Shown here piece by piece: positions 1 through 64,000 of a DNA stretch of 64,000 nucleotides; position 1 is the first letter of the stretch; the number at the start of each line of letters is the position of its first letter. The stretch is taken from contig NZ_LLZN01000059.1 in the NCBI RefSeq assembly GCF_001509795.1, forward strand, positions 24,815 to 88,814. Direction: 5' to 3'. The position numbers were made by a program, and so were the translations under genes. The notes beneath the pieces were generated by a model. That model did no database searches. It saw only the letters and a program-made list of their open reading frames with translations, and was not told the DNA's origin. This DNA is from Streptomyces sp. NRRL WC-3605 (GTDB taxonomy: Bacteria > Actinomycetota > Actinomycetes > Streptomycetales > Streptomycetaceae).

Positions 1-767
1 CGATCACCGGCGCTGTCGGCGGCCTGTGCGCACAGACCACCGGGCTGCCCCTCCTGTTCTGGATCAACGGCGCCGTCTGCGCGGCCTTCGCTGCCGTCGT
101 CCTGCTGGTCGTCGCCCCCGACCGGTCAGCGCCCCGGACGCGCGGCACGGCATCCGGTCTGCGGGCCGTGCGCGACAGCCGCCTGTGGCTGCTGTGGCTG
201 GCGTCCATCCTCGCGCTGACCCCGGTGGCCGGGCTGTTCAGCATCCTGCCGCTGCTGATGGACCACGCCGGGATGTCGGCGGCCGCCTACGGCTGGACCC
301 AGGTCGCCAGTGCGGCCGCGGTGCTGCTGCTGTCCATCCCGCTCAACGGCTGGCTGGCCCGGCGCACTCGGCACTCGTCCATGGTGGGACTGCTGGCCCT
401 GAGCGCGCTGACGCTCGGCGCCGGCATGGGCTCGGCGGGCCTGGCCACCTCTCTGCCGCAGTACATGGCCGCCGCGGCGGCCGCCGTTCCGGGCGAGATC
501 ACGGTGTTCGTGGCCGCCACGGCGATCCTCGACCGGATCGCCCCGCCGCACGCACGGGGCCTGTACGCCGGGGTGTGGGGCTCCACCCTCGCCATCGCCG
601 TCATCGCCGCTCCCGCACTGGCGGGCTGGTCCCTGGCCCAGGGCGGCCCCGACCTGGTGGCCCTCATGACCCTTCTGTGCGGCGTCTGCGGCGCCCTCGT
701 GTGCCTGCCGCTGGCCGCCCTCCTGCACAGCGGCGCACCGCAGCCGATGCCGCTGCCCGCCTCCTGA
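1..767 (+). CDS. MFS-type exporter, C-terminal part (5' end outside window)
   Basis: The frame is open from base 3, so the start lies before the window. About 254 residues are visible and hold several long hydrophobic helices joined by short basic turns such as LARRTRHSS, which fits the C-terminal half of a 12-helix major facilitator. Such carriers are proton-driven inner-membrane exporters. It lies 53 bp upstream of an ATP-grasp ligase and a P450 in the same direction, so export of, or self-protection against, the product of those enzymes is a reasonable inference. The substrate cannot be read from the sequence. Confidence 0.8.
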   Translation, partial: ITGAVGGLCAQTTGLPLLFWINGAVCAAFAAVVLLVVAPDRSAPRTRGTASGLRAVRDSRLWLLWLASILALTPVAGLFSILPLLMDHAGMSAAAYGWTQVASAAAVLLLSIPLNGWLARRTRHSSMVGLLALSALTLGAGMGSAGLATSLPQYMAAAAAAVPGEITVFVAATAILDRIAPPHARGLYAGVWGSTLAIAVIAAPALAGWSLAQGGPDLVALMTLLCGVCGALVCLPLAALLHSGAPQPMPLPAS

Positions 768-820
768 ACTTCCCTGCTGCGGCCCGCCGCCGGGCCGCCT
801 CCACCACGAAGGACACGACC

Positions 821-2080
821 GTGACCACCATCAGCCCACTCCTGGTCCTGGGCACAGGCTCCCTGCACTACCGAGAGCACTCGCTGCGCGGCCTCGCCGC
901 GACCCGGCCTCTGGTCCTCGCCGACGACTCGCTGCCCGGCTGGGCCTCGCCGTACGTCCAGGACGTCCTGCGCGTCGACCTCAGCGACGCGGCCGCCGTG
1001 GCGGCCGCCGTCAAGCAGTTCGCGGAGCACAGGCCGCTTGGCGGGGTGTGCACCTACCTGGAGCACCACGTCGAACTCGCCGCTCAGCTCGCCGACCAGC
1101 TGGGCCTGCCAGGCCACAGCCCGGCCTCGGTCGCGGCCTGCCGGGACAAGGCCCTCACCCGTCGGCGCTTCCACGAGCACGGCGTCCCCTCCCCCCGCAG
1201 CGTCGCCGTCGCCGTCGAGGAGGAAGCCGTCCATCACGCCCGGCTGCTGGGCTACCCCGTGGTCGTCAAGCCGCGCGGGATGGGCGGCAGCGCCGGGGTC
1301 CGCCGCGCCGATACCGACGCCGAGGTCCGCGACGCCTACCAGCGGGCGACCTGGGAGAGCGTGCTGGGACTGGACGCCTACGCCGTCGACGGGGTCCTCG
1401 TGGAGGAGTACCTGGACGGCCCGGAGATCAGCGCGGAGACAGTCGTGGTCGACGGATACGTCCACATCGTCGCCATCACCTGCAAGAGCCTGGGCGCGGA
1501 GCCGCAGTTCCTGGAGACGGGCCACAGCGTCGACGCCCGCGATCCGCTGCTCGATGACCCGGCCGTCTCCGACGCCGTCACCCGCGCCGTGCGGGCCTTG
1601 GGCCTCACCCACGGTGTGCTGCACGTCGAGCTGCGGCTGACGGCGCACGGCCCGTTCCTCATCGAGGTCAACAGTCGGCCCGGCGGCGACCTGATCCCCC
1701 GCCTGGTGGAGCTGGCCACCGGCGTCGACCTGATGGCCGTGGCCGCCGACCTCGCCACCGGAACCGACCCGGACCTGGCCCTCACCCACGAGCGGGCGGC
1801 CGCCGTCGCCTTCCTCTACCCCACGGTCAGCGGCCGCGTCTCCCAGCAGACGGCGCCTGCAGACCTGCGCGAGGAGCCGTGGCTGGAGCGGCTGGTGTGG
1901 ACCCGCTACCTCGGCCAGATCGTCAGCGGCCCGCCCCGGGCGACGATCGCCGACCGGCTCGCGCACTGGGTGGTCGTCGGCGAGAGCGCCCAGGACTGCC
2001 AGCAGCGGCTCGCCTCGGTCCGCGAACGGATCTCCAGCCAGGTCGGCGGCCCCGGGCACACCACCGCCTGCATCAGCTGA
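821..2080 (+). CDS. ATP-grasp domain ligase (carboxylate-amine ligase type)
   Basis: A 419-residue protein. The GTG start at 821 is preceded by GAAGGA (808-813) at good spacing; the open frame runs further upstream but overlaps the MFS gene without coding character. It has an ATP-grasp fold: a lysine-bearing strand (VVVKPRGMGGSAGV), an acceptor strand (VLVEEYLDGPEISAE) and the metal-binding motif LIEVNSRPGGD near residue 280. ATP-grasp ligases activate a carboxylate as acyl phosphate and join it to an amine or thiol. The free-standing form resembles amino-acid or dipeptide ligases of specialised metabolism. With the P450 64 bp downstream and the MFS carrier upstream it probably forms a small biosynthetic operon. 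Substrate unknown. Confidence 0.88.
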   Translation: MTTISPLLVLGTGSLHYREHSLRGLAATRPLVLADDSLPGWASPYVQDVLRVDLSDAAAVAAAVKQFAEHRPLGGVCTYLEHHVELAAQLADQLGLPGHSPASVAACRDKALTRRRFHEHGVPSPRSVAVAVEEEAVHHARLLGYPVVVKPRGMGGSAGVRRADTDAEVRDAYQRATWESVLGLDAYAVDGVLVEEYLDGPEISAETVVVDGYVHIVAITCKSLGAEPQFLETGHSVDARDPLLDDPAVSDAVTRAVRALGLTHGVLHVELRLTAHGPFLIEVNSRPGGDLIPRLVELATGVDLMAVAADLATGTDPDLALTHERAAAVAFLYPTVSGRVSQQTAPADLREEPWLERLVWTRYLGQIVSGPPRATIADRLAHWVVVGESAQDCQQRLASVRERISSQVGGPGHTTACIS

Positions 2081-2143
2081 CCCACCCCTCGCTCACGCTG
2101 CCCCGCCCGGTCAGCGCCGCTGCACCACTTCGGAAGGACTGAC

Positions 2144-3382
2144 ATGACGCTCGACGCCACCGCGGCCGCCGCCGGCTGCCCCTACCACCTGGACGCCACC
2201 GGAGCCGGGACACACCAGGAGGCCGCCGCGTTGCGCGCGCTCGGCCCGGCCGCCCGCACCACCCTGCCCGGCGGGGTCGACGCCTGGACCGTCACCGACC
2301 CCCGCCTCATCCGCTGGCTGCTGGCCCACCCGGACGTTTCCAAGGACGCCTCGCAGCACTGGCCCGACTACATCCGCGGAGACATCCCCCAGGACTGGGT
2401 CCTGCGGATGTTCGTGGACGTCCGCAACGCCTTCACCGCCTACGGCAAGGAGCACCGCCGACTGCGCCGCCCGCTGGCCGCCGCGTTCACCCCGCGCCGC
2501 GTGCGCGCCCTCATCCCCCAGATCGAGGCCATCACCGACAGCCTGCTCGACAACCTCGCGGCCGCCGGCTCCGAGGACGTCGTGGACCTGCGCGAGCACC
2601 TGACCTGGCGGCTGCCCCTCATGGTCGTCAACGCCATCTTCGGCACCCCCGACCACCTCACCGACGCCTTCCGGGACGCCGCCGGGGCCATCTTCGTCAC
2701 CGACGACTCCGCAGCCGACCCGTCCCGGATCTACGGCCTCATCCACGAACTAATCGCCTACAAGACCGCCCACCCCGGCGAGGACCTCTCCACGGTGCTG
2801 ATCGCCGCCCGCGACGCCGGGGAGATCAGCGACCAGGAGCTGGCCGACAGCTTCGTGCTCATCATCAGCGCGGGCCACGAGACCACGGTCAACGCGCTGG
2901 GCCACGGCATCGTCAACCTGACCACCCACCGCGACCAGCTCGCCCTGGCCACTTCCGGGGCCGTCCCCTGGGACCAGGTGGTGGAGGAGATCCTGCGCCA
3001 CGAGCCCCCCGTGGCAACGCTGATCATGCGCTTCCCCACCCGCGACCTCCACGACGCCGTCAGCGGCATCACCTTCAAGCAGGGCGAGCCGATCGCCATC
3101 AACTTCGCCGCCGCCGGCCGCGACCCCCACACCCACGGCGACAGCGCCGAGGCCTTCGACATCACCCGCGCCCGCAAGGACCACCTGTCCTTCGGTCACG
3201 GAGCACACCTGTGCGTCGGAGCGGAGCTTGCCCGCATCGAGACCCGCATCGCCTTGAAGGCCCTCTTCACGCGCTTCCCCCACCTGCGCCTCGCAGTCGA
3301 CCCCGCCGACCTCCAGCCCTTTCCCAGCAACGTCTCGAACGGCTACCTGAGCATCCCGGCCCACCTGGGCCCCACCGTCTAA
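2144..3382 (+). CDS. Cytochrome P450
   Basis: A 412-residue soluble bacterial P450, usual length for the family. Landmarks: I-helix AGHETT at 243-248, K-helix ExxR (EILR, 282-285), and the haem loop FGHGAHLCVG at 350-359 with axial Cys357. It would use ferredoxin-delivered electrons to hydroxylate or cross-link a substrate; no ferredoxin is encoded beside it. The ATG at 2144 has GGAAGGA just upstream. It follows the ATP-grasp ligase by 64 bp and is closed by a strong hairpin at 3447-3488, so MFS, ligase and P450 look like one transcription unit. Confidence 0.95.
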   Translation: MTLDATAAAAGCPYHLDATGAGTHQEAAALRALGPAARTTLPGGVDAWTVTDPRLIRWLLAHPDVSKDASQHWPDYIRGDIPQDWVLRMFVDVRNAFTAYGKEHRRLRRPLAAAFTPRRVRALIPQIEAITDSLLDNLAAAGSEDVVDLREHLTWRLPLMVVNAIFGTPDHLTDAFRDAAGAIFVTDDSAADPSRIYGLIHELIAYKTAHPGEDLSTVLIAARDAGEISDQELADSFVLIISAGHETTVNALGHGIVNLTTHRDQLALATSGAVPWDQVVEEILRHEPPVATLIMRFPTRDLHDAVSGITFKQGEPIAINFAAAGRDPHTHGDSAEAFDITRARKDHLSFGHGAHLCVGAELARIETRIALKALFTRFPHLRLAVDPADLQPFPSNVSNGYLSIPAHLGPTV

Positions 3383-3446
3383 CCGCCGGGACCGGCGCAG
3401 CCCTGGTCAGGCTCGACCGCATTGCCACCTCTGCGGGCCCGGTCCG

Positions 3447-3488
3447 CCTGGGGTGCCGCTGCCCCTCCCCTGGCAGCGGCACCCCAGG
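3447..3488 (+). terminator. Hairpin terminator after the P450
   Basis: A perfect 17-bp inverted repeat (arms 3447-3463 and 3472-3488, 8-nt loop) 64 bp after the P450 stop. There is no long T-run, as is usual in streptomycetes. It separates the biosynthetic operon from the regulator unit downstream. Confidence 0.8.
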
Positions 3489-3567
3489 TCCTCGAACACC
3501 TGCCGCTCGGCCACCGGCCTCCCGTCCTTCCGCCCATGGCACTCGAACCCCCAAGGAGAGCGCACAC

Positions 3568-3606
3568 ATGATCAACTCCGAGTGGAAGCACACGGACGCC
3601 CGATGA
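3568..3606 (+). CDS. 12-residue micro-ORF coupled to the IclR-type gene
   Basis: ATG at 3568 encodes MINSEWKHTDAR and stops at 3606. It has one of the best ribosome sites of the neighbourhood (AAGGAGAG, 3553-3560), and its TGA overlaps the ATG of the regulator (ATGA, 3603-3606), which itself lacks a good RBS. The likely role is a leader that delivers ribosomes to the regulator gene. A peptide-product role cannot be excluded because a P450 and an ATP-grasp ligase lie just upstream, but nothing shows that the peptide is modified. Confidence 0.5.
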   Translation: MINSEWKHTDAR

Positions 3607-4535
3607 GCGGCGCACAGGCAACAGCTCACCTCGCGCTGCAGGAGCATGCGCGGCCGGGCCCCGGCGCAGCCAGTGAGGGCACCCGCGACGGACAGGCTCG
3701 AACGGGCGGCACCCTGCACGCCAAGCGGGTCCTGCTCGTGGAGCAGGCCTTCATCGACTTGCCGGGAGGGCCCGCCTATGGCCCCAGTGAGATCGCCGAG
3801 GCCACGGGGCTCAACGTCACCGTGGTCTACCGGATCCTCCAGTCCGGTCTGGACACCGCGACGTTCGTGCGCGTACCGCCCGGCCGCTACCGGCTCGGCC
3901 CCGGCGCCGCGAAACTCGGAATGCAGGCCATGGCCAGCACGCCCGGCCCCGAGACCTCGCGCCCGCTCCTGCAGCGGCTCAGCCGCATCGTGGACGGCTT
4001 CGCGATGCTGACAGTCCTCTCCCCCTACGGCGGTCCCCGCCAGGTCTGCATCGACACAGCACCAGGGCGCTGGGGCTTCGACGCACTGGGTCTGACCGCC
4101 ACCCAGCTGATGGAGATCAGCACCTCCCTGCGAGTCGGCGCCGCCGGCCGCGTCATCGCGGCGCACCTGCCGCCCCCGCTGGCCAAGCGCATCATCCGGC
4201 AGCCACCACCCGCCGGAGCGGGCCCGGGCGCCCTGCACGATCCGCACACCTTCGCCGCCAGCCTGCCTCGGACCCGCAGAGCCGGATACGCAGTGGGACG
4301 CCAGGAAATCCCGGGCTGGGACGCGGTGGCCGCACCCGTCCTATGGGGCGACGCCGTCTACGGCGCCGTCTCCGTCCTCAAGCCCTCCGCCATGATGGCC
4401 AAGGACCTCGCCCTGCCCGTCGCCGCGACCAGAGCCACAGCCGAACGGCTCACCCAACTGCTGTCGGACAGTGGTGCCGCGACAGCACTGGCACCGCCTC
4501 CGGTCCGCATCGGCCAGCAGCACCGTCATCGATAG
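3603..4535 (+). CDS. IclR-type transcriptional regulator
   Basis: About 310 residues from the ATG at 3603, chosen because it overlaps the micro-ORF stop; upstream in-frame codons run through the terminator. Residues about 50-110 form a winged helix (YGPSEIAEATGLNVTVVYRIL, then a PGRYRLGPGAAKLG wing) typical of IclR. The C-terminal part has the effector-domain pattern of the family (AAGRVIAAHLPPPLAKRII; GYAVGRQEIPGWDAVAAPV). It probably controls the neighbouring ligase/P450/exporter genes in response to a small ligand. No operator was identified with confidence. Confidence 0.8.
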   Translation: MSGAQATAHLALQEHARPGPGAASEGTRDGQARTGGTLHAKRVLLVEQAFIDLPGGPAYGPSEIAEATGLNVTVVYRILQSGLDTATFVRVPPGRYRLGPGAAKLGMQAMASTPGPETSRPLLQRLSRIVDGFAMLTVLSPYGGPRQVCIDTAPGRWGFDALGLTATQLMEISTSLRVGAAGRVIAAHLPPPLAKRIIRQPPPAGAGPGALHDPHTFAASLPRTRRAGYAVGRQEIPGWDAVAAPVLWGDAVYGAVSVLKPSAMMAKDLALPVAATRATAERLTQLLSDSGAATALAPPPVRIGQQHRHR

Positions 4536-4621
4536 ATCGTGCGCTGACCAGGGCCCTTGAGCTTCCAGTCTGGTGCCGCCCGGCGGGTGGAGCGAGCCCT
4601 CACCCGCCTAGAATCGAACAC

Positions 4622-4972
4622 GTGAACGACAATCCGTCCCGTCTCGACTTGCTTCGCTTCGCGCGCCGCGTCGTGGTCCAGCAGGCGACCGCGGCGCTGA
4701 ACCAGATCGACGGGTGGATTGCCGATGAGGAGCGGCGAGAGGCCGAACGCCGCCAAGGGGAGGAGCGGCGGCCGCCTCCCCCGGCCTGGCTGGTCCAGTA
4801 CGGCCTGAACCGTACGAACCTCGACGCCGTCCACACGGGAGACTGCTGGGCAGCGGCCAAGAGCGGCCGGTGCCGGCCGGTGAGCCGGGAGCAAGCCCTC
4901 GATGCTCTGCGACAGCATGTGACGCCGTGCGTCCACTGCCGTCCGGATACAGAACTCGGCCTGCTCGACTGA
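4622..4972 (+). CDS. DUF6233 family protein
   Basis: 116 residues from GTG at 4622. A charged N-terminal helix is followed by the segment PPPAWLVQYGLN, a Cys-containing middle (GDCWAAAKSGRC) and the ending CVHCRPDTELGLLD that I associate with streptomycete DUF6233. The paired Cys and HCRPD suggest metal binding but the function is unknown. A -10-like TAGAAT at 4609-4614 ends 7 bp before the start and there is no RBS, so the mRNA is probably leaderless. Confidence 0.7.
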   Translation: MNDNPSRLDLLRFARRVVVQQATAALNQIDGWIADEERREAERRQGEERRPPPPAWLVQYGLNRTNLDAVHTGDCWAAAKSGRCRPVSREQALDALRQHVTPCVHCRPDTELGLLD

Positions 4973-5006
4973 TGGCGGCCCAGCACCCGCGTGGAAGGCA
5001 TGAGCC

Positions 5007-5984
5007 ATGTGGATGCTGCCAGAGCCGATGCTCGCGGCCCCTGTAGCGGACTCGGCTCTACCCGAGGGGTGGGCGGGCGAGGTCAAGTGGGACGGCTGGC
5101 GAGCGCTTCTGTCGTGGGACGCCGGGCGCCTGGTGCTGCGCTCCCGCAGGGGCACGGACCTCACCCCCAGCTTCCCTGATCTGTGCTCCGGCGCGGTCCA
5201 GCTCCCTGACGCGACGGCTCTGGATGGGGAGGTGGTCGTATGGGAGTCCGGTCGGCTGGCCTTCGAACGGCTCCAGGGCCGCCTCCAACGACGAGGCGCC
5301 GGCGCGGCTCGGCTGGGTGAGCAGTGGCCCGCCCATTACGTCGCCTTCGACGTGCTGCGGCTGGAGGGCGCCGACACCACCGCATGGCCGTACCGGCGCC
5401 GCAGGGCCGCTTTGGAGGACCTCTTCGCCGAGCATCGGCTCACCGCGCCGTGGGCGCTGTGCCCGTCGACCACGGACCCGGCCACCGTCCAGGAGTGGCT
5501 GACGGGCTGGACCGCCGTGGGTGTCGAGGGCGTGATCTTCAAAAGACTGGAGGACTCCTACCAACCGTCCGTGAGGGCCTGGAGGAAGTACAAGGTCCGG
5601 CATACCGAGGACGCCATCGTGGGTGCGTTCACCGGCTCACCGGCTGCTCCGCGCACGCTTCTGCTGGGGCGGTACGACACTGACGGGCGCCTTGGCTACG
5701 TCGGGCGGAGTACGACGCTCCCGCAGACCGCAGGCCAGGCGGTGTCCAAGTTCCTCAGCCCTACCGAAGACCATCCGTGGACGGGCTGGACGTTCAGCGC
5801 AGGGTGGGGGTCGCGCGAGAGCCTGCATGTCACCCTCGTAGCGCCTGAGCTGGTGGTGGAGGTCGGCGTCGACGTTGCACGCGACGGAGCCGGACGTTGG
5901 CGCCACCCGGCGCGCTGGCACCGGATGCGCCCGGACCTGTCGCCCTCTGACCCCCCGCGTTTCACCCCGGGAACGGCGGGCTGA
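5007..5984 (+). CDS. ATP-dependent DNA ligase (stand-alone LigD-type ligase domain)
   Basis: 325 residues. Nucleotidyltransferase motifs are present: motif I EVKWDGWR with the adenylated Lys27, motif III DGEVVVW near 73-79, motif IV EGVIFKR, and motif V around WRKYKVR, followed by an OB-fold domain ending near WRHPARWHRMRPDL. It seals nicks after end joining. There is no polymerase or nuclease domain, so it corresponds to the LigC-like form. RBS GGAAGG at 4992-4997. It converges on the Ku gene, whose stop is 60 bp away, giving a two-component bacterial NHEJ set. Confidence 0.92.
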   Translation: MWMLPEPMLAAPVADSALPEGWAGEVKWDGWRALLSWDAGRLVLRSRRGTDLTPSFPDLCSGAVQLPDATALDGEVVVWESGRLAFERLQGRLQRRGAGAARLGEQWPAHYVAFDVLRLEGADTTAWPYRRRRAALEDLFAEHRLTAPWALCPSTTDPATVQEWLTGWTAVGVEGVIFKRLEDSYQPSVRAWRKYKVRHTEDAIVGAFTGSPAAPRTLLLGRYDTDGRLGYVGRSTTLPQTAGQAVSKFLSPTEDHPWTGWTFSAGWGSRESLHVTLVAPELVVEVGVDVARDGAGRWRHPARWHRMRPDLSPSDPPRFTPGTAG

Positions 5985-6044
5985 CGGCACCGCGCATGCT
6001 CGGCGACCCGCCCGCCGGCCGGACAACGACCTTGGGCTCCTGGG

Positions 6045-6935
6045 CTAAGCCGAGCGCGGCTTACGGGCGGGAGCCTTCTTCGCGGTCTTCCTGCCCGGCT
6101 GCTTCTTCGCCGCCTTCTTTGTCTTCGGCAGCTCGTGCACCTCGGCATCCTCCCCGCGAGCGGTGCGGGCCTTGGCCACAGAGTCCTGGAGAGCGGCCAT
6201 CAGGTCGACGAGCTGGCCCGGCTGCTCCTGCTCCGGTGCCTGCGGCAGAGGTTCATGCTCCCGCTTGGCCTCGATGATCTTTGCTATGGCGTCTGTGTAT
6301 GCGTCCTCGAACTCGGGCCCCTCAAGGTCGTCGCGGGACATCGACTCCATCAGCGCGAGCGCACCGTCGATCTCCTCTTCGGACACCTCCGTCGGCGGTG
6401 GCAGCAGCTCGGCGGGGTCGCGGATCTCGTCCGGCCAGCGCATGGCGTGCAGCACGAGAGCATCCTCGCGAACCCTGATCAAGCCCAGGCGCTCGCGTCC
6501 CGACCAGGCATAGCGGGCGACCGCCACCTTCGAGGAGCGGCCAAGAGCCTGGACGAGGAGCTTGTACGGCTTGGCGGCGACCTGGCCGGACGGGGCGAGG
6601 TAATAGCCCTCGCCGATACGGATTGGATCGATCGACTCCAGCGGCACGAAGCCCGCGATCTCGATGGCCTTGGCCGTCGGCAGCGGCAGGTTCGCCAGGT
6701 CCGCGTCGGTGATGGTGACGACCTGGTCGCGGGCGTACTCGTAGCCCTTGCCGATCTCCGACTGGGAGACCTCGCGGTCCTCCAGCTCGCACACCTTGCG
6801 CACCCGCACCCGGCCCATGTCTTCCAGGTGGTACTGGTGGAAGCGGATGGAATGGTCCTCGGTGGCCGACTGGACGTTGCAGGGCACGGTGACCAGGCCA
6901 AACGTGATCGCGCCGCTCCAGATGGTTCGGGGCAT
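6045..6935 (-). CDS. ku: Ku protein, NHEJ DNA-end binding
   Basis: 296 residues starting MPRTIWSGAITFGLVTVP, the hallmark N-terminus of bacterial Ku, followed by the Ku core (IRFHQYHLED, ELEDREVSQSEIGKGYEY) and a Lys-rich C-terminal tail (KKAAKKQPGRKTAKKAPARK). Ku homodimers ring broken DNA ends and recruit the ligase encoded convergently next door. The basic tail is typical of streptomycete Ku and may allow DNA threading. RBS GGAGGTA sits just before the ATG at 6935. On a mobile element such a pair may repair or circularise incoming DNA. Confidence 0.95.
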   Translation of the reverse strand: MPRTIWSGAITFGLVTVPCNVQSATEDHSIRFHQYHLEDMGRVRVRKVCELEDREVSQSEIGKGYEYARDQVVTITDADLANLPLPTAKAIEIAGFVPLESIDPIRIGEGYYLAPSGQVAAKPYKLLVQALGRSSKVAVARYAWSGRERLGLIRVREDALVLHAMRWPDEIRDPAELLPPPTEVSEEEIDGALALMESMSRDDLEGPEFEDAYTDAIAKIIEAKREHEPLPQAPEQEQPGQLVDLMAALQDSVAKARTARGEDAEVHELPKTKKAAKKQPGRKTAKKAPARKPRSA

Positions 6936-7018
6936 GAGGTACCTCCGCGACAGCCCCGAGCCCAGCCAGCCTACGAGCGGCCCTGGCTCACCGCGAGGCA
7001 ACCCGTGAGGTCTCCCGG

Positions 7019-8101
7019 CTACCGGCTGTGTCGCCGATGCGGCTGCCCTGGAGCTTGGGGACCGCCCGTCGGGCCTGTGGGCCTGTGCTGCTGGGGGGAG
7101 CGCACGGCCGGCGGGACGGTGTGCGTGGTGGAGCGGCCGCGTGCTGCGGCGGTGCTGACGGGCAGCTTCGAGGCGTCGGCGGCCCACAGCGGTCCGAGGG
7201 CTCGGTGTACGGCGGTGTCCGCCGCCGGGTGGAGGAGAGGGCGGGCCAGGTCGGCGATGGCGCCCAGCTCCTGCAGCGGCTCGACGCGGCCGGGCCCGGG
7301 AAGCTGCTCGATCCGCCGGCGGGTGCGGGCCACGGTCGCGGCGAAGGCCAAGGATTCCTGTTCCGTCCAGGCGCGGTCGCGTTCGCCGGTGACGGCCTGC
7401 GGGGTGCCAGGGGTGCGCTTCCACTGTCCGGTGCTGTCGAGCTGGTTGCTGTAGACGACATGGGCGTCTCTGCGGACGACGAAGACGGCCGTGGCGAGGC
7501 GGTCGGCGTCGATGCCGACAGCGGCTCGTACGACGCCGCGGTAGCAGGCGTCGTGAATGCCACGGTCGATCATCCGCCCCTGCCCGAAGGCCTGGACCTG
7601 CTGGAGGTAGCGGTCCAGCGCTCCCAGGCGGCTCATCGACTCGTGCACCGCGACGACGGGAACCTCGACGCGGTACCCCGCGGCCCTGAGCCGTGCGGCG
7701 GGCTCCTCGAAGTCGCGCGGGTCGCGCATCGCCGACTCCAGCACGATGTCGAAGCGCTGCTCGATCGCGTACGCCTCGGCGGCCTCCATCCACCGGTGTC
7801 CGTCGATGCTGGTGTAGGCGCCGGCGGTGGTGTCGTCCGCGCGCATCAGCTCGTCGTACTTCGGGTGGTAGGGCTTGTAGGTGTCCAGGTTGATGTTCAC
7901 CGGCTCGCCCCGCCCGGCGAGGGCCTGCGTAGCCAGTGTGGTGATGGAGGTCTTCCCCGCGCCGGTCTGGCCGGACACGATGACGGCGATCGGCTGGTCC
8001 TGCCGTGTGCCGGTGAGCTCGGCGGGCACGATCTCCTCGCGGAAGATCTGCTCGTTCTCGCCCTCCGGCAGGACGTAGCGGGTGCGGTCGACGTCGGTCA
8101 C
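7019..8101 (-). CDS. Zeta-type toxin (UDP-sugar kinase family)
   Basis: 360 residues from GTG at 8101. P-loop GQTGAGKT at residues 44-51, then NINLDTYKPYHPKYDEL and IVLESAMRDP, the layout of zeta/PezT kinases that phosphorylate UDP-GlcNAc-type sugars or related substrates. The C-terminal 60 residues are Pro/Arg-rich and look disordered. The GTG overlaps the stop of the preceding small gene (GTGA), as expected for an antitoxin-toxin operon. Role inferred: post-segregational maintenance of the element. The actual substrate is unknown. Confidence 0.85.
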   Translation of the reverse strand: MTDVDRTRYVLPEGENEQIFREEIVPAELTGTRQDQPIAVIVSGQTGAGKTSITTLATQALAGRGEPVNINLDTYKPYHPKYDELMRADDTTAGAYTSIDGHRWMEAAEAYAIEQRFDIVLESAMRDPRDFEEPAARLRAAGYRVEVPVVAVHESMSRLGALDRYLQQVQAFGQGRMIDRGIHDACYRGVVRAAVGIDADRLATAVFVVRRDAHVVYSNQLDSTGQWKRTPGTPQAVTGERDRAWTEQESLAFAATVARTRRRIEQLPGPGRVEPLQELGAIADLARPLLHPAADTAVHRALGPLWAADASKLPVSTAAARGRSTTHTVPPAVRSPQQHRPTGPTGGPQAPGQPHRRHSR

Positions 8102-8391
8102 CGCACGGCCCGCAGCTGCTGCAGGAGGCGGGCGCTCTCGGCGGTGACGGCGTCCACGGCCGGGCGGTCGGCGGGCGTGAGGCTCTTGCGGCGGGCGGAC
8201 CACTGCGCCCGCTCGGCAACGAGCGTCTGGGCCCGTTCGGCGTCGTCGGCCGCCCTCGCCTCGGCGATCAGCCGCGAGTAGGCACCGACCACGTGGTTGA
8301 TGCCCTCCAGCGCCACCTCGAAGGCCGTTCCGTCTTCCGTCGACCAGGTCGCCGCGCCCATGCCCTGCAGAGCCGGTCCGGGGTCCGTCAT
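8098..8391 (-). CDS. Putative antitoxin of the zeta-type toxin
   Basis: 97 residues, mostly helical and acidic/alanine-rich (AFEVALEGINHVVGAYSRLIAEARAADD is the first long helix). Immediately upstream of, and overlapping by 4 bp, the zeta-type kinase. Size and position match an epsilon-like neutralising partner, although I cannot see sequence identity to classical epsilon. Confidence rests on gene order and overlap. Confidence 0.65.
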   Translation of the reverse strand: MTDPGPALQGMGAATWSTEDGTAFEVALEGINHVVGAYSRLIAEARAADDAERAQTLVAERAQWSARRKSLTPADRPAVDAVTAESARLLQQLRAVR

Positions 8392-8422
8392 GATGTGCCC
8401 TCCCGTTGGATGCGTCGCCGTG

Positions 8423-8575
8423 TCACGCCCGTGCCAGCACTGGGCTGACCACGGCGTATCGCGACGCGGTCATTGTCGCGTCGTCTGGCGCCCCGGGAGT
8501 GGGGATCTGCGGGAAGTCGCGCCGTGCCCGGCGGATATTGCACCCAGCGCAATCAGCTCTCGGCGCGTGGCTCAC
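8423..8575 (-). CDS. Small CxxC protein, coupled
   Basis: A 50-codon ORF whose GTG (8575) overlaps the stop of the upstream gene as GTGA. It contains CAGC early and a basic stretch (RRARRDF). The overlap and shared direction suggest translational coupling, but there is no family match and the coding signal is modest. It may be spurious. Confidence 0.35.
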   Translation of the reverse strand: MSHAPRADCAGCNIRRARRDFPQIPTPGAPDDATMTASRYAVVSPVLARA

Positions 8576-9099
8576 CCAGGCGTGCCGGTCTCGGCGGACA
8601 AGGACCGGACCTTGGTGCAGGCAGTTTTGAGGGCGCCCCACAGCCGTTCGGGACGCATCCCTGTCGCCTGCCGCACCTGCGTGACGAGCCCTGCCGGGTC
8701 GTCCATGCCGTGCTGCCGTCGGGCCAGGTAGTGCTGCGCGGTGAGAGCGGCCTCCGCCGCCATGGCGATGGAGGCTTTGGCGTCCGCTGTACCCACCACG
8801 TGGCCGACCCGGCGCATGTGGTCGACGTACTCGGCGATCCGGCGCGGATCGTCCTCTACCTCGGCAAGCCGAGGTACGTCCGGAACACCCCGCACCGTGC
8901 GCCACTCAGCCGGGCACTCCCGCTCCAGGATGTCCGCGAACACCGAGATCAGGAGCAGGTTTCCGGCGTCCCGGCTCCCCTCGGTCGGGCCGAGGAAGTC
9001 CAGTACCAGCTCCAGTGCCCGGCCCACGTCGTCCGCCTCGTCGGCCAGCAAGGCCTCCGCGACCATCTGAGCCTCTGCCGGCGAGGGACGGTTCTTCAC
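8572..9099 (-). CDS. Hypothetical helical protein
   Basis: 175 residues from GTG at 9099, chosen because GGAG sits 6 bp before it; the frame is open further upstream but overlaps the neighbouring gene. The protein is helical with no transmembrane segment (ALELVLDFLGPTEG, IAEYVDHMRRVGHVV, MAAEAALTAQHYLARR). No recognised domain. It lies 50 bp after a small zinc-finger-like gene and is probably co-transcribed with it. Confidence 0.5.
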   Translation of the reverse strand: MKNRPSPAEAQMVAEALLADEADDVGRALELVLDFLGPTEGSRDAGNLLLISVFADILERECPAEWRTVRGVPDVPRLAEVEDDPRRIAEYVDHMRRVGHVVGTADAKASIAMAAEAALTAQHYLARRQHGMDDPAGLVTQVRQATGMRPERLWGALKTACTKVRSLSAETGTPG

Positions 9100-9149
9100 G
9101 GACAACTCCGACAGGAAGGTGCTCCATGGTGCTCCATCAGCAAGCCGAT

Positions 9150-9350
9150 CTAGGGCCGTGTGCTGACGTAGGTCACCCTGGGACCCCACTTCTCCCTCGC
9201 CGAGGCCAGACACCAGGTGCACAGCGGCGAGCCTCCCTTGCCGTAGCGGTGCGTCTTGCGCTGACAGACAGCGCAGAGACCCACCTCGCTGCCAAGACAG
9301 GTGAGAACGGAGTGGTCCGGCTCTGTGACCGGCGGTACGGGAGTCGTCAT
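9150..9350 (-). CDS. Small zinc-ribbon-like protein
   Basis: 66 residues from the ATG at 9350. Two CxxC pairs (LCAVCQRK and LCTWC) separated by about 15 residues form a compact treble-clef or ribbon-like site, with a basic HRYGKGG loop between. Likely a nucleic-acid or protein adaptor; function unknown. First gene of a short leftward unit. Confidence 0.55.
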   Translation of the reverse strand: MTTPVPPVTEPDHSVLTCLGSEVGLCAVCQRKTHRYGKGGSPLCTWCLASAREKWGPRVTYVSTRP

Positions 9351-9529
9351 GGTGTTCCTGTCCGGGTGGCTGATACACGCCACCTCAGGACCAGGATAGC
9401 CAGCAAATAGCACAGGGGTTCTATCCGCCAGGCCGACTGGCTCCCGCCGATATGACCTTTGCACTCACATGGGCGGAGTCGAGCGGAATCTCCTGATCAC
9501 GTCCATGCGGCGTGGGCTATCAACGGAGC

Positions 9530-10189
9530 ATGATCAACCACGCGCTGCGCGGTCTCTCCGCTGCCGTCCTCGCTCTCTCTTCCTGCGTCGCACTTGCCGC
9601 ACCGGCTCAGGCAGACGAGACGCTTCCCCTTGCTGACGCGGTGGCCACTCTGCCCGTGGCTGCTGAGTCCCGTGACGGCTACAGCCGCGATGAGTTCCGC
9701 CACTGGAACAGTGGTGACCTCGCGGACGGCTGCAACACCCGAGCCGAGGTCCTCATCCACGAGGCCGTCGACGCCCCCGCCGTCGGCCCCGGCTGCCGCC
9801 TGACGGGAGGCGCCTGGTTTTCCTACTACGACGGCGCCATCGTGACGTCGGCGCCCGGTCTCGACATCGATCACATGGTGCCGCTCGCCGAGGCCTGGGA
9901 CAGCGGCGCCTCGGCCTGGAACGCGCAGCGCCGCGAAGCCTATGCCAACGACCAGGGCGCCGAGGCCTCCCTGGTCGCTGTGACCGCGCGCTCCAACCGC
10001 AGCAAGGCAGACCAGGACCCAGCTGATTGGCTGCCGCCGGCCGCCGAGGTGCACTGCCGCTATCTGGCGGAGTGGGTGGGGACGAAGCTGCGCTGGCGGC
10101 TCGCGGCGGATGAACGCGAACTCGAAGCCCTCGATGAGGCAGCGGCATCCTGCCCCGCCCAGACGGTGAGCTACGTACCGGCGCCCTGA
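9530..10189 (+). CDS. Secreted HNH-family nuclease (DUF1524-like)
   Basis: 219 residues from ATG 9530 (a GTG at 9512 is an alternative). Residues 1-30 are a Sec signal peptide ending in an AxA site (APAQA). The mature protein has the His-Asn-His arrangement DIDHMVPLAEAW, then a downstream Asn and ARSNRSKADQDPADWLPP, typical of extracellular streptomycete HNH nucleases. It would degrade DNA outside the cell for nutrients or competition. It stands alone between oppositely oriented genes. Confidence 0.85.
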   Translation: MINHALRGLSAAVLALSSCVALAAPAQADETLPLADAVATLPVAAESRDGYSRDEFRHWNSGDLADGCNTRAEVLIHEAVDAPAVGPGCRLTGGAWFSYYDGAIVTSAPGLDIDHMVPLAEAWDSGASAWNAQRREAYANDQGAEASLVAVTARSNRSKADQDPADWLPPAAEVHCRYLAEWVGTKLRWRLAADERELEALDEAAASCPAQTVSYVPAP

Positions 10190-10382
10190 CCCCGCGGCCG
10201 CCACCCGCCTCGCCTCGATCCGACGGCCGCCTTCGCGGCCGGGGGGCCTTGTCAGACCTTGGTCCTACTGTGGCCCTCGGGTGGAAGTCACGAATCACGA
10301 GGAGAGTGTCGATCTTGAGCTGCGCCAGGCGTCGCGGAGGACACCCGGCGCAGCCTCGGTCACGTCGGATCCCCCGGGGGGG

Positions 10383-10589
10383 TTACTTCCGGTGGATCTG
10401 GACGGTGACCTTGACGACGACGCCGCTCAGGATGCCGGCGGCCGCGACCGCGATGGCCGCTTCTTCGTTGCCGGTGAAGGCGAGAGCAAGGACAGTGGCG
10501 AGTGTCGCCAAGGTGGTGAGGACTGCGGCCCACGCGTAGGCGCGGCCAGAGTCGTCCGTACCGGCTGGGGTACGGTCAATGTGCGTCAC
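10383..10589 (-). CDS. Small membrane protein, two helices
   Basis: 68 residues with two hydrophobic helices (AYAWAAVLTTLATLATVLALAF and AIAVAAAGILSGVVV are the cores) and short polar ends, MTHIDRTPAG at the start. No family assigned. Such proteins are common beside conjugation genes in actinobacterial plasmids. Confidence 0.6.
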   Translation of the reverse strand: MTHIDRTPAGTDDSGRAYAWAAVLTTLATLATVLALAFTGNEEAAIAVAAAGILSGVVVKVTVQIHRK

Positions 10590-10663
10590 GGCTTACGGCT
10601 CCTTACGACGGATCGGTAGCCCGACGTCAGGCGAAGGGGGACCCCGGTCGCGAAGTCGCTTTC

Positions 10664-10861
10664 TCAGGGCATGACTTCGCAGGGGTCTCCCCTCGTCATC
10701 GGAAGGGCTTCATGACTTGCCTCAGACTCTAAGGGGCAGTCCTGACAGTGAAGAGATCCAGACGCCGTAACAAGCGGCACTGACAGTGCCTGATGCGCCC
10801 ACTCGCAATACACCACGGCACTGACATGCCATCCACCCGTATAACGGCAGGTCAGAGCCAT
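10664..10861 (-). CDS. Possible small Cys-containing protein
   Basis: 65 codons with a sensible composition (WHVSAVVYCEWAH, LHCQDCP) but with low G/C third positions unlike its neighbours and no clear RBS. Either a recently acquired gene or a chance frame in a lower-GC intergenic stretch of about 470 bp (10590-11066), in which I see no other gene. Confidence 0.3.
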   Translation of the reverse strand: MALTCRYTGGWHVSAVVYCEWAHQALSVPLVTASGSLHCQDCPLESEASHEALPMTRGDPCEVMP

Positions 10862-11066
10862 GCAGCGCAGGATCTACAGATCTCTCCCAGAGGGCGAAGC
10901 ACCGTGACCCATCTCACACCCTGAAATACATGAAATGGGTCATCAAGGACTCTCTCGGCTCGCCGATGTCGAGGGTCATGCGGCGGCGATCTCGTCGCCC
11001 GGCTGCGTGTGCCAGCGCCCTCATCGACCCGCACACCAACCCTCATCACGTAGTACTTCGAGTCTC

Positions 11067-11660
11067 TTAGCCCTCGGCGTGGGTCCATGCACTGGGCACT
11101 AGGCCGGGCATGCGGTGGTTGATCGAGTGCTCACCCTTGGTGCAGCCCGCGAACGGGCCGGTGGACCCTCGTAGCTCTCGCAGGGCGGGGTCCATGTGGT
11201 CGCGGTGCCAGACTGAGGGGCCGGTGTATCCGCAGGTGGCTGGGTCCGTCAGTTCTTGCCAGGCGAGCCATGCGGCGTGCAGGCGGGCGACTGCCACGGG
11301 GTGTTCCCACCACAGATGGCACCATCGGGCGTCAGCCGACGGCTCGGCAAGGTAGCCGGGCACCAGCACACCCTCCACCCACTCGATGAGAGCGCGGAGT
11401 TCGTCGTCGTACTGCGGCGAGTCGAGCAACAAGATGAAGGGCGGGTACTTCCACTCTGCTTCCTCGTCGTCCTCGGTAGGGACGTCCCCGCCGGCCGTCT
11501 CCTCGTCGGTGGCAGGCCCGCCCGGCCCGTCCTCGGTTCCGTCGGCGAACTCCTGGACCAGGGCGGTGAGCCGGGCGACCTTGACCTTGAGGTCCTCGAT
11601 GTCCTCGAACATGCCGACCGGCACGTCCATCTGCGGGACGTCGTCGGGTTCATCGGCCAT
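11067..11660 (-). CDS. DUF4913 family protein, end of secretion operon
   Basis: 197 residues. An acidic coiled-coil-like N-terminus (MFEDIEDLKVKVARLTALVQ) leads into a Trp-rich domain (ALIEWVEGVLVP, WCHLWWEHPVAVARLHAAWLAW, PSVWHRDHMDP) that I recognise as DUF4913, common next to actinobacterial transfer ATPases. The ATG at 11660 lies inside the end of the coupling-ATPase gene, so translation is coupled. Possibly an adaptor that loads the relaxosome on the coupling protein. Confidence 0.7.
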   Translation of the reverse strand: MADEPDDVPQMDVPVGMFEDIEDLKVKVARLTALVQEFADGTEDGPGGPATDEETAGGDVPTEDDEEAEWKYPPFILLLDSPQYDDELRALIEWVEGVLVPGYLAEPSADARWCHLWWEHPVAVARLHAAWLAWQELTDPATCGYTGPSVWHRDHMDPALRELRGSTGPFAGCTKGEHSINHRMPGLVPSAWTHAEG

Positions 11661-13389
11661 TGCGGGCGGCCTTCCGCTGCTCGTACGCGGCCACGGCGCG
11701 CTTGGTGATGGCGGCCTCCTCCTCACGCATCTGCGGGCCGATGTGCGCCATGGCCTCCTCCGCGTACCAGGGGCGCAGGCTGATCTGTGCGACCGGCATG
11801 CCGGTGGACATCAGCAGGGCCGTGCCCTTGCGCATGGCGCGGATCTCGGCGGGGTCCAGGACCTGCTCGCGCTGCTCGCTCCAGCTGCGGCTGGAGCCGT
11901 CCTTGCTCTTGGAGTACGAGCCGCGCTCGATGTAGTGCGCGCCGGTCAGGGAGCTGATGTCCTGGGCGAACTTGGCGTCGTCCATCCCGACGCCGATCAC
12001 CTTGCGCGTGGCCGCGCTCCACATGGCGTCCATGCCGACCTCGCCCCAGGCCCGTACGCCCTGGCGGTAGCTCTGCAGGATCGTGAACGGCGTGATGCCG
12101 CGCGATCCGAGGTGGGAGTACAGGTCAGGCAGGTCGGCGATCCGGCAGATGTTGGCGGCCTCGTCCAGGACCGCGCGCATCGGCTCGGGCAGGCGGCCGC
12201 CGTGGCGCTCGCCCGCCTCGGTGGCGGCGGTGAAGACGGCGTCGGCGACCGCGGCCACGAGCGCCGAGGACGGTCCGCCCTTCTTGCTCAGCAGATACAG
12301 GGTGTCGGTGCTGGTGGCGAAGGCCTCGGGGTCGAAGCGGGCGCGGTGCTTGTCCGGGGTGACCCACGCGAGGACCTTCTCGTCGCGCAGCGCGGACATG
12401 GCCGTACGCGCGTTCTGGTAGATCCCGGACTGTGTCTCCTCGGCGATGTTGATGGAGGAATCGACCTGCTCGGCGAGCACCGGCTCGTGCTGGTAGAGCA
12501 CACGCAGCGGCGCCTTCTCCTTCGGGTCGGCCAGCCATGCCATGACCTCGCGGACGGTGGTGCCCTCCCACCAGGCCGCTCGGAACAGGCCGGTGAGGAG
12601 GTCTCCGGCGGCCTGGGACCAGAACGGGTCGGCCTGCTCCGAGGTGATCTGGGTGACGAAGTGCGAGGCCAGACGCTCGGCGCCTTCCAGGGTCTCGGCC
12701 TGCGCCACCAGGTCGACCCACATGTCCCGTTCGGCCTGCGCGACGCCCTGAGTGTCGAACAGGAAGGTCTGCCCGGCCCTGGCCCGGCTGCCGCGCGTCG
12801 CGGCGTAGACGTCCGCCTTGTTCGACGTCATCAGCAGGGCGCCAGGCGCCTCCTCCGCGACCGGGATGGCCAGCGACGTCGACTTGCCCGCGCGCGGCGC
12901 CATGATGGCGATGTAGGTGTCCTCGTCCGATCCGCGCAGCTCGATGCCGGACGGCAGGTGGTCGCCAAGGAGGACGCCCCGGTCGCGTGCCGGGAGCTGC
13001 GAGGCCTTCGCCCCCTTCAACGAGGCGCGCAGCCGGGTCGCGGTGCGGGCGGCGTGCTTCGGTGTCAGCTCACGCACCTGGTGCAGGGTGGCCAGGCTGG
13101 AAGGGTTCCTGAACCACTTGAAGGCCCAGCGCAGCCCCCACACGAGGAACACCACGACCGCCAGGTCGGCGACGGTGGCGCCGACGAGAGACGCGGTCTG
13201 CGACTGCGGCCACACCGTCGCCCAGTCGCTGACCATCCGGTAGACGGTCAGCGGGGAGGCCGGGGCCACGTCCTCGCCGGTGGCCAGTGCGCCGCCAGCC
13301 GCTCCCGCCCAGGTCGCGGCGGACAGCGTCACGACGCCGCCCGCCAGGATCGCGGCGCCGGCCCATGCCCGGTCGTCGTCCGTCATCAT
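11650..13389 (-). CDS. TraD/VirD4-like type IV coupling ATPase
   Basis: 579 residues. Two N-terminal membrane helices (about 12-31 and 68-90) followed by a cytoplasmic motor: Walker A APRAGKST (164-171), and a DEAAN Walker-B-like motif in MRAVLDEAANICRIADL, with LQSYRQG after it, as in TraD/TraG coupling proteins. It would bring the relaxosome to the secretion channel and power DNA export. Start and preceding stop overlap as ATGA at 13389-13386, so it is translated with the VirB4-like gene. Together with the relaxase at 23-25 kb it defines a single-strand conjugation system. Confidence 0.9.
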   Translation of the reverse strand: MMTDDDRAWAGAAILAGGVVTLSAATWAGAAGGALATGEDVAPASPLTVYRMVSDWATVWPQSQTASLVGATVADLAVVVFLVWGLRWAFKWFRNPSSLATLHQVRELTPKHAARTATRLRASLKGAKASQLPARDRGVLLGDHLPSGIELRGSDEDTYIAIMAPRAGKSTSLAIPVAEEAPGALLMTSNKADVYAATRGSRARAGQTFLFDTQGVAQAERDMWVDLVAQAETLEGAERLASHFVTQITSEQADPFWSQAAGDLLTGLFRAAWWEGTTVREVMAWLADPKEKAPLRVLYQHEPVLAEQVDSSINIAEETQSGIYQNARTAMSALRDEKVLAWVTPDKHRARFDPEAFATSTDTLYLLSKKGGPSSALVAAVADAVFTAATEAGERHGGRLPEPMRAVLDEAANICRIADLPDLYSHLGSRGITPFTILQSYRQGVRAWGEVGMDAMWSAATRKVIGVGMDDAKFAQDISSLTGAHYIERGSYSKSKDGSSRSWSEQREQVLDPAEIRAMRKGTALLMSTGMPVAQISLRPWYAEEAMAHIGPQMREEEAAITKRAVAAYEQRKAARNGR

Positions 13390-14981
13390 CGGCTGTCGCC
13401 TCCCGCCCTCGGTGTGCGGCGCCGGTTGGTGTCCGTGCGGTACAGCCGCTGCTCGGTCGCGGTGAGTTCGAGCGCGGCCGCGATGCCCGGCCTGGTCCCG
13501 ATCTTGATCAGATACTTGCCGCGGCCGGGATGGCGGGCCCGTTCGTCCTCCGCCGGCGGACCTTGGCCGTCGTCCTGGTCGTCGTAGCTCGGGTCGATGT
13601 CCAGGCCCGTGCTTGTGGCCGACGACCACGAGCCGATCATCATGCGTTCCTGCTCCGTCAGGCTGCGTTTGCCGGTGACGCGGCGCAGCTCCTCGTCGGT
13701 GGACGCGCCGATCACCCACGTGTCGCAGCGGTCCATGAGCCCTCGGGCCTTCGCCCGGTCCATCTCGGTGGGCAGGGCCTCGACGTCGAGCAGGGAATGC
13801 GTGACGTAGATCGTGACGTCGTCCGTCGTGCGGTTGAGGCGGCTGATCGCGTCCATCGCGTCGACCAGGCCCGGCCCGGAGCGCAGGGCCCGCCACATCT
13901 CGTCCATCGGCAGCACGAGGCGACGGTCCATCAAGCCGATGCTGCGGGCGGAGTCGATGCTGGAGTACGTGTAGGCCCAGGTCGCGATCATCCCGGCGGA
14001 CACGACGTCGTTGCCGCGGGCCCGCAGTGCGGAGATGTCCACGGAGACCGCGGGGGCGGCAATGTCCAGGGGTGTGGTCGTCGGCCCGTCGAAGAGGCCG
14101 CGCAGCGGGCCGCCGATCAGGTTGTCGAGCCCGGCGATGGCGCTGCGGGTCAGGTCCCGGTAGCGGTCGCCCTCGGCGGCCAGCTTGGTCCGCAGTTCCT
14201 CCGGGGCGGCCCGCAGTACGTCGACCACGTCCTTGACGATGGGGTCGCTGCCGGTGGCCTGACCGGCGGAGGCGACCTGCACGGCCGTGTCCAGCGCGCT
14301 GCGTTCGATCTCGTTCGGGGTGCGCCCGAGCCCGTGCTTGGTCGACAGCAGGGCGACCAGGGTCTCGAGTCTGCGGCCGTTGAGGACGTCGAGCAGAGCC
14401 TGGCGCCGGTCGGCGGGCAAGGCCTGCGCGTGGCCCTTGAGCGGGCCGCTGTCCAGGGGGTTGATGCGGCCGATGCCGTCGCCGATCCGTACGACGCTGC
14501 CGCCGAGCTCGCGGATCAGCTCGCTGTACTCGCCCTTGACGTCGCCGGGGACACAGACCATGTGCCCGAAGGCCGAGTACACCAGACAGATCCTCTTGAC
14601 CAGGGCGGACTTGCCCGCACCCGGCTGCGACATGACCCACACGCCGGGATTGGTGGTGAGCTGGCCCGTCCAGCCGGAGGGGTCCAGACACACCAACTCG
14701 CCGGTGAGGACGTCCCGTCCGACCGGCACGCCGCGCGGCGGCAGACCGGAGCCCAGCAGGAAGGGGTAGATGCCGCCCGCCTGCGAGGTGGGGCCGGTGT
14801 AGACGGTGCCCGCGTCCTCGACGGTGGCCCGGCCGCCGAACCTGCCGCCCCACCCGAGCCGGGGAGCGAACCGGCTCCGCAGCTTCCTTGCGGCCTGGCG
14901 CTCTGCGCGGGTCGGGGCCTGCTCGGTCGTCCTGGTGACCCGCTTGGGCGTGGTCACCACGGTCTTGGGCTTGCGTGCCAT
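13386..14981 (-). CDS. VirB4-like ATPase of the secretion apparatus
   Basis: 531 residues from the ATG at 14981, overlapping the upstream stop as TGATG. Walker A QPGAGKSA near 119-126; Walker B LVLPMDEMW in the second half, followed by RLNRTTDDVTIYVTHSL. The N-terminus is basic and soluble, so the inner-membrane portion is supplied by the SCO6880-type protein encoded just upstream; this split is characteristic of the actinobacterial system. It powers assembly of the channel. Confidence 0.88.
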   Translation of the reverse strand: MARKPKTVVTTPKRVTRTTEQAPTRAERQAARKLRSRFAPRLGWGGRFGGRATVEDAGTVYTGPTSQAGGIYPFLLGSGLPPRGVPVGRDVLTGELVCLDPSGWTGQLTTNPGVWVMSQPGAGKSALVKRICLVYSAFGHMVCVPGDVKGEYSELIRELGGSVVRIGDGIGRINPLDSGPLKGHAQALPADRRQALLDVLNGRRLETLVALLSTKHGLGRTPNEIERSALDTAVQVASAGQATGSDPIVKDVVDVLRAAPEELRTKLAAEGDRYRDLTRSAIAGLDNLIGGPLRGLFDGPTTTPLDIAAPAVSVDISALRARGNDVVSAGMIATWAYTYSSIDSARSIGLMDRRLVLPMDEMWRALRSGPGLVDAMDAISRLNRTTDDVTIYVTHSLLDVEALPTEMDRAKARGLMDRCDTWVIGASTDEELRRVTGKRSLTEQERMMIGSWSSATSTGLDIDPSYDDQDDGQGPPAEDERARHPGRGKYLIKIGTRPGIAAALELTATEQRLYRTDTNRRRTPRAGGDSR

Positions 14982-16432
14982 CAGTCCCTCACGAGCGGGT
15001 TGTAGCCCAGCGGCAGCGTGGCGGCGAAGACGGCGCCCTGTGCGCCGTAGGCGGGCCTCATGCGGATGCCCCTGGTCGCCTTCACGGCGCGCTCCAGCTC
15101 CTGGCGGGCGGCGGGCAGGTCGGCGGCGGATCGGGCCGTGGTCGTCACCATGAGGGTCCAGTCGACCACCTGGGAGCCGCCGGCGACCTGTGCGGCGGCC
15201 CGCTCGGCGCGCTCGGCGTCGGCCCGCTGGCTCCACTTGGCGCGGCCCTTGACCTCGGCGGTGGCGGCCGCCCGCTGGTGGGCGTTGCTGATCTCCCTCT
15301 CCAGGACCGCTTCGCCCTCGTAGGGGTCCAGGACCCGGTAGGCGAGGGTGATGCGCCGCTGGAAGCGGCCCGGGGCCAGCAGCGGCAGCAGCACGCTGTA
15401 GGCGATGGGACGTCGCGGCATCTCGCGCAGCACCCAGCTCAGCGACACTCCGCCGTCGTGCGCGTAGGTCTCCCATTCGTCGTCGGCGGCCTGCGGGCCG
15501 CACTCGGACCAGCTGAGTTCCTCGAAGTCCTTGTCCCGGGCGTTGAAGGTGGCCGGGTCGTACGCGCTGCGCACCAGGCGGCGCAGGTCGACGTCGGTGG
15601 CCCGGCGCATGATGTCGGTCCCGGTGCCGGACAGGTCCAGGCCGTCGACCACCTTGAGGGTTTCCGCGACCTGTTCGGCGAGGTCGGCCGGCGGGTTCGC
15701 GGACGCGGTGGGATCGACCGTGACGGACATCCACGGCGCCACGCTGGCCGTGGCGTGCGGGGTCGTGCGCACCAGCTCGTCGATGATCTGCTTGGCGAAT
15801 TGTGGGGCGTTGGGGTCCTTGCGGACCTTCACGTCGTCGCCGAGGGCCTCCCCCGCTCCCGGGGTGATCTGGATCGTCACCGAGGCGCCCTTGATCTGCT
15901 CGTCGGTGCTCATCGCGTCCAGCACGGACGACCAGGTGCGCAGGGAACTCTGCACGGCGCCGGTGGGGGCCATCAGGCTGCCGCCGGGGGCCAGGAGCGT
16001 CGTGACGGTCATGTGGCCGCTCGCCCGGTCGTGGACCACCCCCACGTGCTTGCCGGTCGTCGGGTCGTGAGCGCGGATCAGGGTGGAGGAGGCGCCCACT
16101 CCCGGCAGGTCCAGCGCGTAGGGGTGCGGCAGCAGCACCCGCCGGTAGGAGGTGGCCTCGACCCTGGCCGCCCGCCGCCAGGCCACCTTGGCCCAGTAGT
16201 AGGACAGAGCGGACATGCCGTGCCGCCGGGCGGCGGCCAGGGCGATCAGCGCGCCCGTCACCGGCAGGGTGACCACCAGGGTGACCGGCGCCTGGACGCC
16301 GATGATGCCCTCCGCGACCAGGACCACGGTCGAGATGATCGTCGCCGACTTGGACAGCCCGCCGAAGCCGAAGCTGCGGCGGGCACGGAACCCTTCCACC
16401 AGCAGGGCCTGCGGCACCTCGTGCGTGGTCAC
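14981..16432 (-). CDS. SCO6880-type secretion protein
   Basis: 483 residues from GTG at 16432. Two adjacent membrane helices near residues 30-72 (PrgI/VirB3-like hairpin) precede a large cytosolic domain (LLAPGGSLMAPTGAVQSSL; WVLREMPRRPIAYSVLLPLL) resembling the N-terminal half of VirB4 proteins. I recognise it as the SCO6880 family of streptomycete plasmids and chromosomes. It overlaps its neighbours at both ends (GTGA upstream, TGATG downstream). Likely the membrane base that docks the VirB4-like ATPase. Confidence 0.82.
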   Translation of the reverse strand: MTTHEVPQALLVEGFRARRSFGFGGLSKSATIISTVVLVAEGIIGVQAPVTLVVTLPVTGALIALAAARRHGMSALSYYWAKVAWRRAARVEATSYRRVLLPHPYALDLPGVGASSTLIRAHDPTTGKHVGVVHDRASGHMTVTTLLAPGGSLMAPTGAVQSSLRTWSSVLDAMSTDEQIKGASVTIQITPGAGEALGDDVKVRKDPNAPQFAKQIIDELVRTTPHATASVAPWMSVTVDPTASANPPADLAEQVAETLKVVDGLDLSGTGTDIMRRATDVDLRRLVRSAYDPATFNARDKDFEELSWSECGPQAADDEWETYAHDGGVSLSWVLREMPRRPIAYSVLLPLLAPGRFQRRITLAYRVLDPYEGEAVLEREISNAHQRAAATAEVKGRAKWSQRADAERAERAAAQVAGGSQVVDWTLMVTTTARSAADLPAARQELERAVKATRGIRMRPAYGAQGAVFAATLPLGYNPLVRD

Positions 16433-17928
16433 TGCGCACTCCCCCCGTTCCCGATCTGCCGACTCGCGCCCTGCACGGTGTCGTTGACGCCGTCCAGGAC
16501 CTGGATCCCGATGCCGACGGGCCCGGCCACCGCAGCGGCCGACGCTGCGGGTCCTGCCGCGCCCGCCGCGGCGGAACCCTGAGCGCCGACCGCTGCGGTG
16601 GAGGGCGCGGCCGTGCCGTCGGGTGCGGCCTGGCCGTTTGGCTGGGCGGCCGCCTGGTTGCGGGCTGCCTGCGCCTGGGCGTCACCGCCCGAGTGGCCAT
16701 CCTCGCCTTCGCTGTTGCCCTGACCGGCGCGGCTGCCCATCGTCTGCTCGACGTAGCGGGCGTGCTCCACGGCGCTGGCGGGCTCCGCGCCCCCGCCGCT
16801 GGGCCCGTCGTTGTTGTTCCTGCCGCCGAAGTAGCCCGCGGCTGCGGACAGCGCTCCGCCCGCGCCACCGGAGGCCAGCCCGTTGCCGACGGCCGCACCG
16901 AGCGGCGCGAAGATCTTCGTGAGCGGACCGGGGGCGAGGACCGCCAGGACCAGGGTGGCGCAGCCGCGCAGCCATTCCGCCAAGGTCTTGGCGTGTCCGA
17001 ACTCGGCGAAGCCGGTGCAGATGATGACGGCCAGGATGGGCTTGTAGGCGACGATCACGAGTCCGCTGGTGATCAGCTTGGGCGCCCACTGGCGGGTGGT
17101 GTCGCCGCCCGCCCGGCCTCCGCCGGCCACCGGCAGCAGCAGGCAGATGATGGGGATGGCGGACTGCCGCAGGAACACGAGCACCAGCTGGATGAAGCCG
17201 ATCAGCAGCAGCACAGCGACGACGCACAGCATGGTGATGGGGTTGGAGACGGCGGCGGGCACCATCACGCCGACGATCCTCTCGTAGGCCTTGCCGTCGT
17301 CTGCGAAAGTGGCGTCGACCAGCCCGGCCGTCAGGGCGTCCCCGGCGGTGAGCAGCAGCGCGAACATGCCCACGCCGATCGCGGACAGCAGGGTGTTCTC
17401 CACCCAGCCGAGCATCGCCCGCCCCGCGTGTTTGGACTGCCCGGTGACGGCCATCTTCCCGAGCTGCCACATCATTCCGAAGGCTGCGATCACCAGGCCG
17501 AGCCAGACGAGCATGCCCGCCAGCGTGGCTTTGCCGCCCCACAGGCCGGTGCCCTCCAGGTCGACCGACGGGCCGAGGAGGGCGACGGTCAGAACCTTCT
17601 TGAGGACCCACTTCACCGCATCGGCGCCGGCGTTGATGATGTCGCCCAGGAGGGACTCCCAGACTTCCTTCCATGCCCCCTTGATCTTCTTCTCGGTTGC
17701 CTCGCCGATCTTGTCGCAGATGCTGCTCATGCCGTTGGCGGCGGCGCCCGGGCTGGCCCCGCCGCCGCTGATGATGGCGCCGAGGATCGGGCCGGTGGAG
17801 ATCTGGCAGGCGCCGTCGGTGACGTCGCTGATGATCCCGTCGGCCCGCGCAGGCGGGGCAGCGGCCACCGCCGACACCCCGAACACCATGGTCAGCGCCA
17901 GGACGAGGACGGCCAGTCGGCGCCTCAC
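16429..17928 (-). CDS. VirB6/TrbL-like polytopic membrane protein
   Basis: 499 residues from GTG at 17928, which has GGGAGG just upstream and overlaps the previous stop (GTGA). A signal sequence (LAVLVLALTMVFGVSAVAAA) is followed by about six membrane helices between residues 120 and 350, then a long Ala/Gly/Gln-rich low-complexity tail. This is the usual layout of the inner-membrane channel component in these clusters. Confidence 0.8.
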   Translation of the reverse strand: MRRRLAVLVLALTMVFGVSAVAAAPPARADGIISDVTDGACQISTGPILGAIISGGGASPGAAANGMSSICDKIGEATEKKIKGAWKEVWESLLGDIINAGADAVKWVLKKVLTVALLGPSVDLEGTGLWGGKATLAGMLVWLGLVIAAFGMMWQLGKMAVTGQSKHAGRAMLGWVENTLLSAIGVGMFALLLTAGDALTAGLVDATFADDGKAYERIVGVMVPAAVSNPITMLCVVAVLLLIGFIQLVLVFLRQSAIPIICLLLPVAGGGRAGGDTTRQWAPKLITSGLVIVAYKPILAVIICTGFAEFGHAKTLAEWLRGCATLVLAVLAPGPLTKIFAPLGAAVGNGLASGGAGGALSAAAGYFGGRNNNDGPSGGGAEPASAVEHARYVEQTMGSRAGQGNSEGEDGHSGGDAQAQAARNQAAAQPNGQAAPDGTAAPSTAAVGAQGSAAAGAAGPAASAAAVAGPVGIGIQVLDGVNDTVQGASRQIGNGGSAQ

Positions 17929-18716
17929 GAGGCCTCCCGGATCGCCGTCCACCCCGCCCGGTTGAAGGCCTCGTCACCCGGAGCGGCCATCTTGGGCTGG
18001 CCGTCCTTCCGCGCGGCCGCCAGGGCATCCTGGGTGACCGTCCCGCTCAGCTTCCAGTCGCCGCCCTCCCACCTCACGCCGTTGACGACGCGGGTGTAGG
18101 AGCTGGCTTCCTCGGCCGTCTCGCCGTTCTTGCGCACGACCCGGCTCAGCAGGAAGACCGAGACCTCGTCCGCCGACTCCTTGATGACCTTGAAGCCGAC
18201 CACGTTGCTGCGCACGTACGCGCCCGCCGGCAGGGGCTGGCCTACGGCCACGCTCATGCTCTTGTGCAGCGCCTTGTCCGTCTGGATGGCCTGCAGCTCG
18301 ATCTGCTCGGCGGTGTCCGGGGACTGGTCGGCCTTCGCCACGTAGGAGTGGTAGATGCGCAGCTGCTCATCGACGTTCGACCGACCGGCCTCGATGGCGG
18401 TGGTGTTGGCGGCCGCCGCCATGGCCACGGCGCCCTGCGTCGTGTGCGGGAACCTGGTCTCGCTGCCCCGGTTGTCGGTCCGCTCCCCCCGCGGGAGCGC
18501 CGCCCATCGCTGCGGCTCGGTCCAGTCCTCCGGAGCCCGGTAGCTCGCCGACGGGCTCGCCGGGCTGGACACGCTCGGACTCGCGCCGCCCTTGCCGTTC
18601 GTGCCCGGCTCCTCGTCGTCCCCGCTGAGCGTGACGTAGGCGGTCAGCCCGAGCACGACCGCGGCCGCGATGCTCACGGCCCAGATGCCCTTGCTGTTGC
18701 TGGTGCGTGATGCCAT
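17925..18716 (-). CDS. VirB8-like membrane-anchored protein
   Basis: 263 residues: short cytosolic N-terminus, one membrane helix (IWAVSIAAAVVLGLTAYVTL), a Ser/Pro linker, then an extracytoplasmic domain with an NTF2-like alternation of helices and strands (FKVIKESADEVSVFLLSRVV, VRWEGGDWKLSGTV). Topology and place in the operon fit a VirB8-type scaffold. Identity is structural inference. The start is one base after the stop of the pilin-like gene. Confidence 0.7.
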   Translation of the reverse strand: MASRTSNSKGIWAVSIAAAVVLGLTAYVTLSGDDEEPGTNGKGGASPSVSSPASPSASYRAPEDWTEPQRWAALPRGERTDNRGSETRFPHTTQGAVAMAAAANTTAIEAGRSNVDEQLRIYHSYVAKADQSPDTAEQIELQAIQTDKALHKSMSVAVGQPLPAGAYVRSNVVGFKVIKESADEVSVFLLSRVVRKNGETAEEASSYTRVVNGVRWEGGDWKLSGTVTQDALAAARKDGQPKMAAPGDEAFNRAGWTAIREAS

Positions 18717-18717
18717 G

Positions 18718-19008
18718 TCAGCCGCCCGCAATGCCGTTGAGGATCGTGATCAGCGAACCGCCCAGCAGGATGGCCGCCACTCCGCCGCCCATCCACTTGA
18801 ACGGCTCCGACCCTCCGCTTCCGCGCTGCTTGTCGGAGACGGCCAGCTTGTAGACGCCGAACCCTGCTCCCCCGGCGCCGGCCAGGACCACCAGCCACAG
18901 GCCGTAGCCGAAGATCTGCGACACCGTTCCGTTCAGTCCCGGGATGGGGGTGGGTTCCGCGCCCGGGATGATGCCGGCGAGCGTGGCCACCTCAGAGGCC
19001 ATGGTCAT
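18718..19008 (-). CDS. Small two-helix protein, VirB2-like pilin candidate
   Basis: 96 residues with two hydrophobic helices (IFGYGLWLVVLAGAGGAGFG and GGGVAAILLGGSLITILNGI) linked by a short basic loop, the fold of VirB2/TrbC pilins. There is no obvious signal peptidase site, so maturation is uncertain. GGAAAGGA lies upstream of ATG 19008. Second gene of the leftward secretion operon. Confidence 0.65.
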   Translation of the reverse strand: MTMASEVATLAGIIPGAEPTPIPGLNGTVSQIFGYGLWLVVLAGAGGAGFGVYKLAVSDKQRGSGGSEPFKWMGGGVAAILLGGSLITILNGIAGG

Positions 19009-19012
19009 CAGG

Positions 19013-19486
19013 TCATTTCCTTTCCAACGCGCGCCGCAGCTTTGCCGCTGCGGCCTGGACGTCCTTGTGCTGCAGGGCCTCCTCCGGCCCCGCGACCGCG
19101 CGCAGCACCGGCAGGTACGGCACCCTCGCCGTCCCGGCCAGCCGCCCCTCCAGGGCGCGCACCAGGTACCGGGCCTGGGCCACCGGGCGAGCCGGGGCAT
19201 CCGCGACCAGCACGAGCCACGGCCTGGGCCGAGGGCCCCAGTGCCGGAGCATTTCCTCGAGGCTCGTGGCGCTGTAGACGGTGGTGTCGGCCACCAGTAC
19301 CGGCTGGACCCCGTACGGGATGGTCTCGCCGACGGCCATCACGCGGGCGGCGCCCCTGCCGTCGGGATCGAGCATCCGGGCCACCGTGGCCACCACAATT
19401 CCGTACCCATGCACGGGGATCAGTGCGTGCCGCAGCATGACGGGCGCCGCATGCTCAGGTGTTGGCGTCACTGAATGGGCAATCAC
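19013..19486 (-). CDS. Conserved protein, first gene of the secretion operon
   Basis: 157 residues from GTG 19486, preceded by GGGGGGAG at ideal distance. A mixed alpha/beta soluble protein (GYGIVVATVARMLDPDG, RPWLVLVADAPARPV) ending in a basic helix. I do not recognise the fold. Gene order suggests an accessory factor for assembly or regulation of the apparatus. Transcription probably begins in the 19487-19820 divergent region. Confidence 0.6.
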   Translation of the reverse strand: MIAHSVTPTPEHAAPVMLRHALIPVHGYGIVVATVARMLDPDGRGAARVMAVGETIPYGVQPVLVADTTVYSATSLEEMLRHWGPRPRPWLVLVADAPARPVAQARYLVRALEGRLAGTARVPYLPVLRAVAGPEEALQHKDVQAAAAKLRRALERK

Positions 19487-19820
19487 GACACAACTCCCCC
19501 CTGTATGACTACGTTTATTCGGCACTGTCTTGGCCCTGCAGGGCCGATAAGGCTAGCGTGACCCACCGCAAACCTATCTGGCGTTTCCTGCTGGTCACAG
19601 GGCTGGAAGCAGGGCGCACACCCCGTATTTCGCCACGCGAAATGAGCGCGCCCGAGCGGAATTCACATACGCCGAGACGAGCCGAAGAAGTGGTATCCAC
19701 TTCAACGAATCACGGCCCGCCGCGACTAGGGGATGAACGGCGAATTCGAGCCCCACATCGACCGAAAACGAAGCACCAGCGGACCGTCAAGAAGGCAGAG
19801 ATTCAGCGGGGGGACAACGC
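19487..19820. promoter_or_regulatory. Divergent promoter region with ATTTCGC palindrome
   Basis: A 334-bp gap between the leftward secretion operon and the rightward transglycosylase gene, clearly lower in GC than its flanks. It contains a perfect 7-3-7 palindrome, ATTTCGC CAC GCGAAAT, at 19627-19643, a good operator candidate for joint control of both units. No reliable -35/-10 pair was fixed. Confidence 0.5.
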
Positions 19821-20885
19821 GTGAAGGTGCTCATACGGGCTGCTGCCGCAGGCGTCATCGCGTTCGTGATGGCGGTCATCGGCCTGGTGGCGCTCGTCCT
19901 CGTGGACGCGGACGCCGAAGCCACCGAGGTATCCGACGGAGGTGGCGGACTGCGGGGAGTGCCCGCCGAGTTCCGCACCTGGATCCTCAAGGCCGACGAT
20001 GAATGCAAGGAACCCGGGATGACCCCGGCACTGCTGGCCGCGCAGCTGTACCAGGAGAGCAAGTTCCAGACCTCCCCGCAGGCCGCCACCTCCCACGCCG
20101 GCGCGCAGGGCCCCGCGCAATTCATGCCGGGAACGTGGGCCACCTGGGGGCGGGACGCCGACGGCAACGGCGAGGCCTCGCCCTGGGACATCGGCGACGC
20201 CGTCATGGCCCAGGGCCGCATGATGTGCTCCCTGCTCAAGCAGGCCAGAGCCTCGGGCTACGGGGGCGACGTGCGGGCGCTCGCCCTGGCCGGCTACAAC
20301 GCCGGGTGGGGCCGGGTCCAGCAGTTCCGCGGGGTGCCGCCGAAGTCGTTCGCGGGCGGCGAGACCTACAACTACGTGCAGATCATTCTGTCGACCATGA
20401 AGCGGTTCGAGGGCCCGGCACGGCTCACCGTCGAAGGCTCCGGAACCGGCCCCGACGCCCTGCGCAAGGCAGCCACCCAGATGGGGACCCCGTACGCCTG
20501 GGGCGGCGGCAACGCCAGCGGCCCTTCGACCGGGTTCTGCGACGGCGTCAACGGCTACCTGGACGGCCGCTGCTCCGCCTCCTCCACCGTCGGGTTCGAC
20601 TGCAGCAGCCTGGTCATGTACGCGTACTGGCCCCACGTGAAACTGCCGCGCACGGCGGCCGCCCAGTACGGAGCCACCTCCGACCGCGCGGTCTCCCGCA
20701 GCGACCTCAAGCCCGGAGACCTGCTGTTCTGGAGTCACGGCGGGTCCGGCGCCATCTATCACGTCGCGATCTACGCGGGTGACGGCAACGTCCTGCACGC
20801 ACCGCGCACAGGACGGAACGTCTCCCTCGCCCCTCTCACCTCCGCCATGCCCCAGCGGGACTACTACGGAGCCACCCGCCCTTGA
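19821..20885 (+). CDS. Transglycosylase-NlpC/P60 cell-wall hydrolase (VirB1-like)
   Basis: 354 residues from GTG 19821 with GGGGGGA upstream. Membrane anchor at 8-30; a lytic-transglycosylase domain with catalytic Glu79 (QLYQESKF) and GAQGPAQFMP, and LAGYNAGWGRV later; then an NlpC/P60 peptidase with Cys261 (FDCSSLV) and His314 (YHVAIYAG). The two activities cut glycan strands and peptide stems, opening the wall for the transfer channel, the VirB1 role. Divergent from, and presumably co-regulated with, the secretion operon. Confidence 0.93.
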   Translation: MKVLIRAAAAGVIAFVMAVIGLVALVLVDADAEATEVSDGGGGLRGVPAEFRTWILKADDECKEPGMTPALLAAQLYQESKFQTSPQAATSHAGAQGPAQFMPGTWATWGRDADGNGEASPWDIGDAVMAQGRMMCSLLKQARASGYGGDVRALALAGYNAGWGRVQQFRGVPPKSFAGGETYNYVQIILSTMKRFEGPARLTVEGSGTGPDALRKAATQMGTPYAWGGGNASGPSTGFCDGVNGYLDGRCSASSTVGFDCSSLVMYAYWPHVKLPRTAAAQYGATSDRAVSRSDLKPGDLLFWSHGGSGAIYHVAIYAGDGNVLHAPRTGRNVSLAPLTSAMPQRDYYGATRP

Positions 20886-20924
20886 CCGGATGTGTCCACC
20901 GCTGGACATGTACAGTGGTGGACA
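20883..20924 (+). promoter_or_regulatory. Operator-promoter of the HTH regulator gene
   Basis: Inverted repeat TGTCCACC (20893-20900) and GGTGGACA (20917-20924) surrounds ACATGT and a -10-like TACAGT at 20911-20916. The right half-site covers the ATG, so the mRNA is nearly leaderless and a bound repressor would block RNA polymerase directly. Autoregulation is likely. Confidence 0.6.
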
Positions 20925-21487
20925 TGTTGAAGACCTATGCGGTGATGGTTACCCCGCAGGACTACCCCCCGGCTTTCATCGGTCCGTTCATCGCCAAGAC
21001 GAACGCTGAGCGCTACGCCGAGCGGATCGGGCGGTTCGAGAGCCGACGCACGAAGAACCACGTCGACGCCTTCGTCGTCACCGCCAACCCGCGCAACAAG
21101 CATCTGGACCCGCGGTTGCCCACCGACCCCTGGACCCTGGGCCGACTCATTGACGAGGAGGAGGACCAGGATGTCGTCCCCTGCCTGTACGCCCGACTCG
21201 AAGCCCAGCTCGGGGCTGACGTCGCGGAGAAGGTCTGGTCCCAAGCCACCGGGTGGGAGGGCAACAGCATCTCCGGCCGCGAGCAGCTCCTCGCCTCGGC
21301 CGAGGACTGGCGCACTCAGCGCCTCGGTGCCGTGAACGCCCTCAAGCGCATTGCGGTCGAGCTGTGGAACGACGGCATGGAGAACGTCCAGGACATCAGG
21401 CGTGCGACCGGACTCTCCCGGACGACGGTCTACGAAGTCCTGCGCGCCGCCGACATTGACCCCGCCGCGCGCGACTCCGAGCAATGA
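20924..21487 (+). CDS. HTH DNA-binding regulator
   Basis: 187 residues from ATG 20924. The N-terminal two thirds are of unknown fold (TYAVMVTPQDYPPAFIGPFI, GREQLLASAEDWRTQR). The C-terminus holds a clear helix-turn-helix, VQDIRRATGLSRTTVYEVLR. It starts inside its own inverted-repeat operator. Position between the wall hydrolase and the relaxase module suggests control of transfer genes. Confidence 0.7.
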   Translation: MLKTYAVMVTPQDYPPAFIGPFIAKTNAERYAERIGRFESRRTKNHVDAFVVTANPRNKHLDPRLPTDPWTLGRLIDEEEDQDVVPCLYARLEAQLGADVAEKVWSQATGWEGNSISGREQLLASAEDWRTQRLGAVNALKRIAVELWNDGMENVQDIRRATGLSRTTVYEVLRAADIDPAARDSEQ

Positions 21488-21626
21488 GCATCGAACCTGG
21501 GTTGCAGCCTACGTCCGGGTCGCAACCCGGGTTCGAGCACCGACATGGCATGTGGGCCTCAGCAACGTGCTCTTCAGCGGACCCGCGCTCCCGGTCTCGC
21601 TCGTGAAGCCCAATTAGCAACCCCCG

Positions 21627-21782
21627 TCACAGCTTCAGCAAGCCGACCGCGACCACGAGGACAGCCGCGCCGAGCGTCAGCGCCGGGATCGCCGCCGGGT
21701 ACGTCACACCGACGAGCACCGCGACCACGGCGCATAGCAGTGCCAGAATGAAGCGGGTCATGGGGTCGGTCGGGGTCGGCAT
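21627..21782 (-). CDS. Small two-helix membrane protein
   Basis: 51 residues from ATG 21782, preceded by AGAGGAGA. Two hydrophobic helices (ILALLCAVVAVLVGVTY and LTLGAAVLVVAVGLL). No family. Last gene of the leftward mob unit. Confidence 0.6.
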   Translation of the reverse strand: MPTPTDPMTRFILALLCAVVAVLVGVTYPAAIPALTLGAAVLVVAVGLLKL

Positions 21783-21905
21783 CGCATCTCCTCTGCTCGG
21801 AACGGTGCGCTGACACTGCCGGTTGCGGGGGTTAGCCCCGCAAGCCGCGTACGCCGCACCGTGCGTGCCTGGACGAAGTCCCAATCCGCCCCCATTGCGC
21901 GGCAG

Positions 21906-23051
21906 CTATCGGGTCTTGCCGCTCCTTGATGCAGGCCCTGCTTCGCGGTGCGCAGCCGCGCCGGGCACGGCCGGTGCCGGACCCTTCCCGACCGCCTTAG
22001 TAGGGCCCACACTCGGCGAAGTCGCTCGGGCCGCCGCGGTGCTCACCTTCGCCCCCGGGCGCGTCGGCGAACCGACCGGCTTGCGCAGCGCGTCGTTGGC
22101 CGCTTGGACCAGGCGCCGCCCCATCTGCGGCTGCGGCCCCTCCCGCCACGAGGTGTCCGTCGACAGCTGGGCCAGGTGCACGCCGACCGGCTGCCCCGCT
22201 GTCTCCATGGCCGCCATCCTCGCGGCCAGCAGCGGCCACTGACGCGCCGACAACAGGAGGTCCGCCTCCCGCTCCGCGCCAGGCAGAGCCTCGCGGACCA
22301 TGCGCGCGAAACGCTGGTTCTCCGACGAGGCAATGGAGAGCTGGCGAAGGGCCCGCTCACGGTCTCCGAGGTCAAGGTCCCTGGGGACGTCCAGCCCCAC
22401 CGTCAGCGGCCCGTACGACAGCGTCGCGTCCCTGCTCGTGGTGGGCACCTCCGCTATGGCAAGCACCCTGGCGACCGCCTGGTCGACGCCGACGCCCTCC
22501 TCGTGCGCGTACGCGAGGATCGCCCTCACGTCGACTCCGCGCTCGTTCAGCGTCGCCATCGTCCGTGCCATCTCCGGCCATGCCGGGGAGGACAGGATGG
22601 CCTCGCGCACCGGTCCCGCCGGCAGCGTCTCGCGCAGCGCCTTCGCCCACTCCTCGGTGCCCTCGTGCTTCACCTTCTCGGCGTTCGCCGCTACCTGGTC
22701 CCGCACCGTCACGGCGATCTCGCCGACCCGGGGCAGCAACGCCTCCAGGTCGACCCCGGCCCGCTTGAGCGCCATGAGCTGCTGGGCGAGCTGCGGCCAG
22801 TCAGCGCCCGCCAACAGAGCCGCAGCGACGTCGTCCGGCAGGAACTTCTTGACCTCCTCCGAAGCCTCCCCTGCCGCCTTCTCGGCGTCCGGGAACTCGT
22901 CCGCCTTCCCGGCCCGCTCCTGCTGCTGACGGCGTACCGCATCCGCGATCGCCATGACCAGACGGAACGCCATCACGGAGGTCTGCACCGCCTCGGCGAC
23001 GGCCTCCATGAAGGCCTCCCCGGGGCGTTCCTCCGGCATCGGCATCGTCAT
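21906..23051 (-). CDS. Relaxase-linked protein with three copies of a W-P helical repeat
   Basis: 381 residues. Three diverged copies of about 40 residues (near 69-108, 142-180 and 253-294) share the pattern LL..aWP.LA..l..l...G.d....L: ALLAGADWPQLAQQL, AILSSPAWPEMARTM, LLLSARQWPLLAARM. A fourth copy sits in the C-terminus of the adjacent relaxase (AVLADPAWPALRTRL). The shared repeat suggests that the two proteins bind a common partner or each other. The C-terminus is basic and disordered. No catalytic motif seen. Confidence 0.65.
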   Translation of the reverse strand: MTMPMPEERPGEAFMEAVAEAVQTSVMAFRLVMAIADAVRRQQQERAGKADEFPDAEKAAGEASEEVKKFLPDDVAAALLAGADWPQLAQQLMALKRAGVDLEALLPRVGEIAVTVRDQVAANAEKVKHEGTEEWAKALRETLPAGPVREAILSSPAWPEMARTMATLNERGVDVRAILAYAHEEGVGVDQAVARVLAIAEVPTTSRDATLSYGPLTVGLDVPRDLDLGDRERALRQLSIASSENQRFARMVREALPGAEREADLLLSARQWPLLAARMAAMETAGQPVGVHLAQLSTDTSWREGPQPQMGRRLVQAANDALRKPVGSPTRPGAKVSTAAARATSPSVGPTKAVGKGPAPAVPGAAAHREAGPASRSGKTR

Positions 23052-23065
23052 GTCCGCTCCCCTCG

Positions 23066-24835
23066 TTACCGGGCCCGAGGCGGGCCCTTGCGCTGCTCGT
23101 CACCCGGCGGCCTACGGGTCGGCCCGGATGCCCCCAGCAAGGGCGGCCCACTGCTCCGGCCGGCGTCACCGGTCGACGTCGGCGATGGGCTTCTTCCGGT
23201 GACCGGCGTCGGCGCACCGCGCTGGCGGCTCCACCCGTCCAGCCGCCATGTAAGCACCTCGGCGACGGATTCCGCAGAGGTCAACTGCCGTTGTGCGGCC
23301 ACCCTGGTGAGGACCTCGACCGGGTCATCCCCCGCGTTCTCGACAGCGGCCAACCGGGTGCGCAGCGCGGGCCATGCCGGGTCTGCGAGCACCGCACGCG
23401 CATGCTCGGGGACAGCCTCCTGCAGCACGCCCGCCATGGGGCGCTCTCCCGAGACGGCAGGGGTCCGGCGGACGCCCCCGGGCCGGGTGGTCGTGCGCTT
23501 CGGACGGGGCTGGTAGTCACGCGCCGCGCTCGCACCAGCGGTCACCTCGACCGCCTCACGCAGCAGCCGCCCGGCTCGCCCGGAGGCCTCCGCCTGGGCG
23601 CGGTGCTCCTGTGCCTGGTGCCAGCGGTGAGAGGCCTCGATCGCAGTGGCCAGAGCGAGCAGGAAGCCGAGTGCGGCCACCGCGTCGCTCCTTCCGGCGG
23701 CGGCCGCCGACCGGGACAGCATGTATGCCGACTCCCGGTAGAGGCTGCGCGCCTGGCCTTCCAGCGCACGGTCGCCCGGCACGCGCGAGGCCCGCTCGAA
23801 CTCGTAGGCCGCGTCACGCAGTCGATCGCGCACCATGCGCGGCGAGATCACCGCAGCGATGACGATGAGGTCACCGAGTGCGGCGACGTCCCCGGCCCCC
23901 TGGCGCAGACCGCCCGCGCCGAGCTGGTCGGCGGCCGCACGTACACGCCGCTCCGCCTCCTGCCACATCTCCGCCGGCGCGACAGTCGGCACCGAGACGG
24001 GTCTCGTCCAGCGCTCCCGTACGCGCGGCAGGGACAGATCGGAGGCGAGCCGGGCGCCGGGAAACCACACCGCGCGCTGCCCGCCATCACGGTCACCGGG
24101 CAGGGCGACGGAGTACCCGGTGATGTTCCCGTCTGGCGCGACACGCTTGTTCACCCGGACTCCGGCGGCGGTCAGCCGGGCGAAGAAGTCGTCCTCGTTC
24201 GCGGCGGCGGCCGCGGCCTCCCGGACCGTCCGCTGCAGCGTCACCCGCGCCGGCTCCGACAGCCCGCGCCGAACGGCTTTCTCCTGCTCCCCGGTCTTCG
24301 GCCACGTCCGCGCGGTCTTGTCGCCATGGGTCAGCCGACGCAGCCCGAACTCGGCCTCGAACTTCCGGGCGGCGGCGTGCATCTTCGGGATGTCCTGCCG
24401 CAGTCGCGGCTGACGGCCGTCCTGCCTCGCCTGCGTCGCGACGATGTGAATGTGGTCGTCGGCATGACGGATCGCCACCCACCGGCAGCCCTGATCGTCA
24501 CCGTGCTCAGCGATGCCGGCGGCGTGCATCATCTCGCGTGCGACCTTCGCCCATTCCTGGTCCGTCAGGAGCCGGTCCTCGGGGGCGTTGCGCACCGCTA
24601 CGTGGTAGACGTGCTTGGCCGGTCGCTTACCGAGCAGGGCGTGCACCGGAGCGTCCAGGATGAGCGCCAGGTCGGCGATCGTCATGTGCGGCGAGCGCGC
24701 CGGGTCCTCGACGAAGGGGTCGTCCCAGGAAGCGACCATGTGCGGGTTGGTGTGCTCGTCACGCTTCCCGGGGCCGTACAGGTAGGCCAGCAGCCCGCAG
24801 GTGTCCGTGCCGTCCCTGGCCTTCTTCGGCATCAT
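23066..24835 (-). CDS. MOB-type relaxase
   Basis: 589 residues. The metal site HADDHIHI (His124, His128, His130) is the diagnostic HxxxHxH of relaxases, with HVYHVAVRNAPEDR before it. The nucleophilic Tyr is probably in LLAYLYGPGK (Tyr18 or Tyr20). It would nick oriT and lead the strand through the channel. The first ATG overlaps the mobC stop (ATGA). The C-terminal half is helical with a W-P repeat like those in the next gene. MOBP-like assignment is by motif and by its MobC partner. Confidence 0.88.
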   Translation of the reverse strand: MMPKKARDGTDTCGLLAYLYGPGKRDEHTNPHMVASWDDPFVEDPARSPHMTIADLALILDAPVHALLGKRPAKHVYHVAVRNAPEDRLLTDQEWAKVAREMMHAAGIAEHGDDQGCRWVAIRHADDHIHIVATQARQDGRQPRLRQDIPKMHAAARKFEAEFGLRRLTHGDKTARTWPKTGEQEKAVRRGLSEPARVTLQRTVREAAAAAANEDDFFARLTAAGVRVNKRVAPDGNITGYSVALPGDRDGGQRAVWFPGARLASDLSLPRVRERWTRPVSVPTVAPAEMWQEAERRVRAAADQLGAGGLRQGAGDVAALGDLIVIAAVISPRMVRDRLRDAAYEFERASRVPGDRALEGQARSLYRESAYMLSRSAAAAGRSDAVAALGFLLALATAIEASHRWHQAQEHRAQAEASGRAGRLLREAVEVTAGASAARDYQPRPKRTTTRPGGVRRTPAVSGERPMAGVLQEAVPEHARAVLADPAWPALRTRLAAVENAGDDPVEVLTRVAAQRQLTSAESVAEVLTWRLDGWSRQRGAPTPVTGRSPSPTSTGDAGRSSGPPLLGASGPTRRPPGDEQRKGPPRAR

Positions 24836-25263
24836 GCCCGCGGCCGCCGTTCACGCATCACCTGCCGCGTCGCCTCGTCCATGCGTTGGATCGTCTTGAG
24901 TATGGCGTCCAGTGTGGCGGCGAGCTGGGCACTGGTCACCGTGCCATCCGCGTTCAGTGCCTTCGCGATCTGGTTGACGTTGTTGCCGATCCGCGAGGCC
25001 TGATTGCGGGACTGGATCAGCTCGGCGATGAGGTCGCGGGCGTCGACGGAGACGGGCACGACCTTCTCCGTGGCTACCTTCATTGCGGCGTCGCCCACCC
25101 ATGCGGCCAGGGCCTGGTTGTCGCGGGCGGCGGCCTCACGAATGATCGTCAGCTCGGTGTCGGTGTAGGAGACCTTGATGCGCGTGTTGCGACGACTGTC
25201 GGTCTCGCGTTCGCGGTAGCGCGCGCTGCGGCGTCGCCCGCTCGATGCCGGCGGCTCTGCCAC
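24832..25263 (-). CDS. mobC: MobC-like relaxosome accessory protein
   Basis: 143 residues from GTG 25263. A basic N-terminus and a ribbon-helix-helix-like segment (RRNTRIKVSYTDTELTIIREA) precede the family signature IGNNVNQIAKALN. MobC proteins bind oriT and melt it for the relaxase. It overlaps the relaxase start by 4 bp and lies next to the palindromic oriT candidate. Confidence 0.85.
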   Translation of the reverse strand: MAEPPASSGRRRSARYRERETDSRRNTRIKVSYTDTELTIIREAAARDNQALAAWVGDAAMKVATEKVVPVSVDARDLIAELIQSRNQASRIGNNVNQIAKALNADGTVTSAQLAATLDAILKTIQRMDEATRQVMRERRPRA

Positions 25264-25505
25264 GCGAGCCCCCCCCCTCCCCCTCGGTCCGTGCTCGGAC
25301 CAAAGATCACCGGCCGACCACAGTAGTGGGCCAAAGGACGGTGATCATGCAAACTGGGCCCAGTTTGCACTAACTCGCTTCCGGCCGTTACTGACCCCTT
25401 AGAAGCTGTCAGGTCGCATGTGGGTGCCGCTCAACAACGGACGCCAGTACGGTGTTTCACCGCGAGCACCGGTCGCTGACTGCTGGTCAGCCATAGGATC
25501 GGCGC
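25264..25505. other. oriT candidate between mobC and a divergent gene
   Basis: 242 bp of lower GC, rich in symmetry: GTCCG/CGGAC near 25286-25300, GATCACC/GGTGATC flanking about 30 bp, a perfect 22-bp palindrome at 25348-25369 (half-site TGCAAACTGGG), and CTGAC/GTCAG at 25476-25490. Inverted repeats beside mobC and the relaxase are the standard form of an origin of transfer. The nick site cannot be assigned by eye. A -10-like TAGGAT precedes the rightward gene. Confidence 0.6.
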
Positions 25506-25886
25506 ATGCCAAGCGCAGACGAGATCCTGCAGAAAATGAAGGCCCTCCAGGCGCAGCGTGAGGAGTCGATCGAGCCCCTGGTCGGCATCCTGGCTCAGCG
25601 CAGTGAACTCCTGGACCAGCTCGCCGCCCTGGAGGAGCCGTACGGCCGGGCGTACGTCGCCGCCGAGGTCGGTGGGTGGACACCCGACGAGCTGGCGAAG
25701 ATGGGCGCGGAGGAACCGGCGAAGCGTCCGCGGGCCCGCTCGCGGCGGTCGCGGGCGGCGGCGCGGAAGGCCGAAGAACGGACGTCCGCAGCAGCCTCCG
25801 AGGGGGCCTCGCCGGCTGGGACGATCCCGGCTCAGGACGGGGCGGCCGCTGACGAAGCGACGGCGGTCAGTACCGCAACGGCCTGA
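25506..25886 (+). CDS. Coiled-coil plasmid protein, basic tail
   Basis: 126 residues: an N-terminal coiled coil (ADEILQKMKALQAQREESIE), the segment YGRAYVAAEVGGWTPDELAKMG that could hold a small HTH, then a basic RPRARSRRSRAAARK stretch and a low-complexity tail. Looks DNA-binding. Divergent from mobC across the oriT candidate, so a relaxosome or control role is plausible. Closed by a strong terminator. Confidence 0.55.
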   Translation: MPSADEILQKMKALQAQREESIEPLVGILAQRSELLDQLAALEEPYGRAYVAAEVGGWTPDELAKMGAEEPAKRPRARSRRSRAAARKAEERTSAAASEGASPAGTIPAQDGAAADEATAVSTATA

Positions 25887-25910
25887 CCGTTCCACCGTCC
25901 AGTACGCACG

Positions 25911-25939
25911 CGAAGGGCCCCGCATCGCGGGGCCCTTCG
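25911..25939. terminator. Strong bidirectional hairpin terminator
   Basis: Perfect 13-bp stem (25911-25923 with 25927-25939) and 3-nt loop between two convergent genes, the coiled-coil gene and the methyltransferase gene. Confidence 0.85.
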
Positions 25940-25966
25940 TCGTTGACGCCTGTTCTCGCCTGCCTG

Positions 25967-27649
25967 TCAGACGGCGGGCTTCCAGTCGGCGGGCGGGCTC
26001 GCTGTCCGCGGGGCGAACAGGGTGCGCAGGAGGGTCTGCTTCCCGAACAGTGTGAGCTGGTCTCCGGCCTTGGGGCGGGCGTCCGACTCCGCCCGCTGGT
26101 TCAGCTGGTACAGCGCCGCCTGGTAGCCGGAGACCGGCTTGTACCAGTCCTCGCCCTGGACCGCGGCGGAGATGGCGGCGCCCATGAACGGCGACACGGC
26201 GTCGGCGATCATCTGGGCGATGTTCCGGGTCCCCTTCGCTCCCGCCCGGGCGGGGATGTAGGTCCACGGGTAGTCCTGGCGGAAGCCGACCAGGACGCCG
26301 AGATCCGGCAGGGACACCGTGGTGGTCCCCTCACCCTGCGGGACGTCGGCGGGGCGGAACTTGATTCCGTACCAAGGGGCGGTGACGCACATGCCAACTC
26401 GGTTGAGGGGGAAGCTGCCGCCGCCGATCGGCTTGCCGGTCGCGGGGTTGACCTTGCGCTTGCCGCGGGTGTCGGCCCACCAGGTGGCCGGAAGGTTCAG
26501 GGCCTGTGCGACGGTCACGACCGGGAGCGCGGGGCGGCCCTGGTAGGGCTCGATCCGGCGGTCCAGCTCGGGCATCCAGTCGGGCAGCTTGCCGGTCTTC
26601 TTGAGCACGTGGGCGAACATCTCGCGGGCCGCCGCCTGGCCGTCGACGTGGTCGGCGTAGCGGGGCTGCTTGTAACGGGTGGCGACCATCCAGGCCCGTT
26701 CGCGGTGGGTGGCGGCGCCGAAGTCTGCGGCGTCCGCGATCTGCCATGAGCACCATGCCCAGCCGAAGCCCTCGACGCTGGTGATCTCGGACTGGATGGC
26801 TTCCGCCAGGGCGGGGGTCTGCTTCAGCAGGTTCGCCGACTGCTCCATGGTGATGGAGATCAGGGGAGCGCCGATCTGCACGAGGCACATGGGCCAGATG
26901 AGCATCTCCGCCATGAGCGCGGTGCGCTCGTCGGAGACCGCCGACGCGGCCCACTCGCGGAACTCAGCCGGGGTCATGTTGGGGGGCAGGTGGCCGCCGC
27001 CGCACAGCTCGCCCCAGCCGTGCGCGTCGGGGTGGTCCTCCATGCCGTCGATGACGCCGGTGAAGTAGTGGTGGGGGCCGCCGTAGAGGCTGCACAGGTC
27101 GTCCACCTCCAGGAAGCCGAACGCTTCGGAGGCCTGCCACATGATGCTCTGGAGTTCGGAGATCTCCTGGCTGTTCCAGGCGGAGCGCTTGCCGCCGTCG
27201 GAGAGGGTCTGGCAGGGGGGCGAGCCGTGGAAGCGGCGGGTGCCGCGCAGGGCGGGGTGGCGGGGGTCCAGCGTCCTGATGTCCGCCTCCACCACCCAGT
27301 AACCGGCCGCCCGGGCCGTGGCCGCTGCGTCCCGGTTCTGCTCGATGAGCACCCAGTCGCCGCCGTCGTCGACCAGCTCGCGGCCGGTGGCCATGCCGCC
27401 CGGTCCGCCGAAGGCCTCGACGCCGCGCTCGGGCTCGCCCTCCTGCCAGGTACGCGCCCAGTGCGGCGGGTAGGGGAACGCGAAGTCGGTGCACGCGCGG
27501 CAGTCGGCGCAGTCCGCGCCGGTCTCGCACACGGTGCAGTTGTCCTCGCACGTCCAGCCGTCCCAGTCGTACACCGCCGGCTGGAAGCCGTTCGCGTACG
27601 GACGCCCGTCCTCGTCCGTGGCTGCGGCGGTGTCGTGCACCTCGTCCAT
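25967..27649 (-). CDS. C5-cytosine DNA methyltransferase with N-terminal Cys cluster
   Basis: 560 residues. Motif I EAFGGPGGMATG (78-89) binds AdoMet; motif IV GSPPCQTLS has catalytic Cys146; motif VI is MEQSANL (Glu269; usual ENV is EQS); motif VIII THRERAW (314-320); motif X RNIAQMIADAVSP (475-487). Residues 34-53 hold six Cys (C34, C38, C41, C47, C50, C53), a zinc-knuckle-like addition unusual for Dcm-type enzymes. The C-terminus has a beta-clamp-like motif, QLTLF (531-535). No restriction enzyme is nearby, so it is an orphan methylase or part of a modification cassette. Driven by one of the three repeated promoters. Confidence 0.88.
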   Translation of the reverse strand: MDEVHDTAAATDEDGRPYANGFQPAVYDWDGWTCEDNCTVCETGADCADCRACTDFAFPYPPHWARTWQEGEPERGVEAFGGPGGMATGRELVDDGGDWVLIEQNRDAAATARAAGYWVVEADIRTLDPRHPALRGTRRFHGSPPCQTLSDGGKRSAWNSQEISELQSIMWQASEAFGFLEVDDLCSLYGGPHHYFTGVIDGMEDHPDAHGWGELCGGGHLPPNMTPAEFREWAASAVSDERTALMAEMLIWPMCLVQIGAPLISITMEQSANLLKQTPALAEAIQSEITSVEGFGWAWCSWQIADAADFGAATHRERAWMVATRYKQPRYADHVDGQAAAREMFAHVLKKTGKLPDWMPELDRRIEPYQGRPALPVVTVAQALNLPATWWADTRGKRKVNPATGKPIGGGSFPLNRVGMCVTAPWYGIKFRPADVPQGEGTTTVSLPDLGVLVGFRQDYPWTYIPARAGAKGTRNIAQMIADAVSPFMGAAISAAVQGEDWYKPVSGYQAALYQLNQRAESDARPKAGDQLTLFGKQTLLRTLFAPRTASPPADWKPAV

Positions 27650-27712
27650 GTCCTCTGTCCTTGATCGTTGAGGCTTCTCGGTGGTGCCGGTCCGGGATTC
27701 CCGCCCCGCTCC
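27650..27712 (-). promoter_or_regulatory. Leader module before the methyltransferase gene
   Basis: Read leftward: a GC hairpin containing GGGAATCCC (near 27693-27710), then GCCTCAACGATC, then AGGACAGAGGAC before the ATG. The last 25 bases are almost identical to the leader of the gene starting at 29888. Confidence 0.6.
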
Positions 27713-28076
27713 GACACTGCTAATTCAATCAACTTTTAGAAGACGCGTCAAGACGTTTGCGCAGGTCACAGGAGGTTTCACCCTGGCGTCCGGACGCCAT
27801 ACGACCGCCTCGGTCGGGGGGCTCCCTCCTCGGTCGGGCAGGCGTCAGCCGACCGCGGGCCGCGTCGGGGTGCCGGGCTCGCCGGAGGCGACCGCCGCAG
27901 GCGGCTTGGCCTGGCGGTCCGGCGCGGGCTGTGGTCCCCTCCGGGTGCCCGTCCGGGGAGGGAGTCCCCCGACCGCCCACCCCCCCCTGCACCATCCACT
28001 CACCGCAAGGTCGGCCCGCGTCCCCCCGCCCCCTCCGAGAGAGGGCCGGGGGGTGTGGGGGGCGGCGCCCCCCGCG
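27690..28076. repeat. Duplicated noncoding block, copy A
   Basis: About 380 bp, clearly homologous by eye to 34590-34985 in the same orientation, covering promoter, leader start and a GC-rich stretch with shared words such as GGCAGGCGTCAGCCGACCGC and a GGGGGG/CCCCCC hairpin near its end. It has no convincing ORF; third-position bias is absent in all frames. It separates the methyltransferase gene from the DUF6248 gene upstream. Confidence 0.75.
27723..27751 (-). promoter_or_regulatory. Repeated promoter, copy A
   Basis: On the minus strand TTGACG (27751-27746), 17-bp spacer, TTGAAT (27728-27723), followed by TAGCAGTGTCGGA. The same arrangement with exactly 17 bp spacing recurs at 29961-29989 and 34627-34655, giving strong internal support for a sigma-HrdB-like promoter. 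Confidence 0.65.
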
Positions 28077-29888
28077 TCACCACAGGGCGGCCTGCAGGGT
28101 GCCCGCCTCCGGTGCCCGGAACGATGTCGCAGCCGATTCCCGGGCGGGCGCGGACGTCGCCGGCGGGGCGCCTGGAGCGGGCTTCACCTTCGCGGCCGGG
28201 CGGGCCGGAGCCGGGCCATCCTTGAGGCACGCGCACCGGCACCACCACACGCACGGTTCACCGTCCGGCCGCAGGATGAGCCGGGCGACGGCGATCCCTT
28301 GATGGTTGGTCACCCAGTCCTGGTTCCTGTCGACGTCCGGGCCGCCCCTCTGCCGGTGGACACAGATGTCGCACCGTCCGTTGAGGCAGTTCCAGCAGGT
28401 GCCCCGCTCACACATGCTCCACCGGGCGAAGCCGTGCGGGTACTTGCGCTCGATCTGCTGGATGTGCTCCGGCCAAACGTGCTCGCGCACCCAGGCGCCC
28501 GCCTCCTCCGGCATGGGCGAGGCGTTGGGGACCGGGTCGATGATGCCCATGATCAGGGCGGCCTGGAAGTTGAGCGCGGCCGTGTCCCGGACCCGCTTGC
28601 GCTCCTCGACGGTGAGGACCCGCTGGGGGCGCCGGATGACCGTACGCACGTCGCGCGCGGGACGCTGTTCGCGGGCGGCACGCGGGGCGAACAGGCGTCG
28701 CAGCAGGGGCTGCTCGGCGCGCACGGCGGTGTCCGGCGGGACGGCCCGGGACGCCTCGGCGGCGGGCCGGAGTCCGCTGCCGGGGCAGGCCTCGGCAGCG
28801 GTGCGGGTGGGCTTGTGGGGGGCCAGGACACCGGCCACGGTGGCCTTGCGCAGTCCGCAGCAGGGGCACCGGACGGCGCCCTCGACGGCGGGAGCCGGAG
28901 CCGGGACGCCGGGGCAGTAGCCGCCCTCGTCCTCCCACTGCTCGGTGGCCTCGCGCTCGGCGCGCACCTCCTGCTCGGCGAGCGTCACCGGCCGCCGGTA
29001 CCGGCCCACGGCGCCGTACTCCAGGGCGGGCAGACGGTGGGCGGCGGCCTTCTTGTCGTCCATGCGCTTGTGCCGCTTCGCGACGCGGGCGTAGCGGGCC
29101 TCGTACGCCGCGGTGTCGCTGTCGTACAGGCCCGCCGGGTGCAGCCGCGCGAGCTCCAGAGCGACCTTGCCCATCGGGGTCGGCGTGAGCACCTGGACGC
29201 TGTCGGGGGCGGCGGCCGCGGTGAGGAACCCGGCGGCGTGCAGGGCCTGTGTCCGCTCCCGGTGGACCCTGCGGCCGCCGCTCCACACGCCGCGCTCGGC
29301 GGCCTGCCGGGCCTGCCCGTCGCGCCAGTACAGGCGGCCGGTCTCCGCGGCCTCCATCACCCGCACGTGCCCGGCGCTCCAGCCGAGTGCGGGCACGGCG
29401 CTCTCGGCGAGGAAGGCGTTCATGCGGGCGAGGTGGCGGTTGTCGCTGTCCATGCCGGTGGCGGCCCGCTCGACGGCCTCCCGCTCGGCCTCCGCGCGGC
29501 GTAGCTCGCTCTCCAGCTCGGCGCGCTCCTGGGCGGTGAGCTGGCGCTCCAGCTCAGTCCGCAGCGCGGCGGCCGTAACCTCGATCCCGGCCGCCTCCTG
29601 GGCGCGCACGGCGTGGTCGACGGCGCCACGGGCGCAGTGGCGCAGCGCACTGCCCGGCATCTGCGGGTCGGCCGCCCACCGCTCGGCCCGGGCGGCGCAC
29701 CCTTCGGCCTCGACGGCCTCCCGGTGCACCGCGTGCATGACCTCTTCGAGGCGCGCTTCGCTGCGGGAGCTGCTGCGGCACATGGCGGTCAGCGCGTGGT
29801 CGTCAGCGGCGGCGGCGAGGTCGGCGGCCTCGCGGGCCACCCGGAGGCAGGTCTGCGGGGTCGGCTCCCCCGGCTCGCTCTCGTCCAT
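28077..29888 (-). CDS. DUF6248-containing protein with long helical N-terminus
   Basis: 603 residues. The N-terminal 200 are coiled-coil helices (LRTELERQLTAQERAELESEL). A middle domain has a winged-helix feel (AERGVWSGGRRVHRERTQAL) and a Cys pair CPCCGLRK. It then carries the motif LLRRLFAPR, also present in the methyltransferase C-terminus. The last 150 residues contain PHGFARWSMCERGTCWNCLN and CDICVHRQRGG, a Cys-rich domain that I associate with DUF6248, normally a free-standing small protein. Probably a fusion. Function unknown; nucleic-acid binding is likely. Confidence 0.6.
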   Translation of the reverse strand: MDESEPGEPTPQTCLRVAREAADLAAAADDHALTAMCRSSSRSEARLEEVMHAVHREAVEAEGCAARAERWAADPQMPGSALRHCARGAVDHAVRAQEAAGIEVTAAALRTELERQLTAQERAELESELRRAEAEREAVERAATGMDSDNRHLARMNAFLAESAVPALGWSAGHVRVMEAAETGRLYWRDGQARQAAERGVWSGGRRVHRERTQALHAAGFLTAAAAPDSVQVLTPTPMGKVALELARLHPAGLYDSDTAAYEARYARVAKRHKRMDDKKAAAHRLPALEYGAVGRYRRPVTLAEQEVRAEREATEQWEDEGGYCPGVPAPAPAVEGAVRCPCCGLRKATVAGVLAPHKPTRTAAEACPGSGLRPAAEASRAVPPDTAVRAEQPLLRRLFAPRAAREQRPARDVRTVIRRPQRVLTVEERKRVRDTAALNFQAALIMGIIDPVPNASPMPEEAGAWVREHVWPEHIQQIERKYPHGFARWSMCERGTCWNCLNGRCDICVHRQRGGPDVDRNQDWVTNHQGIAVARLILRPDGEPCVWWCRCACLKDGPAPARPAAKVKPAPGAPPATSAPARESAATSFRAPEAGTLQAALW

Positions 29889-29950
29889 GTCCTCTGTCCT
29901 TGATCGTTGAGGTTTCCCGGTGGTGCCGGTCCGGGATTCCCGCCCCGTCC
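29889..29950 (-). promoter_or_regulatory. Leader module before the DUF6248 gene
   Basis: Minus-strand hairpin with GGGAATCCC, then ACCTCAACGATC, AGGACAGAGGAC and ATG; near copy of the leader at 27650-27712. Confidence 0.6.
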
Positions 29951-29960
29951 GACACTGCTA

Positions 29961-29989
29961 ATTCAATCAAGTTCTAGGGTGCGGGTCAA
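29961..29989 (-). promoter_or_regulatory. Repeated promoter, copy C
   Basis: TTGACC (29989-29984), 17-bp spacer, TTGAAT (29966-29961), then TAGCAGTGTCGGA, on the minus strand. The upstream flank (GAGCTG-AGCTTGACC) resembles copy B at 34655, but the long GC-rich block is missing here. Confidence 0.65.
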
Positions 29990-30095
29990 GCTGAATTCGC
30001 AGCTCAGAGGGCGGTTTCTCGGTCTCCCCTGTGACATGCGACGGCCAGCGCCTACCCCGTCGGGCGTGGCGCTGGCCGTCGCGTCGCGGTCCGCT

Positions 30096-30704
30096 TCAGG
30101 TCTGCTTGCGGGCAGCGGTGACGATCCGCTTCCAGGTGCTCAGGCCTCCGCCGTGGCGCTCTGCGAGGGCGGCGGCGACCTCGCCCGCCTTCCGGTCCGG
30201 CTCCGCGGCCAGAACCTCGGCCGCGAGCGTGATCCGGGGATCGGGACCCTTCGCCGGCTTGCGGCCGGCGACCCCTGCCCGGCTCCGGCTCATGGGATTG
30301 GAGTCGGCGTACGCCCACAACTGGCGCCGGGTGCGGTACTCGCGCACGCGCCCGCTCGGCAGCTCCTCGACCCGCACCGGAGCGGGCCACCCCGGCGGCG
30401 GGTTCTCGCGGTAGTGGCTGATCGCGCTCACGTCGATGCCGAGCACCCGGGCCTGGTCCGCCGGGGGGAGTTCCTCGTCGGGGTTCCCGCTGCGGTCCAC
30501 GCCGCTCTGGGAGCGCTGGTAGGCGGCAAACCACGCCTCCCACTCCCGCAGCTCCCAGTACAGGGTGCGGCCTTCCCTGCGCGCGGCCGGATGACCGTTG
30601 GCCTCACGGTCCGCCCACAGGTTGCGCAGGGTGGCATCGCTGTAGCCGCTGCGCTCGATCAGGTCGGCTCGGCTGGCGTACTGGCGGCCGTCGATGGTCC
30701 TCAC
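30096..30704 (-). CDS. HTH DNA-binding protein, two MerR/excisionase-like segments
   Basis: 202 residues from GTG 30704, with AGGAG 8 bp upstream. First segment RADLIERSGYSDATLRNLWADREANG resembles an AlpA/Xis winged helix; a second, ARVLGIDVSAISHYRENPPPG followed by LPSGRVREYRTRRQLWAYA, repeats the logic. A possible third HTH, GEVAAALAERHGGGLSTWKRI, is at the C-terminus. Likely the DNA-binding regulator of this cassette, perhaps acting on its repeated promoters. Confidence 0.7.
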   Translation of the reverse strand: MRTIDGRQYASRADLIERSGYSDATLRNLWADREANGHPAARREGRTLYWELREWEAWFAAYQRSQSGVDRSGNPDEELPPADQARVLGIDVSAISHYRENPPPGWPAPVRVEELPSGRVREYRTRRQLWAYADSNPMSRSRAGVAGRKPAKGPDPRITLAAEVLAAEPDRKAGEVAAALAERHGGGLSTWKRIVTAARKQT

Positions 30705-30840
30705 TGCGTGCACTCCTGGTGGTGTCGGTCGTGGATACGATGGTGCCCGGTTCGGTTTTGGGCTTGTTGAGGGCCCTCGGTGGCCGGACCGCCGGCCCGG
30801 CGGGATTCCCACGCTTTTGCGCCCCGCCGGGCCGCTTGAT
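30705..30840 (-). promoter_or_regulatory. Leader module before the HTH gene
   Basis: A strong hairpin built on CCCGGCGGG with GGGAATCCC in its descending arm (about 30790-30830), then CCCTCAAC, a longer spacer, and AGGAG before GTG 30704. The CCTCAAC element is farther from the start than in its sister leaders. Confidence 0.5.
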
Positions 30841-30852
30841 GTCCGGGGCCGG

Positions 30853-31731
30853 TCAGCTCCGGGCGCGCTCGATGATCTCGCGCAGGCTGATCGACTTCTT
30901 GAACTGGTGGCCCATGTCCGTCTCGGCCTGGGCGTACTCCTCGAACAGCTCGGGGTTGAGCTGCGCACTGCGCACGAGGTCGTCGGTGTGCGCGAGCGGG
31001 CAGGCCCGGCAGCTCAGGCGCCGCATGCCTTGGTCGTAGGCCTCGTGATGCTTGATGCCGTTGTCCCGGTGGGCCTTCCAGACCTGATCGGTGCTGAGGT
31101 GGTGGACTGGGAGCCACGTCGTCACCACGCGCAGCGTGCCCTTGCCGCTCATGCGGTGGCGCTCCAGGACCGGCTTCCTGGCGCGGGCCGGGGACTCCTC
31201 GGCGCGCATGCCCATCGCGTACCCGGCCCGGACCGGGCGCCCGAGCCTTAGCTCGGCGCCGACCTCATCCACGTAGTCGCGGCCGACCGCGGTCTTGGTG
31301 TCGCTCGTGCAGTAGCGCGCGAAGTGGCCGGGCCAGTTGCCGTGGGCGCGGATCCGCTGCCACAGCGACTCCCACAGCTTGCTGCGGCGGACGGCGAAGG
31401 GGACGCCGTACTGCTTGGCGTGTGCGCGGGCGACTTCGAGAGCGCCGGGCCACTCGACCAGGTGGCCGCGCTCGGTGGTCCCGAGGTCGCAGTGCAGGAT
31501 GCGGACCTTGTGGAGCTGGCCCGCCTTGTCGGCCTGGGTGCAGACCTCGTGCACCGTGGACCCGCTGTCCTTGCCCCCGCTGTCGCCGATGACCACGACG
31601 TCGTGGGCGTCGAAGTCGAATTCGGCGGGCTCCGCCGGCGACTTCGCTGGCACGGCCGGCGGGGCGAACAGTTCCAGCTGTGCGGCGGCGCACCCGGTGG
31701 CGCACGGCGGGGTGAAGGGCTTGTTCGTCAC
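30853..31731 (-). CDS. PAPS-reductase-like N-type ATP pyrophosphatase (SGGKDS)
   Basis: 292 residues from GTG 31731. PP-loop SGGKDSGST (51-59) binds ATP; FARYCTSDTK (Cys141) and GMRAEESPAR (174-183) match the pattern of PAPS-reductase/DndC-like enzymes; SCRACPLAH (Cys241, Cys244) could ligate a cluster. Such proteins either reduce sulfate or carry out ATP-dependent sulfur or nucleotide chemistry; a free-standing assimilatory role on a plasmid is unlikely. It has a clamp-like QLELF at 18-22. Next to a DNA methyltransferase it may take part in nucleic-acid modification. No dndA, B, D or E is present. Confidence 0.8.
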   Translation of the reverse strand: MTNKPFTPPCATGCAAAQLELFAPPAVPAKSPAEPAEFDFDAHDVVVIGDSGGKDSGSTVHEVCTQADKAGQLHKVRILHCDLGTTERGHLVEWPGALEVARAHAKQYGVPFAVRRSKLWESLWQRIRAHGNWPGHFARYCTSDTKTAVGRDYVDEVGAELRLGRPVRAGYAMGMRAEESPARARKPVLERHRMSGKGTLRVVTTWLPVHHLSTDQVWKAHRDNGIKHHEAYDQGMRRLSCRACPLAHTDDLVRSAQLNPELFEEYAQAETDMGHQFKKSISLREIIERARS

Positions 31732-31825
31732 AGTCGTCTCCTGGTTGAGGTGTTCGGTGTGGTCGTGCCGGGCCCCGGCGGGGGAGCGGGATTCCCGCCC
31801 CGCTCCCCCGCCGGACTTGCGCCGG
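31732..31825 (-). promoter_or_regulatory. Leader module before the SGGKDS gene
   Basis: Perfect hairpin with stem GGCGGGGGAGCGGG paired to its complement and GGGAATCCC at the tip, then ACCTCAACCAGGAG and GTG 31731. Confidence 0.6.
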
Positions 31826-32827
31826 TCACTCGGTCCCGGACGGCGTCCCCTGCAGCGTGGCGAGCCACGCCGTGACGGCCTGGACGCAGTCGGCGAGCTG
31901 GTCGGCCGGACGCGTCGTCAGCTCGCGCTCGGCGCCGGTGCCGTCACCCGCGAGCACGGTCCACTCGTCGCCGGGCGCGGGGGCGCGGTCGACGGTGATC
32001 TCTTCGTCGTTGCCGTAGCTGCCGAGGTAGAGCACGGCGTAGGGCTCGGCCAGCATGTCGGGGAAGTCCGGGCTGGTCTGGTCGCCGCCGATGACGAGCC
32101 ACGTGTTCCCTGCGTCGTCGTCCCGGTGTGCGGTGATGCCCTGTTCGGCGAGGGCCGCCCGGGCGAGCTGCTCGGCGGTCTCCCCCACGCCCCTCTCCGG
32201 CGCGCTGCCGCCGCACTGCTGGACCTGGGTGAGGACGGCTGCCACGAGACCGGAGGTGTCCTCCTCGTAGGGGCGGCGCTGGCCGTAGGAGTCGTACACG
32301 TGGACGGAGCGGCCGTTGCGGTCGATCCGTGACGCCTGCCAGCTGGCGTGGTCCCGCACAAGGTGGTGGATGCTGACCTCGGCGCCGCGCGTGCCGTCGC
32401 GGTCGGCGGCCGTACCGGAGACGGTGATCTCGGTGCCGTCGGCGAGCGGCACGCGGACGTAGCGCCCCGCGCTGTCCTGCCGGTTCAGGCAGCGCACTCC
32501 CGTCGCGCGGAGCTGGGCGAGGGGGGCTGTGATCACCTCGTCGTCGGCGGCCGCCGCCTCGCCGACGTGCTGCTCGATCAGGTCGCGAACGGCCTGCACG
32601 GGCACGTTGCAGCAGTAGCGGCCGTCCATGTTGCCGCCGGTCAGGAACACTTCGGCGGGGTCCTCGTCCTCCCAGCCGCTGGCGTCGGGGGCGGGCAGGC
32701 CGGGCCAGAGGTAGACGTCGACGGCGTCCGCCCCGGCGGCGATGACGCTGATCGTGTGGCCGTCGGCCAGGCGAAGCGCGCCGTTGGTGCTCTGCGTGAT
32801 GAGGCGGTCAAAGCGTGCGGTACTCAC
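31826..32827 (-). CDS. Hypothetical protein, mixed alpha/beta
   Basis: 333 residues, acidic, soluble (ADAVDVYLWPGLPAPDASGW; DRNGRSVHVYDSYGQRRPYE). GTG 32827 has AGGAGAA upstream. Many short strands and Asp/Glu-Gly turns suggest a beta-rich fold. No known domain or catalytic motif. Part of the leader-module gene set. Confidence 0.6.
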   Translation of the reverse strand: MSTARFDRLITQSTNGALRLADGHTISVIAAGADAVDVYLWPGLPAPDASGWEDEDPAEVFLTGGNMDGRYCCNVPVQAVRDLIEQHVGEAAAADDEVITAPLAQLRATGVRCLNRQDSAGRYVRVPLADGTEITVSGTAADRDGTRGAEVSIHHLVRDHASWQASRIDRNGRSVHVYDSYGQRRPYEEDTSGLVAAVLTQVQQCGGSAPERGVGETAEQLARAALAEQGITAHRDDDAGNTWLVIGGDQTSPDFPDMLAEPYAVLYLGSYGNDEEITVDRAPAPGDEWTVLAGDGTGAERELTTRPADQLADCVQAVTAWLATLQGTPSGTE

Positions 32828-32905
32828 AGAGTTCTCCTGTTGAGGTTGTCGGTGGGGCCCGGGCGGGCGGGTATTCCCGTCTCCGCCCGCCCGGGCGGGT
32901 GTGGG
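32828..32905 (-). promoter_or_regulatory. Leader module with hairpin
   Basis: CCCGCCCGGGCGGGCGG-type stem with tip GGGAATACCC (one base different from its sisters), then ACCTCAACAGGAG and GTG 32827. Confidence 0.6.
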
Positions 32906-33511
32906 CTACTGCTGGTAGGCGGTGATCAGCTCACGGACCTTCTCGTCTCCGACGCACCCGGCGGGCGCTCCGAATTCCGCGGAGGCCGGGTGCCGGTGGG
33001 TGCTGGGCAGTTCGCCGTTGCGGCCACGCTGGTGGGACCAGTAGCGCGGACCCTGCCAGCCGCACAGCTCGCACTTCTGCCACCACGGGTTGTCGCTGCC
33101 GGGGAAGCCCGTGTACGGCGTCCAGCGGTGCAGGGCCAGGGCGGCCATCACCTTGGTCGCCGCCTCGACGTTCCGGGGGGTGTGCGGCATCCGCGGGTGC
33201 AGCAGGGGCACCGGGCCGTCGAGCACCGGCACGGCGGCGGTCACGTCCTCCAGCGCCAGGGCGGTGATGCGACCGGCGGCGTACTGGGCGGCCACCTGCT
33301 CGGCGGCCGCGCGGGCGGCGGCCTGAGGGACGCCGCGACGGCCCTGCTCGGGGCGGCCGAGGTTGCGCTCGCCCTCGCTGGTGAGGGTGAGCCAGTCGCG
33401 GTGCCAGCGGAACACGGCGCCGATCACGGTGGTCTCGCCGATCAGGACCGGGTAGCGGCGCTCCCAGTCCGGGGTGCCGAGCCGGTAGGCCAGGGCGGTG
33501 GTGGTGGTCAT
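32906..33511 (-). CDS. Hypothetical protein with C-terminal Cys/His site
   Basis: 201 residues. An N-terminal beta-rich part (VLIGETTVIGAVFRWHRDWL) is followed by an Ala-rich helix and the segment KCELCGWQGPRYWSHQRGR, later HRHP and GCVG, that could bind zinc. The ATG at 33511 follows GAAAGGC. No family recognised. Confidence 0.6.
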   Translation of the reverse strand: MTTTTALAYRLGTPDWERRYPVLIGETTVIGAVFRWHRDWLTLTSEGERNLGRPEQGRRGVPQAAARAAAEQVAAQYAAGRITALALEDVTAAVPVLDGPVPLLHPRMPHTPRNVEAATKVMAALALHRWTPYTGFPGSDNPWWQKCELCGWQGPRYWSHQRGRNGELPSTHRHPASAEFGAPAGCVGDEKVRELITAYQQ

Positions 33512-33602
33512 CTGTGCTGCCTTTCGCTGAGGTTGTTCGGTGTGGGGGCCGGTGGCGCGGGCGGGGATTCCCGCCCCCGCCCGCGTCACCGGCGTCTGTG
33601 GG
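33512..33602 (-). promoter_or_regulatory. Leader module with hairpin
   Basis: Stem CCGGTGACGCGGGCGGGG against CCCCGCCCGCGCCACCGG with GGGAATCCC at the tip, then ACCTCAGCGAAAGG and ATG 33511. Confidence 0.6.
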
Positions 33603-34172
33603 TCAGCGGCAGGTGGGGCTGCCGTAGACCAGGCAGCCGTGCCGCTTGTGGGTCATGAACTCCAGGTGGTCCCGGCACATGCGGGGCGTCCACGGCGTGG
33701 AGATCGGGAAGTAGGTGCAGCCGTCGGGGTCTTGCTGGGCGGCCCGGGCGGCCTCGTCGCCGTCGTACAGCTCGCCGTCACTGCCGCCGTCCGCGATGCG
33801 GATGGCGACCCACCCGTGGCCGCCGCCTTCCAGGTGCCTGTCGATGACCTCGACCATCCGGGCGGCGGCGTTGAACAGGGCGTAGTCGAGACGGGCGATG
33901 CCGGCGGCGTGCGCGTGGCTGACGGCCCGGAGGGCCAGCAGGCTCAGCGACTCCGACCCGGCGTCCAGGACGGAGCCCATCAGCTCGTCCCACTGCAGCT
34001 CGCGCTCGACCGGGTGGTCGGCCTGGCGCTCGACGTGCACCACGCGCCGCTCGGGGATCCGGTCCTCGCGCATGTGCTCGGCCCAGGTGGTGAACGGATC
34101 GCGGTCGTCGGCGATGACGAGGTACACGTCCGGACGCTTCACCCAGTGGGCGGGCACCTGGTTGATGGTCAT
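33603..34172 (-). CDS. Hypothetical protein
   Basis: 189 residues. YLVIADDRDPFTTWAEHMRED and LRAVSHAHAAGIARLDYALFN are the most ordered parts; the end HKRHGCLVYGSPTCR has two Cys. No domain recognised. ATG 34172; the RBS is weak (GAAGGGCC, 12-15 bp upstream). Confidence 0.55.
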   Translation of the reverse strand: MTINQVPAHWVKRPDVYLVIADDRDPFTTWAEHMREDRIPERRVVHVERQADHPVERELQWDELMGSVLDAGSESLSLLALRAVSHAHAAGIARLDYALFNAAARMVEVIDRHLEGGGHGWVAIRIADGGSDGELYDGDEAARAAQQDPDGCTYFPISTPWTPRMCRDHLEFMTHKRHGCLVYGSPTCR

Positions 34173-34261
34173 GAAAAGTGGGCCCTTCGTTGTTGAGGTT
34201 GCTCGGCGAGCCGCCGGGTGGGCGGGGATTCCCGCCCCCGCCCACCCGGCGGGATCAGATG
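34173..34261 (-). promoter_or_regulatory. Leader module with hairpin
   Basis: Stem CGCCGGGTGGGCGGGG paired with CCCCGCCCACCCGGCG, tip GGGAATCCC, then ACCTCAACAACGAAGGG before ATG 34172. Confidence 0.6.
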
Positions 34262-34540
34262 TCAGGCCCGGTGGGCCGGGTTGGTGATCACACGGAACGC
34301 GGTGCCGTTGCCGCCGATCAGGACCACACCACGGGCGAGCTCGGCCACGCGCGCGGGAATCTCGCCGTCCTGGAAGCCAGCCCTCTCCAGCTGGAACCAC
34401 AGGCAGCCCGCCACGTCCTGGGGCTCGGTCGTCCAGTCGCCCTCGGCTGCGGTGATCCACTCCGCGCCCATCGGGCGCCACTGCCCCAAGTGCTTCGAGG
34501 CCTTCCATTCCGCGGGCCACCCGGCCCTAACGTCGGTCAT
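34262..34540 (-). CDS. Hypothetical protein, first gene of the leftward cassette
   Basis: 92 residues, soluble, Trp-rich (GWPAEWKASKHLGQWRPMG; GAEWITAAEGDWTTEP). No family. ATG 34540 with GAAAGGCG upstream. Transcription is expected from promoter copy B. Confidence 0.55.
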   Translation of the reverse strand: MTDVRAGWPAEWKASKHLGQWRPMGAEWITAAEGDWTTEPQDVAGCLWFQLERAGFQDGEIPARVAELARGVVLIGGNGTAFRVITNPAHRA

Positions 34541-34618
34541 CTGTACGCCTTTCGCTGAGGTTGCTCGGTGTGGGCTCCGCGAGCCCGGCGCCGGGCCGGG
34601 ATTCCCGCCCCGTTCCGA
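34541..34618 (-). promoter_or_regulatory. Leader module of the first cassette gene
   Basis: GGGGCGGGAATCCCGG hairpin, GC-rich second hairpin (CCCGGCGCCGGG), then ACCTCAGCGAAAGG before ATG 34540. It joins directly to promoter copy B. Confidence 0.6.
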
Positions 34619-34985
34619 CACTGCTAATTCAATCAGGTTTTGGGGTGTGGGTCAAGCTAAAAGCCCAGCTCAGACGGCCCTTTTGCAGCTCGATCCGGCG
34701 TCCAGACGCCACACGGCCCGCCGGTCGGGGTGCTCCCTCCGCGGCCGGGCAGGCGTCAGCCGACCGCGGGCCGTTCCGGGGTGCCGGGCTCGCGCTTGCG
34801 CGACCGCCGCAGGCGGCTTGGCCTGGCGGCCCGGTGCGGGCTGTGGTCCCCTCGGGTGCCCGGCCGCGGAGGGAGCACCCCGGCCACCCACCCCCGAGCC
34901 CACCCGCTCACCTCAAGATCACTCCCGGCCCCCGCCCCCTCTGTGGAGGGCCGGGGGGTGTGGGGGGCGGAGCCCCCTGCATCAC
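34590..34985. repeat. Duplicated noncoding block, copy B
   Basis: Direct repeat partner of 27690-28076 with many short differences but unbroken order of shared words, including GCGGCTTGGCCTGGCGG and GAGGGCCGGGGGGTGTGGGG. No coding bias. It lies upstream of the cassette, between promoter B and a pair of GTTGT operators. Confidence 0.75.
34627..34655 (-). promoter_or_regulatory. Repeated promoter, copy B
   Basis: TTGACC (34655-34650), 17-bp spacer, TTGAAT (34632-34627), then TAGCAGTGTCGGA, on the minus strand. Third member of the promoter family. Confidence 0.65.
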
Positions 34986-35028
34986 GGCAGACGGCGGGAG
35001 TACGGCAAGAACGCCGCACCCCCGCCCT

Positions 35029-35086
35029 GTTGTGCCGGAACAACGCGATGCGGGCGCGAAGGGGGCTGTTGTTGGGTCGACACAAC
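35029..35086. promoter_or_regulatory. Two GTTGT-n-ACAAC operators
   Basis: GTTGTGCCGGAACAAC (35029-35044) and GTTGTTGGGTCGACACAAC (35068-35086). The first matches the operators at 58850-58907 at 14 of 16 positions. They lie just after the DUF2637 gene and upstream of the cassette, so they may bring a regulator encoded 23 kb away to this site. Confidence 0.5.
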
Positions 35087-35095
35087 AGGGCGCGG

Positions 35096-36565
35096 TCAGG
35101 TGATGTGGTCCTCGCGCCATTCCTTCATCGCCTTGGACACCGTGGCCGGCGCGACACCGATCCGCTCGGCGAACTTCGCCTGGGAGGGCGGCGGCTGCTC
35201 GGTCTCCTTGGCCCGGAGGAAGTCCTCGGCCAGACGCCGGCGTCCGGCCCGGTCCTCGGTGTAGCGCTCGCCCGGGTGTTCGCGTCCCTCCCCGACCGCG
35301 AAGCCGACGGCTCCTTCGCGGTAGCCGTTCGCACCGTTCACGGTGGAGCTGCCCGCGTACGCGAAAGCATTCGCGGCGAGCGACGCGGCGTTCGCGCCCA
35401 CCAGTTCGCGGTCGCCGTTCGCGACGGGTCCGGCCGGGCTGTACGGGGCGGGCACGGTGCTCCTGACGACCGATCGCGCGGGGGCGGCCGCAGGGACCGA
35501 TGCGCGTTCGCGGTGCGATTCGCGCAGGTCAGCGCCAATTGGAGGGGTCGCGTCGGTGACCGCGAACGCCGGGTGTTCGCTTGCCGGTCCTCCGGGCGTT
35601 CGCACGGTCTCCATGCCGGTGAGGTGACTGTTCGCGGCGGCCGGTCCCACCGGCCCGGCGTTCACGCTCGGCACCTCGACGCCGTTCGCGGCGTTCACGG
35701 TGTTCGCGGCGCCGTCGAGCGGGGTCGCGTTCGCGCGGTCGGTGTTCGCGGCGTTCGCGCGATCGGTGTTCGCGCGATCGGCGTTCGCGGGGAACAGCTC
35801 GGCGTTCGCGATCAGCTGGGCGGGGATCGGGAGACCTCGGCCGGCGTCGCGCATGGCGCGCAGCTCGACGGGGCGGGCCTTCTGCTTCCACTTCCTGCCG
35901 TACTTCTCGCGCAGCTCGTCGCGCAAGGTGAGCCGGTCGCGCTCCAGGTCGAGCGCTTCGGCGCGGGTGTAGACATCCCACAGCCTCATGCGCCGCCACA
36001 CGCCGAACGTCGGCAGGGGTGCGAGGACCCAGCGGGCGATGCCGAGCGGCTCGAACTGGCGGCCGTCGGCGATGCGGGCACGGCGGGCGATGGCCCGGCG
36101 CAGGGCCTCGGTGATGACCACGACCAGTCCGGGCATCGTGGCGTGGGCGGCGGCCTCGACGTAGTCCATCCATCCGGCGGAGCCGTCCGGCGGCCACCCG
36201 CTGGAGGCGTTGAACACGACGGTGGCCACGGTCAGCACCCAGGCGAACCACCGCAGGATCGGGGCCGGGGTGCGGATCGCGCACAGGAACAGATCCGCGG
36301 CGATCAGCCCGATGATCCCGACATCGATGCCGACAGGGAAGACGTACGAGAACCAGCCCCACCCCCAGCCGAGCGCCAGGTCGCGAACGGAGCGGTAGCT
36401 ACCGGTGAAGCCGATGACCGCAAGAGCGAGGGCGTTGACCGCGACGACGGCGGCGGAGGCCAGCAGGCCTCCTCGGATGGGGACCAGGGCGTCGCCGTCG
36501 GCGGCGGTGCTGCTGGCGGGTATCGGCGGTCGTCGCTCAGCGCCGGTCACCGCGTGCGTGGTCAC
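35096..36565 (-). CDS. DUF2637 (Spd-like) membrane protein with C-terminal HTH
   Basis: 489 residues. Four N-terminal membrane helices (residues about 30-160) with the conserved FPVGIDVGIIGLIAADLF typical of DUF2637; a basic middle; a long low-complexity linker rich in Ala-Asn (ANADRANTDRANAANTDRAN); and a C-terminal HTH, QAKFAERIGVAPATVSKAM. DUF2637 proteins accompany plasmid spread functions in mycelium. The linker DNA repeats CGCGAAC many times. Probably links transfer membrane functions to DNA. Confidence 0.8.
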   Translation of the reverse strand: MTTHAVTGAERRPPIPASSTAADGDALVPIRGGLLASAAVVAVNALALAVIGFTGSYRSVRDLALGWGWGWFSYVFPVGIDVGIIGLIAADLFLCAIRTPAPILRWFAWVLTVATVVFNASSGWPPDGSAGWMDYVEAAAHATMPGLVVVITEALRRAIARRARIADGRQFEPLGIARWVLAPLPTFGVWRRMRLWDVYTRAEALDLERDRLTLRDELREKYGRKWKQKARPVELRAMRDAGRGLPIPAQLIANAELFPANADRANTDRANAANTDRANATPLDGAANTVNAANGVEVPSVNAGPVGPAAANSHLTGMETVRTPGGPASEHPAFAVTDATPPIGADLRESHRERASVPAAAPARSVVRSTVPAPYSPAGPVANGDRELVGANAASLAANAFAYAGSSTVNGANGYREGAVGFAVGEGREHPGERYTEDRAGRRRLAEDFLRAKETEQPPPSQAKFAERIGVAPATVSKAMKEWREDHIT

Positions 36566-36659
36566 GGCGGGACACTCTCCTCGTTCTCGCGGGCAAGGTG
36601 ATCAGCACCGTACGCCGAAGTGGCGTACGAGCGGAGGACTCGGAGCCTTAGGCATGGAG

Positions 36660-36689
36660 AAGGCCCCCGCCGAAAACCGGCGAAGGCCA
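36660..36689 (-). terminator. Imperfect hairpin after a small membrane gene
   Basis: GGCCTTCGCCGG, TTTT loop, then CGGCGGGGGCC on the minus strand, 26 bp after the stop of the small gene at 36715. Plausible terminator of the XRE unit. Confidence 0.4.
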
Positions 36690-36714
36690 CCAAATCAACT
36701 CGAAGGGTGTGCCG

Positions 36715-36888
36715 CTACTTGCGGCGCGTCCGCATCGCGGCCGCGCCACCCCAGGCGACGCCGGCGAAGGTGAGCACGTCCTTGGCCGCGCCGAACTCGC
36801 CCATCAGCAGCAGCACGATCGCGATGACGAACGCCACGGCCCCGAGGACCGCGAGTCCGGGGGTCGCGGCTAAGCGCTGTCTGACCAT
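36715..36888 (-). CDS. Small membrane protein, 57 residues
   Basis: An ATG at 36888 opens 57 codons ending TAG at 36715: a basic MVRQRLAATPG start, a hydrophobic helix (LAVLGAVAFVIAIVLLLMG) and a second weaker one (VLTFAGVAWGGAAA), then MRTRRK. Strong GC-rich third positions support it. It follows the XRE gene by 38 bp. Function unknown. Confidence 0.6.
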   Translation of the reverse strand: MVRQRLAATPGLAVLGAVAFVIAIVLLLMGEFGAAKDVLTFAGVAWGGAAAMRTRRK

Positions 36889-36926
36889 CAGGCAAAGCGC
36901 CAGCGCGGCGCCTGGGTGGTTGGAGG

Positions 36927-37598
36927 CTACGGCCGGGACTTAGCGGTGTCCTCGTAGATCTCGACAACGTCGCGTGCCTGCCAGGCCAGCCGGTAGGCGA
37001 GGGCGATGACCTGGAAGATTTCGGCCGTGCTCGGCAGTTCCTTGTCGGGGAACTGGGACTGGACGTGGTGGTAGTGGACCGCGTCGGCAACGGCGGTGAC
37101 GCCGGCGGGGAGCAGGCCGTCCTTCTCGGCGCGCTGGTAGGTCTGCACGACGTTCGATGACCAGTTTCCCGGGATGTCGCCGTAGTAGCAGTGCGCGAGT
37201 TGTAGGGCGCACACGCGCAGGACCTCCCAGCTCGATGCGATGGCCCGCTTCGGATCCGTCGGCGCGACCGCGACCGCGTCCTCCAGGCTCATGCCGGTGG
37301 TGATCTCGGGGATGTCGGCACCGGGGCGCACGGAGGTGAGCCAGTCGGGTACCGGCTGCACTGCGGCTGGCCGGCCGCGCGCCGCGACCCATCGCTCACG
37401 AAGGTCGTCGGTGTCCGCGCCGAGCGCAGCGGCGAGCTTGTCGACGAGCGGCCAGGTGGGCAGTCGCCGTCCGGCGAAGGCCTCGCTGATCGTGCTCTTG
37501 CCGTACCCGGTCCGTGCCGCCATCTGACGGGTCGAGGGGGCGCCCGCCGCGGCGTGCAACTGGCGGAGCTGGTGGGCGAAGGCCTCAACTGCGGTCAC
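36927..37598 (-). CDS. XRE-family transcriptional regulator
   Basis: 223 residues from GTG 37598, with GGAGG five bases upstream. An N-terminal HTH (STRQMAARTGYGKSTISEAF, GRRLPTWPLVDKLAAALG) of the kind found in streptomycete XRE regulators, and a helical C-terminal domain with AHCYYGDIPGNWSSNVVQTY. Divergent from a sigma-like gene across an array of TGTCCGG sites, which it probably binds. Confidence 0.82.
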   Translation of the reverse strand: MTAVEAFAHQLRQLHAAAGAPSTRQMAARTGYGKSTISEAFAGRRLPTWPLVDKLAAALGADTDDLRERWVAARGRPAAVQPVPDWLTSVRPGADIPEITTGMSLEDAVAVAPTDPKRAIASSWEVLRVCALQLAHCYYGDIPGNWSSNVVQTYQRAEKDGLLPAGVTAVADAVHYHHVQSQFPDKELPSTAEIFQVIALAYRLAWQARDVVEIYEDTAKSRP

Positions 37599-37640
37599 AG
37601 CAACCTCCGGTGGTGCGTCTGCGCCCGCCCAGCGTAGAGG

Positions 37641-37742
37641 CGTCCGGTGTCCCTGTCCGGCTCTGTCCGGGAACCGTCCGGACAGCGCCGCAACTGTGCC
37701 GGAGTGCTGTCCGGACACCCGCCGGACACGGTTTCGTTGACA
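37641..37742. promoter_or_regulatory. TGTCCGG operator array and -35 box
   Basis: Six copies of (T/C)GTCCGG in about 90 bp: 37641, 37654, 37664, 37675 (CGTCCGGACA), 37709 (TGTCCGGACA) and inverted at 37722-37728, followed by TTGACA at 37737-37742 facing the sigma-like gene. The rest of the 311-bp gap (37599-37909) holds no gene. Confidence 0.65.
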
Positions 37743-37909
37743 TTGCCGCCCCGTAATTGGCCCCCGCCGAAAAGGGATATGGGCGTCCGGCGATGACTTT
37801 CGGCGTCACTTTTAAGGAATCTCGGTCCCGCTCTGCATATACGAGGCGACAGACACGTTAGAACCAGCTTCGACCCTCGGGTCATGCGGACGCGGAGACA
37901 AGGAAGAAC

Positions 37910-38773
37910 ATGCGCTTCAACGACACGGGGGGCCCGGACACCCACGCCCGGGGCTACACCAACGACACCGAGGACGACGGGCAGGACCTGCCCGAGGACG
38001 TCCAGAACGACGTGGACCGCGTCGCCGACGCGGTCGCCGCGGGCTTCCGGGGCCCGGTCTGGCACCAAATGGCCGAGGAGCTGTACGCCTACTCCTTCGG
38101 CCGCCTGTGCGCGGCGATGCGCCGGACGGACAAGCTCATGCGCCTGACCGCGAAGTCGAGGACTCCGCTGGCGATGACGGACGAGGACCGCGCCACGCTG
38201 TACCGCAGCGCCCCCGACCGCGAGCATCTGGCCATCCTGACGCTCAACGTCGCCATGGAGACCTTCCCCCAGCGGCTCAAGATGGGCGGGTACGACCCCG
38301 CTCACAACCGCGGCAAGGACGGCAAGGCCTCCAACCTGACGTCGTACTTCTACGGCCGGTGCGGACTCGTCTTCCCCAGGGTCTTCTACATCTGGCGGGC
38401 CGAGCGCACGGACCGCTTCCTCCTGCACGCCGTGCGGATGGGTGATGGCGTCCTCGCTCACGCGCTCGGGCAGACGGGCCCCGAGCCGGTCCCCGAGGAC
38501 GTCGGCGACCTGTGCGACGCCCTCACCGACATGATCAACAGGCTCAAGCCGCGCGACCGGGCGGTGTGGAACCTGACCGTGGACGGCCTTAGTCAGGGCG
38601 AGATAGCCGACGTGCTCGGCATCAAGGTCGGTGACGTCGAGAACGCCCGCTACCGCCTGCGCAGCCAGGTCAGGACGCGCAGGCGCAGCGGCGAGCTGTA
38701 CGTCCCGCCGGGCGTCGAAGCCGAGTGGGCCCGCGCCCGCGCGATGGCCAAAGCCAGGAAGAAGGCGGCCTGA
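37910..38773 (+). CDS. Sigma-70 region 4-like DNA-binding protein
   Basis: 287 residues. An acidic N-terminus; a middle that loosely resembles sigma region 2 (YSFGRLCAAMRRTDKLMRL, NLTSYFYGRCGLVFPRVF); and a C-terminal LKPRDRAVWNLTVDGLSQGEIADVLGIKVGDVENARYRLR, a sigma-70 region 4 helix-turn-helix. It may be a divergent ECF-like factor or a sigma-derived regulator. Its stop overlaps the next ATG (TGATG). Controlled by the TGTCCGG array upstream. Confidence 0.75.
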   Translation: MRFNDTGGPDTHARGYTNDTEDDGQDLPEDVQNDVDRVADAVAAGFRGPVWHQMAEELYAYSFGRLCAAMRRTDKLMRLTAKSRTPLAMTDEDRATLYRSAPDREHLAILTLNVAMETFPQRLKMGGYDPAHNRGKDGKASNLTSYFYGRCGLVFPRVFYIWRAERTDRFLLHAVRMGDGVLAHALGQTGPEPVPEDVGDLCDALTDMINRLKPRDRAVWNLTVDGLSQGEIADVLGIKVGDVENARYRLRSQVRTRRRSGELYVPPGVEAEWARARAMAKARKKAA

Positions 38774-39081
38774 TGAGCACCCCGATGCAGCAGCCGGGGC
38801 CGCCCCCCGTACCGCCGACGCCCCGGCCGGGCGCGACGCGGGTGACGGGCGCCACCGTGCTCGGCGGAGGCGCCGCGATCAGCGCGCTCACCTTCGTGGG
38901 CGCCCCCTGGTGGGTGGTCGCCGTCGCCGTGGTGCTCGCGATCGTGACGCCCGGCACGATCCTCTTCGTCCAGGCCGTCGTCCCCCAAGATTCCGAGCAC
39001 AAGCGTGACCTCTGGCTGGCCCTCATCCGGTTCCTGGAACGCCGCCGGGTGCGCAGGAGGACCGGCCGGAACCGCCAGTGA
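38773..39081 (+). CDS. Small membrane protein coupled to the sigma-like gene
   Basis: 102 residues. A Pro-rich cytosolic N-terminus and two membrane helices (VLGGGAAISALTFVGAPWWV and VAVVLAIVTPGTILFVQAVV), then a basic tail ERRRVRRRTGRNRQ. Translational overlap with a sigma-like gene suggests a membrane partner or anti-sigma-like role, but there is no zinc-binding motif. A terminator follows. Confidence 0.6.
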   Translation: MSTPMQQPGPPPVPPTPRPGATRVTGATVLGGGAAISALTFVGAPWWVVAVAVVLAIVTPGTILFVQAVVPQDSEHKRDLWLALIRFLERRRVRRRTGRNRQ

Positions 39082-39116
39082 GCGGCCGCTGGCGCCACCG
39101 GGCGCCACAGCACCGA

Positions 39117-39154
39117 GGAAGGGCCCGACGGTCGCGACGACCCCGGGCCCTTCC
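39117..39154 (+). terminator. Hairpin terminator
   Basis: Perfect 11-bp stem GGAAGGGCCCG / CGGGCCCTTCC with a 16-nt loop, 35 bp after the small membrane gene. Confidence 0.75.
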
Positions 39155-39224
39155 AGTGCAATGTGCTTCCTCCCTGGCGGGCGCCGGGGCCGATGCCCGC
39201 GGCCCCGGCGCTGCCTCGGTCGGG

Positions 39225-39314
39225 CTAGACGCCCATCTCCATGACCGCGCGCATCTCGCGGCGCAGGTCCGGGCCGTCGAAGCCGTTACCGGGGTCGGGG
39301 ACCATCGTGCTCAC
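39225..39314 (-). CDS. 29-residue micro-ORF coupled to the kinase-like gene
   Basis: GTG 39314 overlaps the stop of the upstream gene (GTGA) and has GGGAGG 5-6 bases before it. It encodes MSTMVPDPGNGF.. ending MRAVMEMGV (TAG 39225). Amphipathic C-terminal helix. Short but with strong translation signals. Confidence 0.4.
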   Translation of the reverse strand: MSTMVPDPGNGFDGPDLRREMRAVMEMGV

Positions 39315-40192
39315 ACCGCCTCCCGGGCGGCGACGCCGGCGGTGATGCAGCGGTCGCACCGGACGACGTCCTCGGGGAAGTCGTCGTCGTAGACGGCGAG
39401 CAGGTCCATCGGACTGCGCACCGGCACCCAGGCCGGGCCGGCGCAGCCGCCCAGGCAGGGCACCTGCGCCTCGAACCCCCAGTCCATCGGGTCGGGTGCC
39501 GAGGTGCGGTAGACGAGGGTGATCTCGTCACGGCCGACGGCGAGGGCGCCGACGGGGTCGTGGTTGGGGCGCAGATTCGTCCAGTGGAAGGCGTCCGCCA
39601 GGTCCTCGCCGAAGAATCGGCGGGCCAGTATCCGGCGGGCGTGCTCGGTGTGGTCGCCGTCGGCCTGCTGGTCAGGGTGGATGCGGTCGACGGAGCGCTG
39701 GAGCAGGGGCCGCAGACGCATCAGTTGGTCGTCGGTGACCACGTGGTCGAAGCCCTCGGCGCGCAGGCCCGGGCGGGCGGCGGCGATCTGCTGGAACTGG
39801 TGGCGCACCACGGCATCGGGCACCCGCCGGTTGTCCGGGCGGCGGGCGTTGCGGGCAAGGCACTGTTCCAGGGTCGTGGTCATCACGATCGCGGAGGCGG
39901 GCAGTTGGTGGGTGTGGGCCACCTCGATCAGTTGCTTCCTGACGTCGAAGCGGGTGTTCGTGGCGTCAACGACGCAGGTCAGTCCGCGGGCCAGGCGCCG
40001 CTGCAGGACGGCGTCCAGCAGGGCCACGGCGTCGGCGGTGGCCTCCTGGTCGCCCGCGTCACCGGAGACGGCCCAGCGGTAGGAGTCGAGTTCGAGCCGG
40101 TAGTCGGCGGGCCACGTGCGCGTGAGGGTGGACTTGCCGGAGCCGCTCGCGCCGATCATCACAACGACAGACGGTTCGGGGATCGGGTTCAT
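39311..40192 (-). CDS. P-loop kinase-like ATPase (polynucleotide-kinase type)
   Basis: 293 residues from ATG 40192, with AGGAGAG upstream. Walker A GASGSGKST at residues 14-22, then VVDATNTRFDVRKQLIE, the DxTN pattern of T4-PNK-like kinases, and a lid-like RNARRPDNRRVPDAVV. The C-terminal third has CLGGCAGPAW and VRCDRC, which may bind zinc. It could phosphorylate RNA or DNA 5' ends or a small metabolite; the substrate is not decided. Confidence 0.78.
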   Translation of the reverse strand: MNPIPEPSVVVMIGASGSGKSTLTRTWPADYRLELDSYRWAVSGDAGDQEATADAVALLDAVLQRRLARGLTCVVDATNTRFDVRKQLIEVAHTHQLPASAIVMTTTLEQCLARNARRPDNRRVPDAVVRHQFQQIAAARPGLRAEGFDHVVTDDQLMRLRPLLQRSVDRIHPDQQADGDHTEHARRILARRFFGEDLADAFHWTNLRPNHDPVGALAVGRDEITLVYRTSAPDPMDWGFEAQVPCLGGCAGPAWVPVRSPMDLLAVYDDDFPEDVVRCDRCITAGVAAREAV

Positions 40193-40305
40193 CTTGGGGA
40201 TCTCTCCTGAGTGTCGGGTTCGGAGGGCCCCGGGGGCGGCCGGCGGATTCCTGGCCGGGATGGCGGCCGCGCCCCGGGGAGTCGTGCCCTGGTGTGCCGG
40301 GTGGG

Positions 40306-40851
40306 TCAGTTGACGGCGGCCGGGACGCGCTGGCTCTGGCGCCAGGCGTCCAGCACCTTCTTCGGGATCTGCCCCCGGTCCGGCACCTCGTGGCCATGCG
40401 TGCGGGCCCACGCCCGGACGGTGCTGGGCTCGTAGTCCCGTTCCTGCCGCCTGCGCTTGGCGCCGGCGGTCTGGGGCCGGAGCGTCTTCTTGCGGGCGCG
40501 CAGTGCGGCGAGGCGTTCCTCCAGTTGGTTCTCCTCGCTGGAAATCTTCTCCAGCTCGGCATCGACGGTGCGCCGCTCGCGCAGCGTGGTAAGGACGGCG
40601 GCCGCCTGTTCGCCGTCGGCGCGGACCTTGGTGTCGTCGTGGGCGGCGGCCCACGCGAGCAGCGCTGCAACCTCGGGCATGGCCTCGGTGACCGGCTCCG
40701 GCGCCGGGGTGGTCTGCTCGTCGTCGTTCTGCTCCGTGCTGTCAATGATCTCGGCGATCTCGTCCTTGGGGACGTTCAGCTCGGCGGAGATCCGGTCGGG
40801 GCTGTAGCCGTCCCGGTGCATGGACCGGACTACCGCGTCGTAGGCGTTCAC
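40306..40851 (-). CDS. Lsr2-like chimera: HTH + coiled coil + Lsr2 C-terminal domain
   Basis: 181 residues from GTG 40851. Residues 1-38 form an HTH (YSPDRISAELNVPKDEIAEI), 80-122 a coiled coil (ISSEENQLEERLAALRARKK), and 138-172 match the DNA-binding domain of Lsr2 (VRAWARTHGHEVPDRGQIPKKVL), with RGQ where Lsr2 has its AT-hook-like RGR. The usual Lsr2 N-terminal dimerisation domain is missing and apparently replaced. Likely a plasmid-encoded nucleoid or xenogeneic-silencing protein. Confidence 0.82.
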   Translation of the reverse strand: MNAYDAVVRSMHRDGYSPDRISAELNVPKDEIAEIIDSTEQNDDEQTTPAPEPVTEAMPEVAALLAWAAAHDDTKVRADGEQAAAVLTTLRERRTVDAELEKISSEENQLEERLAALRARKKTLRPQTAGAKRRRQERDYEPSTVRAWARTHGHEVPDRGQIPKKVLDAWRQSQRVPAAVN

Positions 40852-41022
40852 CTGTGTGTTCTCCCTTGCTGCGGGGATGGATTGGGCGGGATGGAAGCTG
40901 AGGGCGGGCCACCGGCCGCGTCCGGCTTCACCCGTGCATGGGGCGAGGGGCTGCACGAGGCACGGCGCGGAGCGTCGTTCCTCGAGCAACGCAGACCTGC
41001 GGCGGCCGGAGCCTGGCGGTGG

Positions 41023-41646
41023 TCAGGCCGCGAGGCGCATGCGCTGCGGGAGGGAGCGCAGGGCGGCGAACGCCGGGGCCAGCAGCAGGCGGCGGCCGCG
41101 GCGGGTGCGGCCCTTGACCCGGTACATGGCCTGGTCGGCTGCCCCGAGCGCGGCCGAGAGGGTCGGCTCGGGGAGGTCGGCGAGCCGGGCGGCGCCGATG
41201 GAGGCGCCGACGCTCAGCGTCACGCCCTGGTGCTCGACGGGCTGGCGCAGCAGCTCGGCGAGGTCGGCGAGGCGGTCGTCTAGGCAGGCGTCATCCTCGA
41301 TCACCGCGACGAACTCGTCTCCCCCGAGCCGTCCGGCCACACCGTGGGCGCCGCACCAAGCGGTCAGCCGCACGCCCGTGGCCGCCAGGACGGCGTCACC
41401 GGCCGGATGACCGTGCACATCGTTGACCGGCTTAAAGCCGTCCAGATCCGCGAGGAGGACCGCTGCGTGCGGGCGGCGAGCGATGATCTTCTGCGCGCGG
41501 CGCGTCCAGCCGTCGCGGGCCCACAGTCCGGTGAGCGGGTCGCGACCGGAGCGGTCCAGGCGCCGGTAGAGGCGGCTGGCGTGCAGGGCCCACCCGCCGG
41601 CCAGGGCGAGGATCGCGAGGAACTGGGTGACGTCCAGGTCCGTCAT
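41023..41646 (-). CDS. GGDEF diguanylate cyclase, membrane-anchored
   Basis: 207 residues. One N-terminal helix (VTQFLAILALAGGWALHASRL), then RDPLTGLWARDGW, DLDGFKPVND and an intact RLGGDEF (106-112), so cyclase activity making c-di-GMP is expected. No RxxD inhibitory site precedes GGDEF. No sensor domain. ATGA overlap with the upstream WhiB gene. In Streptomyces c-di-GMP holds BldD active and delays sporulation, so the plasmid could steer host development. Confidence 0.9.
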   Translation of the reverse strand: MTDLDVTQFLAILALAGGWALHASRLYRRLDRSGRDPLTGLWARDGWTRRAQKIIARRPHAAVLLADLDGFKPVNDVHGHPAGDAVLAATGVRLTAWCGAHGVAGRLGGDEFVAVIEDDACLDDRLADLAELLRQPVEHQGVTLSVGASIGAARLADLPEPTLSAALGAADQAMYRVKGRTRRGRRLLLAPAFAALRSLPQRMRLAA

Positions 41647-41954
41647 GCCGCCCGCCTCATCGCGTTGCGGCGCAGGGCGTTGCGCTCGGTGCGGGTCTTG
41701 CCACCCCAGACGCCCTCAGCGGCCAGGTGCGGATTGGCCAGGGCCCACGCCAGGCAGTCGGCCATAACGGAGCAGGCGCTGCAGAAAGCCTTGGCGGGAC
41801 CGGCGGTCACACCCTGCTCGGGGAACCAGAAGTCCGGGTCCTGGAGGCACGGCTCGTCTCCGCTGATCTCCGGGTACGGCACCGACGGGTCGGCCAGCGG
41901 GATCGGCACGACCGGAGTCGGCTTTCGGTTCGTCTTCTGAGCCATGATGGGCAC
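41643..41954 (-). CDS. WhiB-family iron-sulfur regulator
   Basis: 103 residues from GTG 41954 (GAGG 8 bases upstream; ATG 41945 is an alternative). Four cluster ligands Cys36, Cys58, Cys61, Cys67 in the WhiB spacing (CxxCx5C in FCSACSVMADC), then GVWGG at 81-85 and a basic RTERNALRRNAMRR tail for DNA contact. WhiB-like proteins bind sigma factor region 4 and respond to redox or NO. Co-translated with the GGDEF gene. Confidence 0.92.
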   Translation of the reverse strand: MPIMAQKTNRKPTPVVPIPLADPSVPYPEISGDEPCLQDPDFWFPEQGVTAGPAKAFCSACSVMADCLAWALANPHLAAEGVWGGKTRTERNALRRNAMRRAA

Positions 41955-42034
41955 TGCCCTTTCCTCTGTAGGGGTTCGGGTGGCCCGGGGCGGGCGCATT
42001 GCTTGGCCGTGGTGCCGCCCGCCCCGGGGCGGAT

Positions 42035-42256
42035 TCACAGGACGTCGTCGTGCCAGACGACCCTTATGGCGCCGACGTCGGCGACCGCGCCGGCGCGGTG
42101 CCGGATCGCGGTCTCGGTGTCGACGTCCTCGCGGACCTTCTCGACCACGTCGCCGTGGCAGGGGAAGGTCGATGCCGGATACGTGAACCACTGGACGCCG
42201 GTCCGGGGCTGCTCGCCCGGGACGCGGATCGGGATCGCAACCGCCCAATGCGCCAT
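42035..42256 (-). CDS. Hypothetical protein, 73 residues
   Basis: ATG 42256 with an ideal AGGAGGTG. Sequence MAHWAVAIPIRVPGEQPRTG, later VVEKVREDVDTETAIRHRAG. Small alpha/beta protein, no family. The strong RBS supports that it is real. Confidence 0.6.
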   Translation of the reverse strand: MAHWAVAIPIRVPGEQPRTGVQWFTYPASTFPCHGDVVEKVREDVDTETAIRHRAGAVADVGAIRVVWHDDVL

Positions 42257-42380
42257 GAGGTTCACCTCCTTTTCTGCGTTCCTTCGGAAAGATCCGGGGC
42301 TGTCCCGGCTCCCCTTGCCGCCCCGCACCCGGCCGGGCGGCGCGGGCAGCCGTCAGCGCAGGACAGTGGTGGCCACGGCG

Positions 42381-43064
42381 TCAGCCCTCCTCGCTGGTCC
42401 GGGCCGCGCTGCCGACGGCGGGCACCCGGCTGATGACGGACTCCAGGACCTGCCACACCCGAACCCCGGCGGCGGCGCCGTACTCAGGAGCGGCGAGGGT
42501 GATCCGTACGGAGCGGAAGACGTCGTCCAGGGCGCCGGAGCCGATGCCGGGCCACATGCCGCGCAACTGGGCGCCGTTGAGGTAGCCGCCGAAGCCGGTG
42601 TGCGGCTCGTCGCCGCGCAGGGTGACGGTGATGCCCCGCTCGCCGGTGTCGACCGTGTCGGCGACCTCGACGTCGAGGCCCGCCTCGTAGGCGGCGTCGA
42701 CCAGGTCGCGCACCAGGCCGGGGTCGCGGACGAAGCCCTCAACAGCTGCCTTCTGCTGCCAGATCAGTCCGTCGAACCCGACCTCGGGGTCCACGCCGGG
42801 CTGGGAGGTGACGGTGACGTACCCGGCGCGGTTGGCGGCCGCGAGGGTCGGGATGAGTGCGCGGGTCTCCTCGTCGGGGCTGCAGCCCGGCGCGTACCCG
42901 GGCCAGGAGGGGAGTTCGCCCTCCAACCACAGAGCCATGAGGTCACCGAGGTCGGCGAGGGTGGTGGCGGTCTTCCACCGGCGGTCCTGGCGGCGGCGCT
43001 CCAACAGGCGCTCCAGGAAGGGCAGTCGGCTGGATAAGCCACAGAATTTGGGTCCGTGGGCCAT
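42381..43064 (-). CDS. DUF6919-like protein
   Basis: 227 residues. RRWKTATTLADLGDLMALWLEG, then GCSPDEETRALIPTLAAANR and GYVTVTSQPGVD are the features I associate with DUF6919 in streptomycetes. Function unknown. ATG 43064 is three bases after the stop of the next small gene upstream, so they are co-translated. Confidence 0.6.
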   Translation of the reverse strand: MAHGPKFCGLSSRLPFLERLLERRRQDRRWKTATTLADLGDLMALWLEGELPSWPGYAPGCSPDEETRALIPTLAAANRAGYVTVTSQPGVDPEVGFDGLIWQQKAAVEGFVRDPGLVRDLVDAAYEAGLDVEVADTVDTGERGITVTLRGDEPHTGFGGYLNGAQLRGMWPGIGSGALDDVFRSVRITLAAPEYGAAAGVRVWQVLESVISRVPAVGSAARTSEEG

Positions 43065-43067
43065 GGG

Positions 43068-43223
43068 TTACTTCGCCTTCCGGCCGCGGCGCGGCTTCTT
43101 CTCGGGGACTGGCGTCGTGCGGGGCACGACGTTCAGGGCGGGCAGACCGGTGAACGGGTCGACGGTCAGCTGCAGCTCGTCGACGTCGTTCGGGTTCGGC
43201 TTGCGGATACGGCGCTTCGGCAT
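43068..43223 (-). CDS. Small basic protein, 51 residues
   Basis: From ATG 43223: MPKRRIRKPNPNDVDELQLT at the start, and a Lys/Arg-rich end EKKPRRGRKAK. Both ends basic, centre VDPFTGLPALNVVP. Tightly packed between two genes of the same direction. Perhaps nucleic-acid binding; no family. Confidence 0.55.
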   Translation of the reverse strand: MPKRRIRKPNPNDVDELQLTVDPFTGLPALNVVPRTTPVPEKKPRRGRKAK

Positions 43224-43225
43224 GG

Positions 43226-43372
43226 TCAGTCCCGTTCGTTGGCGTCGGTGTGGTTGTCGCTGAGCTGGTGCAGCAGGTACAGGGCGGCGAGGATGAAGGC
43301 CATGAGGGCGCCGAGTCGCAGGGACACGGCGGCCGGTACGGCGATCAACACGGCAACGGCCAGGTAGCGCAC
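43226..43372 (-). CDS. Small single/double-helix membrane protein, 48 residues
   Basis: GTG 43372 has GAGAGGAG at ideal distance. VRYLAVAVLIAVPAAVSLRL and GALMAFILAALYLLHQL are hydrophobic helices; acidic end DNHTDANERD. Two bases separate its stop from the next start. Confidence 0.6.
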   Translation of the reverse strand: MRYLAVAVLIAVPAAVSLRLGALMAFILAALYLLHQLSDNHTDANERD

Positions 43373-43451
43373 GCGGGCTCCTCTCGGGCGGGCCGGGCTG
43401 TCCGGCCCCACCGCACCCCCACGGACGGGCCGCGGGGGACGGAAGGGCAGG

Positions 43452-44096
43452 TCAGGCGGTGCGGCGCTCGTCGTCGTCCTTGACGACGTGCAGAGGCGGG
43501 AGCTGGCCGGAGGCGCGGAGCATGGAAATCGGGTCCAGCGGGCCGTCGGCGAGGGCGGCACGGTGCGCGCGGGCCTCCTCGATGGCGGCGGCGGCCGCGG
43601 ACTGTTCGCGGGCGGCCTCGATCCTCGCGTTCGCGTCGATCTTGGCGATGGTGATGTCGGCACTGCGGTCCATCTGGAGCGCGGCCATCTCGTTGGCGTG
43701 CGCGGTGGCCACTCGGCGGTCGTCGCGGCGGGAACGGGCGATCAGGACGCAGGACGCGATGACGGCGACGATCCAGATGATCAGGGCCGGGGCGATCGGG
43801 TCGGAGTAGACGCCGACGGACAGGGCGCCGAAGGTCAGCGCCATGGACGAGAAGACGGCGCTGGCCGTCTCCTCGTCGTTCTTGGTGGCGAAGTAGCCGG
43901 AGGCGGCACCGAAGGCGAGCATGAGTCCGGCGGCGCCGGGCGAGTGCTCAGCGCCCTGGGCGTTCCAGATCCTGGCCAGGGCCAGCAGCGTGCCGGCGGC
44001 GGCGGTGGTGCCCACGTAGGCGCGGTGCTCGCTCAGGAAGTCGGCAGGGGTCTTCGGGGCGGGCATCTGGCCGGGGGCCGGGGTCTGCTCGGGCAT
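43452..44096 (-). CDS. Membrane protein with cytoplasmic coiled coil
   Basis: 214 residues. A Pro-rich start; four hydrophobic helices between residues 27 and 122 (TTAAAGTLLALARIW, AAGLMLAFGAASGYFAT, AVFSSMALTFGALSVGVY, ALIIWIVAVIASCVLIA); then a charged coiled coil (AKIDANARIEAAREQSAA). Topology resembles spread (Spd) proteins. GAGGAG before ATG 44096. Confidence 0.6.
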   Translation of the reverse strand: MPEQTPAPGQMPAPKTPADFLSEHRAYVGTTAAAGTLLALARIWNAQGAEHSPGAAGLMLAFGAASGYFATKNDEETASAVFSSMALTFGALSVGVYSDPIAPALIIWIVAVIASCVLIARSRRDDRRVATAHANEMAALQMDRSADITIAKIDANARIEAAREQSAAAAAIEEARAHRAALADGPLDPISMLRASGQLPPLHVVKDDDERRTA

Positions 44097-44116
44097 CGGG
44101 GCTCCTCGCGGGTGGG

Positions 44117-44398
44117 TCAGTCGGCGGTGTCGGAGTTGGCGGCCGCGGCCCGGTCCTCGACCTGGGCTCGGTGCTCGATCAGCTGGCGGCGGACGTATTC
44201 GCGCCCGTAGCCGATGGCCTCGCAGGCCTCGGCCTGCTTGACCTCGCCGCTGTCGATCGCGGCGGCGACGTCCGCCCAGAAGTCGAACTCGGCGTCGGCC
44301 TTGCGCTGGTCGCGGGTGGTCTTCGCGGCCGCCAGGCGCTGCTGGACCTGCTGCACGCGGTGGGCTTCGGCGGCCTTCTCGGCGTCGGACTTGGGCAT
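44117..44398 (-). CDS. Small helical protein with HTH-like segment
   Basis: 93 residues, highly charged. EKAAEAHRVQQVQQRLAAAK is a coiled coil; GEVKQAEACEAIGYGREYVRRQL reads as a helix-turn-helix. GAAGGAG is upstream of ATG 44398. Possibly a DNA-binding regulator. Confidence 0.6.
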   Translation of the reverse strand: MPKSDAEKAAEAHRVQQVQQRLAAAKTTRDQRKADAEFDFWADVAAAIDSGEVKQAEACEAIGYGREYVRRQLIEHRAQVEDRAAAANSDTAD

Positions 44399-44518
44399 TG
44401 CGTCTGCTCCTTCGGGATGGGGGAGGATGGGTTCTCCTCCTGCTCCGGTCTGGAGCGGGTTCGGAGCCCGGGGCGGCCGGCTGACCTTGGCCGGGATGGC
44501 GGCCGCCCCGGGGCGAAG

Positions 44519-45067
44519 TCACTCGCTGAGGTCGCGGTGCCCCATCGACTCGGCGGCGGCACGGACCAGGGCGACGGTGTCGCTGAGCGCGGCCGCCTCC
44601 TCCCTCTCGCCGTCCAGGGCGTAGGCGTTGCGCAGCTTCACGGTCAGCCCGTGCAGCGCGGGCAGGACCTGGCTGGCCTGGAGGTTGAGGCGGATGTCGT
44701 CGTAGTTCGCGCCATTGGTGATGTCCTCGACGGCGTCCCGGAGAGCCGTGGTGGCGTTCCACAGGTCGTCGCCGTCGCGGCTGTCGGGGTCGATGCGGTC
44801 AGCGATGTAGTACGCGAAGCCCTTGACCAGCAGGGCGGCGCCCCACGTAGCCAGGATCAGCAGCATCGCCATGTTGGCGGTGATGGTCAGGACCGGGGCG
44901 AACTCGGTGACGTCGTTGACCGTCCAGGCGAGGACACCGGCGACGACGACACCGGCGGCGGCGGTCGGGACGTGATCGCCGATCAGGCGCAGGACGTGGG
45001 TGGTACGGCGCAGGGTCGACAGGCCGCGGCCGTTGCCGTCGGCGGAGTTGAGGTGCATCGCGGTCAT
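44519..45067 (-). CDS. Two-helix membrane protein
   Basis: 182 residues. Helices VPTAAAGVVVAGVLAWTVN and ANMAMLLILATWGAALLV; the C-terminal half is soluble and helical (LWNATTALRDAVEDITNGA). No family. A GC hairpin like those in the cassette leaders lies between it and the next gene (44470-44515). Confidence 0.55.
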   Translation of the reverse strand: MTAMHLNSADGNGRGLSTLRRTTHVLRLIGDHVPTAAAGVVVAGVLAWTVNDVTEFAPVLTITANMAMLLILATWGAALLVKGFAYYIADRIDPDSRDGDDLWNATTALRDAVEDITNGANYDDIRLNLQASQVLPALHGLTVKLRNAYALDGEREEAAALSDTVALVRAAAESMGHRDLSE

Positions 45068-45125
45068 GAGCGGGGTTTCCTTTCCCGTCGGTGTGCGGCT
45101 CCGGTGAGTGCCACACCCCTAGAGT

Positions 45126-45173
45126 GCCTACTTTTTGTAGGCCTGTCTAGCGTAGGCCTACATTTTATAGGCC
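45126..45173. promoter_or_regulatory. AT-rich palindromic operator-promoter
   Basis: Two stem-forming sites, GCCTAC-TTTTT-GTAGGC (45126-45142) and GGCCTA-n7-TAGGCC (45155-45173), with TAGGCCTA at 45153-45160. Between them, on the minus strand, TTGGGC, 16 bp and TACGCT form a promoter candidate for the gene at 45067. Clearly lower GC than surroundings. Confidence 0.5.
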
Positions 45174-45191
45174 CAATTTTGTTGCCGCTGG

Positions 45192-45584
45192 TCAGGCGAC
45201 CCGGGAGGTGACCGGGACGGCGGGGGCGGGGATCGTGGCGTGGGCGGCGGCCGCGAGACGGGCGACGAGTTCGTGCGCGGCCTCGCCCGCCTCCCGCAGT
45301 GCGTCGACCAGGTCGACGTTGCCCGTGGCCGTGGCACTGGTGGTCAGGGCGTCCAGGTAGACGGCCGCGTCGTAGATGTCGCCGCGCAGGTCGACCAGGC
45401 CGGGCTGGAAGGCGGGGGCGCTGGTCAGGCTCGCCGCGCCGGCCAGGTGCTCGGGCATGTTCGCCTCGCGCAGCTGGTCGATCTGCTTGTCGAGTGCCGC
45501 AGCGAGTTCCTCGGCGCTCTCGTGCGCCCAGTTCTTCCCGATGAGGCGGGCGGCCAGGGCGGTGAGCTTGGAGGGGACGTTCAC
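45192..45584 (-). CDS. Hypothetical helical protein
   Basis: 130 residues from GTG 45584, with GAAGGAG upstream. All-helical, no membrane span (LTALAARLIGKNWAHESAEE, GDIYDAAVYLDALTTSATA). Four-helix-bundle character. No family. Confidence 0.55.
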   Translation of the reverse strand: MNVPSKLTALAARLIGKNWAHESAEELAAALDKQIDQLREANMPEHLAGAASLTSAPAFQPGLVDLRGDIYDAAVYLDALTTSATATGNVDLVDALREAGEAAHELVARLAAAAHATIPAPAVPVTSRVA

Positions 45585-45638
45585 GGTGGCTCCTTCGTCG
45601 TCGGGGAATCCGGCCTGGAGGACCGGGCGTTCACGCCA

Positions 45639-45681
45639 ACTCCCGCACTTCGGAACTGCCGGAGTTACAGAGTTCGGGAAT
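45639..45681. repeat. ACTCCGG repeat cluster 1
   Basis: A run of ACTCC, ACTTCGGAACT, CCGGAGTT and AGAGTTCGG units at roughly 10-bp steps, upstream of the 45584 gene. First of ten similar clusters between 45.6 and 60.5 kb. Confidence 0.6.
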
Positions 45682-45702
45682 CAGCGCGAGCGCCGGGGCG
45701 GG

Positions 45703-46551
45703 TCATTTGCTGGTGGTGCGGCGTTCGTCGTCGCCTTGGCGGGCGCGCTCGGTGGGGCGTTCGTGCTTGCCCTGGCGGGCGCGCTCGGCGCGGCGCTCGG
45801 CGGCCGCCAGGGCGGCGGCGGCCGGTCCGTCGCACTCGACGCAGGGGACGGAGATTCCGGGGGCGGTCATCCGGCCGGTGTCCTGGCACACCAGGCACTT
45901 CGGGCCCTTCTTGGGGGCCTGGACGCCGTAGGCCTTGCGGTAGGCGGATACCGGCGGGGTCTTCGGGGCTTTCGGCTTCGCCGGGCGGCGGGAGGCCGTA
46001 ATCGGTTCGACGCCTCCGGCCTGCATGATCCAGGCCGTCCGCAGCAGGGCGGCGACCGGGCGCATGGCCTCGTTGCGCACCCGCTTGCCGACCCTCTTCT
46101 TGGTCGAGCGGACCTTGCGGCGGATCTTCGCCCTCGCCTTGCGCCGGCCGTACTTTGCGACGTCGACTGCGGCCTTGCCGACCTCTTCGACGAGGTCGAT
46201 CGGCGGGGGCGGCTCCTCGCCGAACCCGGCCTCGATCAGCCACAGCCAGTCGGCCTCGTGCCGCCCGGCGCGAAAGCGGCAGTAGGCCATCCACTGCAGC
46301 ACGTCCACACGGCCCTCGACCCAGGTGTGCCCGACCGGGCAGGCGGCCTCCACCACGGCGTCCACGCCGCTCTTGTAGGCCAGCCGCAGGCCGGTGTCGG
46401 CTTCGCACACCGGGCAGGCGATCACGGTCGGAATCCACGCCCGGCGCCACGTGTGCTCGGGGTCCTCGATGACATAGCGGAAGCGGCGCTCGACTAACAG
46501 GTAGTGATCACCGTCGTCGGGGCTGAGGGCTCGCCACGGGCTGATCGGCAT
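45703..46551 (-). CDS. Hypothetical protein with two zinc-ribbon-like sites
   Basis: 282 residues from ATG 46551, with GGAGGAGA upstream. An N-terminal CPVCEADTG..CPVGH site, a Trp-rich segment (LQWMAYCRFRAGRHEADWLW), a very basic helix (YGRRKARAKIRRKVRSTKKR), then CLVCQDTGRM..CVECDG, a DnaJ-like half zinc finger, and a basic tail. Nucleic-acid binding likely; function unknown. Confidence 0.6.
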   Translation of the reverse strand: MPISPWRALSPDDGDHYLLVERRFRYVIEDPEHTWRRAWIPTVIACPVCEADTGLRLAYKSGVDAVVEAACPVGHTWVEGRVDVLQWMAYCRFRAGRHEADWLWLIEAGFGEEPPPPIDLVEEVGKAAVDVAKYGRRKARAKIRRKVRSTKKRVGKRVRNEAMRPVAALLRTAWIMQAGGVEPITASRRPAKPKAPKTPPVSAYRKAYGVQAPKKGPKCLVCQDTGRMTAPGISVPCVECDGPAAAALAAAERRAERARQGKHERPTERARQGDDERRTTSK

Positions 46552-46610
46552 CGGATCTCCTCCGGGGGAACAATCGTGATCTTTCGGGCGTAACAGCGGC
46601 GGAACTGAGA

Positions 46611-46738
46611 GGAACGTGCAGGTCAGAGCTGTGGAACAGGCCTGGAACAGGGGCCGGGAGGGGGGAACATGTTCCGGCCCGGGGCGGGGGTTCCGGCCCT
46701 GTTCCGGGCCGGTTCCCCCTCGCTGACCTGCATGTTTC
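46611..46738. repeat. Long imperfect palindrome of GGAAC/GTTCC repeats
   Basis: Centred on the perfect GGAACATGTTCC at 46664-46675. To the left GGAAC occurs repeatedly (46566, 46594, 46611, 46633, 46644); to the right GTTCC mirrors it (46690, 46701, 46712, 46744). TGCAGGTCAG (46617-46626) is mirrored by CTGACCTGCA (46723-46732). Between traB-like stop and the zinc-ribbon gene. Could be a terminator, a cis locus for transfer or a protein-binding array. Confidence 0.65.
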
Positions 46739-46757
46739 CGGGTGTTCCGGAAGCGGG

Positions 46758-49121
46758 TCAGCTCCCGTCGGTCTCGCCGATGAGCGTCTTGAGGTCGCGC
46801 AGGCGGTAGCCCTTGACGGTCTTGGAGGCGCCCTTGGGGCGGTAGGACTCCTTGGCCCACTTCTGGCCGCGCGGGGCCAGGACCTTGTCGAGCACCAGGG
46901 CCAGGACGGCGCCCTTGGTCATCGGCTCGCCGCCTTCGGGGCCGAAGCGGTCCAGGTCCCACGACGTCGGGTCGAAGCAGTGGAGCTGGTCGAACAGCTC
47001 GTCCTCCGTCAGGCCGCTCGGGTTGCCGAGGTCCCGGTAGATCGTGCGGATCGTGCGCAGCAGGACCGGGAGCGGTGTCTCCTCCCCGTCCTCGTGCTCC
47101 CACGGCTCGCCGCCGCCGGGGTTCGGCAGCACGACGCCGGGAGCGAACGCCGCCGACTCGGCGTCCAGCTCGCACAACCCCGCCTCAGCCCGTTCAACGG
47201 CCCGGCGGTCGGCCTCCTCTTCGTTGAGGATGCAGGCCCGGTACGGGATTGGCTCGCTGTAGTCGCCGCCCGCCAGTACGTACGCCACGGACGCGTCGTT
47301 GACGGCGTCGCCCATGGCGGGCAGCAGCCGGTCCGGCCGCCAGCCCTGGGCCATCGCGCCGCCGCCGGCGATCTGCACGATGTCGTCCTTGTCGCAGGCG
47401 CACATCACCTGGACCGGGAGCTCGGCCAGCCACATGTTCGCGCCCACCCGGTCACGGGTGACGCCCTGGGAGGCGATTTCCAGGCACACATCGGACTTCG
47501 CCGAGGTGAGAATGATCTGCTTGACCAGCTCATCCAGGCGGAGCGGCTTCTCCTCGCCCTCCTCGGTCTCGGGGAAGGTCTCGCTTTTGGCCGCCATGAC
47601 CAGCGCGGGGAATTCATCGATGACGATGGTGATTCCGGGTCGCTTCGGGCTGGCCTCCCAGTTCAGGCCCATTCCGAGCCGGTCGAACAGCTTCGGCCGA
47701 CCCATTCCGACTGCGAGGGCCCATTCGAGAACGACCCGGGCTTCCTTCGGCGTGCGGGCGACCGCGGACATGCACTTGCGGTACGGACCGAAGCCGGAAC
47801 CGTACGACCCGAGGTCGATGCCCACGATGATGCGGTCGCTGGTCGCGGTGAGCGCGTCCAGGCGGGCCCGCAGCATGGTCGACTTTCCGGAGCGGGACTT
47901 GCCGATGTAGGCCGCGCTGGTCCGCTTGCCCGGAAGGGCCAGGATGCGGCCGGACATGTCGGCGCCGAACTGCGCCTTGTGCAGCTCGTGCGTGGTGACC
48001 GACTTCGGCGCCCGGTAGGGGAGTTCCGGGACAGCCTTCCACGGGTTGGCGCCCGGGATGCGCAGCACGCATTCGTTGCGGGCCTGCTTGGACTGCTGCA
48101 GGAGCGCCGAGTTCGTGCGCACGCCCGGCAGGCAGGCTTCCAGCAGGTCCAGGTTCGCCGACAGCTTCTCCGGGGTCTGGTTCTTGAGCACGATCACGAT
48201 CTCGAAGCCCCAGCTGTGCAGGCGGACCTGCAAGGAGTGGACGGCGATGCCGACGTCCTTGGTCAGCGCCTCGTGGAGCATCGCCTCGAACGCACGCGGC
48301 GTCATGCCCATCTCGAACCGGTCCGGCAGACCGGCCTCGGTGCGCTCCAGCTCCTCCAGCTCCTCCGGCGACATGTCCGGCTGACGGCCGGCACGGGCCA
48401 GGACCGCGAGGTTGACCAGCACGCCCGCGCCCAGGCCGATCAGGCCGTCCATGAAAACGAACCCGGCGGCGTCGATCCCGGCCATCGGCAGGTAGGCGGC
48501 GGCCGCGCGCTGGAAGAACTTGCTGCGGGCCGTGGAGGCTGCCGTCGTGGCCTGGACCAGGGCCATTGAGGAGTTCTGCTGCGCGACGTCGGCGGCCTTC
48601 TTCTTCGCGTCCCGCTGGAGCAGCGCGAACTGGGCCCGGCGGGCCGCGCGCTCCGCTTCCCTCGCGAGCATCTCGGCACGGGCCTTGGCGGCGGCGGCGT
48701 TCTGCCCCTCGACCCCGCGCACCCAGCGGTGGATGCGCATGCCGCCGCGGACCGTGGTGGGCACCACGCCGCGCGGCGTCCGCTGCCGCGCCACCCACCG
48801 GCGGATCCGGCGCCGGGCCTGGCGCTGGACGTACACGCGGCGGGCCGTGCGCCCCTCCGGGGTGCGAAGCGCGGGGCTGATCCACGGTGCGTCGCCCTCC
48901 GGGTCCTCCCCCAGCTCCCACTCCCTGGCGGTGAACACCTTGCCCTCGACCGGCGCGGGCGCCTCGGGCTTGGTCATGTCGACGCGGGGCGCCGGCGCGG
49001 GGGTCTGTGGCGCCGGGGTGTCGGAGACCTCGGGCGTGCTGTCGGCGAAGGGCAGTCGGATCACCTTCGCGACCGGCTCGCCGTTGCCGTTCTTCGCCGT
49101 GCGCTCGTCGGTCTCGTTCAT
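46758..49121 (-). CDS. TraB/FtsK-like DNA translocase
   Basis: 787 residues. A disordered N-terminus, basic coiled region (100-180), one or two membrane helices near 208-240, then a RecA-like motor: Walker A GKSRSGKST (407-415), Walker B GITIVIDEFPAL with IDEF at 501-504, and a C-terminal winged-helix-like domain (KGYRLRDLKTLIGE). This is the mycelial double-strand transfer type of streptomycete plasmids, where a hexamer pumps DNA between hyphae. GAGGAGG precedes the ATG. Followed by Spd-like genes upstream and a GntR repressor, the classical arrangement. Confidence 0.82.
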   Translation of the reverse strand: MNETDERTAKNGNGEPVAKVIRLPFADSTPEVSDTPAPQTPAPAPRVDMTKPEAPAPVEGKVFTAREWELGEDPEGDAPWISPALRTPEGRTARRVYVQRQARRRIRRWVARQRTPRGVVPTTVRGGMRIHRWVRGVEGQNAAAAKARAEMLAREAERAARRAQFALLQRDAKKKAADVAQQNSSMALVQATTAASTARSKFFQRAAAAYLPMAGIDAAGFVFMDGLIGLGAGVLVNLAVLARAGRQPDMSPEELEELERTEAGLPDRFEMGMTPRAFEAMLHEALTKDVGIAVHSLQVRLHSWGFEIVIVLKNQTPEKLSANLDLLEACLPGVRTNSALLQQSKQARNECVLRIPGANPWKAVPELPYRAPKSVTTHELHKAQFGADMSGRILALPGKRTSAAYIGKSRSGKSTMLRARLDALTATSDRIIVGIDLGSYGSGFGPYRKCMSAVARTPKEARVVLEWALAVGMGRPKLFDRLGMGLNWEASPKRPGITIVIDEFPALVMAAKSETFPETEEGEEKPLRLDELVKQIILTSAKSDVCLEIASQGVTRDRVGANMWLAELPVQVMCACDKDDIVQIAGGGAMAQGWRPDRLLPAMGDAVNDASVAYVLAGGDYSEPIPYRACILNEEEADRRAVERAEAGLCELDAESAAFAPGVVLPNPGGGEPWEHEDGEETPLPVLLRTIRTIYRDLGNPSGLTEDELFDQLHCFDPTSWDLDRFGPEGGEPMTKGAVLALVLDKVLAPRGQKWAKESYRPKGASKTVKGYRLRDLKTLIGETDGS

Positions 49122-49220
49122 GCTGGTCTCGCCTCCTCTTCTGGGGTGGTGGCGAGACGGGGACGGCCATCGTCTTGGTCGGTGAGGGACCGGCCCCGTC
49201 TCGCTCTGTTCAGTTGGTCC

Positions 49221-49262
49221 GGGAGTCTGTGAGCCTGGGAGTTACGGACTTACAGACTCTGG
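49221..49262. repeat. ACTCCGG repeat cluster 2
   Basis: GGGAGTCTGTGAG, GGGAGTTACGGACTT and ACAGACTCTGG in succession, in the gap upstream of the TraB-like gene. Confidence 0.55.
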
Positions 49263-49277
49263 TTTGCGCGGCGTGTG

Positions 49278-50723
49278 TCAGCTGGTCGCGGCGAGGTGCA
49301 GGACCGGGTCGCCGTTGTGCTCGCGGTCGGCTTCCTTGATCCGCGCGCGGCACCAGGTCTCCCCGCGCACCATCCGCATGTTCTTCTCCGGCACCTCCTT
49401 CTCGAAGTACCGCTGCACGTCCCGCCAGCCCGTCTCCTGGCCCGCACGCAGCCGCGCGAGGACCCACTCGCGGGCCGCGTTCTTCTCGGCCTCGGCCTGC
49501 TCCGGGGTGGCCGCGCGAGCGGTCTCCGAAGCCAGCGCGCGGGCCGCGCGGGACTGCTTCGAACCGCCCTCGTCAACGGCCTTCTGGCGGCCTCGCACGG
49601 AGGGGGGGTTGTTGGGTTTGACCTGCTCCTTCGCGGCGTGCGTGCGGGCCGCGCGCGGGCCTTGTGCGGCCTCTCCAGCGGGGACCCCGGCACCCTTTTC
49701 GATCTTCGTGGCAGAGGTCTTCGCGTGGTCCGCGCGCAGAGCGTTCGCGGGGTCCGTGAGGATCTTCCCGATGGCCTCCGGGTTGATCATCCAGCCCTTG
49801 CCGGCGGGCACCTCGCGCACCGGCTCGACGGGCGCGTCGAACATCGCGAGCGACGCCGTGGGCCTCAGCTCGTCGTGCTGCTCGACCAACCCGGCGACCT
49901 TGTCCGCGCGCTTCCCGAACCGCTTGAGGATGCTCCTCTTCACGCCCGGCTCGGCGCCGTGTTCCTGGCGCCACGCACGGTCCCACGCCTCCCCCTTCGA
50001 CAGGGGCGGGATCGTCGCGGTGCGCAGCCACATGGCCCGCCAGGTGACACGCGGGTGGGTGATCCTCCGCAGCAGCGCGAGACGGATCTCCTCCGCGTTA
50101 CGACCGCTGGCCGCGTGGCTCTGGGAGTGCATGTAGATCTCCCAGACCGCCACGCCGAAGAGGCTGGAGGCGGCGAACACGATGGCGAGCTGTGGCTCGT
50201 CCGCGTGGTGCCAGGCGTTCAGCGCGGCCGCGACCGAGGCGAACAGCCAGGTCATCACCGTGTAGAGGCCCGCGGGCTTGTTGTTGGCGACCGCCCACTT
50301 GCGCAGCCACGCCATCGCCCACGTCGCGCCCTCGATGAAGACGGGCACCATCAGCGCCAGCACCCAGATCACACCGAGGCCGACCACCGCCGAGAACTGC
50401 CCGGGGAAGGCGAACGTGATGCTGGTGACCACCACGGTCATCACCCACGGCAGCGGCTGGCCGATCGCGGCGGCGAGCCGCTCGTTGCGGGCCTTGCGGG
50501 CAGCGGCCCGCTTCTCTCGGCGCTTGGCCTTCTCCTCCAGCCGCTTCGTCTTCGCCGCCTGCTTACGCAGCCGCTTGCGGTCGGCGGCCTTCTCGCGCTC
50601 CTCGGCGATCTGGATCTGCGTCAGGGCGTTGGTCTTGCGCCCCTCCGCCTCGGCGTGGGTGGCCGCCGCGCGGGCCTTGACCTTGTCCATCTGACGGCGG
50701 CCCTCGTAGGTCGTCGTCTCCAT
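49278..50723 (-). CDS. SpdB-like (DUF2637-type) membrane protein
   Basis: 481 residues. A charged coiled-coil N-terminus (DRKRLRKQAAKTKRLEEKAK), four membrane helices between about 92 and 205 (WVMTVVVTSITFAFPGQFSA, VIWVLALMVPVFIEGATWAM), a soluble middle and a basic C-terminus with EWVLARLRAGQETGWRDVQRYF, probably DNA-binding. The usual partner of TraB for intramycelial spread. Start overlaps the preceding stop. Confidence 0.75.
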   Translation of the reverse strand: METTTYEGRRQMDKVKARAAATHAEAEGRKTNALTQIQIAEEREKAADRKRLRKQAAKTKRLEEKAKRREKRAAARKARNERLAAAIGQPLPWVMTVVVTSITFAFPGQFSAVVGLGVIWVLALMVPVFIEGATWAMAWLRKWAVANNKPAGLYTVMTWLFASVAAALNAWHHADEPQLAIVFAASSLFGVAVWEIYMHSQSHAASGRNAEEIRLALLRRITHPRVTWRAMWLRTATIPPLSKGEAWDRAWRQEHGAEPGVKRSILKRFGKRADKVAGLVEQHDELRPTASLAMFDAPVEPVREVPAGKGWMINPEAIGKILTDPANALRADHAKTSATKIEKGAGVPAGEAAQGPRAARTHAAKEQVKPNNPPSVRGRQKAVDEGGSKQSRAARALASETARAATPEQAEAEKNAAREWVLARLRAGQETGWRDVQRYFEKEVPEKNMRMVRGETWCRARIKEADREHNGDPVLHLAATS

Positions 50724-50908
50724 CAGCGAGTCCTTTCCTGGCCGTGCCCCTGGCGGGCGCGGGTGACGCGGGCGATCGGGTCGGAGACGTGGAGGGAGGT
50801 CAGGACCTCCCAGGAGTCGAAGTCAGCGCCGGTCCAGTCCGTCATGTCCGAGGACTGCGGGACGGTGGTGGCCTGGCGGCCGCGCTGCGGGGTGGTCGCG
50901 GTCTGCAT
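50723..50908 (-). CDS. Small protein, 61 residues
   Basis: ATG 50908 with GGAGGCGG upstream; stop overlaps the SpdB-like start. Polar sequence with DMTDWTGADFDSWEVLTSLH and a basic RVTRARQGHGQERTR end. No family. Confidence 0.55.
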   Translation of the reverse strand: MQTATTPQRGRQATTVPQSSDMTDWTGADFDSWEVLTSLHVSDPIARVTRARQGHGQERTR

Positions 50909-51171
50909 CACGCCGCCTCCTTGTTCCGGAAGCCGCCCGCCACCGTGTGGAAGGCGGGGGAGGCGAGAGCGCCCGGCGGGGTGAGGACGGCGTCCAGGGC
51001 AATGACCACGAGGGCGATCAGCACCATGCCGACGCGGGCCATGACGCCCAACTCGATCCCGACCAGCCAGGCGCCGCCGGCCAGCGCGGCGAACAGCCGC
51101 ACCCGGCCCAGCATCACGGGCAGCAGGGATAACAGGACGGCCAGGCGGGGGTTGGAGGTCGTGAAGTTCAT
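50908..51171 (-). CDS. Small membrane protein (Spd-like)
   Basis: 87 residues with two or three hydrophobic helices (AVLLSLLPVMLGRVRLFAAL, GVMARVGMVLIALVVIALDA). Overlaps both neighbours (TGATG, ATGA). Position between GntR control region and TraB matches small spread proteins. Confidence 0.6.
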   Translation of the reverse strand: MNFTTSNPRLAVLLSLLPVMLGRVRLFAALAGGAWLVGIELGVMARVGMVLIALVVIALDAVLTPPGALASPAFHTVAGGFRNKEAA

Positions 51172-51455
51172 GCGGCCCGACCACCCTTCGCAGCGCTCAG
51201 GGCGGCGGTGCCGCGTCGCGGCATCAGCACCACGTTCGCCGGCGGGCGGACGCCCAGCACTCGGCGCAGGTGCTCGATGTTCTCGCGGTCGATGTCGTTG
51301 TCCGGGTCGCTGGTGTCCACCAGGAACTCCACGTAGGCGGCCCGCAGCTCGGGGGACGCGGCGCGGAGGGCGGCGAAGTCACTGCCGAAACCCATCGCGG
51401 CCTCGATGTACTCGCCCTCGCTGCCGACGATGCGGCCTGCGACGATGGTCTTCAT
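51168..51455 (-). CDS. Hypothetical protein, first gene of the tra-spd operon
   Basis: 95 residues: MKTIVAGRIVGSEGEYIEAA start, DTSDPDNDIDRENIEHLRRV helix, RGTAALSAAKGG end. Soluble alpha/beta. GAGAGG upstream of ATG 51455. Directly downstream of the GntR operators. Confidence 0.6.
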   Translation of the reverse strand: MKTIVAGRIVGSEGEYIEAAMGFGSDFAALRAASPELRAAYVEFLVDTSDPDNDIDRENIEHLRRVLGVRPPANVVLMPRRGTAALSAAKGGRAA

Positions 51456-51584
51456 AGGGTCGTGCCTCTCTACTCGGTCGGCCCTTGCGCGGGCTCTCCG
51501 GCTTGGCTTCCAGGCGCGGCCGGAGGGCCCGTTTTTGACATGGCTGTGCCCTTGGAAGAGGGCTTTCAGGCTTTCGCCGGTTGA

Positions 51585-51711
51585 GTTGAAATCTAGGTTT
51601 CTTCCGGCTGATCTGATGACACACTACCCAGTGAGGGATGTCAAGAACCTAGATTTCAACTGCTTCACCGACACGCTAGACAAGGCCTCGAATCGACGTT
51701 AAACCTAGATC
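51585..51711. promoter_or_regulatory. GntR (Kor-type) operators in divergent promoter
   Basis: Inverted arms GTTGAAATCTAGGTT (51585-51599) and AACCTAGATTTCAAC (51646-51660), and a third half, AACCTAGATC (51702-51711), just before the GntR gene. The 306-bp gap is low in GC. Arrangement indicates repression of both the leftward tra operon and the regulator itself, as known for KorSA/TraR-type proteins. Confidence 0.75.
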
Positions 51712-51762
51712 TGTCTTAGGGTGATCGCCCAGGACATCTACGACGGGGAGACAAGCACTCCA

Positions 51763-52569
51763 ATGACGGGCCCTAAGACGCCGAAGTGGCGACAGCTCGC
51801 CGACGAAGTTCGGCGCCAGATCGAGGACGGCACGTACGCGCCGGGTGCAGCACTGCCCCAGCTCAAGCCTGCTGCCGAAACAGCAGGGGTCTCCTACGAG
51901 ACGATGCGCGCCGCCTACAAGGCTCTGGAGTCAGAGGGGCTGGTGCGGAGCGTCAAGCGCACCGGCTTCGTGGTGCTTCAAGCCCCGGGTAGACGACGCG
52001 TAACTCGGGGGACAACCGTTGCCAGGGACCCAGCCCGCGGCTACGTGTTTCCAGCGGTCTCCCGCCCTGACGAGCCTTGGGAGGTTCACGGACGCCCATT
52101 CCGTGCGTTCGTCCCGGCCCCCGATCAGGTGGCCGAGCACTTCGGCCTCTCGGCTGGGACGAAGACGCTTCGCCGTCGGCGAGTGACTTCACCTGCCGGC
52201 GAGCCGCCCTTCCAACTGGTCGATACCTGGCTCAGCCCCGACGCTGTAGCCGACGCCCCCCAAGTCGCCGAACCTTCGACGGGGCCAGGGGGCTACTTGG
52301 ACCGGCTGGAAGAGGCAGGGCACGGTCCCATCTCATGGTCAGAGACCGTCCGGGTCCGCATGCCCGATCGGGAAGAGGCTCAGCTACTCACCATCTCAAC
52401 GGCTATGCCCATCTTGGAGACCACGATCGTTGGTGTCTCCGCCAGGACTGAGCGCCCCATCGAGGTCACCGTCCGTGTGATCCCCGGGGATCGCGTAGAG
52501 CTGTTCAGCGAGCTGCAGCGGGCCCGGTCCGCCCGATGGCCGGTCACTGCGGTCAAGCCGAAGAAGTAG
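51763..52569 (+). CDS. GntR-family (Kor-type) repressor
   Basis: 268 residues from ATG 51763 (GGGGAG 12 bases upstream; GTG 51721 also possible). N-terminal winged helix (WRQLADEVRRQIEDGTYAPG, AETAGVSYETMRAAYKALES, GLVRSVKRTGFVV) and a C-terminal UTRA-type effector domain (GEPPFQLVDTWLSPDAV, MPILETTIVGVSARTERPIE). Plasmid GntR proteins of this kind silence transfer genes that would otherwise be harmful. A small GTCGGC/GCCGAC hairpin follows (52579-52594). Confidence 0.88.
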   Translation: MTGPKTPKWRQLADEVRRQIEDGTYAPGAALPQLKPAAETAGVSYETMRAAYKALESEGLVRSVKRTGFVVLQAPGRRRVTRGTTVARDPARGYVFPAVSRPDEPWEVHGRPFRAFVPAPDQVAEHFGLSAGTKTLRRRRVTSPAGEPPFQLVDTWLSPDAVADAPQVAEPSTGPGGYLDRLEEAGHGPISWSETVRVRMPDREEAQLLTISTAMPILETTIVGVSARTERPIEVTVRVIPGDRVELFSELQRARSARWPVTAVKPKK

Positions 52570-52958
52570 ATCGTCGTCGTCGGCCACGGCCGACGTTCAC
52601 CCGCCGGAGACGGCACAGGCCAGCAACAAAAGGTGTGTCCACCCGTTGGACAGCAAGGCAGGGAGAGGAAGATGAGGACCGTGACACGCCAGCAGCCCCC
52701 GTAGAAGGCCCCACAAACGCCGCGACGGCCGCCCCTTTGCCACGAGGGAACGGCCGTCTTGAGTCGACTCGCCACCTTGCAGAGCTACCGAGTCGTACGT
52801 CGGCGGTAACGCCGGGCACCAGACCACACGGGCCCGGGTACCGATATCAGAATAGCCAGACCCGGCCGCACCAAACAGCCACACGTGCGCCGCGTCACCT
52901 ATCTGGTGATGAACCCACCGTCGTACGGCTCCCCGATACCAGGGGAGACCCCAGCACG
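52570..52958. other. Noncoding stretch between GntR and the replication candidate
   Basis: 389 bp. Apart from the short hairpin at its left end I see no gene with coding bias and no clear promoter boxes. It must contain the promoter for the rightward micro-ORF/replication gene. Confidence 0.5.
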
Positions 52959-53033
52959 ATGAGCACCATCGCTCGACCGCCCGGCACGGACACCGTGCCG
53001 GCCTTCGCCGCCCCGAAAGGGGGTGCGCGTTGA
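52959..53033 (+). CDS. 24-residue leader ORF overlapping the replication candidate
   Basis: ATG 52959 encodes MSTIARPPGTDT.. and ends with TGA that overlaps the TTG start of the next gene (TTGA). Pro/Ala-rich, no domain. Its role is probably to set translation of the downstream gene. Confidence 0.4.
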   Translation: MSTIARPPGTDTVPAFAAPKGGAR

Positions 53034-54427
53034 GGAAGCGTTCAGGACGGCCGCCACGGTTCGCCGCCGTCCCCAATGAGACCGTAGACGACTCGGACAG
53101 CCTCGACCTGGAGGCCTTGGGCCTGCTGACCGTAGTCCTGCGCCACCAGGACGGCTTCGAGATCACCCTGCACGAGATCGCCGAGAAGTACGGCTACGGC
53201 CGGGACGGCCTGGCCGGCGCCTGGGGCCTGCTCCAGGTCGCCCGGTACGTCATCAAGGTGAAGATCCAGTGGGCCGGGGACAACCAGTGGTCGACCGAGG
53301 TCGTCGTGTATCCCACGCCCGCCACGGACGACGAAGTCCAAGAACTGCTGGACAGCATCGCGCGCGAGCCGAACGTGCGGATCGTGAAGGTGGAGCCGCC
53401 GACGAAGTCGGCCCGGGAGCGGGCAGCGAAGCACCTCGCGAAGGTGGAGGCCAAGCGGAAGAAGAAGCGGGAGCGCCGCAAGCTCGACTTCGAGGTGCCG
53501 GGCCAGGCTGCCGAAAGCGGTCGGGGCCGGAATGTCCGTAGGGGAGAGGATCGGGGGAGCGGAGCCGCCGGCGCGGCGGCTCCGGCTCAACCGCCCCGGA
53601 AGTCGGTGGCGCCGAAGAAGCCGACGAAGAAGAAGGAGCCTGGCAGGCGGCTGACACAGTCTGAGGCGGCCGCGGTGAAGCTCGTGGAGACGGCGTTCCC
53701 CGAGCAGCTGCGTGCCTTGCTTCCGTCGTACCGGCCGCCGGTGCTGCGGGACGCGATCCTGGACGCTCTGGATTCGCGTACGGCGGACGTGCTGGCCGAG
53801 CGGGTGAAGCGCCGGTGGTGGAAGCACGGCTACGAGGAAGCGGCCATGCCGGGCGGCAAGGGCATCGGCTCGGCGATCGGCGTCGCGGTCGCACTGGTTC
53901 GCCCGTCGACGGACTGCCCGGAGCCGATGTGCGAGGACGGCGTGATCCTCGACTCCGGGGCGGCGTGCCGGGGGTGCGAGCAGCGCAAGGAGGACCGGAA
54001 GCGCCCGGTGCCCGCGCAGCGCGGCGAGCCCGGCGAGGACCAGGGCGGCGGAGTCCCGGCCCCGCGCCGGTGGAAGTGCCACACCTGCCACACGCCGGGC
54101 AAGACCGGCGTGGAGGCTCCCGAGGACGGCCTGTGCGGCCCGTGCCGCAAGGAGGAGCAAGAGGCGCACAAGGCGACGGCCCGGCTGCAGGAGAACCTGC
54201 GGCGGGCGGAGGCTGAGCGCGAGCAGCTGGCGCGCGAGCGGTGGAACGAGCTGCTGGAGGATGCCTACCGCGAGCACGCCGAACGCGAGCAGGAGGCCTC
54301 TAAGGAGCGCGAGCGTCGGAAGGCGGCGGAAAAGAAGCGGCTGGCGGACGCCGAGGAGCGGCGCCGTCTGCAGGAGCAGATCGCCCGGGAGAACCCCGAA
54401 CTGCTGGCCTACTCGCAGACCGCCTGA
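53030..54427 (+). CDS. Winged-helix, zinc-motif protein: candidate replication initiator
   Basis: 465 residues from TTG 53030, with GAAAGGGGG six bases upstream. N-terminal winged helix (LDLEALGLLTVVLRHQDGFE, IAEKYGYGRDGLAGAWGLLQ), as in DnaD/RepA-like plasmid proteins; a basic linker (KVEAKRKKKRERRKLDFE); a second helical domain (KRRWWKHGYEEAAMPGG); Cys pairs CPEPMC..CRGC and CHTCHT..CGPC; and a C-terminal coiled coil. It is followed by a terminator and an iteron-like hairpin region, the context expected for a Rep gene. No Rep family could be named by eye. Confidence 0.55.
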   Translation: MRKRSGRPPRFAAVPNETVDDSDSLDLEALGLLTVVLRHQDGFEITLHEIAEKYGYGRDGLAGAWGLLQVARYVIKVKIQWAGDNQWSTEVVVYPTPATDDEVQELLDSIAREPNVRIVKVEPPTKSARERAAKHLAKVEAKRKKKRERRKLDFEVPGQAAESGRGRNVRRGEDRGSGAAGAAAPAQPPRKSVAPKKPTKKKEPGRRLTQSEAAAVKLVETAFPEQLRALLPSYRPPVLRDAILDALDSRTADVLAERVKRRWWKHGYEEAAMPGGKGIGSAIGVAVALVRPSTDCPEPMCEDGVILDSGAACRGCEQRKEDRKRPVPAQRGEPGEDQGGGVPAPRRWKCHTCHTPGKTGVEAPEDGLCGPCRKEEQEAHKATARLQENLRRAEAEREQLARERWNELLEDAYREHAEREQEASKERERRKAAEKKRLADAEERRRLQEQIARENPELLAYSQTA

Positions 54428-54441
54428 CGCAGGTCAGGGAA

Positions 54442-54469
54442 GGCCGCACCCCACCGCCGGGGTGCGGCC
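54442..54469 (+). terminator. Hairpin terminator of the replication candidate
   Basis: Perfect 11-bp stem GGCCGCACCCC / GGGGTGCGGCC with 6-nt loop, 15 bp after the stop. Confidence 0.85.
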
Positions 54470-54480
54470 CCTCAGCATGT

Positions 54481-54530
54481 CCGAGTCCGTGACTCTGCGA
54501 GTACCGGACTGCCGGAGTGCCGGAATCCGG
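54481..54530. repeat. ACTCCGG repeat cluster 3
   Basis: CCGAGTCCGTGACTC, GAGTACCGGACTG, CCGGAGTGCCGGAATCCGG in about 10-bp steps directly after the terminator. Confidence 0.6.
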
Positions 54531-54783
54531 CGGCCCTGGCCGTGCGCGATCCATACGCGTGCACGACCGGACGGCGGCCAGGGCCTGCTCGACGGCTCGT
54601 GCGGGTCTTACCCGACGCCATACTCGTGGCCCAGGGCCTGCAGCGGGTGTGCGAGTTCGCCGATGTCGACGCTGCGGGCGAGGTGGCCGTACCGGTCGTA
54701 GACCCGCGTCCAGCGGATCTCAGCGCGGTGTCACATCCCGGCCCCTGAACCGCCCTTCGAACCTCTCTATCGAAGCGTTTTCC

Positions 54784-54866
54784 CAGGTCAGACCCGACAC
54801 CCGGTTTTTCGGTTGTCGGGTCTGACCTGCGTAAATGGTTCGTTTCCGCAGGTGGGACCCGACAAC
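54784..54866. other. Origin candidate: hairpin with CAGGTCAGACCCGACA arms plus third copy
   Basis: CAGGTCAGACCCGACA (54784-54799) is repeated inverted at 54814-54829 around a T-rich loop, and a third related copy CAGGTGGGACCCGACAAC lies at 54849-54866. To the right, 54900-54950 is relatively AT-rich with the direct repeat TTAGAAGAC, a possible unwinding site. Located just after the replication candidate gene, inside a 1.5-kb gene-free region (54428-55989). Confidence 0.55.
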
Positions 54867-55155
54867 AGGGTTTCCCGGGCCCCGGGGAAGGCCGGTGTCC
54901 CTTTAGAAGACTGGGGTTGTTAGAAGACGAGAGAGAACACAAAAGCGCCTTGCGGCGCGTGCGCCGCTGGTGACGCCCGGAGGGCTAAGTAACCGGTAGT
55001 AGCGCGCGAGCGCGTCCGAGGCGGCTCCGCCGCGACCGATGGCGCCGCGGCGCCAGACAGTTCCCCCCTCCCCATCGAGATCCATCGGCCGGCCGGTGGC
55101 CACCAGCTCGCCCGTCACCAGGCAGGCGTGGGCGGGCAACCTTCCCCTCTCGTCT

Positions 55156-55357
55156 CCCTAACAGGCCCTTGCGCCCGTCCCTCACTGTCCCTCTCTCCCC
55201 TGGTACAGGGGATCGTGGCACCCTCACCGCCGTGGCCGGAGGCGACCCCCTCACGCTGAAAGCGCAGGTCGTGACCGCAACTCCGACGAGAGCCGCGGGG
55301 TGATGGCGGGCGAAGCGACCGGCTGGCGCCGGTCCAGGGCGCAAGGGCCTGTTAGGG
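55156..55357. repeat. Perfect 21-bp inverted repeats bounding 160 bp
   Basis: Left arm 55156-55176 begins CCCTAACAGGCCC; right arm 55337-55357 is its exact complement and ends GGGCCTGTTAGGG. The interior has its own small hairpins (CCCCTG-GTA-CAGGGG near 55197-55211; ACCGG/CCGGT near 55318-55333) and no ORF. MITE-like element, replication structure or regulatory RNA are all possible. Confidence 0.65.
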
Positions 55358-55989
55358 GTAAGAGGAGGGTGGCGCGGACCCGTCACAGGTGGGGGCTGAG
55401 GCCGGGGCCCGGGTGACGGCCCCTCGTGGCTTGGGTGATGACGGGCCCGCGCCGTGGGTGGCCGGGCTGAGTGCGCACGCTCAGGCCAACCCATAGAAGG
55501 GACGCCCTACGGGCGGCGACCACAAAGAGACGGCGGTGCGTCCCTGTGCGCCCCTGTACGGCTCTCAGGGCTTGATCGGCACTCCCGGGCCTCCACCCCG
55601 GGAACGGAGCTCCTGGCGCCATGCAGAGGTGTTCTCGGCGGTGTTCTGTGGCGGGCGTGACGAGCGGTTCCGCAGGAACGCGGACCCTGCCCTCCCCCGT
55701 TGGGCGTCGTTCAGGCGGTTCGCCGGCGGCGCCGCGGCCAGCCACTACTGCAAGCACGTCACCCCGCACCCGGTCGACGACTTCGACTGACGCCGGGTAC
55801 CGAAAACGGAAGTCCCGGAGTCTGTGACTCCGGGACTTCGGCATATCGGGACTCCGGCACTCACGGCCTCGATCCGGTGAAGCCGCCTGCCTAGGCTCGG
55901 CAACGCCCCCGGTTGACTGGGAGCAACAGACCCGCAGGGTCGAAATCCCCGTCTCGTAGGGGCTGTTGCCGCTGGCACTATGTGACGTC
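55358..55989. other. Gene-free stretch before the DUF4145 gene
   Basis: No frame shows streptomycete third-position bias. It contains repeat cluster 4 and, near its right end, a structured segment (GCAACAG...CCCC-n8-GGGG-CTGTTGC, about 55921-55973). Confidence 0.5.
55808..55866. repeat. ACTCCGG repeat cluster 4
   Basis: GGAAGTCCCGGAGTC, TGTGACTCCGGGACTTCGG, CATATCGGGACTCCGG, CACTCACGG: one of the most regular clusters. Confidence 0.65.
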
Positions 55990-56790
55990 ATGACAAGCAT
56001 CTTGAACCGGGATCTTCGGGCCATCTCTAAAGGTCTCTCAGGGGACCACCTGGAGGACTGGCCCGCCATCCCGTGCCCCACGTGCACGCGAGGCGTCCTG
56101 CTCCCGGACCCCGACTCCTTTGTGTCTGAGGAGTCGGCCACCAGCCGGGCCCTGGTGAACCACGAGGCGTGGGAGCCGGAATGGATTCAAGGTGGCTTCC
56201 ACGGCGTTCTCACGTGCCGGAAGGAGACTTGTGATCGCGTGCGCGTCATCGGGGAGATGAGCGTGGACTACTCAAGTCGGCACGGCGAGCAGTACGAGAT
56301 CTACTGGACGCCCACCCTGTTCCTCCCGGCGCTGCCGCTGCTCGAAAACCGCGAGCTCTGCCCACCGGAGGTCGGGGTGCGGGTGGACGCCGCAGCCAAG
56401 ATTCTCTGGCTCGACCCCAGCGCTGCCGCGAACAGGATCCGGGCGGCGGTCGAAGCCCTGATGGACGACAGGGGCGTCATCCGCCGGCAGCTCAACAGCA
56501 AGGGCAAGGTAGTCCGACTCGACCTCGACAGGCGTATCGCGATCTTCAAGAAGGCGCTGTCGCAGCACGCGGATGCTGCGGACCTGCTCCTGGCCGTGAA
56601 GTGGATCGGGAACGTGGGCAGCCACGAGGACGTTCTCCGGGTTCCCGACGTCCTGGAGGGGGTCGAGTTCCTGGACCGCGCGCTGTCTGAGATCTACGGG
56701 ACAAGCCCCGACGACGTGAAGAAGAGGGCAGCTGAGGTCACCGCTCGGCGCGGGCGCCCGCAGGCCTTCTCCGTCGAAGTCCCCTTCTGA
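55990..56790 (+). CDS. DUF4145-containing protein
   Basis: 266 residues from ATG 55990 (a longer start at 55966 is possible). The N-terminal part has a CPTC..C..C zinc-like set (IPCPTCTRGV, LTCRKETC). The C-terminal half carries the DUF4145 helices (ANRIRAAVEALMDDRG, DLDRRIAIFKKALSQHADAA, AVKWIGNVGSHED). This domain occurs in anti-phage and restriction-associated proteins. Flanked on both sides by repeat clusters. Confidence 0.75.
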   Translation: MTSILNRDLRAISKGLSGDHLEDWPAIPCPTCTRGVLLPDPDSFVSEESATSRALVNHEAWEPEWIQGGFHGVLTCRKETCDRVRVIGEMSVDYSSRHGEQYEIYWTPTLFLPALPLLENRELCPPEVGVRVDAAAKILWLDPSAAANRIRAAVEALMDDRGVIRRQLNSKGKVVRLDLDRRIAIFKKALSQHADAADLLLAVKWIGNVGSHEDVLRVPDVLEGVEFLDRALSEIYGTSPDDVKKRAAEVTARRGRPQAFSVEVPF

Positions 56791-56821
56791 CCTGGCTGTC
56801 GGCAGGCGCGCCAGAAACGGG

Positions 56822-56884
56822 GTGCCGGAGTCCGTCACTTCGGAACTGCCGCGTACTCCGGCTGTCCGGTACTCACGGACTCGC
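56822..56884. repeat. ACTCCGG repeat cluster 5
   Basis: GTGCCGGAGTCC, GTCACTTCGGAACTG, GTACTCCGGCTGTCCGGTACT, CACGGACTC in about 10-bp steps, 32 bp after the DUF4145 stop. Confidence 0.6.
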
Positions 56885-57137
56885 CCTGTCGTCACCGAGC
56901 GCCCGGGCCTGCACCAGTCCGCGGTCCGCGCGCTGTACGAGCGTTTGGACCGGCTCCAGTCCGCGGCCGCTCCGGCTGGCGAGGCGTCGACGGCCGCGCG
57001 TCTCCCTGAGCCTTCTCCCGGCGCCTTCCCCCGTGGGCCCGGGCGACGACGAAGCCCCCGGCGGTTGCTCCTGCACCGAGCGCCGCCGGGGGCTTCTCCA
57101 CGGCTGCAGGCCATGGCCGCAGCAGTGGCGTCTCTTC

Positions 57138-57208
57138 CGTAGTACCGGAGTACCGGAGTTCCGGACTACCGTAGTACCGGAGTGCGGAACTCCCGTACTA
57201 CGGGATTG
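57138..57208. repeat. ACTCCGG repeat cluster 6
   Basis: Dense run of GTAGTACCGGAGTACCGG, AGTTCCGGACTAC, CGTAGTACCGGAGTGCGG and CGTACTACGGG; about seven units in 70 bp. Lies after the recombinase-like gene. The preceding 56885-57137 has no clear gene. Confidence 0.65.
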
Positions 57209-57227
57209 GAGAGTGTGGCCTCCGAGG

Positions 57228-58451
57228 TCATCCGGCTTGGGCCTTGGAGGGGCGCCCCCACCCGGCGGCCCTCTCGATCGCATCGAGCAGGGCTGGCTCC
57301 CACCCGGCAGCGGTCAGGTCGGCGGTGTCGGTAAGACCGACCTCGACCAGCGCGGACAACTGCATCGCGTGCTCGATGCCCTCAGCCCACGCCGCCCGCA
57401 GAGCTTTGCGGCAGGCCACTCGCGCTTCGAGTTCCTCGGTGGTGTCCGGCTCGCCGGAACGCCGCACAGAGGCAAGGACGCGGCCGCACTCGGTGACCTC
57501 TTCCAGGAGGACGGCCGCCTGTTCGGCGTCGGGCTGGCGGGGCGCCGGTGAGGTCTTCGGGCTGACGCCACGGCGCAGCTGTTCCATGCGGGTGGGCAGG
57601 GGAACCCATGAGGGTTCGCCGGCCATCTGCACGTTGGTCTGCGTGACAGCCCGGGTCCATGCCCGGTAGAGGCCGCGCGGCTCCAGAGGAGTCCCGGACG
57701 GGACGGCGTGCTCGCCGCGGTGGTTGGGGTGCAGGGAGACCCACAGTGCCGTGGTGGTGCCCTGCACGCGCTCCATGAGTGCGTGCCGCTCGGTGAGCCA
57801 GCGACGCAGGGCCGCCCGGGACAGCCCTGACAGAACGGCCAGTTCGACGTAGGCCTCCGCCTCGCTCCAGCCCTGGGGCCTGCGCAGCGTCCGGACCTCT
57901 TCGAGTGACGGCGCCAGGTCGTCGAGCCGCCACGCGCACGCCTCGCCGGAGCGGGCTCCGCTGTCGGCGACCATCGCGCCGATGGCGAGCATCCGGATCT
58001 GCCCCGGCGAGGCGGCCTGGTCGGCGGCTTCCTCCAGGGAGGCCCGCAGCAGGGAACGGGCCCGCTTGGGAACGGGCTGCTTGCGGACCGGATCGGGCTG
58101 CGGTGGCAGGTCGGCGCACACCCCTGCAGCCTTCGCCAGGAGCGCCAGGACCTCGATGCGAGCCTGCCGCGAGTGGTCGCCGCTGGCGGGTGAGGCGGAC
58201 CGTCGCACTCGCAGGTCACCGCGGCCCGCCAGCGCGAGGTAGGCCTCGATGGCTTGGCGCTGGAACAGCGGTCCGGCTTCGGCGCCGGCGTCGAGCGGGT
58301 GCTCGGCGTGGGCGAGAGCGCGGCCGTACTCGCCCGCCACCCACCGCACCTGGCGGGCGCGGGACTCGGAGATGCCCTCTTCGCGCGAACACACCTCTGC
58401 GGCGGCCGCGCGCAGCAGGTCCGGGCCGGTGAGGCTTTGATCGGCGCCCAT
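57228..58451 (-). CDS. Divergent tyrosine-recombinase-like protein
   Basis: 407 residues from ATG 58451, overlapping the previous stop. MLAIGAMVADSGARSGEACAW resembles the box-I Arg region of tyrosine recombinases (xGxRxxEL), and WVPLPTRMEQLRRGV loosely resembles box II, but the conserved HxxR and catalytic Tyr are not clear. The N-terminal helices would fit a core-binding domain. It could be an inactive relative or a DNA-binding protein of the partition region. Confidence 0.4.
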   Translation of the reverse strand: MGADQSLTGPDLLRAAAAEVCSREEGISESRARQVRWVAGEYGRALAHAEHPLDAGAEAGPLFQRQAIEAYLALAGRGDLRVRRSASPASGDHSRQARIEVLALLAKAAGVCADLPPQPDPVRKQPVPKRARSLLRASLEEAADQAASPGQIRMLAIGAMVADSGARSGEACAWRLDDLAPSLEEVRTLRRPQGWSEAEAYVELAVLSGLSRAALRRWLTERHALMERVQGTTTALWVSLHPNHRGEHAVPSGTPLEPRGLYRAWTRAVTQTNVQMAGEPSWVPLPTRMEQLRRGVSPKTSPAPRQPDAEQAAVLLEEVTECGRVLASVRRSGEPDTTEELEARVACRKALRAAWAEGIEHAMQLSALVEVGLTDTADLTAAGWEPALLDAIERAAGWGRPSKAQAG

Positions 58452-58837
58452 CAGCGAGCCCTTCCGCCGATGGCGGGCCGTCGTACGGCCTGCCGCACAC
58501 CGCGGTTCGCCGGGGACCACGAGAGCGCGGTGCCGCCGTGGTACTGCCGGAAGACGGTGTCCTTGGCCAGGCGGGCGGCCGCACCGATCTCCGCCCAGGT
58601 TGCGGCCTTGCCCTCCGGGCGGCCCTCGCCGCGCAGGGCTCGGCCCGCCGTTTCGTGCGCGGCGCGGCCGGCGGCGTCGGCGACGAGCATCATCAGTTCG
58701 AGCTGGAGCAGGGGATCGACCGCGAGGCCGACCGCCGTGGCGAGCAGCTGCACACGGTCGGCCGGTGCCGTCCCGCTGGCGTTGGCCTGCCGGACGAGAT
58801 CGGCGATCTGCTCGGCCATCATGTCGACGTTGTCCAC
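58451..58837 (-). CDS. HTH protein, likely autoregulator
   Basis: 128 residues from GTG 58837 with GGAAGGAC upstream. A helical N-terminus (NVDMMAEQIADLVRQANASG), then a C-terminal HTH, ATWAEIGAAARLAKDTVFRQYHGG. Two GTTGT/ACAAC operators sit immediately upstream, so it probably represses itself; the same site recurs near 35.0 kb. Confidence 0.65.
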   Translation of the reverse strand: MDNVDMMAEQIADLVRQANASGTAPADRVQLLATAVGLAVDPLLQLELMMLVADAAGRAAHETAGRALRGEGRPEGKAATWAEIGAAARLAKDTVFRQYHGGTALSWSPANRGVRQAVRRPAIGGRAR

Positions 58838-58849
58838 CCGAGTCCTTCC

Positions 58850-58907
58850 GTTGTTTCGACACAACGAACAGCGGCAGCCTAGTGCGGATGCGTTGTGCCG
58901 ACACAAC
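58850..58907 (-). promoter_or_regulatory. Two GTTGT-n6-ACAAC operators
   Basis: GTTGTTTCGACACAAC (58850-58865) and GTTGTGCCGACACAAC (58892-58907), 42 bp apart centre to centre (about four helical turns), directly upstream of the HTH gene. Confidence 0.7.
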
Positions 58908-58950
58908 CAACGGGCGCAGTTCGGCGTGAACTGCGCCCGTTTGGCTGAAA

Positions 58951-58992
58951 TTACAGACTCCGGAACTGCCGGACTACGTGACTACCGGGCTT
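58951..58992. repeat. ACTCCGG repeat cluster 7
   Basis: TTACAGACTCCGGAACTG, CCGGACTACGTGACTACCGGG; it runs into the end of the ParB-type gene. Confidence 0.6.
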
Positions 58993-59461
58993 CCCCGTTC
59001 ACTCCAGACCCCTCCAGGCCGGTGCCGTCCTGGGCCGCTGCGGCTCGACGCCGGGGCAGGACGGACTGCAGCAGAGCCTCTTCGGTGTCTCCGTGGAGCC
59101 GGTGGGAATGCCCCTGCAGCAGCAGGTCGACCGCGACCCGGATCAGCGTGTTGTCGGTGATGATCTCCGACTTGTCACGGCGGCGGGAGCTTACGTGCCG
59201 GCGCAGCTCAGCAAGCTCGGTGAGCTGGTCGGAGCGCAGGCGGGCCTCCTTGCGTTCCAGCGTCGTCCACTTCGGATCTCCGGAACTCTGAGACTCCGGG
59301 ACTACGGGAGTCACAGGCTCCGGAACTTCGGAAGTCTGCGACTCTAGGCTCAGCCCTTCTCGGCCGAGGAGGGACTCGACCTCGGGAACGAGCGGCTTGC
59401 GGTCGCTGTCGCTTATCTCGGATGTGGCGGGGACAACGGACCGCGACCTCGGCGGTGTCAC
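58982..59461 (-). CDS. ParB-type partition adaptor with repeat-encoded insert
   Basis: 159 residues from GTG 59461, which overlaps the parA stop (GTGA) and has AAGGAG inside the parA 3' end. Residues 78-117 (RSDQLTELAELRRHVSSRRR, KSEIITDNTLIRVAVDLLLQ) look like a ribbon-helix-helix or HTH DNA-binding domain of plasmid ParB/ParG-type adaptors. Residues 39-64 (Glu/Ser/Pro/Val-rich) are encoded by repeat cluster 8. It should bind a centromere and stimulate ParA. Confidence 0.7.
   Translation of the reverse strand: MTPPRSRSVVPATSEISDSDRKPLVPEVESLLGREGLSLESQTSEVPEPVTPVVPESQSSGDPKWTTLERKEARLRSDQLTELAELRRHVSSRRRDKSEIITDNTLIRVAVDLLLQGHSHRLHGDTEEALLQSVLPRRRAAAAQDGTGLEGSGVNGEAR
59270..59346. repeat. 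ACTCCGG repeat cluster 8, inside the ParB-type gene
   Basis: TCTCCGGAACTCTGAGACTCC, GGGACTACGGGAGTCAC, GGCTCCGGAACTTCGGAAGTC, GCGACTC: seven or so units in 77 bp, entirely within coding sequence and kept in frame. Confidence 0.65.
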
Positions 59462-60270
59462 GCGAACTCCTTGATCATGCGCTGGGCGGCGAGCTTGTAG
59501 ACGTCCCGCATCTCGTTGGACCGGCTGCCGAGGTCCGCGAGCGGCAGAGCCTCGTCGGCGGCGTCCTTCACGATGGACCGCCTCGGGATCGGTTCCCAGA
59601 CCCGGTCTTCACCGAAGATGCCCGGGAGCGTCTTGAGGTGGTGAGCGTGACCGGCGAGACGGCCGTCGACCATGGACGGGATGGCGGCCGCGAAAGCCAG
59701 ATCCGGATTGCCCATCTCGGTGCGGTTGATCTCGCTCGCGATGAAGTCGCGGAAGCGCACGGCCCCGTCGACGCCGTCGTACTCCGGTTCCACCAGGGCG
59801 ACGCCCCAGCGGGCGGCGGCCAGGGCGAGCTGGGTGAGATGCCCCAGGGAGGGCTGACAGTCGAACAACGTGAAGTCGTAGTCGTCATCGACGCCCTGCA
59901 GGGCCCGGGCCAGACGTCCACGCGATCCGATCACGGCGGCCTCGGAGATGCGGTTCTCCAGGTCGAACCGCGAGGGGATGATGTCGATGCGCTGGGCGTA
60001 GATCCCGTCCCATCCGCACGGCACGATCGCGTCGGCGGCCGCGCCGACCTCACCCGACTTGATGACCTCGGCGGTGGTGACGAGCGGCTTCTCCTTGCGG
60101 TAGGGGCGCCCCATCCTGCGCGAGACGTTCGCCTGCGGGTCGACGTCGACCACCAGGACCCTGCACCCCTCTTCGGCGAGCGCGGCCGCGACGTTCGCCA
60201 CCCAGCCGCTCTTGCCGACGCCGCCCTTGTTGTTGCCGGCTGCGACACGCTTGCTTCTGCGCTGCGGCAT
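59458..60270 (-). CDS. parA: ParA-type partition ATPase
   Basis: 270 residues from ATG 60270, with GGAAGGAGAG upstream. Deviant Walker A NNKGGVGKSG (13-22), then VLVVDVDPQANVSRRMG (Walker A'), and Walker B YDFTLFDCQPSLGHLTQLAL. It dimerises on DNA and positions plasmid copies through the adaptor encoded downstream. Two repeat clusters lie upstream and one inside the next gene. Confidence 0.92.
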   Translation of the reverse strand: MPQRRSKRVAAGNNKGGVGKSGWVANVAAALAEEGCRVLVVDVDPQANVSRRMGRPYRKEKPLVTTAEVIKSGEVGAAADAIVPCGWDGIYAQRIDIIPSRFDLENRISEAAVIGSRGRLARALQGVDDDYDFTLFDCQPSLGHLTQLALAAARWGVALVEPEYDGVDGAVRFRDFIASEINRTEMGNPDLAFAAAIPSMVDGRLAGHAHHLKTLPGIFGEDRVWEPIPRRSIVKDAADEALPLADLGSRSNEMRDVYKLAAQRMIKEFA

Positions 60271-60288
60271 GAGTCTCTCCTTCCTCGA

Positions 60289-60345
60289 TCCGGGACTCTG
60301 CAACTCCGGCAAATCCGGAGTCTGTGACTTCGGCAGTCTGGCATT
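60289..60345. repeat. ACTCCGG repeat cluster 9
   Basis: CCGGGACTCTGCAACTCCGG, AAATCCGGAGTCTGTGACTTCGG, CAGTCTGG immediately upstream of the parA start, in the probable promoter/leader. Confidence 0.65.
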
Positions 60346-60433
60346 CTCCCTGAGACACCCGACGGTGAACTGCCGACGTCGCCGTTTCACGCACCCGCCG
60401 CCGGCTGCACCCCTCGGGTTGAGCACCAGCGCG

Positions 60434-60510
60434 AAGTACCGGAGTGCGTGAGTCCCAGAGTCAGCGACTCCGGAACTGACGTACTTGCAGACTCACAGAG
60501 TTCGGCATTG
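60434..60510. repeat. ACTCCGG repeat cluster 10
   Basis: AAGTACCGGAGTGCGTGAGTC, CCAGAGTCAGCGACTCCGG, AACTGACGTACTTGCAGACTC, ACAGAGTTCGG. The remaining gap to 60744 shows no gene; a promoter for the rightward genes is presumably there. Confidence 0.65.
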
Positions 60511-60744
60511 AAGCCGTGCTACAGCCGAAGCTCACTCTCATTGCGTGTGGCGAAATGCCTGGTCGGAAGGGGTGCGGAATTGCGACTGCAGGAGCCAGGG
60601 GAGCACTTCTGCGCCGTATGGTCATCGGGCATGGATCACGCGCGCCGCTGATCCCTCGCGCGGGTTGAGCCCCCGTCGTGCAGGTGCGGCCGTGCAGGAC
60701 TCGGGTCGCGCCGCCCGAGTTCTTGGGTCAACGGGGAGGACGTT

Positions 60745-61161
60745 ATGACCAGTCGCACCGATCACCAGCCCTACGTCCAGGCCGTCGTCACGGAAGTCGC
60801 AGGCATCGGCCTGACCGTGACGGGGCATGCCGTCTCCGCACGCCCTCCGGCCGTGCGCAAAGCCGTCATCACCCTGGCGCCGCCGGACAGCGGTCCGTAC
60901 GCCGACGAGGACGACGACCTCGAACTGGTCTGGGACGAGGCATACGGCTGGGTGCTCTACCTGCCGGCCCAGGCGGGGGCCAGCGACTGGTTCATGGGCG
61001 AGGACCTGGTGCCCGCGCCCGCCCGAGTCGCCCGCTGGGCCGACATGGTGCTGGCGAACCCGGGTCTGACTCCGAGCAAGGAGGGCGGGCCGCAACGGCT
61101 GCCCGAGAGCGACGACGAGGCGTTCGAGGCGCGCCTGGCGGCCTTCGTCGCGTCGGCCTGA
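60745..61161 (+). CDS. DUF6292-like protein
   Basis: 138 residues from ATG 60745, with GGGGAGGA upstream. YVQAVVTEVAGIGLTVTGHA, then LELVWDEAYGWVLYLP and EDLVPAPARVARWADMVLAN correspond to the pattern I know as DUF6292 in streptomycete plasmids and phage-like regions. Function unknown. Followed after 78 bp by the methyltransferase-helicase. Confidence 0.6.
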   Translation: MTSRTDHQPYVQAVVTEVAGIGLTVTGHAVSARPPAVRKAVITLAPPDSGPYADEDDDLELVWDEAYGWVLYLPAQAGASDWFMGEDLVPAPARVARWADMVLANPGLTPSKEGGPQRLPESDDEAFEARLAAFVASA

Positions 61162-61239
61162 CGCACTCGCTGCCCTCCCGACCGCCCGGCGGGCCGTCGA
61201 CGCTGAGGCTGCGCCGGGCCCCGCAGCTTGGAGAACGAC

Positions 61240-63918
61240 ATGCCCAACCCCGTCGAAGCCCCGGCCACCCCTGCCCCCGAGCCCGCCCCGGAGGGCCGCC
61301 TCGGGCCGATCGGTCGGGCCCGCGCGAGCCTGACGGCGATCGAGACCCTGCTCCGGCTGCGCGAGGACCAGACCACTCCCACCGAGGAAGACCTCTCCGC
61401 CCTGCGGCACTGGCCCGGCTGGGGGCCGCTCGCCCCGGCCCTCGCGGGAGACCGGGAAGGAACCTGGGCGGAGATCGGCGAGGAACTGCAACGCCTGCTG
61501 TCGCCTCGCGAGTACCGGCAGGCCGAACAGGGCACATCGACCGCCTACTACACCCCCGACCGGATCGCAGAGGCCTGCTGGACTGCCCTGCAGGATCTGG
61601 GCTTTCGCGGCGGCCGCGTCCTCGAACCCGGCTGCGGCGCCGGCACCTTCATCAACCACACGCCCGACCGGATGCCGGTCGAGTGGTACGGAGTCGAGCG
61701 CGACCCGACCACTGCGGGCATCGCCGCCCTGCTGCATCCGAACGCGAAAATCATCAACGCCCGGCTCCAGGACGCCGGTCTGCAGACGAACTCGGTGGAC
61801 GCCGTCCTGGGCAACGTGCCCTACGGCAACTTCCAGGTCCACGACAAGACCGCGCCGAAAGCGGTCACCGACTCGATCCACAACTACTTCATCTGGCGCT
61901 CGGTGCAGGCCCTGCGCCCTGGCGGCGTCGCCATCCTGCTGACCTCCCGCTACACGATGGACTCCGCGGACGACACGGCCCGCCGCGCCATCGCCAAGCA
62001 CGCCGACCTGCTGGGCGCCGTCCGGCTGCCCAACGGTGCTCTCGCCGAAGGGGGGACCGGCGTCCTCGCCGACATCCTCATCGTCCGCCGGCGCGACACC
62101 GACGGCCCGCTGGACGACAGCTGGATGAAGGTCAGCGAGGTTCCGGAGGTCCCTGGCCAGAGCGTCAACAACTACTTCCTGGAGCACCCGGAGAACGTGC
62201 TCGGCACGTTCGAGGAGGGGCGGGCGGCGAGGTACGGGCACACCCTGGCCGTGAAGGCGCCCGAGGGGCAGGACCTCGCGGTTGCCCTGGGCCGGGCCTT
62301 CGACGGCATCACCGCGGCGGCCCGTTCCGAGGGCCGCGACTGGCGGGTCGCGGTCGGCGCGCAGCCGTTCACCGAGGACACGCTGCCCTTCCCTGTCCGT
62401 GAGGACGGCCGGAAGGAAGGTTCCTTCCACCTCGTGGACGGCAAGCCGCATGAGGTGATCGACGGGGAGCTGGTTGCGGTCGCGCGCGCGGGCAAGGAAC
62501 TGCCCAAGCTCATCGCGCTGCGCGACGCCACGCTGAAACTGATCGAGGCGGAGACCGACCACGACACCCCCGACGTGCAGCTCGATCCGCTGCGCGCCGA
62601 GGTGAACCGGCTGTACGACGCCTACGTCAGGGCGCACGGCCCGATCAACCGTTTCACCCTCGCCGAGGGCGCGGTCGACGAGGAGACGGGCGAGAAGGCG
62701 GTCAGCCGCCGCTACCCGCGTCTGGGCGGGTTCCGACGCGACCCGGACTTCGTGTCCGTCCTCGCCCTGGAGGACTTTGACGACGAGACACAGAAGGCGG
62801 ACAAGGCGCCGCTGCTGCTGCGCCGGGTCAACCGCCGTATCGAGCGGCCGATGTCGGCGGAGACGCCGGAAGAGGCGCTGTCGCTCTGCCTGAACTTCAA
62901 GAACAAGGTCGACGTCCCCACGATCGCGCAGCTCCTGGGGATCGAAGAGGACCAGGTGCCCGGTGCGCTCGGGGACCTGGTCTTCCCCGACCCCGACAGC
63001 GGCGAACTGCTCACCCGCGGTGCGTACCTGTCCGGGCCGGTCGTGGACAAGCTGGAGCGCGCCGAGTTCCTGCTGTCCCAGGGCCGCGACGATCTCCAGC
63101 GGCACGTCGACGCCCTGCGCGAGGTGCAGCCCGAACCGCTGCCGCCGGAGGACATCAAGGCCAAGCTGGGCGCTCCGTGGATTCCGGTGGAGGACGTCAC
63201 CGCCTTCGCCGAGGAGATGCTGGGCGTCCGGGTCGACATCATCCACGTGGCCAAGACGGCGACGTGGAACGTCGACATGCCGATGACGATCCCGGAGGCC
63301 GCGACCAGCGAGTGGGGCACATCGCGCGTCAACGCCTTCGAGCTGCTCGACCTCGCGCTGAACGGGCAGGCACCGAAGGTCTACGACACCTTCCACACGC
63401 CCGACGGCGGCTCGCGCAGGGTGCGCAACGACAAGGAGACGATGCTCGCGGAGTCGAAGATGACGGCGCTGATGCGCCGCTTCGCGAGCTGGGTGTGGGA
63501 GGACCCGGACCGGGCGGACCGCCTGGCCGCCGACTACAACCGCATCTTCAACAGCACGATCCTGCCCAAGCACGACGGCTCCCACCTGACGGTCGACGGC
63601 ATGGACCCGGAGTTCAAGCCGTACGAGCACCAGTGGGACTTCGTCCAGCGCGTGCTGAGCGCGGACGAGGGCTCGCTGTGCCCGTACCCGGTCGGCGCCG
63701 GCAAGACGGCCACGATGTTCATGACGGCGGTCAAGCTCAAACAGCTCGGCCTGGTCAACAAGCCGATGATCGTCGTGCCGAACCACCTGTTGGAGCAGAT
63801 CTCCCGGGACGGCAAGAAGCTGTTCCCGAACGCCAAGATCCTCATGGCGGGCAAGAAGGACCTCGCCGACGCACGCTCGCGCATGCTGTTCGCGGCCCGG
63901 TTTATCTTGGGTGTCTGA
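61240..63918 (+). pseudogene. DNA methyltransferase-helicase (DarB-like), interrupted at 3' end
   Basis: 892 residues remain, from ATG 61240 (GGAGA upstream). The N-terminal half is an N6-adenine methyltransferase: RVLEPGCGAGTF (motif I) and GNVPYGNF (motif IV, NPPY variant NVPY). The helicase half has begun: YEHQWDFVQRVL, motif I PVGAGKTATM and motif Ia MIVVPNHLLEQ. After SRMLFAAR the frame runs into lower-GC DNA and stops in FILGV. Full-length relatives continue with the remaining SF2 helicase motifs, so at least half the protein is missing. Such giant proteins act in plasmid or phage antirestriction or defence. Confidence 0.8.
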
Positions 63919-64000
63919 GTTTCTTCAGGCACGTGAGGTAAGTGGGGTAGTTCTGCACTTGCCTTAACAGTATCCGAGGGGTGTCAGGCAAATTGGCTAT
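63901..64000. mobile_element. Probable end of an insertion element
   Basis: From about 63901 base composition drops to near 50% GC and the helicase reading frame is lost. No known terminal repeat could be named, and the rest lies outside the window. An assembly join is the main alternative. Confidence 0.5.

Follow-up and report, generated by a model that had tools for sequence, protein, structure and literature searches.

Dispersed arrays of an 8-bp unit as a probable multi-array centromere of a partition system in a Streptomyces plasmid

Introduction

Contig NZ_LLZN01000059.1 of Streptomyces sp. NRRL WC-3605 (GCF_001509795.1) carries ten clusters of a short repeat dispersed among partition and replication genes, which raises the question of what protein reads them and whether they could act together as a centromere. 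The initial annotation described them as ACTCCGG repeats at about 10-bp spacing, and proposed either a multi-site centromere for a ParB-type protein or a nucleoid-like coating signal. Here, the window is the whole stretch of 64,000 nucleotides analysed; the contig has 88.8 kb and extends 24.8 kb to the left of it. Positions are those of the window unless contig coordinates are indicated.

Results

The unit behind all ten clusters is a degenerate palindromic octamer, AST-n-CSG-n (S = C/G), repeated with a period of 8 bp. Two scores were used, one over five ASTnCSGn units with a cut-off of at least 24/30, and another for AST every 8 bp with a cut-off of at least 16/18 or at least 15/18; for unit counting, units were pre-selected with the pattern, each matching at least two of A, S and T. 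The clusters are real: 9 of the 10 score at least 24/30, and the tenth (49221) was recovered with AST every 8 bp at 16/18 or more. At 24 or above, the contig has 34 start positions, while 60 simulated first-order Markov sequences of the same length have 0.07 on average. Left out of the counts were two matches with a score of 23 in the rep-like gene (53711-53750 in the window and 44418-44457 in violaceus), which are coding and without AST steps. The proposed spacing of one helical turn was wrong, since AST arrays (at least 15/18) on the contig number 11 at period 8 and 0, 1 and 0 at periods 7, 9 and 10, and the 10-bp period was rejected. ACTCCGG itself is a weak motif, the literal heptamer being barely enriched in the window (23 copies against 16.5 expected; 6 of 100 shuffles equal or exceed the observed count), therefore the signal is the phased unit.

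A palindromic unit could also mean that the arrays are RNA hairpins (terminators or stability elements), or a palindromic repeat that spreads with no protein dedicated to it, which we consider very unlikely. Folding z-scores of the ten window arrays (against 100 mononucleotide shuffles) lie between -0.8 and -5.0 and one array of violaceus (40175-40238) has a T run at its end, but z is -2.1 or weaker in 4 of the 10 window arrays and none of them adjoins a T run. The strict 8-bp register and the association with a ParB family across phyla, described below, would be left unexplained. Rfam (gathering threshold) and tRNA scans of the window gave no match.

The arrays are not host-wide. In the host assembly (7.58 Mb), the exact 19-mer ASTnCSGnASTnCSGnAST has 14 occurrences, all of them on this contig, and a repeat of the host chromosome was thus rejected. 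With up to one mismatch there are 27 places, 24 of them on this contig, while the reversed control pattern has 12 genome-wide. Of 150 genomes of the genus, 72 contain the exact 19-mer at least once, 17 of them at three places or more. Plain tandem repeats were set aside, as in 15 of these 17 genomes the 19-mers form short tandem runs, are on several contigs, or are separated by megabases on a contig of chromosome size (G103, G127). Only two genomes have three or more exact places over 1 kb apart on a contig below 100 kb, and they are the two that match ParB strongly (E 3e-97 and 3e-56). In another genome (G070), the contig with a weak ParB-like match (E 3e-4) has no exact 19-mer.

The parA gene (59461..60270, minus strand) encodes a 270-aa Walker ATPase (Pfam AAA_31, 5e-30) that matches the solved structures of Soj/ParA and Orf delta'. 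Its start was inferred and agrees with the annotated start of the violaceus gene, whose product is 88.5% identical over residues 1-270. The parB gene (58982..59461, minus strand) begins at the parA stop codon and encodes 159 aa, with a predicted disordered tail and linker followed by a probable ribbon-helix-helix (RHH) domain at about residues 66-117. Of 12 named relatives read, 10 have its counterpart beside an annotated ParA gene and two do not, the ADI95 and Mycobacterium avium plasmids. The gene-caller did not separate parB or the recombinase-like gene, and annotated relatives and translations were used instead.

Searches of Pfam, NCBIfam and PHROGs gave no match for the 159-aa ParB. Among the matches listed for 83 relatives there was no RHH or partition family, and in the best 25 of 29 families matched by 84 members at E<=1 no ParB/Spo0J family; some members have weak, chance-like matches to unrelated families. 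Against solved structures, the single match of the profile was a lipoprotein (E 0.57), with neither omega nor ParG among the matches listed. Foldseek with two ParB models gave nothing below E 0.001 and VIA-align likewise no fold support, failures that do not demonstrate a different fold. A parABS system of the HTH-ParB (CTPase) type is not supported, as no ParB/Spo0J-type domain was found in the 159-aa protein (no Pfam match).

In the AlphaFold2 monomer, residues 1-62 have low pLDDT and no secondary structure, which predicts a flexible N-terminal part, and an extended segment follows, then helices at 77-93 and 103-117, with no assigned strand. R70, E72 and R74 are invariant in 11 relatives; among 84 members R70 and R74 are invariant and E72 is conserved in at least 90%. 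This spacing, as of alternate residues of a strand, is compatible with base contacts. Several traits of type Ib systems (Walker ParA with RHH-ParB) are present, namely a ParA-type ATPase gene, an adjoining small-protein gene, a predicted flexible N-terminus and an upstream array of short repeats. The family includes 1058 ParB-like proteins at E<=0.001 among 7997 candidates scored, not all of them necessarily partition proteins.

The initial annotation placed no cluster in the first 45 kb, which is true within the window, but two further arrays were found by the AST-every-8-bp scan on the same contig to its left (contig coordinates 10143-10198 and 10286-10333). The higher density near parA was borne out: with the 88.8-kb contig treated as circular, the 12 arrays lie within a stretch of 28.7 kb, and a gap as large as the remaining one was seen in 0 of 20,000 random placements. 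The circular treatment is an assumption of this test, as the contig ends had no overlap in checks; two relatives of the plasmid are recorded as circular.

Four plasmids of 85-91 kb were compared and have arrays at matching places, including the inside of a giant gene. The array at 45623..45686 (both scores), upstream of a 130-aa gene (45192-45584, minus strand), is at the same place in all four. So is the one at 49216..49263, between the genes for 481 aa (49278-50723, minus strand) and 787 aa (46758-49121, minus strand), found by the AST score and below the ASTnCSGn threshold. Just 3' of the rep-like gene there is an array at 54476..54547 (both scores) with a counterpart in HF10 and none within 1.5 kb of that place in violaceus and Ru62. 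This gene (53030..54427, plus strand), a putative replication gene, encodes 465 aa with no Pfam match, and partial relatives with 41-51% identity occur in four pFP1-type plasmids. Three GACCCGACA repeats, one of them inverted, are putative iterons in the non-coding region that follows (54791..54864), and on the far side of this putative origin region lies the array at 55803..55874 (both scores).

Next come an array just after a DUF4145 gene (56805..56886, both scores; gene at 55990-56790, plus strand) and the highest-scoring one (57125..57212, 30/30), which directly follows the 3' end of the recombinase-like gene (57228, minus strand) and is at the same place in all four plasmids. The array at 58949..59004, over the parB 3' end and upstream of the next minus-strand gene, is likewise shared by the four. 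Within the parB reading frame, the array at 59261..59348 codes for the linker before the presumed DNA-binding domain; it is also present in violaceus and Ru62 and absent from the parB of HF10. Two arrays precede parA. The first (60295..60342), 25-72 bp upstream of the parA start (60270), is presumably an autoregulatory operator as well as centromere, and the second is at 60435..60522 (both scores). Not all arrays have a promoter nearby or a place common to relatives.

The dispersed arrays could be mainly operators, with ParB as a plasmid-wide repressor and partition relying on the parA arrays alone. Plasmid-wide repression is reported for the omega protein of pSM19035 and KorB of RK2, RHH ParBs are reported to repress promoters overlapping parS (PMC9499535, PMC5016525), and in all four plasmids compared parA and the genes for 130 aa and 787 aa have an array upstream. 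The violaceus array after the recombinase-like gene also precedes a same-strand gene. However, two window arrays lie between converging genes (56790 and 57228), as does the array after the recombinase-like gene in HF10 and Ru62, and no promoter is expected where arrays are within parB or deep in the giant gene, so that we regard this explanation as unlikely. Within the in-frame arrays, each of 17-30 codons, third-position G+C is 0.60-0.71, compared with 0.83-0.86 for parB outside its array or for the giant gene as a whole; therefore the DNA unit, and not the peptide alone, seems to be constrained.

With the ParB profile, 61 loci were located in Actinobacteria and Cyanobacteria. AST arrays (at least 15/18) anywhere in the locus were found at period 8 in 52 of them, and at periods 7, 9 and 10 in 7, 4 and 1. 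Within the parAB region (up to 2.5 kb), arrays of AST every 8 bp (at least 16/18) occur in 45 of the 61, which range from 38 to 72% G+C and belong to actinobacteria and cyanobacteria. In dinucleotide-shuffled controls (40 rounds), on average 0.1 of the 61 loci had such arrays, and other periods gave 0-1 loci (periods 5-7, 9-11 and 13-15), 6 loci (period 4) and 13 loci (period 12). The control pattern TSA reached the threshold in 5 of 61 loci, including two (L052, L060) that are near-perfect tandem runs of the array itself. Other three-letter patterns at period 8 were found in 48 (SSS), 35 (SAS), 30 (STS) and 26 (AAS) loci; the SSS count is expected from G+C-rich DNA, and by inspection we take the others to be shifted readings of the same arrays.

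Five of the nine loci without an 8-bp array carry a 7-bp version, and the other four of the 61 have neither, two of these being truncated near parB. The ParB tree omits nine of 73 loci, including one (L075) of six 7-bp loci, and its comparison group includes array-free loci.

Among whole or nearly whole plasmids with a member of the ParB family, 11 of 13 have 8-bp arrays. An array is upstream of parA in 11 of the 13, overlapping the parA start in Nostoc, and within parB in 9. The two plasmids with ParB and no 8-bp array at threshold are that of ADI95, with a weak array (14/18) before parB and no annotated ParA, and that of Cryobacterium, with 7-bp arrays instead. In the Mycobacterium avium plasmid, the ParB relative is encoded away from the ATPase gene, and a single weak array lies at the 3' end of its gene. 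On the other hand, none of four pFP1-type plasmids, which carry another ParB in place of a member of this family, has arrays, yet the recombinase-like gene is retained in each of them (63-65% identity).

These plasmids bear on the HTH (58451) and recombinase-like (57228) proteins, which the initial annotation had named as further candidate binders. Each gene has arrays on both sides and is conserved in violaceus, HF10 and Ru62, but searches of seven other relatives with arrays (L013, L015-L019, L021) yielded neither at E<=1e-4. Because the arrays track this ParB family and are missing from plasmids with another ParB that share backbone genes, the recombinase-like one included, binding by either protein is hardly credible.

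Recognition by an FtsK-like transfer protein, with the arrays as clt-type sites for TraB, is also most unlikely. The 8-bp TRS repeats of Streptomyces plasmids are reported as recognition sites of TraB (PMC4170104), and the array-bearing relative NBC_01725 encodes an FtsK/SpoIIIE-domain protein. Nevertheless, the arrays accompany ParB into cyanobacterial and many other actinobacterial loci, and the close relatives violaceus and HF10 are typed as MOBP and encode TraM-recognition or T4SS coupling-type proteins. A Pfam scan of 20 contig proteins gave no FtsK match.

Discussion

Judging from sequence, a multi-site centromere for the ParB-type protein appears the best supported of the proposed roles, with arrays that track the ParB family across phyla and are missing from four plasmids with a different ParB. 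We suggest that the arrays are probably a multi-array centromere and the autoregulatory operator of a type-I RHH ParABS system. The 159-aa ParB, as a probable RHH dimer, would read ASTnCSGn with one dimer per 8-bp step and coat each array cooperatively, forming with the ParA ATPase a partition system whose centromere would consist of about twelve arrays, distributed around the putative origin and the par genes over a distance of some 29 kb. In addition, parAB would be repressed through the arrays immediately before parA. A nucleoid-like coating signal separate from partition is a possible alternative.

More tentatively, we propose that this family uses a conserved AST code in Actinobacteria and Cyanobacteria, with a step of 8 bp that became 7 bp in a single clade, and that the Streptomyces centromere of about a dozen arrays, some in coding sequence, makes a third to half of the plasmid one partition and regulatory domain. 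A probable DNA code for a large unnamed ParB-like family would allow the centromeres of many plasmids to be recognised in their sequence. With both 8-bp and 7-bp versions in one family, array spacing by RHH proteins becomes testable with related proteins, and the in-frame arrays hint at a protein linker shaped by a centromere. Should the dispersed arrays function jointly, they would represent an RHH equivalent, with many arrays, of the parS clusters near chromosomal origins. In a literature search (titles and abstract openings), no paper on this ParB family or on an ASTnCSGn centromere was among the matches listed; an earlier description is possible.

Several separate sites are less unusual than the initial annotation claimed in contrasting this plasmid with the single compact centromere of most plasmids, as pSM19035, the OB sites of RK2 and chromosomal parS illustrate (PMC5016525). 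In the Streptomyces plasmid pIJ101, a site also lies within the coding region of its own DNA-binding stability protein, SpdA2, but sps is described as a 12-bp palindrome of another sequence in one to three copies, and the available text mentions no ParA (PMC4170104). SpdA/sps was ruled out by inspection against the sps sequence given there, the arrays not being made of the CGTCACGTGACG palindrome. KorB-OB of RK2 and chromosomal parS resemble our system in having sites scattered over the plasmid or around the chromosomal origin, and KorB in being both centromere binder and repressor (PMC5016525; PMC11790492). They differ in their HTH class of ParB and in longer inverted-repeat sites, which are not contiguous octamer arrays.

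ParF-ParG-parH of TP228 shares a ParA and a small protein with a disordered N-terminal tail. The TP228 boxes read ACTC at 8-bp steps. These short boxes with spacers, upstream of parFG, are reported to have centromere and operator roles, but form one parH locus (PMC7308502), against many arrays here. The delta/omega system of pSM19035 (ParA with RHH-ParB) is similar in its contiguous short units, direct and inverted, and in having several arrays per plasmid, one of them over the ParA promoter; three different parS sites of 9, 7 and 10 units are reported, each present twice (PMC5016525; PMC9499535). Heptad arrays of the omega family were ruled out on our contig, where AST at period 7 gives no array. 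The unit of pSM19035 is the 7-bp non-palindromic WATCACW and not the 8-bp palindromic ASTnCSGn, and the Streptomyces plasmid further differs in its about twelve arrays, some of them in reading frames, and in its adjacent parA and parB.

Repeat unit and its confinement to the plasmid

Contig C59 of the host assembly (7.58 Mb) has 88,814 bp, and the window is its right-hand 64 kb. All ten clusters claimed in the initial annotation are present there, but their period had been given as 10 bp, at which we found no array; the step is 8 bp, with the common design A-S-T-n-C-S-G-n (S = C or G). They had also been read in both orientations, which holds because the octamer is a degenerate palindrome. Over five units, nine clusters score at least 24/30, and AST phasing recovered the remaining one; 34 positions reach at least 24/30, against a mean of 0.07 in 60 Markov simulations. 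Two more arrays lie on C59, left of the window. The 81 C59 units have A in 85% at position 1, T in 95% at position 3, C in 67% at position 5 and G in 67% at position 7; as these units were picked with the same pattern, the informative aspects are the free positions and the agreement between plasmids, five others having similar frequencies.

Exact two-unit 19-mers were found in 14 places of the host assembly, all on C59. Tolerating a single mismatch raised the number of places to 27, of which C59 holds 24; a reversed control pattern gave 12 in the genome. From 150 genomes of the genus, strong ParB matches were found only in the own genome and in G110, with a weak one in G070. The two with strong matches are also the only ones with at least three exact 19-mer places more than 1 kb apart on a contig below 100 kb; in the remaining 15 of the 17 genomes with at least three 19-mer matches, these form tandem runs, lie megabases apart or are spread over several contigs.

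The ParB-type protein

The 159-aa protein P0001, without Pfam match, is encoded (58982-59461) directly after parA (59461-60270). Alignments of 11 and of 84 relatives reveal a common C-terminal domain behind a variable tail; R70, R74 and Q79 are invariant in it, and one of its helices reads TDNTLIRxAVD. In the AlphaFold2 model, the first 62 residues look disordered, and an extended segment and two helices (residues 77-93 and 103-117) come after them. We infer from these features a ribbon-helix-helix (RHH) domain whose R70, E72 and R74 would be directed towards the DNA; none of the library and fold searches confirmed the fold. Among the 120 homologues listed, 13 are KilA-N (PF04383) proteins of 313 to 381 aa containing a ParB-like part (e.g. 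P0004, P0018, P0020), the one with a named source being cyanobacterial. The plasmid search matched P0001 to 29 Thermus plasmid records.

Arrays accompany the ParB family

We compared 13 plasmids: C59, Ru62 (G110:C35) and 11 named ParB-bearing ones, which were covered completely or almost completely (for Geminocystis, 50 of its 60.8 kb). AST arrays scoring at least 15/18 were found in 11 of them: C59 (11), violaceus (10), HF10 (8), Ru62 (9), NBC_01725 (5), Saccharopolyspora (4), NBC_00304 (6, as three mirrored pairs), pRL1 (9), Nostoc (5), pChr15 (2) and Geminocystis (4). The ADI95 and Cryobacterium plasmids have none at this threshold despite their ParB. Control periods of 7, 9 and 10 bp gave 0 to 2 arrays per plasmid. 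The 41.5-kb NBC_00304 record (L016, NZ_CP108035.1) is a mirror image with genes twice in inverted order, which may be a genuine inverted duplication or have arisen in assembly. A Mycobacterium avium plasmid, sampled over 5 kb, has one weak array at the 3' end of a ParB relative that does not adjoin the ATPase gene.

The recombinase-like gene (63 to 65% identity) and parts of the rep-like gene recur in four pFP1-type plasmids, three of which also have the 481-aa gene. No member of the ParB family was detected in these four (best tblastn E 1.1), and they have no arrays. Since they carry backbone genes without ParB, the arrays are tied to ParB and separated from the backbone. A different small protein follows parA in them (L091:10238-10609, L092:33078-33449, L093:25022-25387, L094:14153-14524).

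Searching a single genome of each species with a ParB profile yielded 61 loci, 45 of which reach at least 16/18 within a parAB region of up to 2.5 kb, against a mean of 0.1 and a maximum of 1 in 40 rounds of dinucleotide shuffling. Period controls in this region gave 0 or 1 of 61 at 5-7, 9-11 and 13-15 bp, 6 at 4 bp and 13 at 12 bp. With whole loci and at least 15/18, arrays are found in 52 of 61.

Five of the nine loci without an 8-bp array have a 7-bp A-R-Y-T array upstream of parA (L032:3684, L036:117, L038:8925, L039:9082, L075:8269), as does the Cryobacterium plasmid (L020:1310-1660). These six, from Cryobacterium, Subtercola and Curtobacterium, score 23 to 24 of 24, the next among 77 loci scoring 20. 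Five of the six proteins, those included in the ParB tree, form one clade (support 1.0), and many columns distinguishing it fall in helix 1, where neighboring RHH dimers often touch. The other four loci (L044, L062, L072, L082) are below both thresholds, two of them ending within 0.8 kb of parB.

Placement, coding constraint and function

The four plasmids of 85 to 91 kb (C59, violaceus, HF10 and Ru62) have arrays at shared positions. In the par region these lie upstream of parA and behind parB; elsewhere they follow the recombinase-like gene, separate the 481-aa from the 787-aa gene, lie upstream of the 130-aa gene and occur within a giant gene, 1.13 to 1.32 kb before its stop codon. This giant gene is conserved in the plasmid family, with reading frames of 14.5 to 16.5 kb in L009, L012 and G110:C35; the C59 copy (132-11465), to the left of the window, begins close to the end of the contig and is probably truncated. 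An array inside parB is found in three of the four plasmids; HF10, with a shorter annotated ParB, lacks it. Arrays at corresponding positions can be aligned, and they differ in sequence but preserve most of the ASTs. Their synteny may result partly from recent common descent, since the flanking DNA is conserved too.

The parB arrays of C59 and violaceus and the giant-gene arrays encode a similar peptide (TPEVPDS-like), because every three 8-bp units are read as eight codons; a common peptide function is possible. Third-position G+C is 0.60 in the array against 0.83 in the rest of the own parB, 0.63 against 0.86 in violaceus parB, and 0.63 and 0.71 in the giant-gene arrays, the giant gene as a whole having 0.86. 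This drop, and the octamer occurring also in non-coding DNA, speak for selection acting on the array DNA.

Three GACCCGACA repeats, one inverted, at 54791-54864 are possible origin iterons; they lie in non-coding DNA behind the rep-like gene (53030-54427). A 896-aa protein (61228-63918) with weak methyltransferase/Eco57I and ResIII matches is possibly a restriction or defence protein.

Our best reading, which we consider probable, is that the arrays are a multi-array centromere of the ParB-type protein. That the dispersed arrays would instead be mainly operators seems rather unlikely: two window arrays, one of them after the recombinase-like gene (which ends at 57228, minus strand), sit between converging genes, favoring more than an operator role, although in violaceus the gene beyond the corresponding array has the same orientation as the recombinase-like gene, which slightly weakens the argument. 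In the multi-array centromere, a ParB dimer would most likely occupy every 8-bp step, so that the array becomes coated; ParA would move the complexes on the nucleoid, and parAB would be repressed through the array at 60295-60342. The arrays span about six to eleven steps, a sufficient length by the rule for pSM19035 omega, for which PMC9499535 gives at least four contiguous repeats for full ParA stimulation. Having some twelve arrays might bring more ParB onto each plasmid, serve to pair or fold the origin region, or define a regulon.

Comparison with known systems

Among the literature matches listed, we found no description of the ASTnCSGn unit, of the P0001 ParB family or of the switch from 8 to 7 bp. 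With its putative RHH fold, the C59 system is filed as a variant of type-I RHH-ParB partition, systems described as binding statically to repeat arrays in PMC13245405. Multiple separated sites, as proposed for C59, are known from pSM19035, RK2 and chromosomes (PMC5016525), and the array inside parB resembles pIJ101 spdA2, whose binding site lies within the gene of its own binder (PMC4170104). The behavior proposed for P0001, namely coating, ParA-driven movement and parAB repression, would be that reported for pSM19035 omega.
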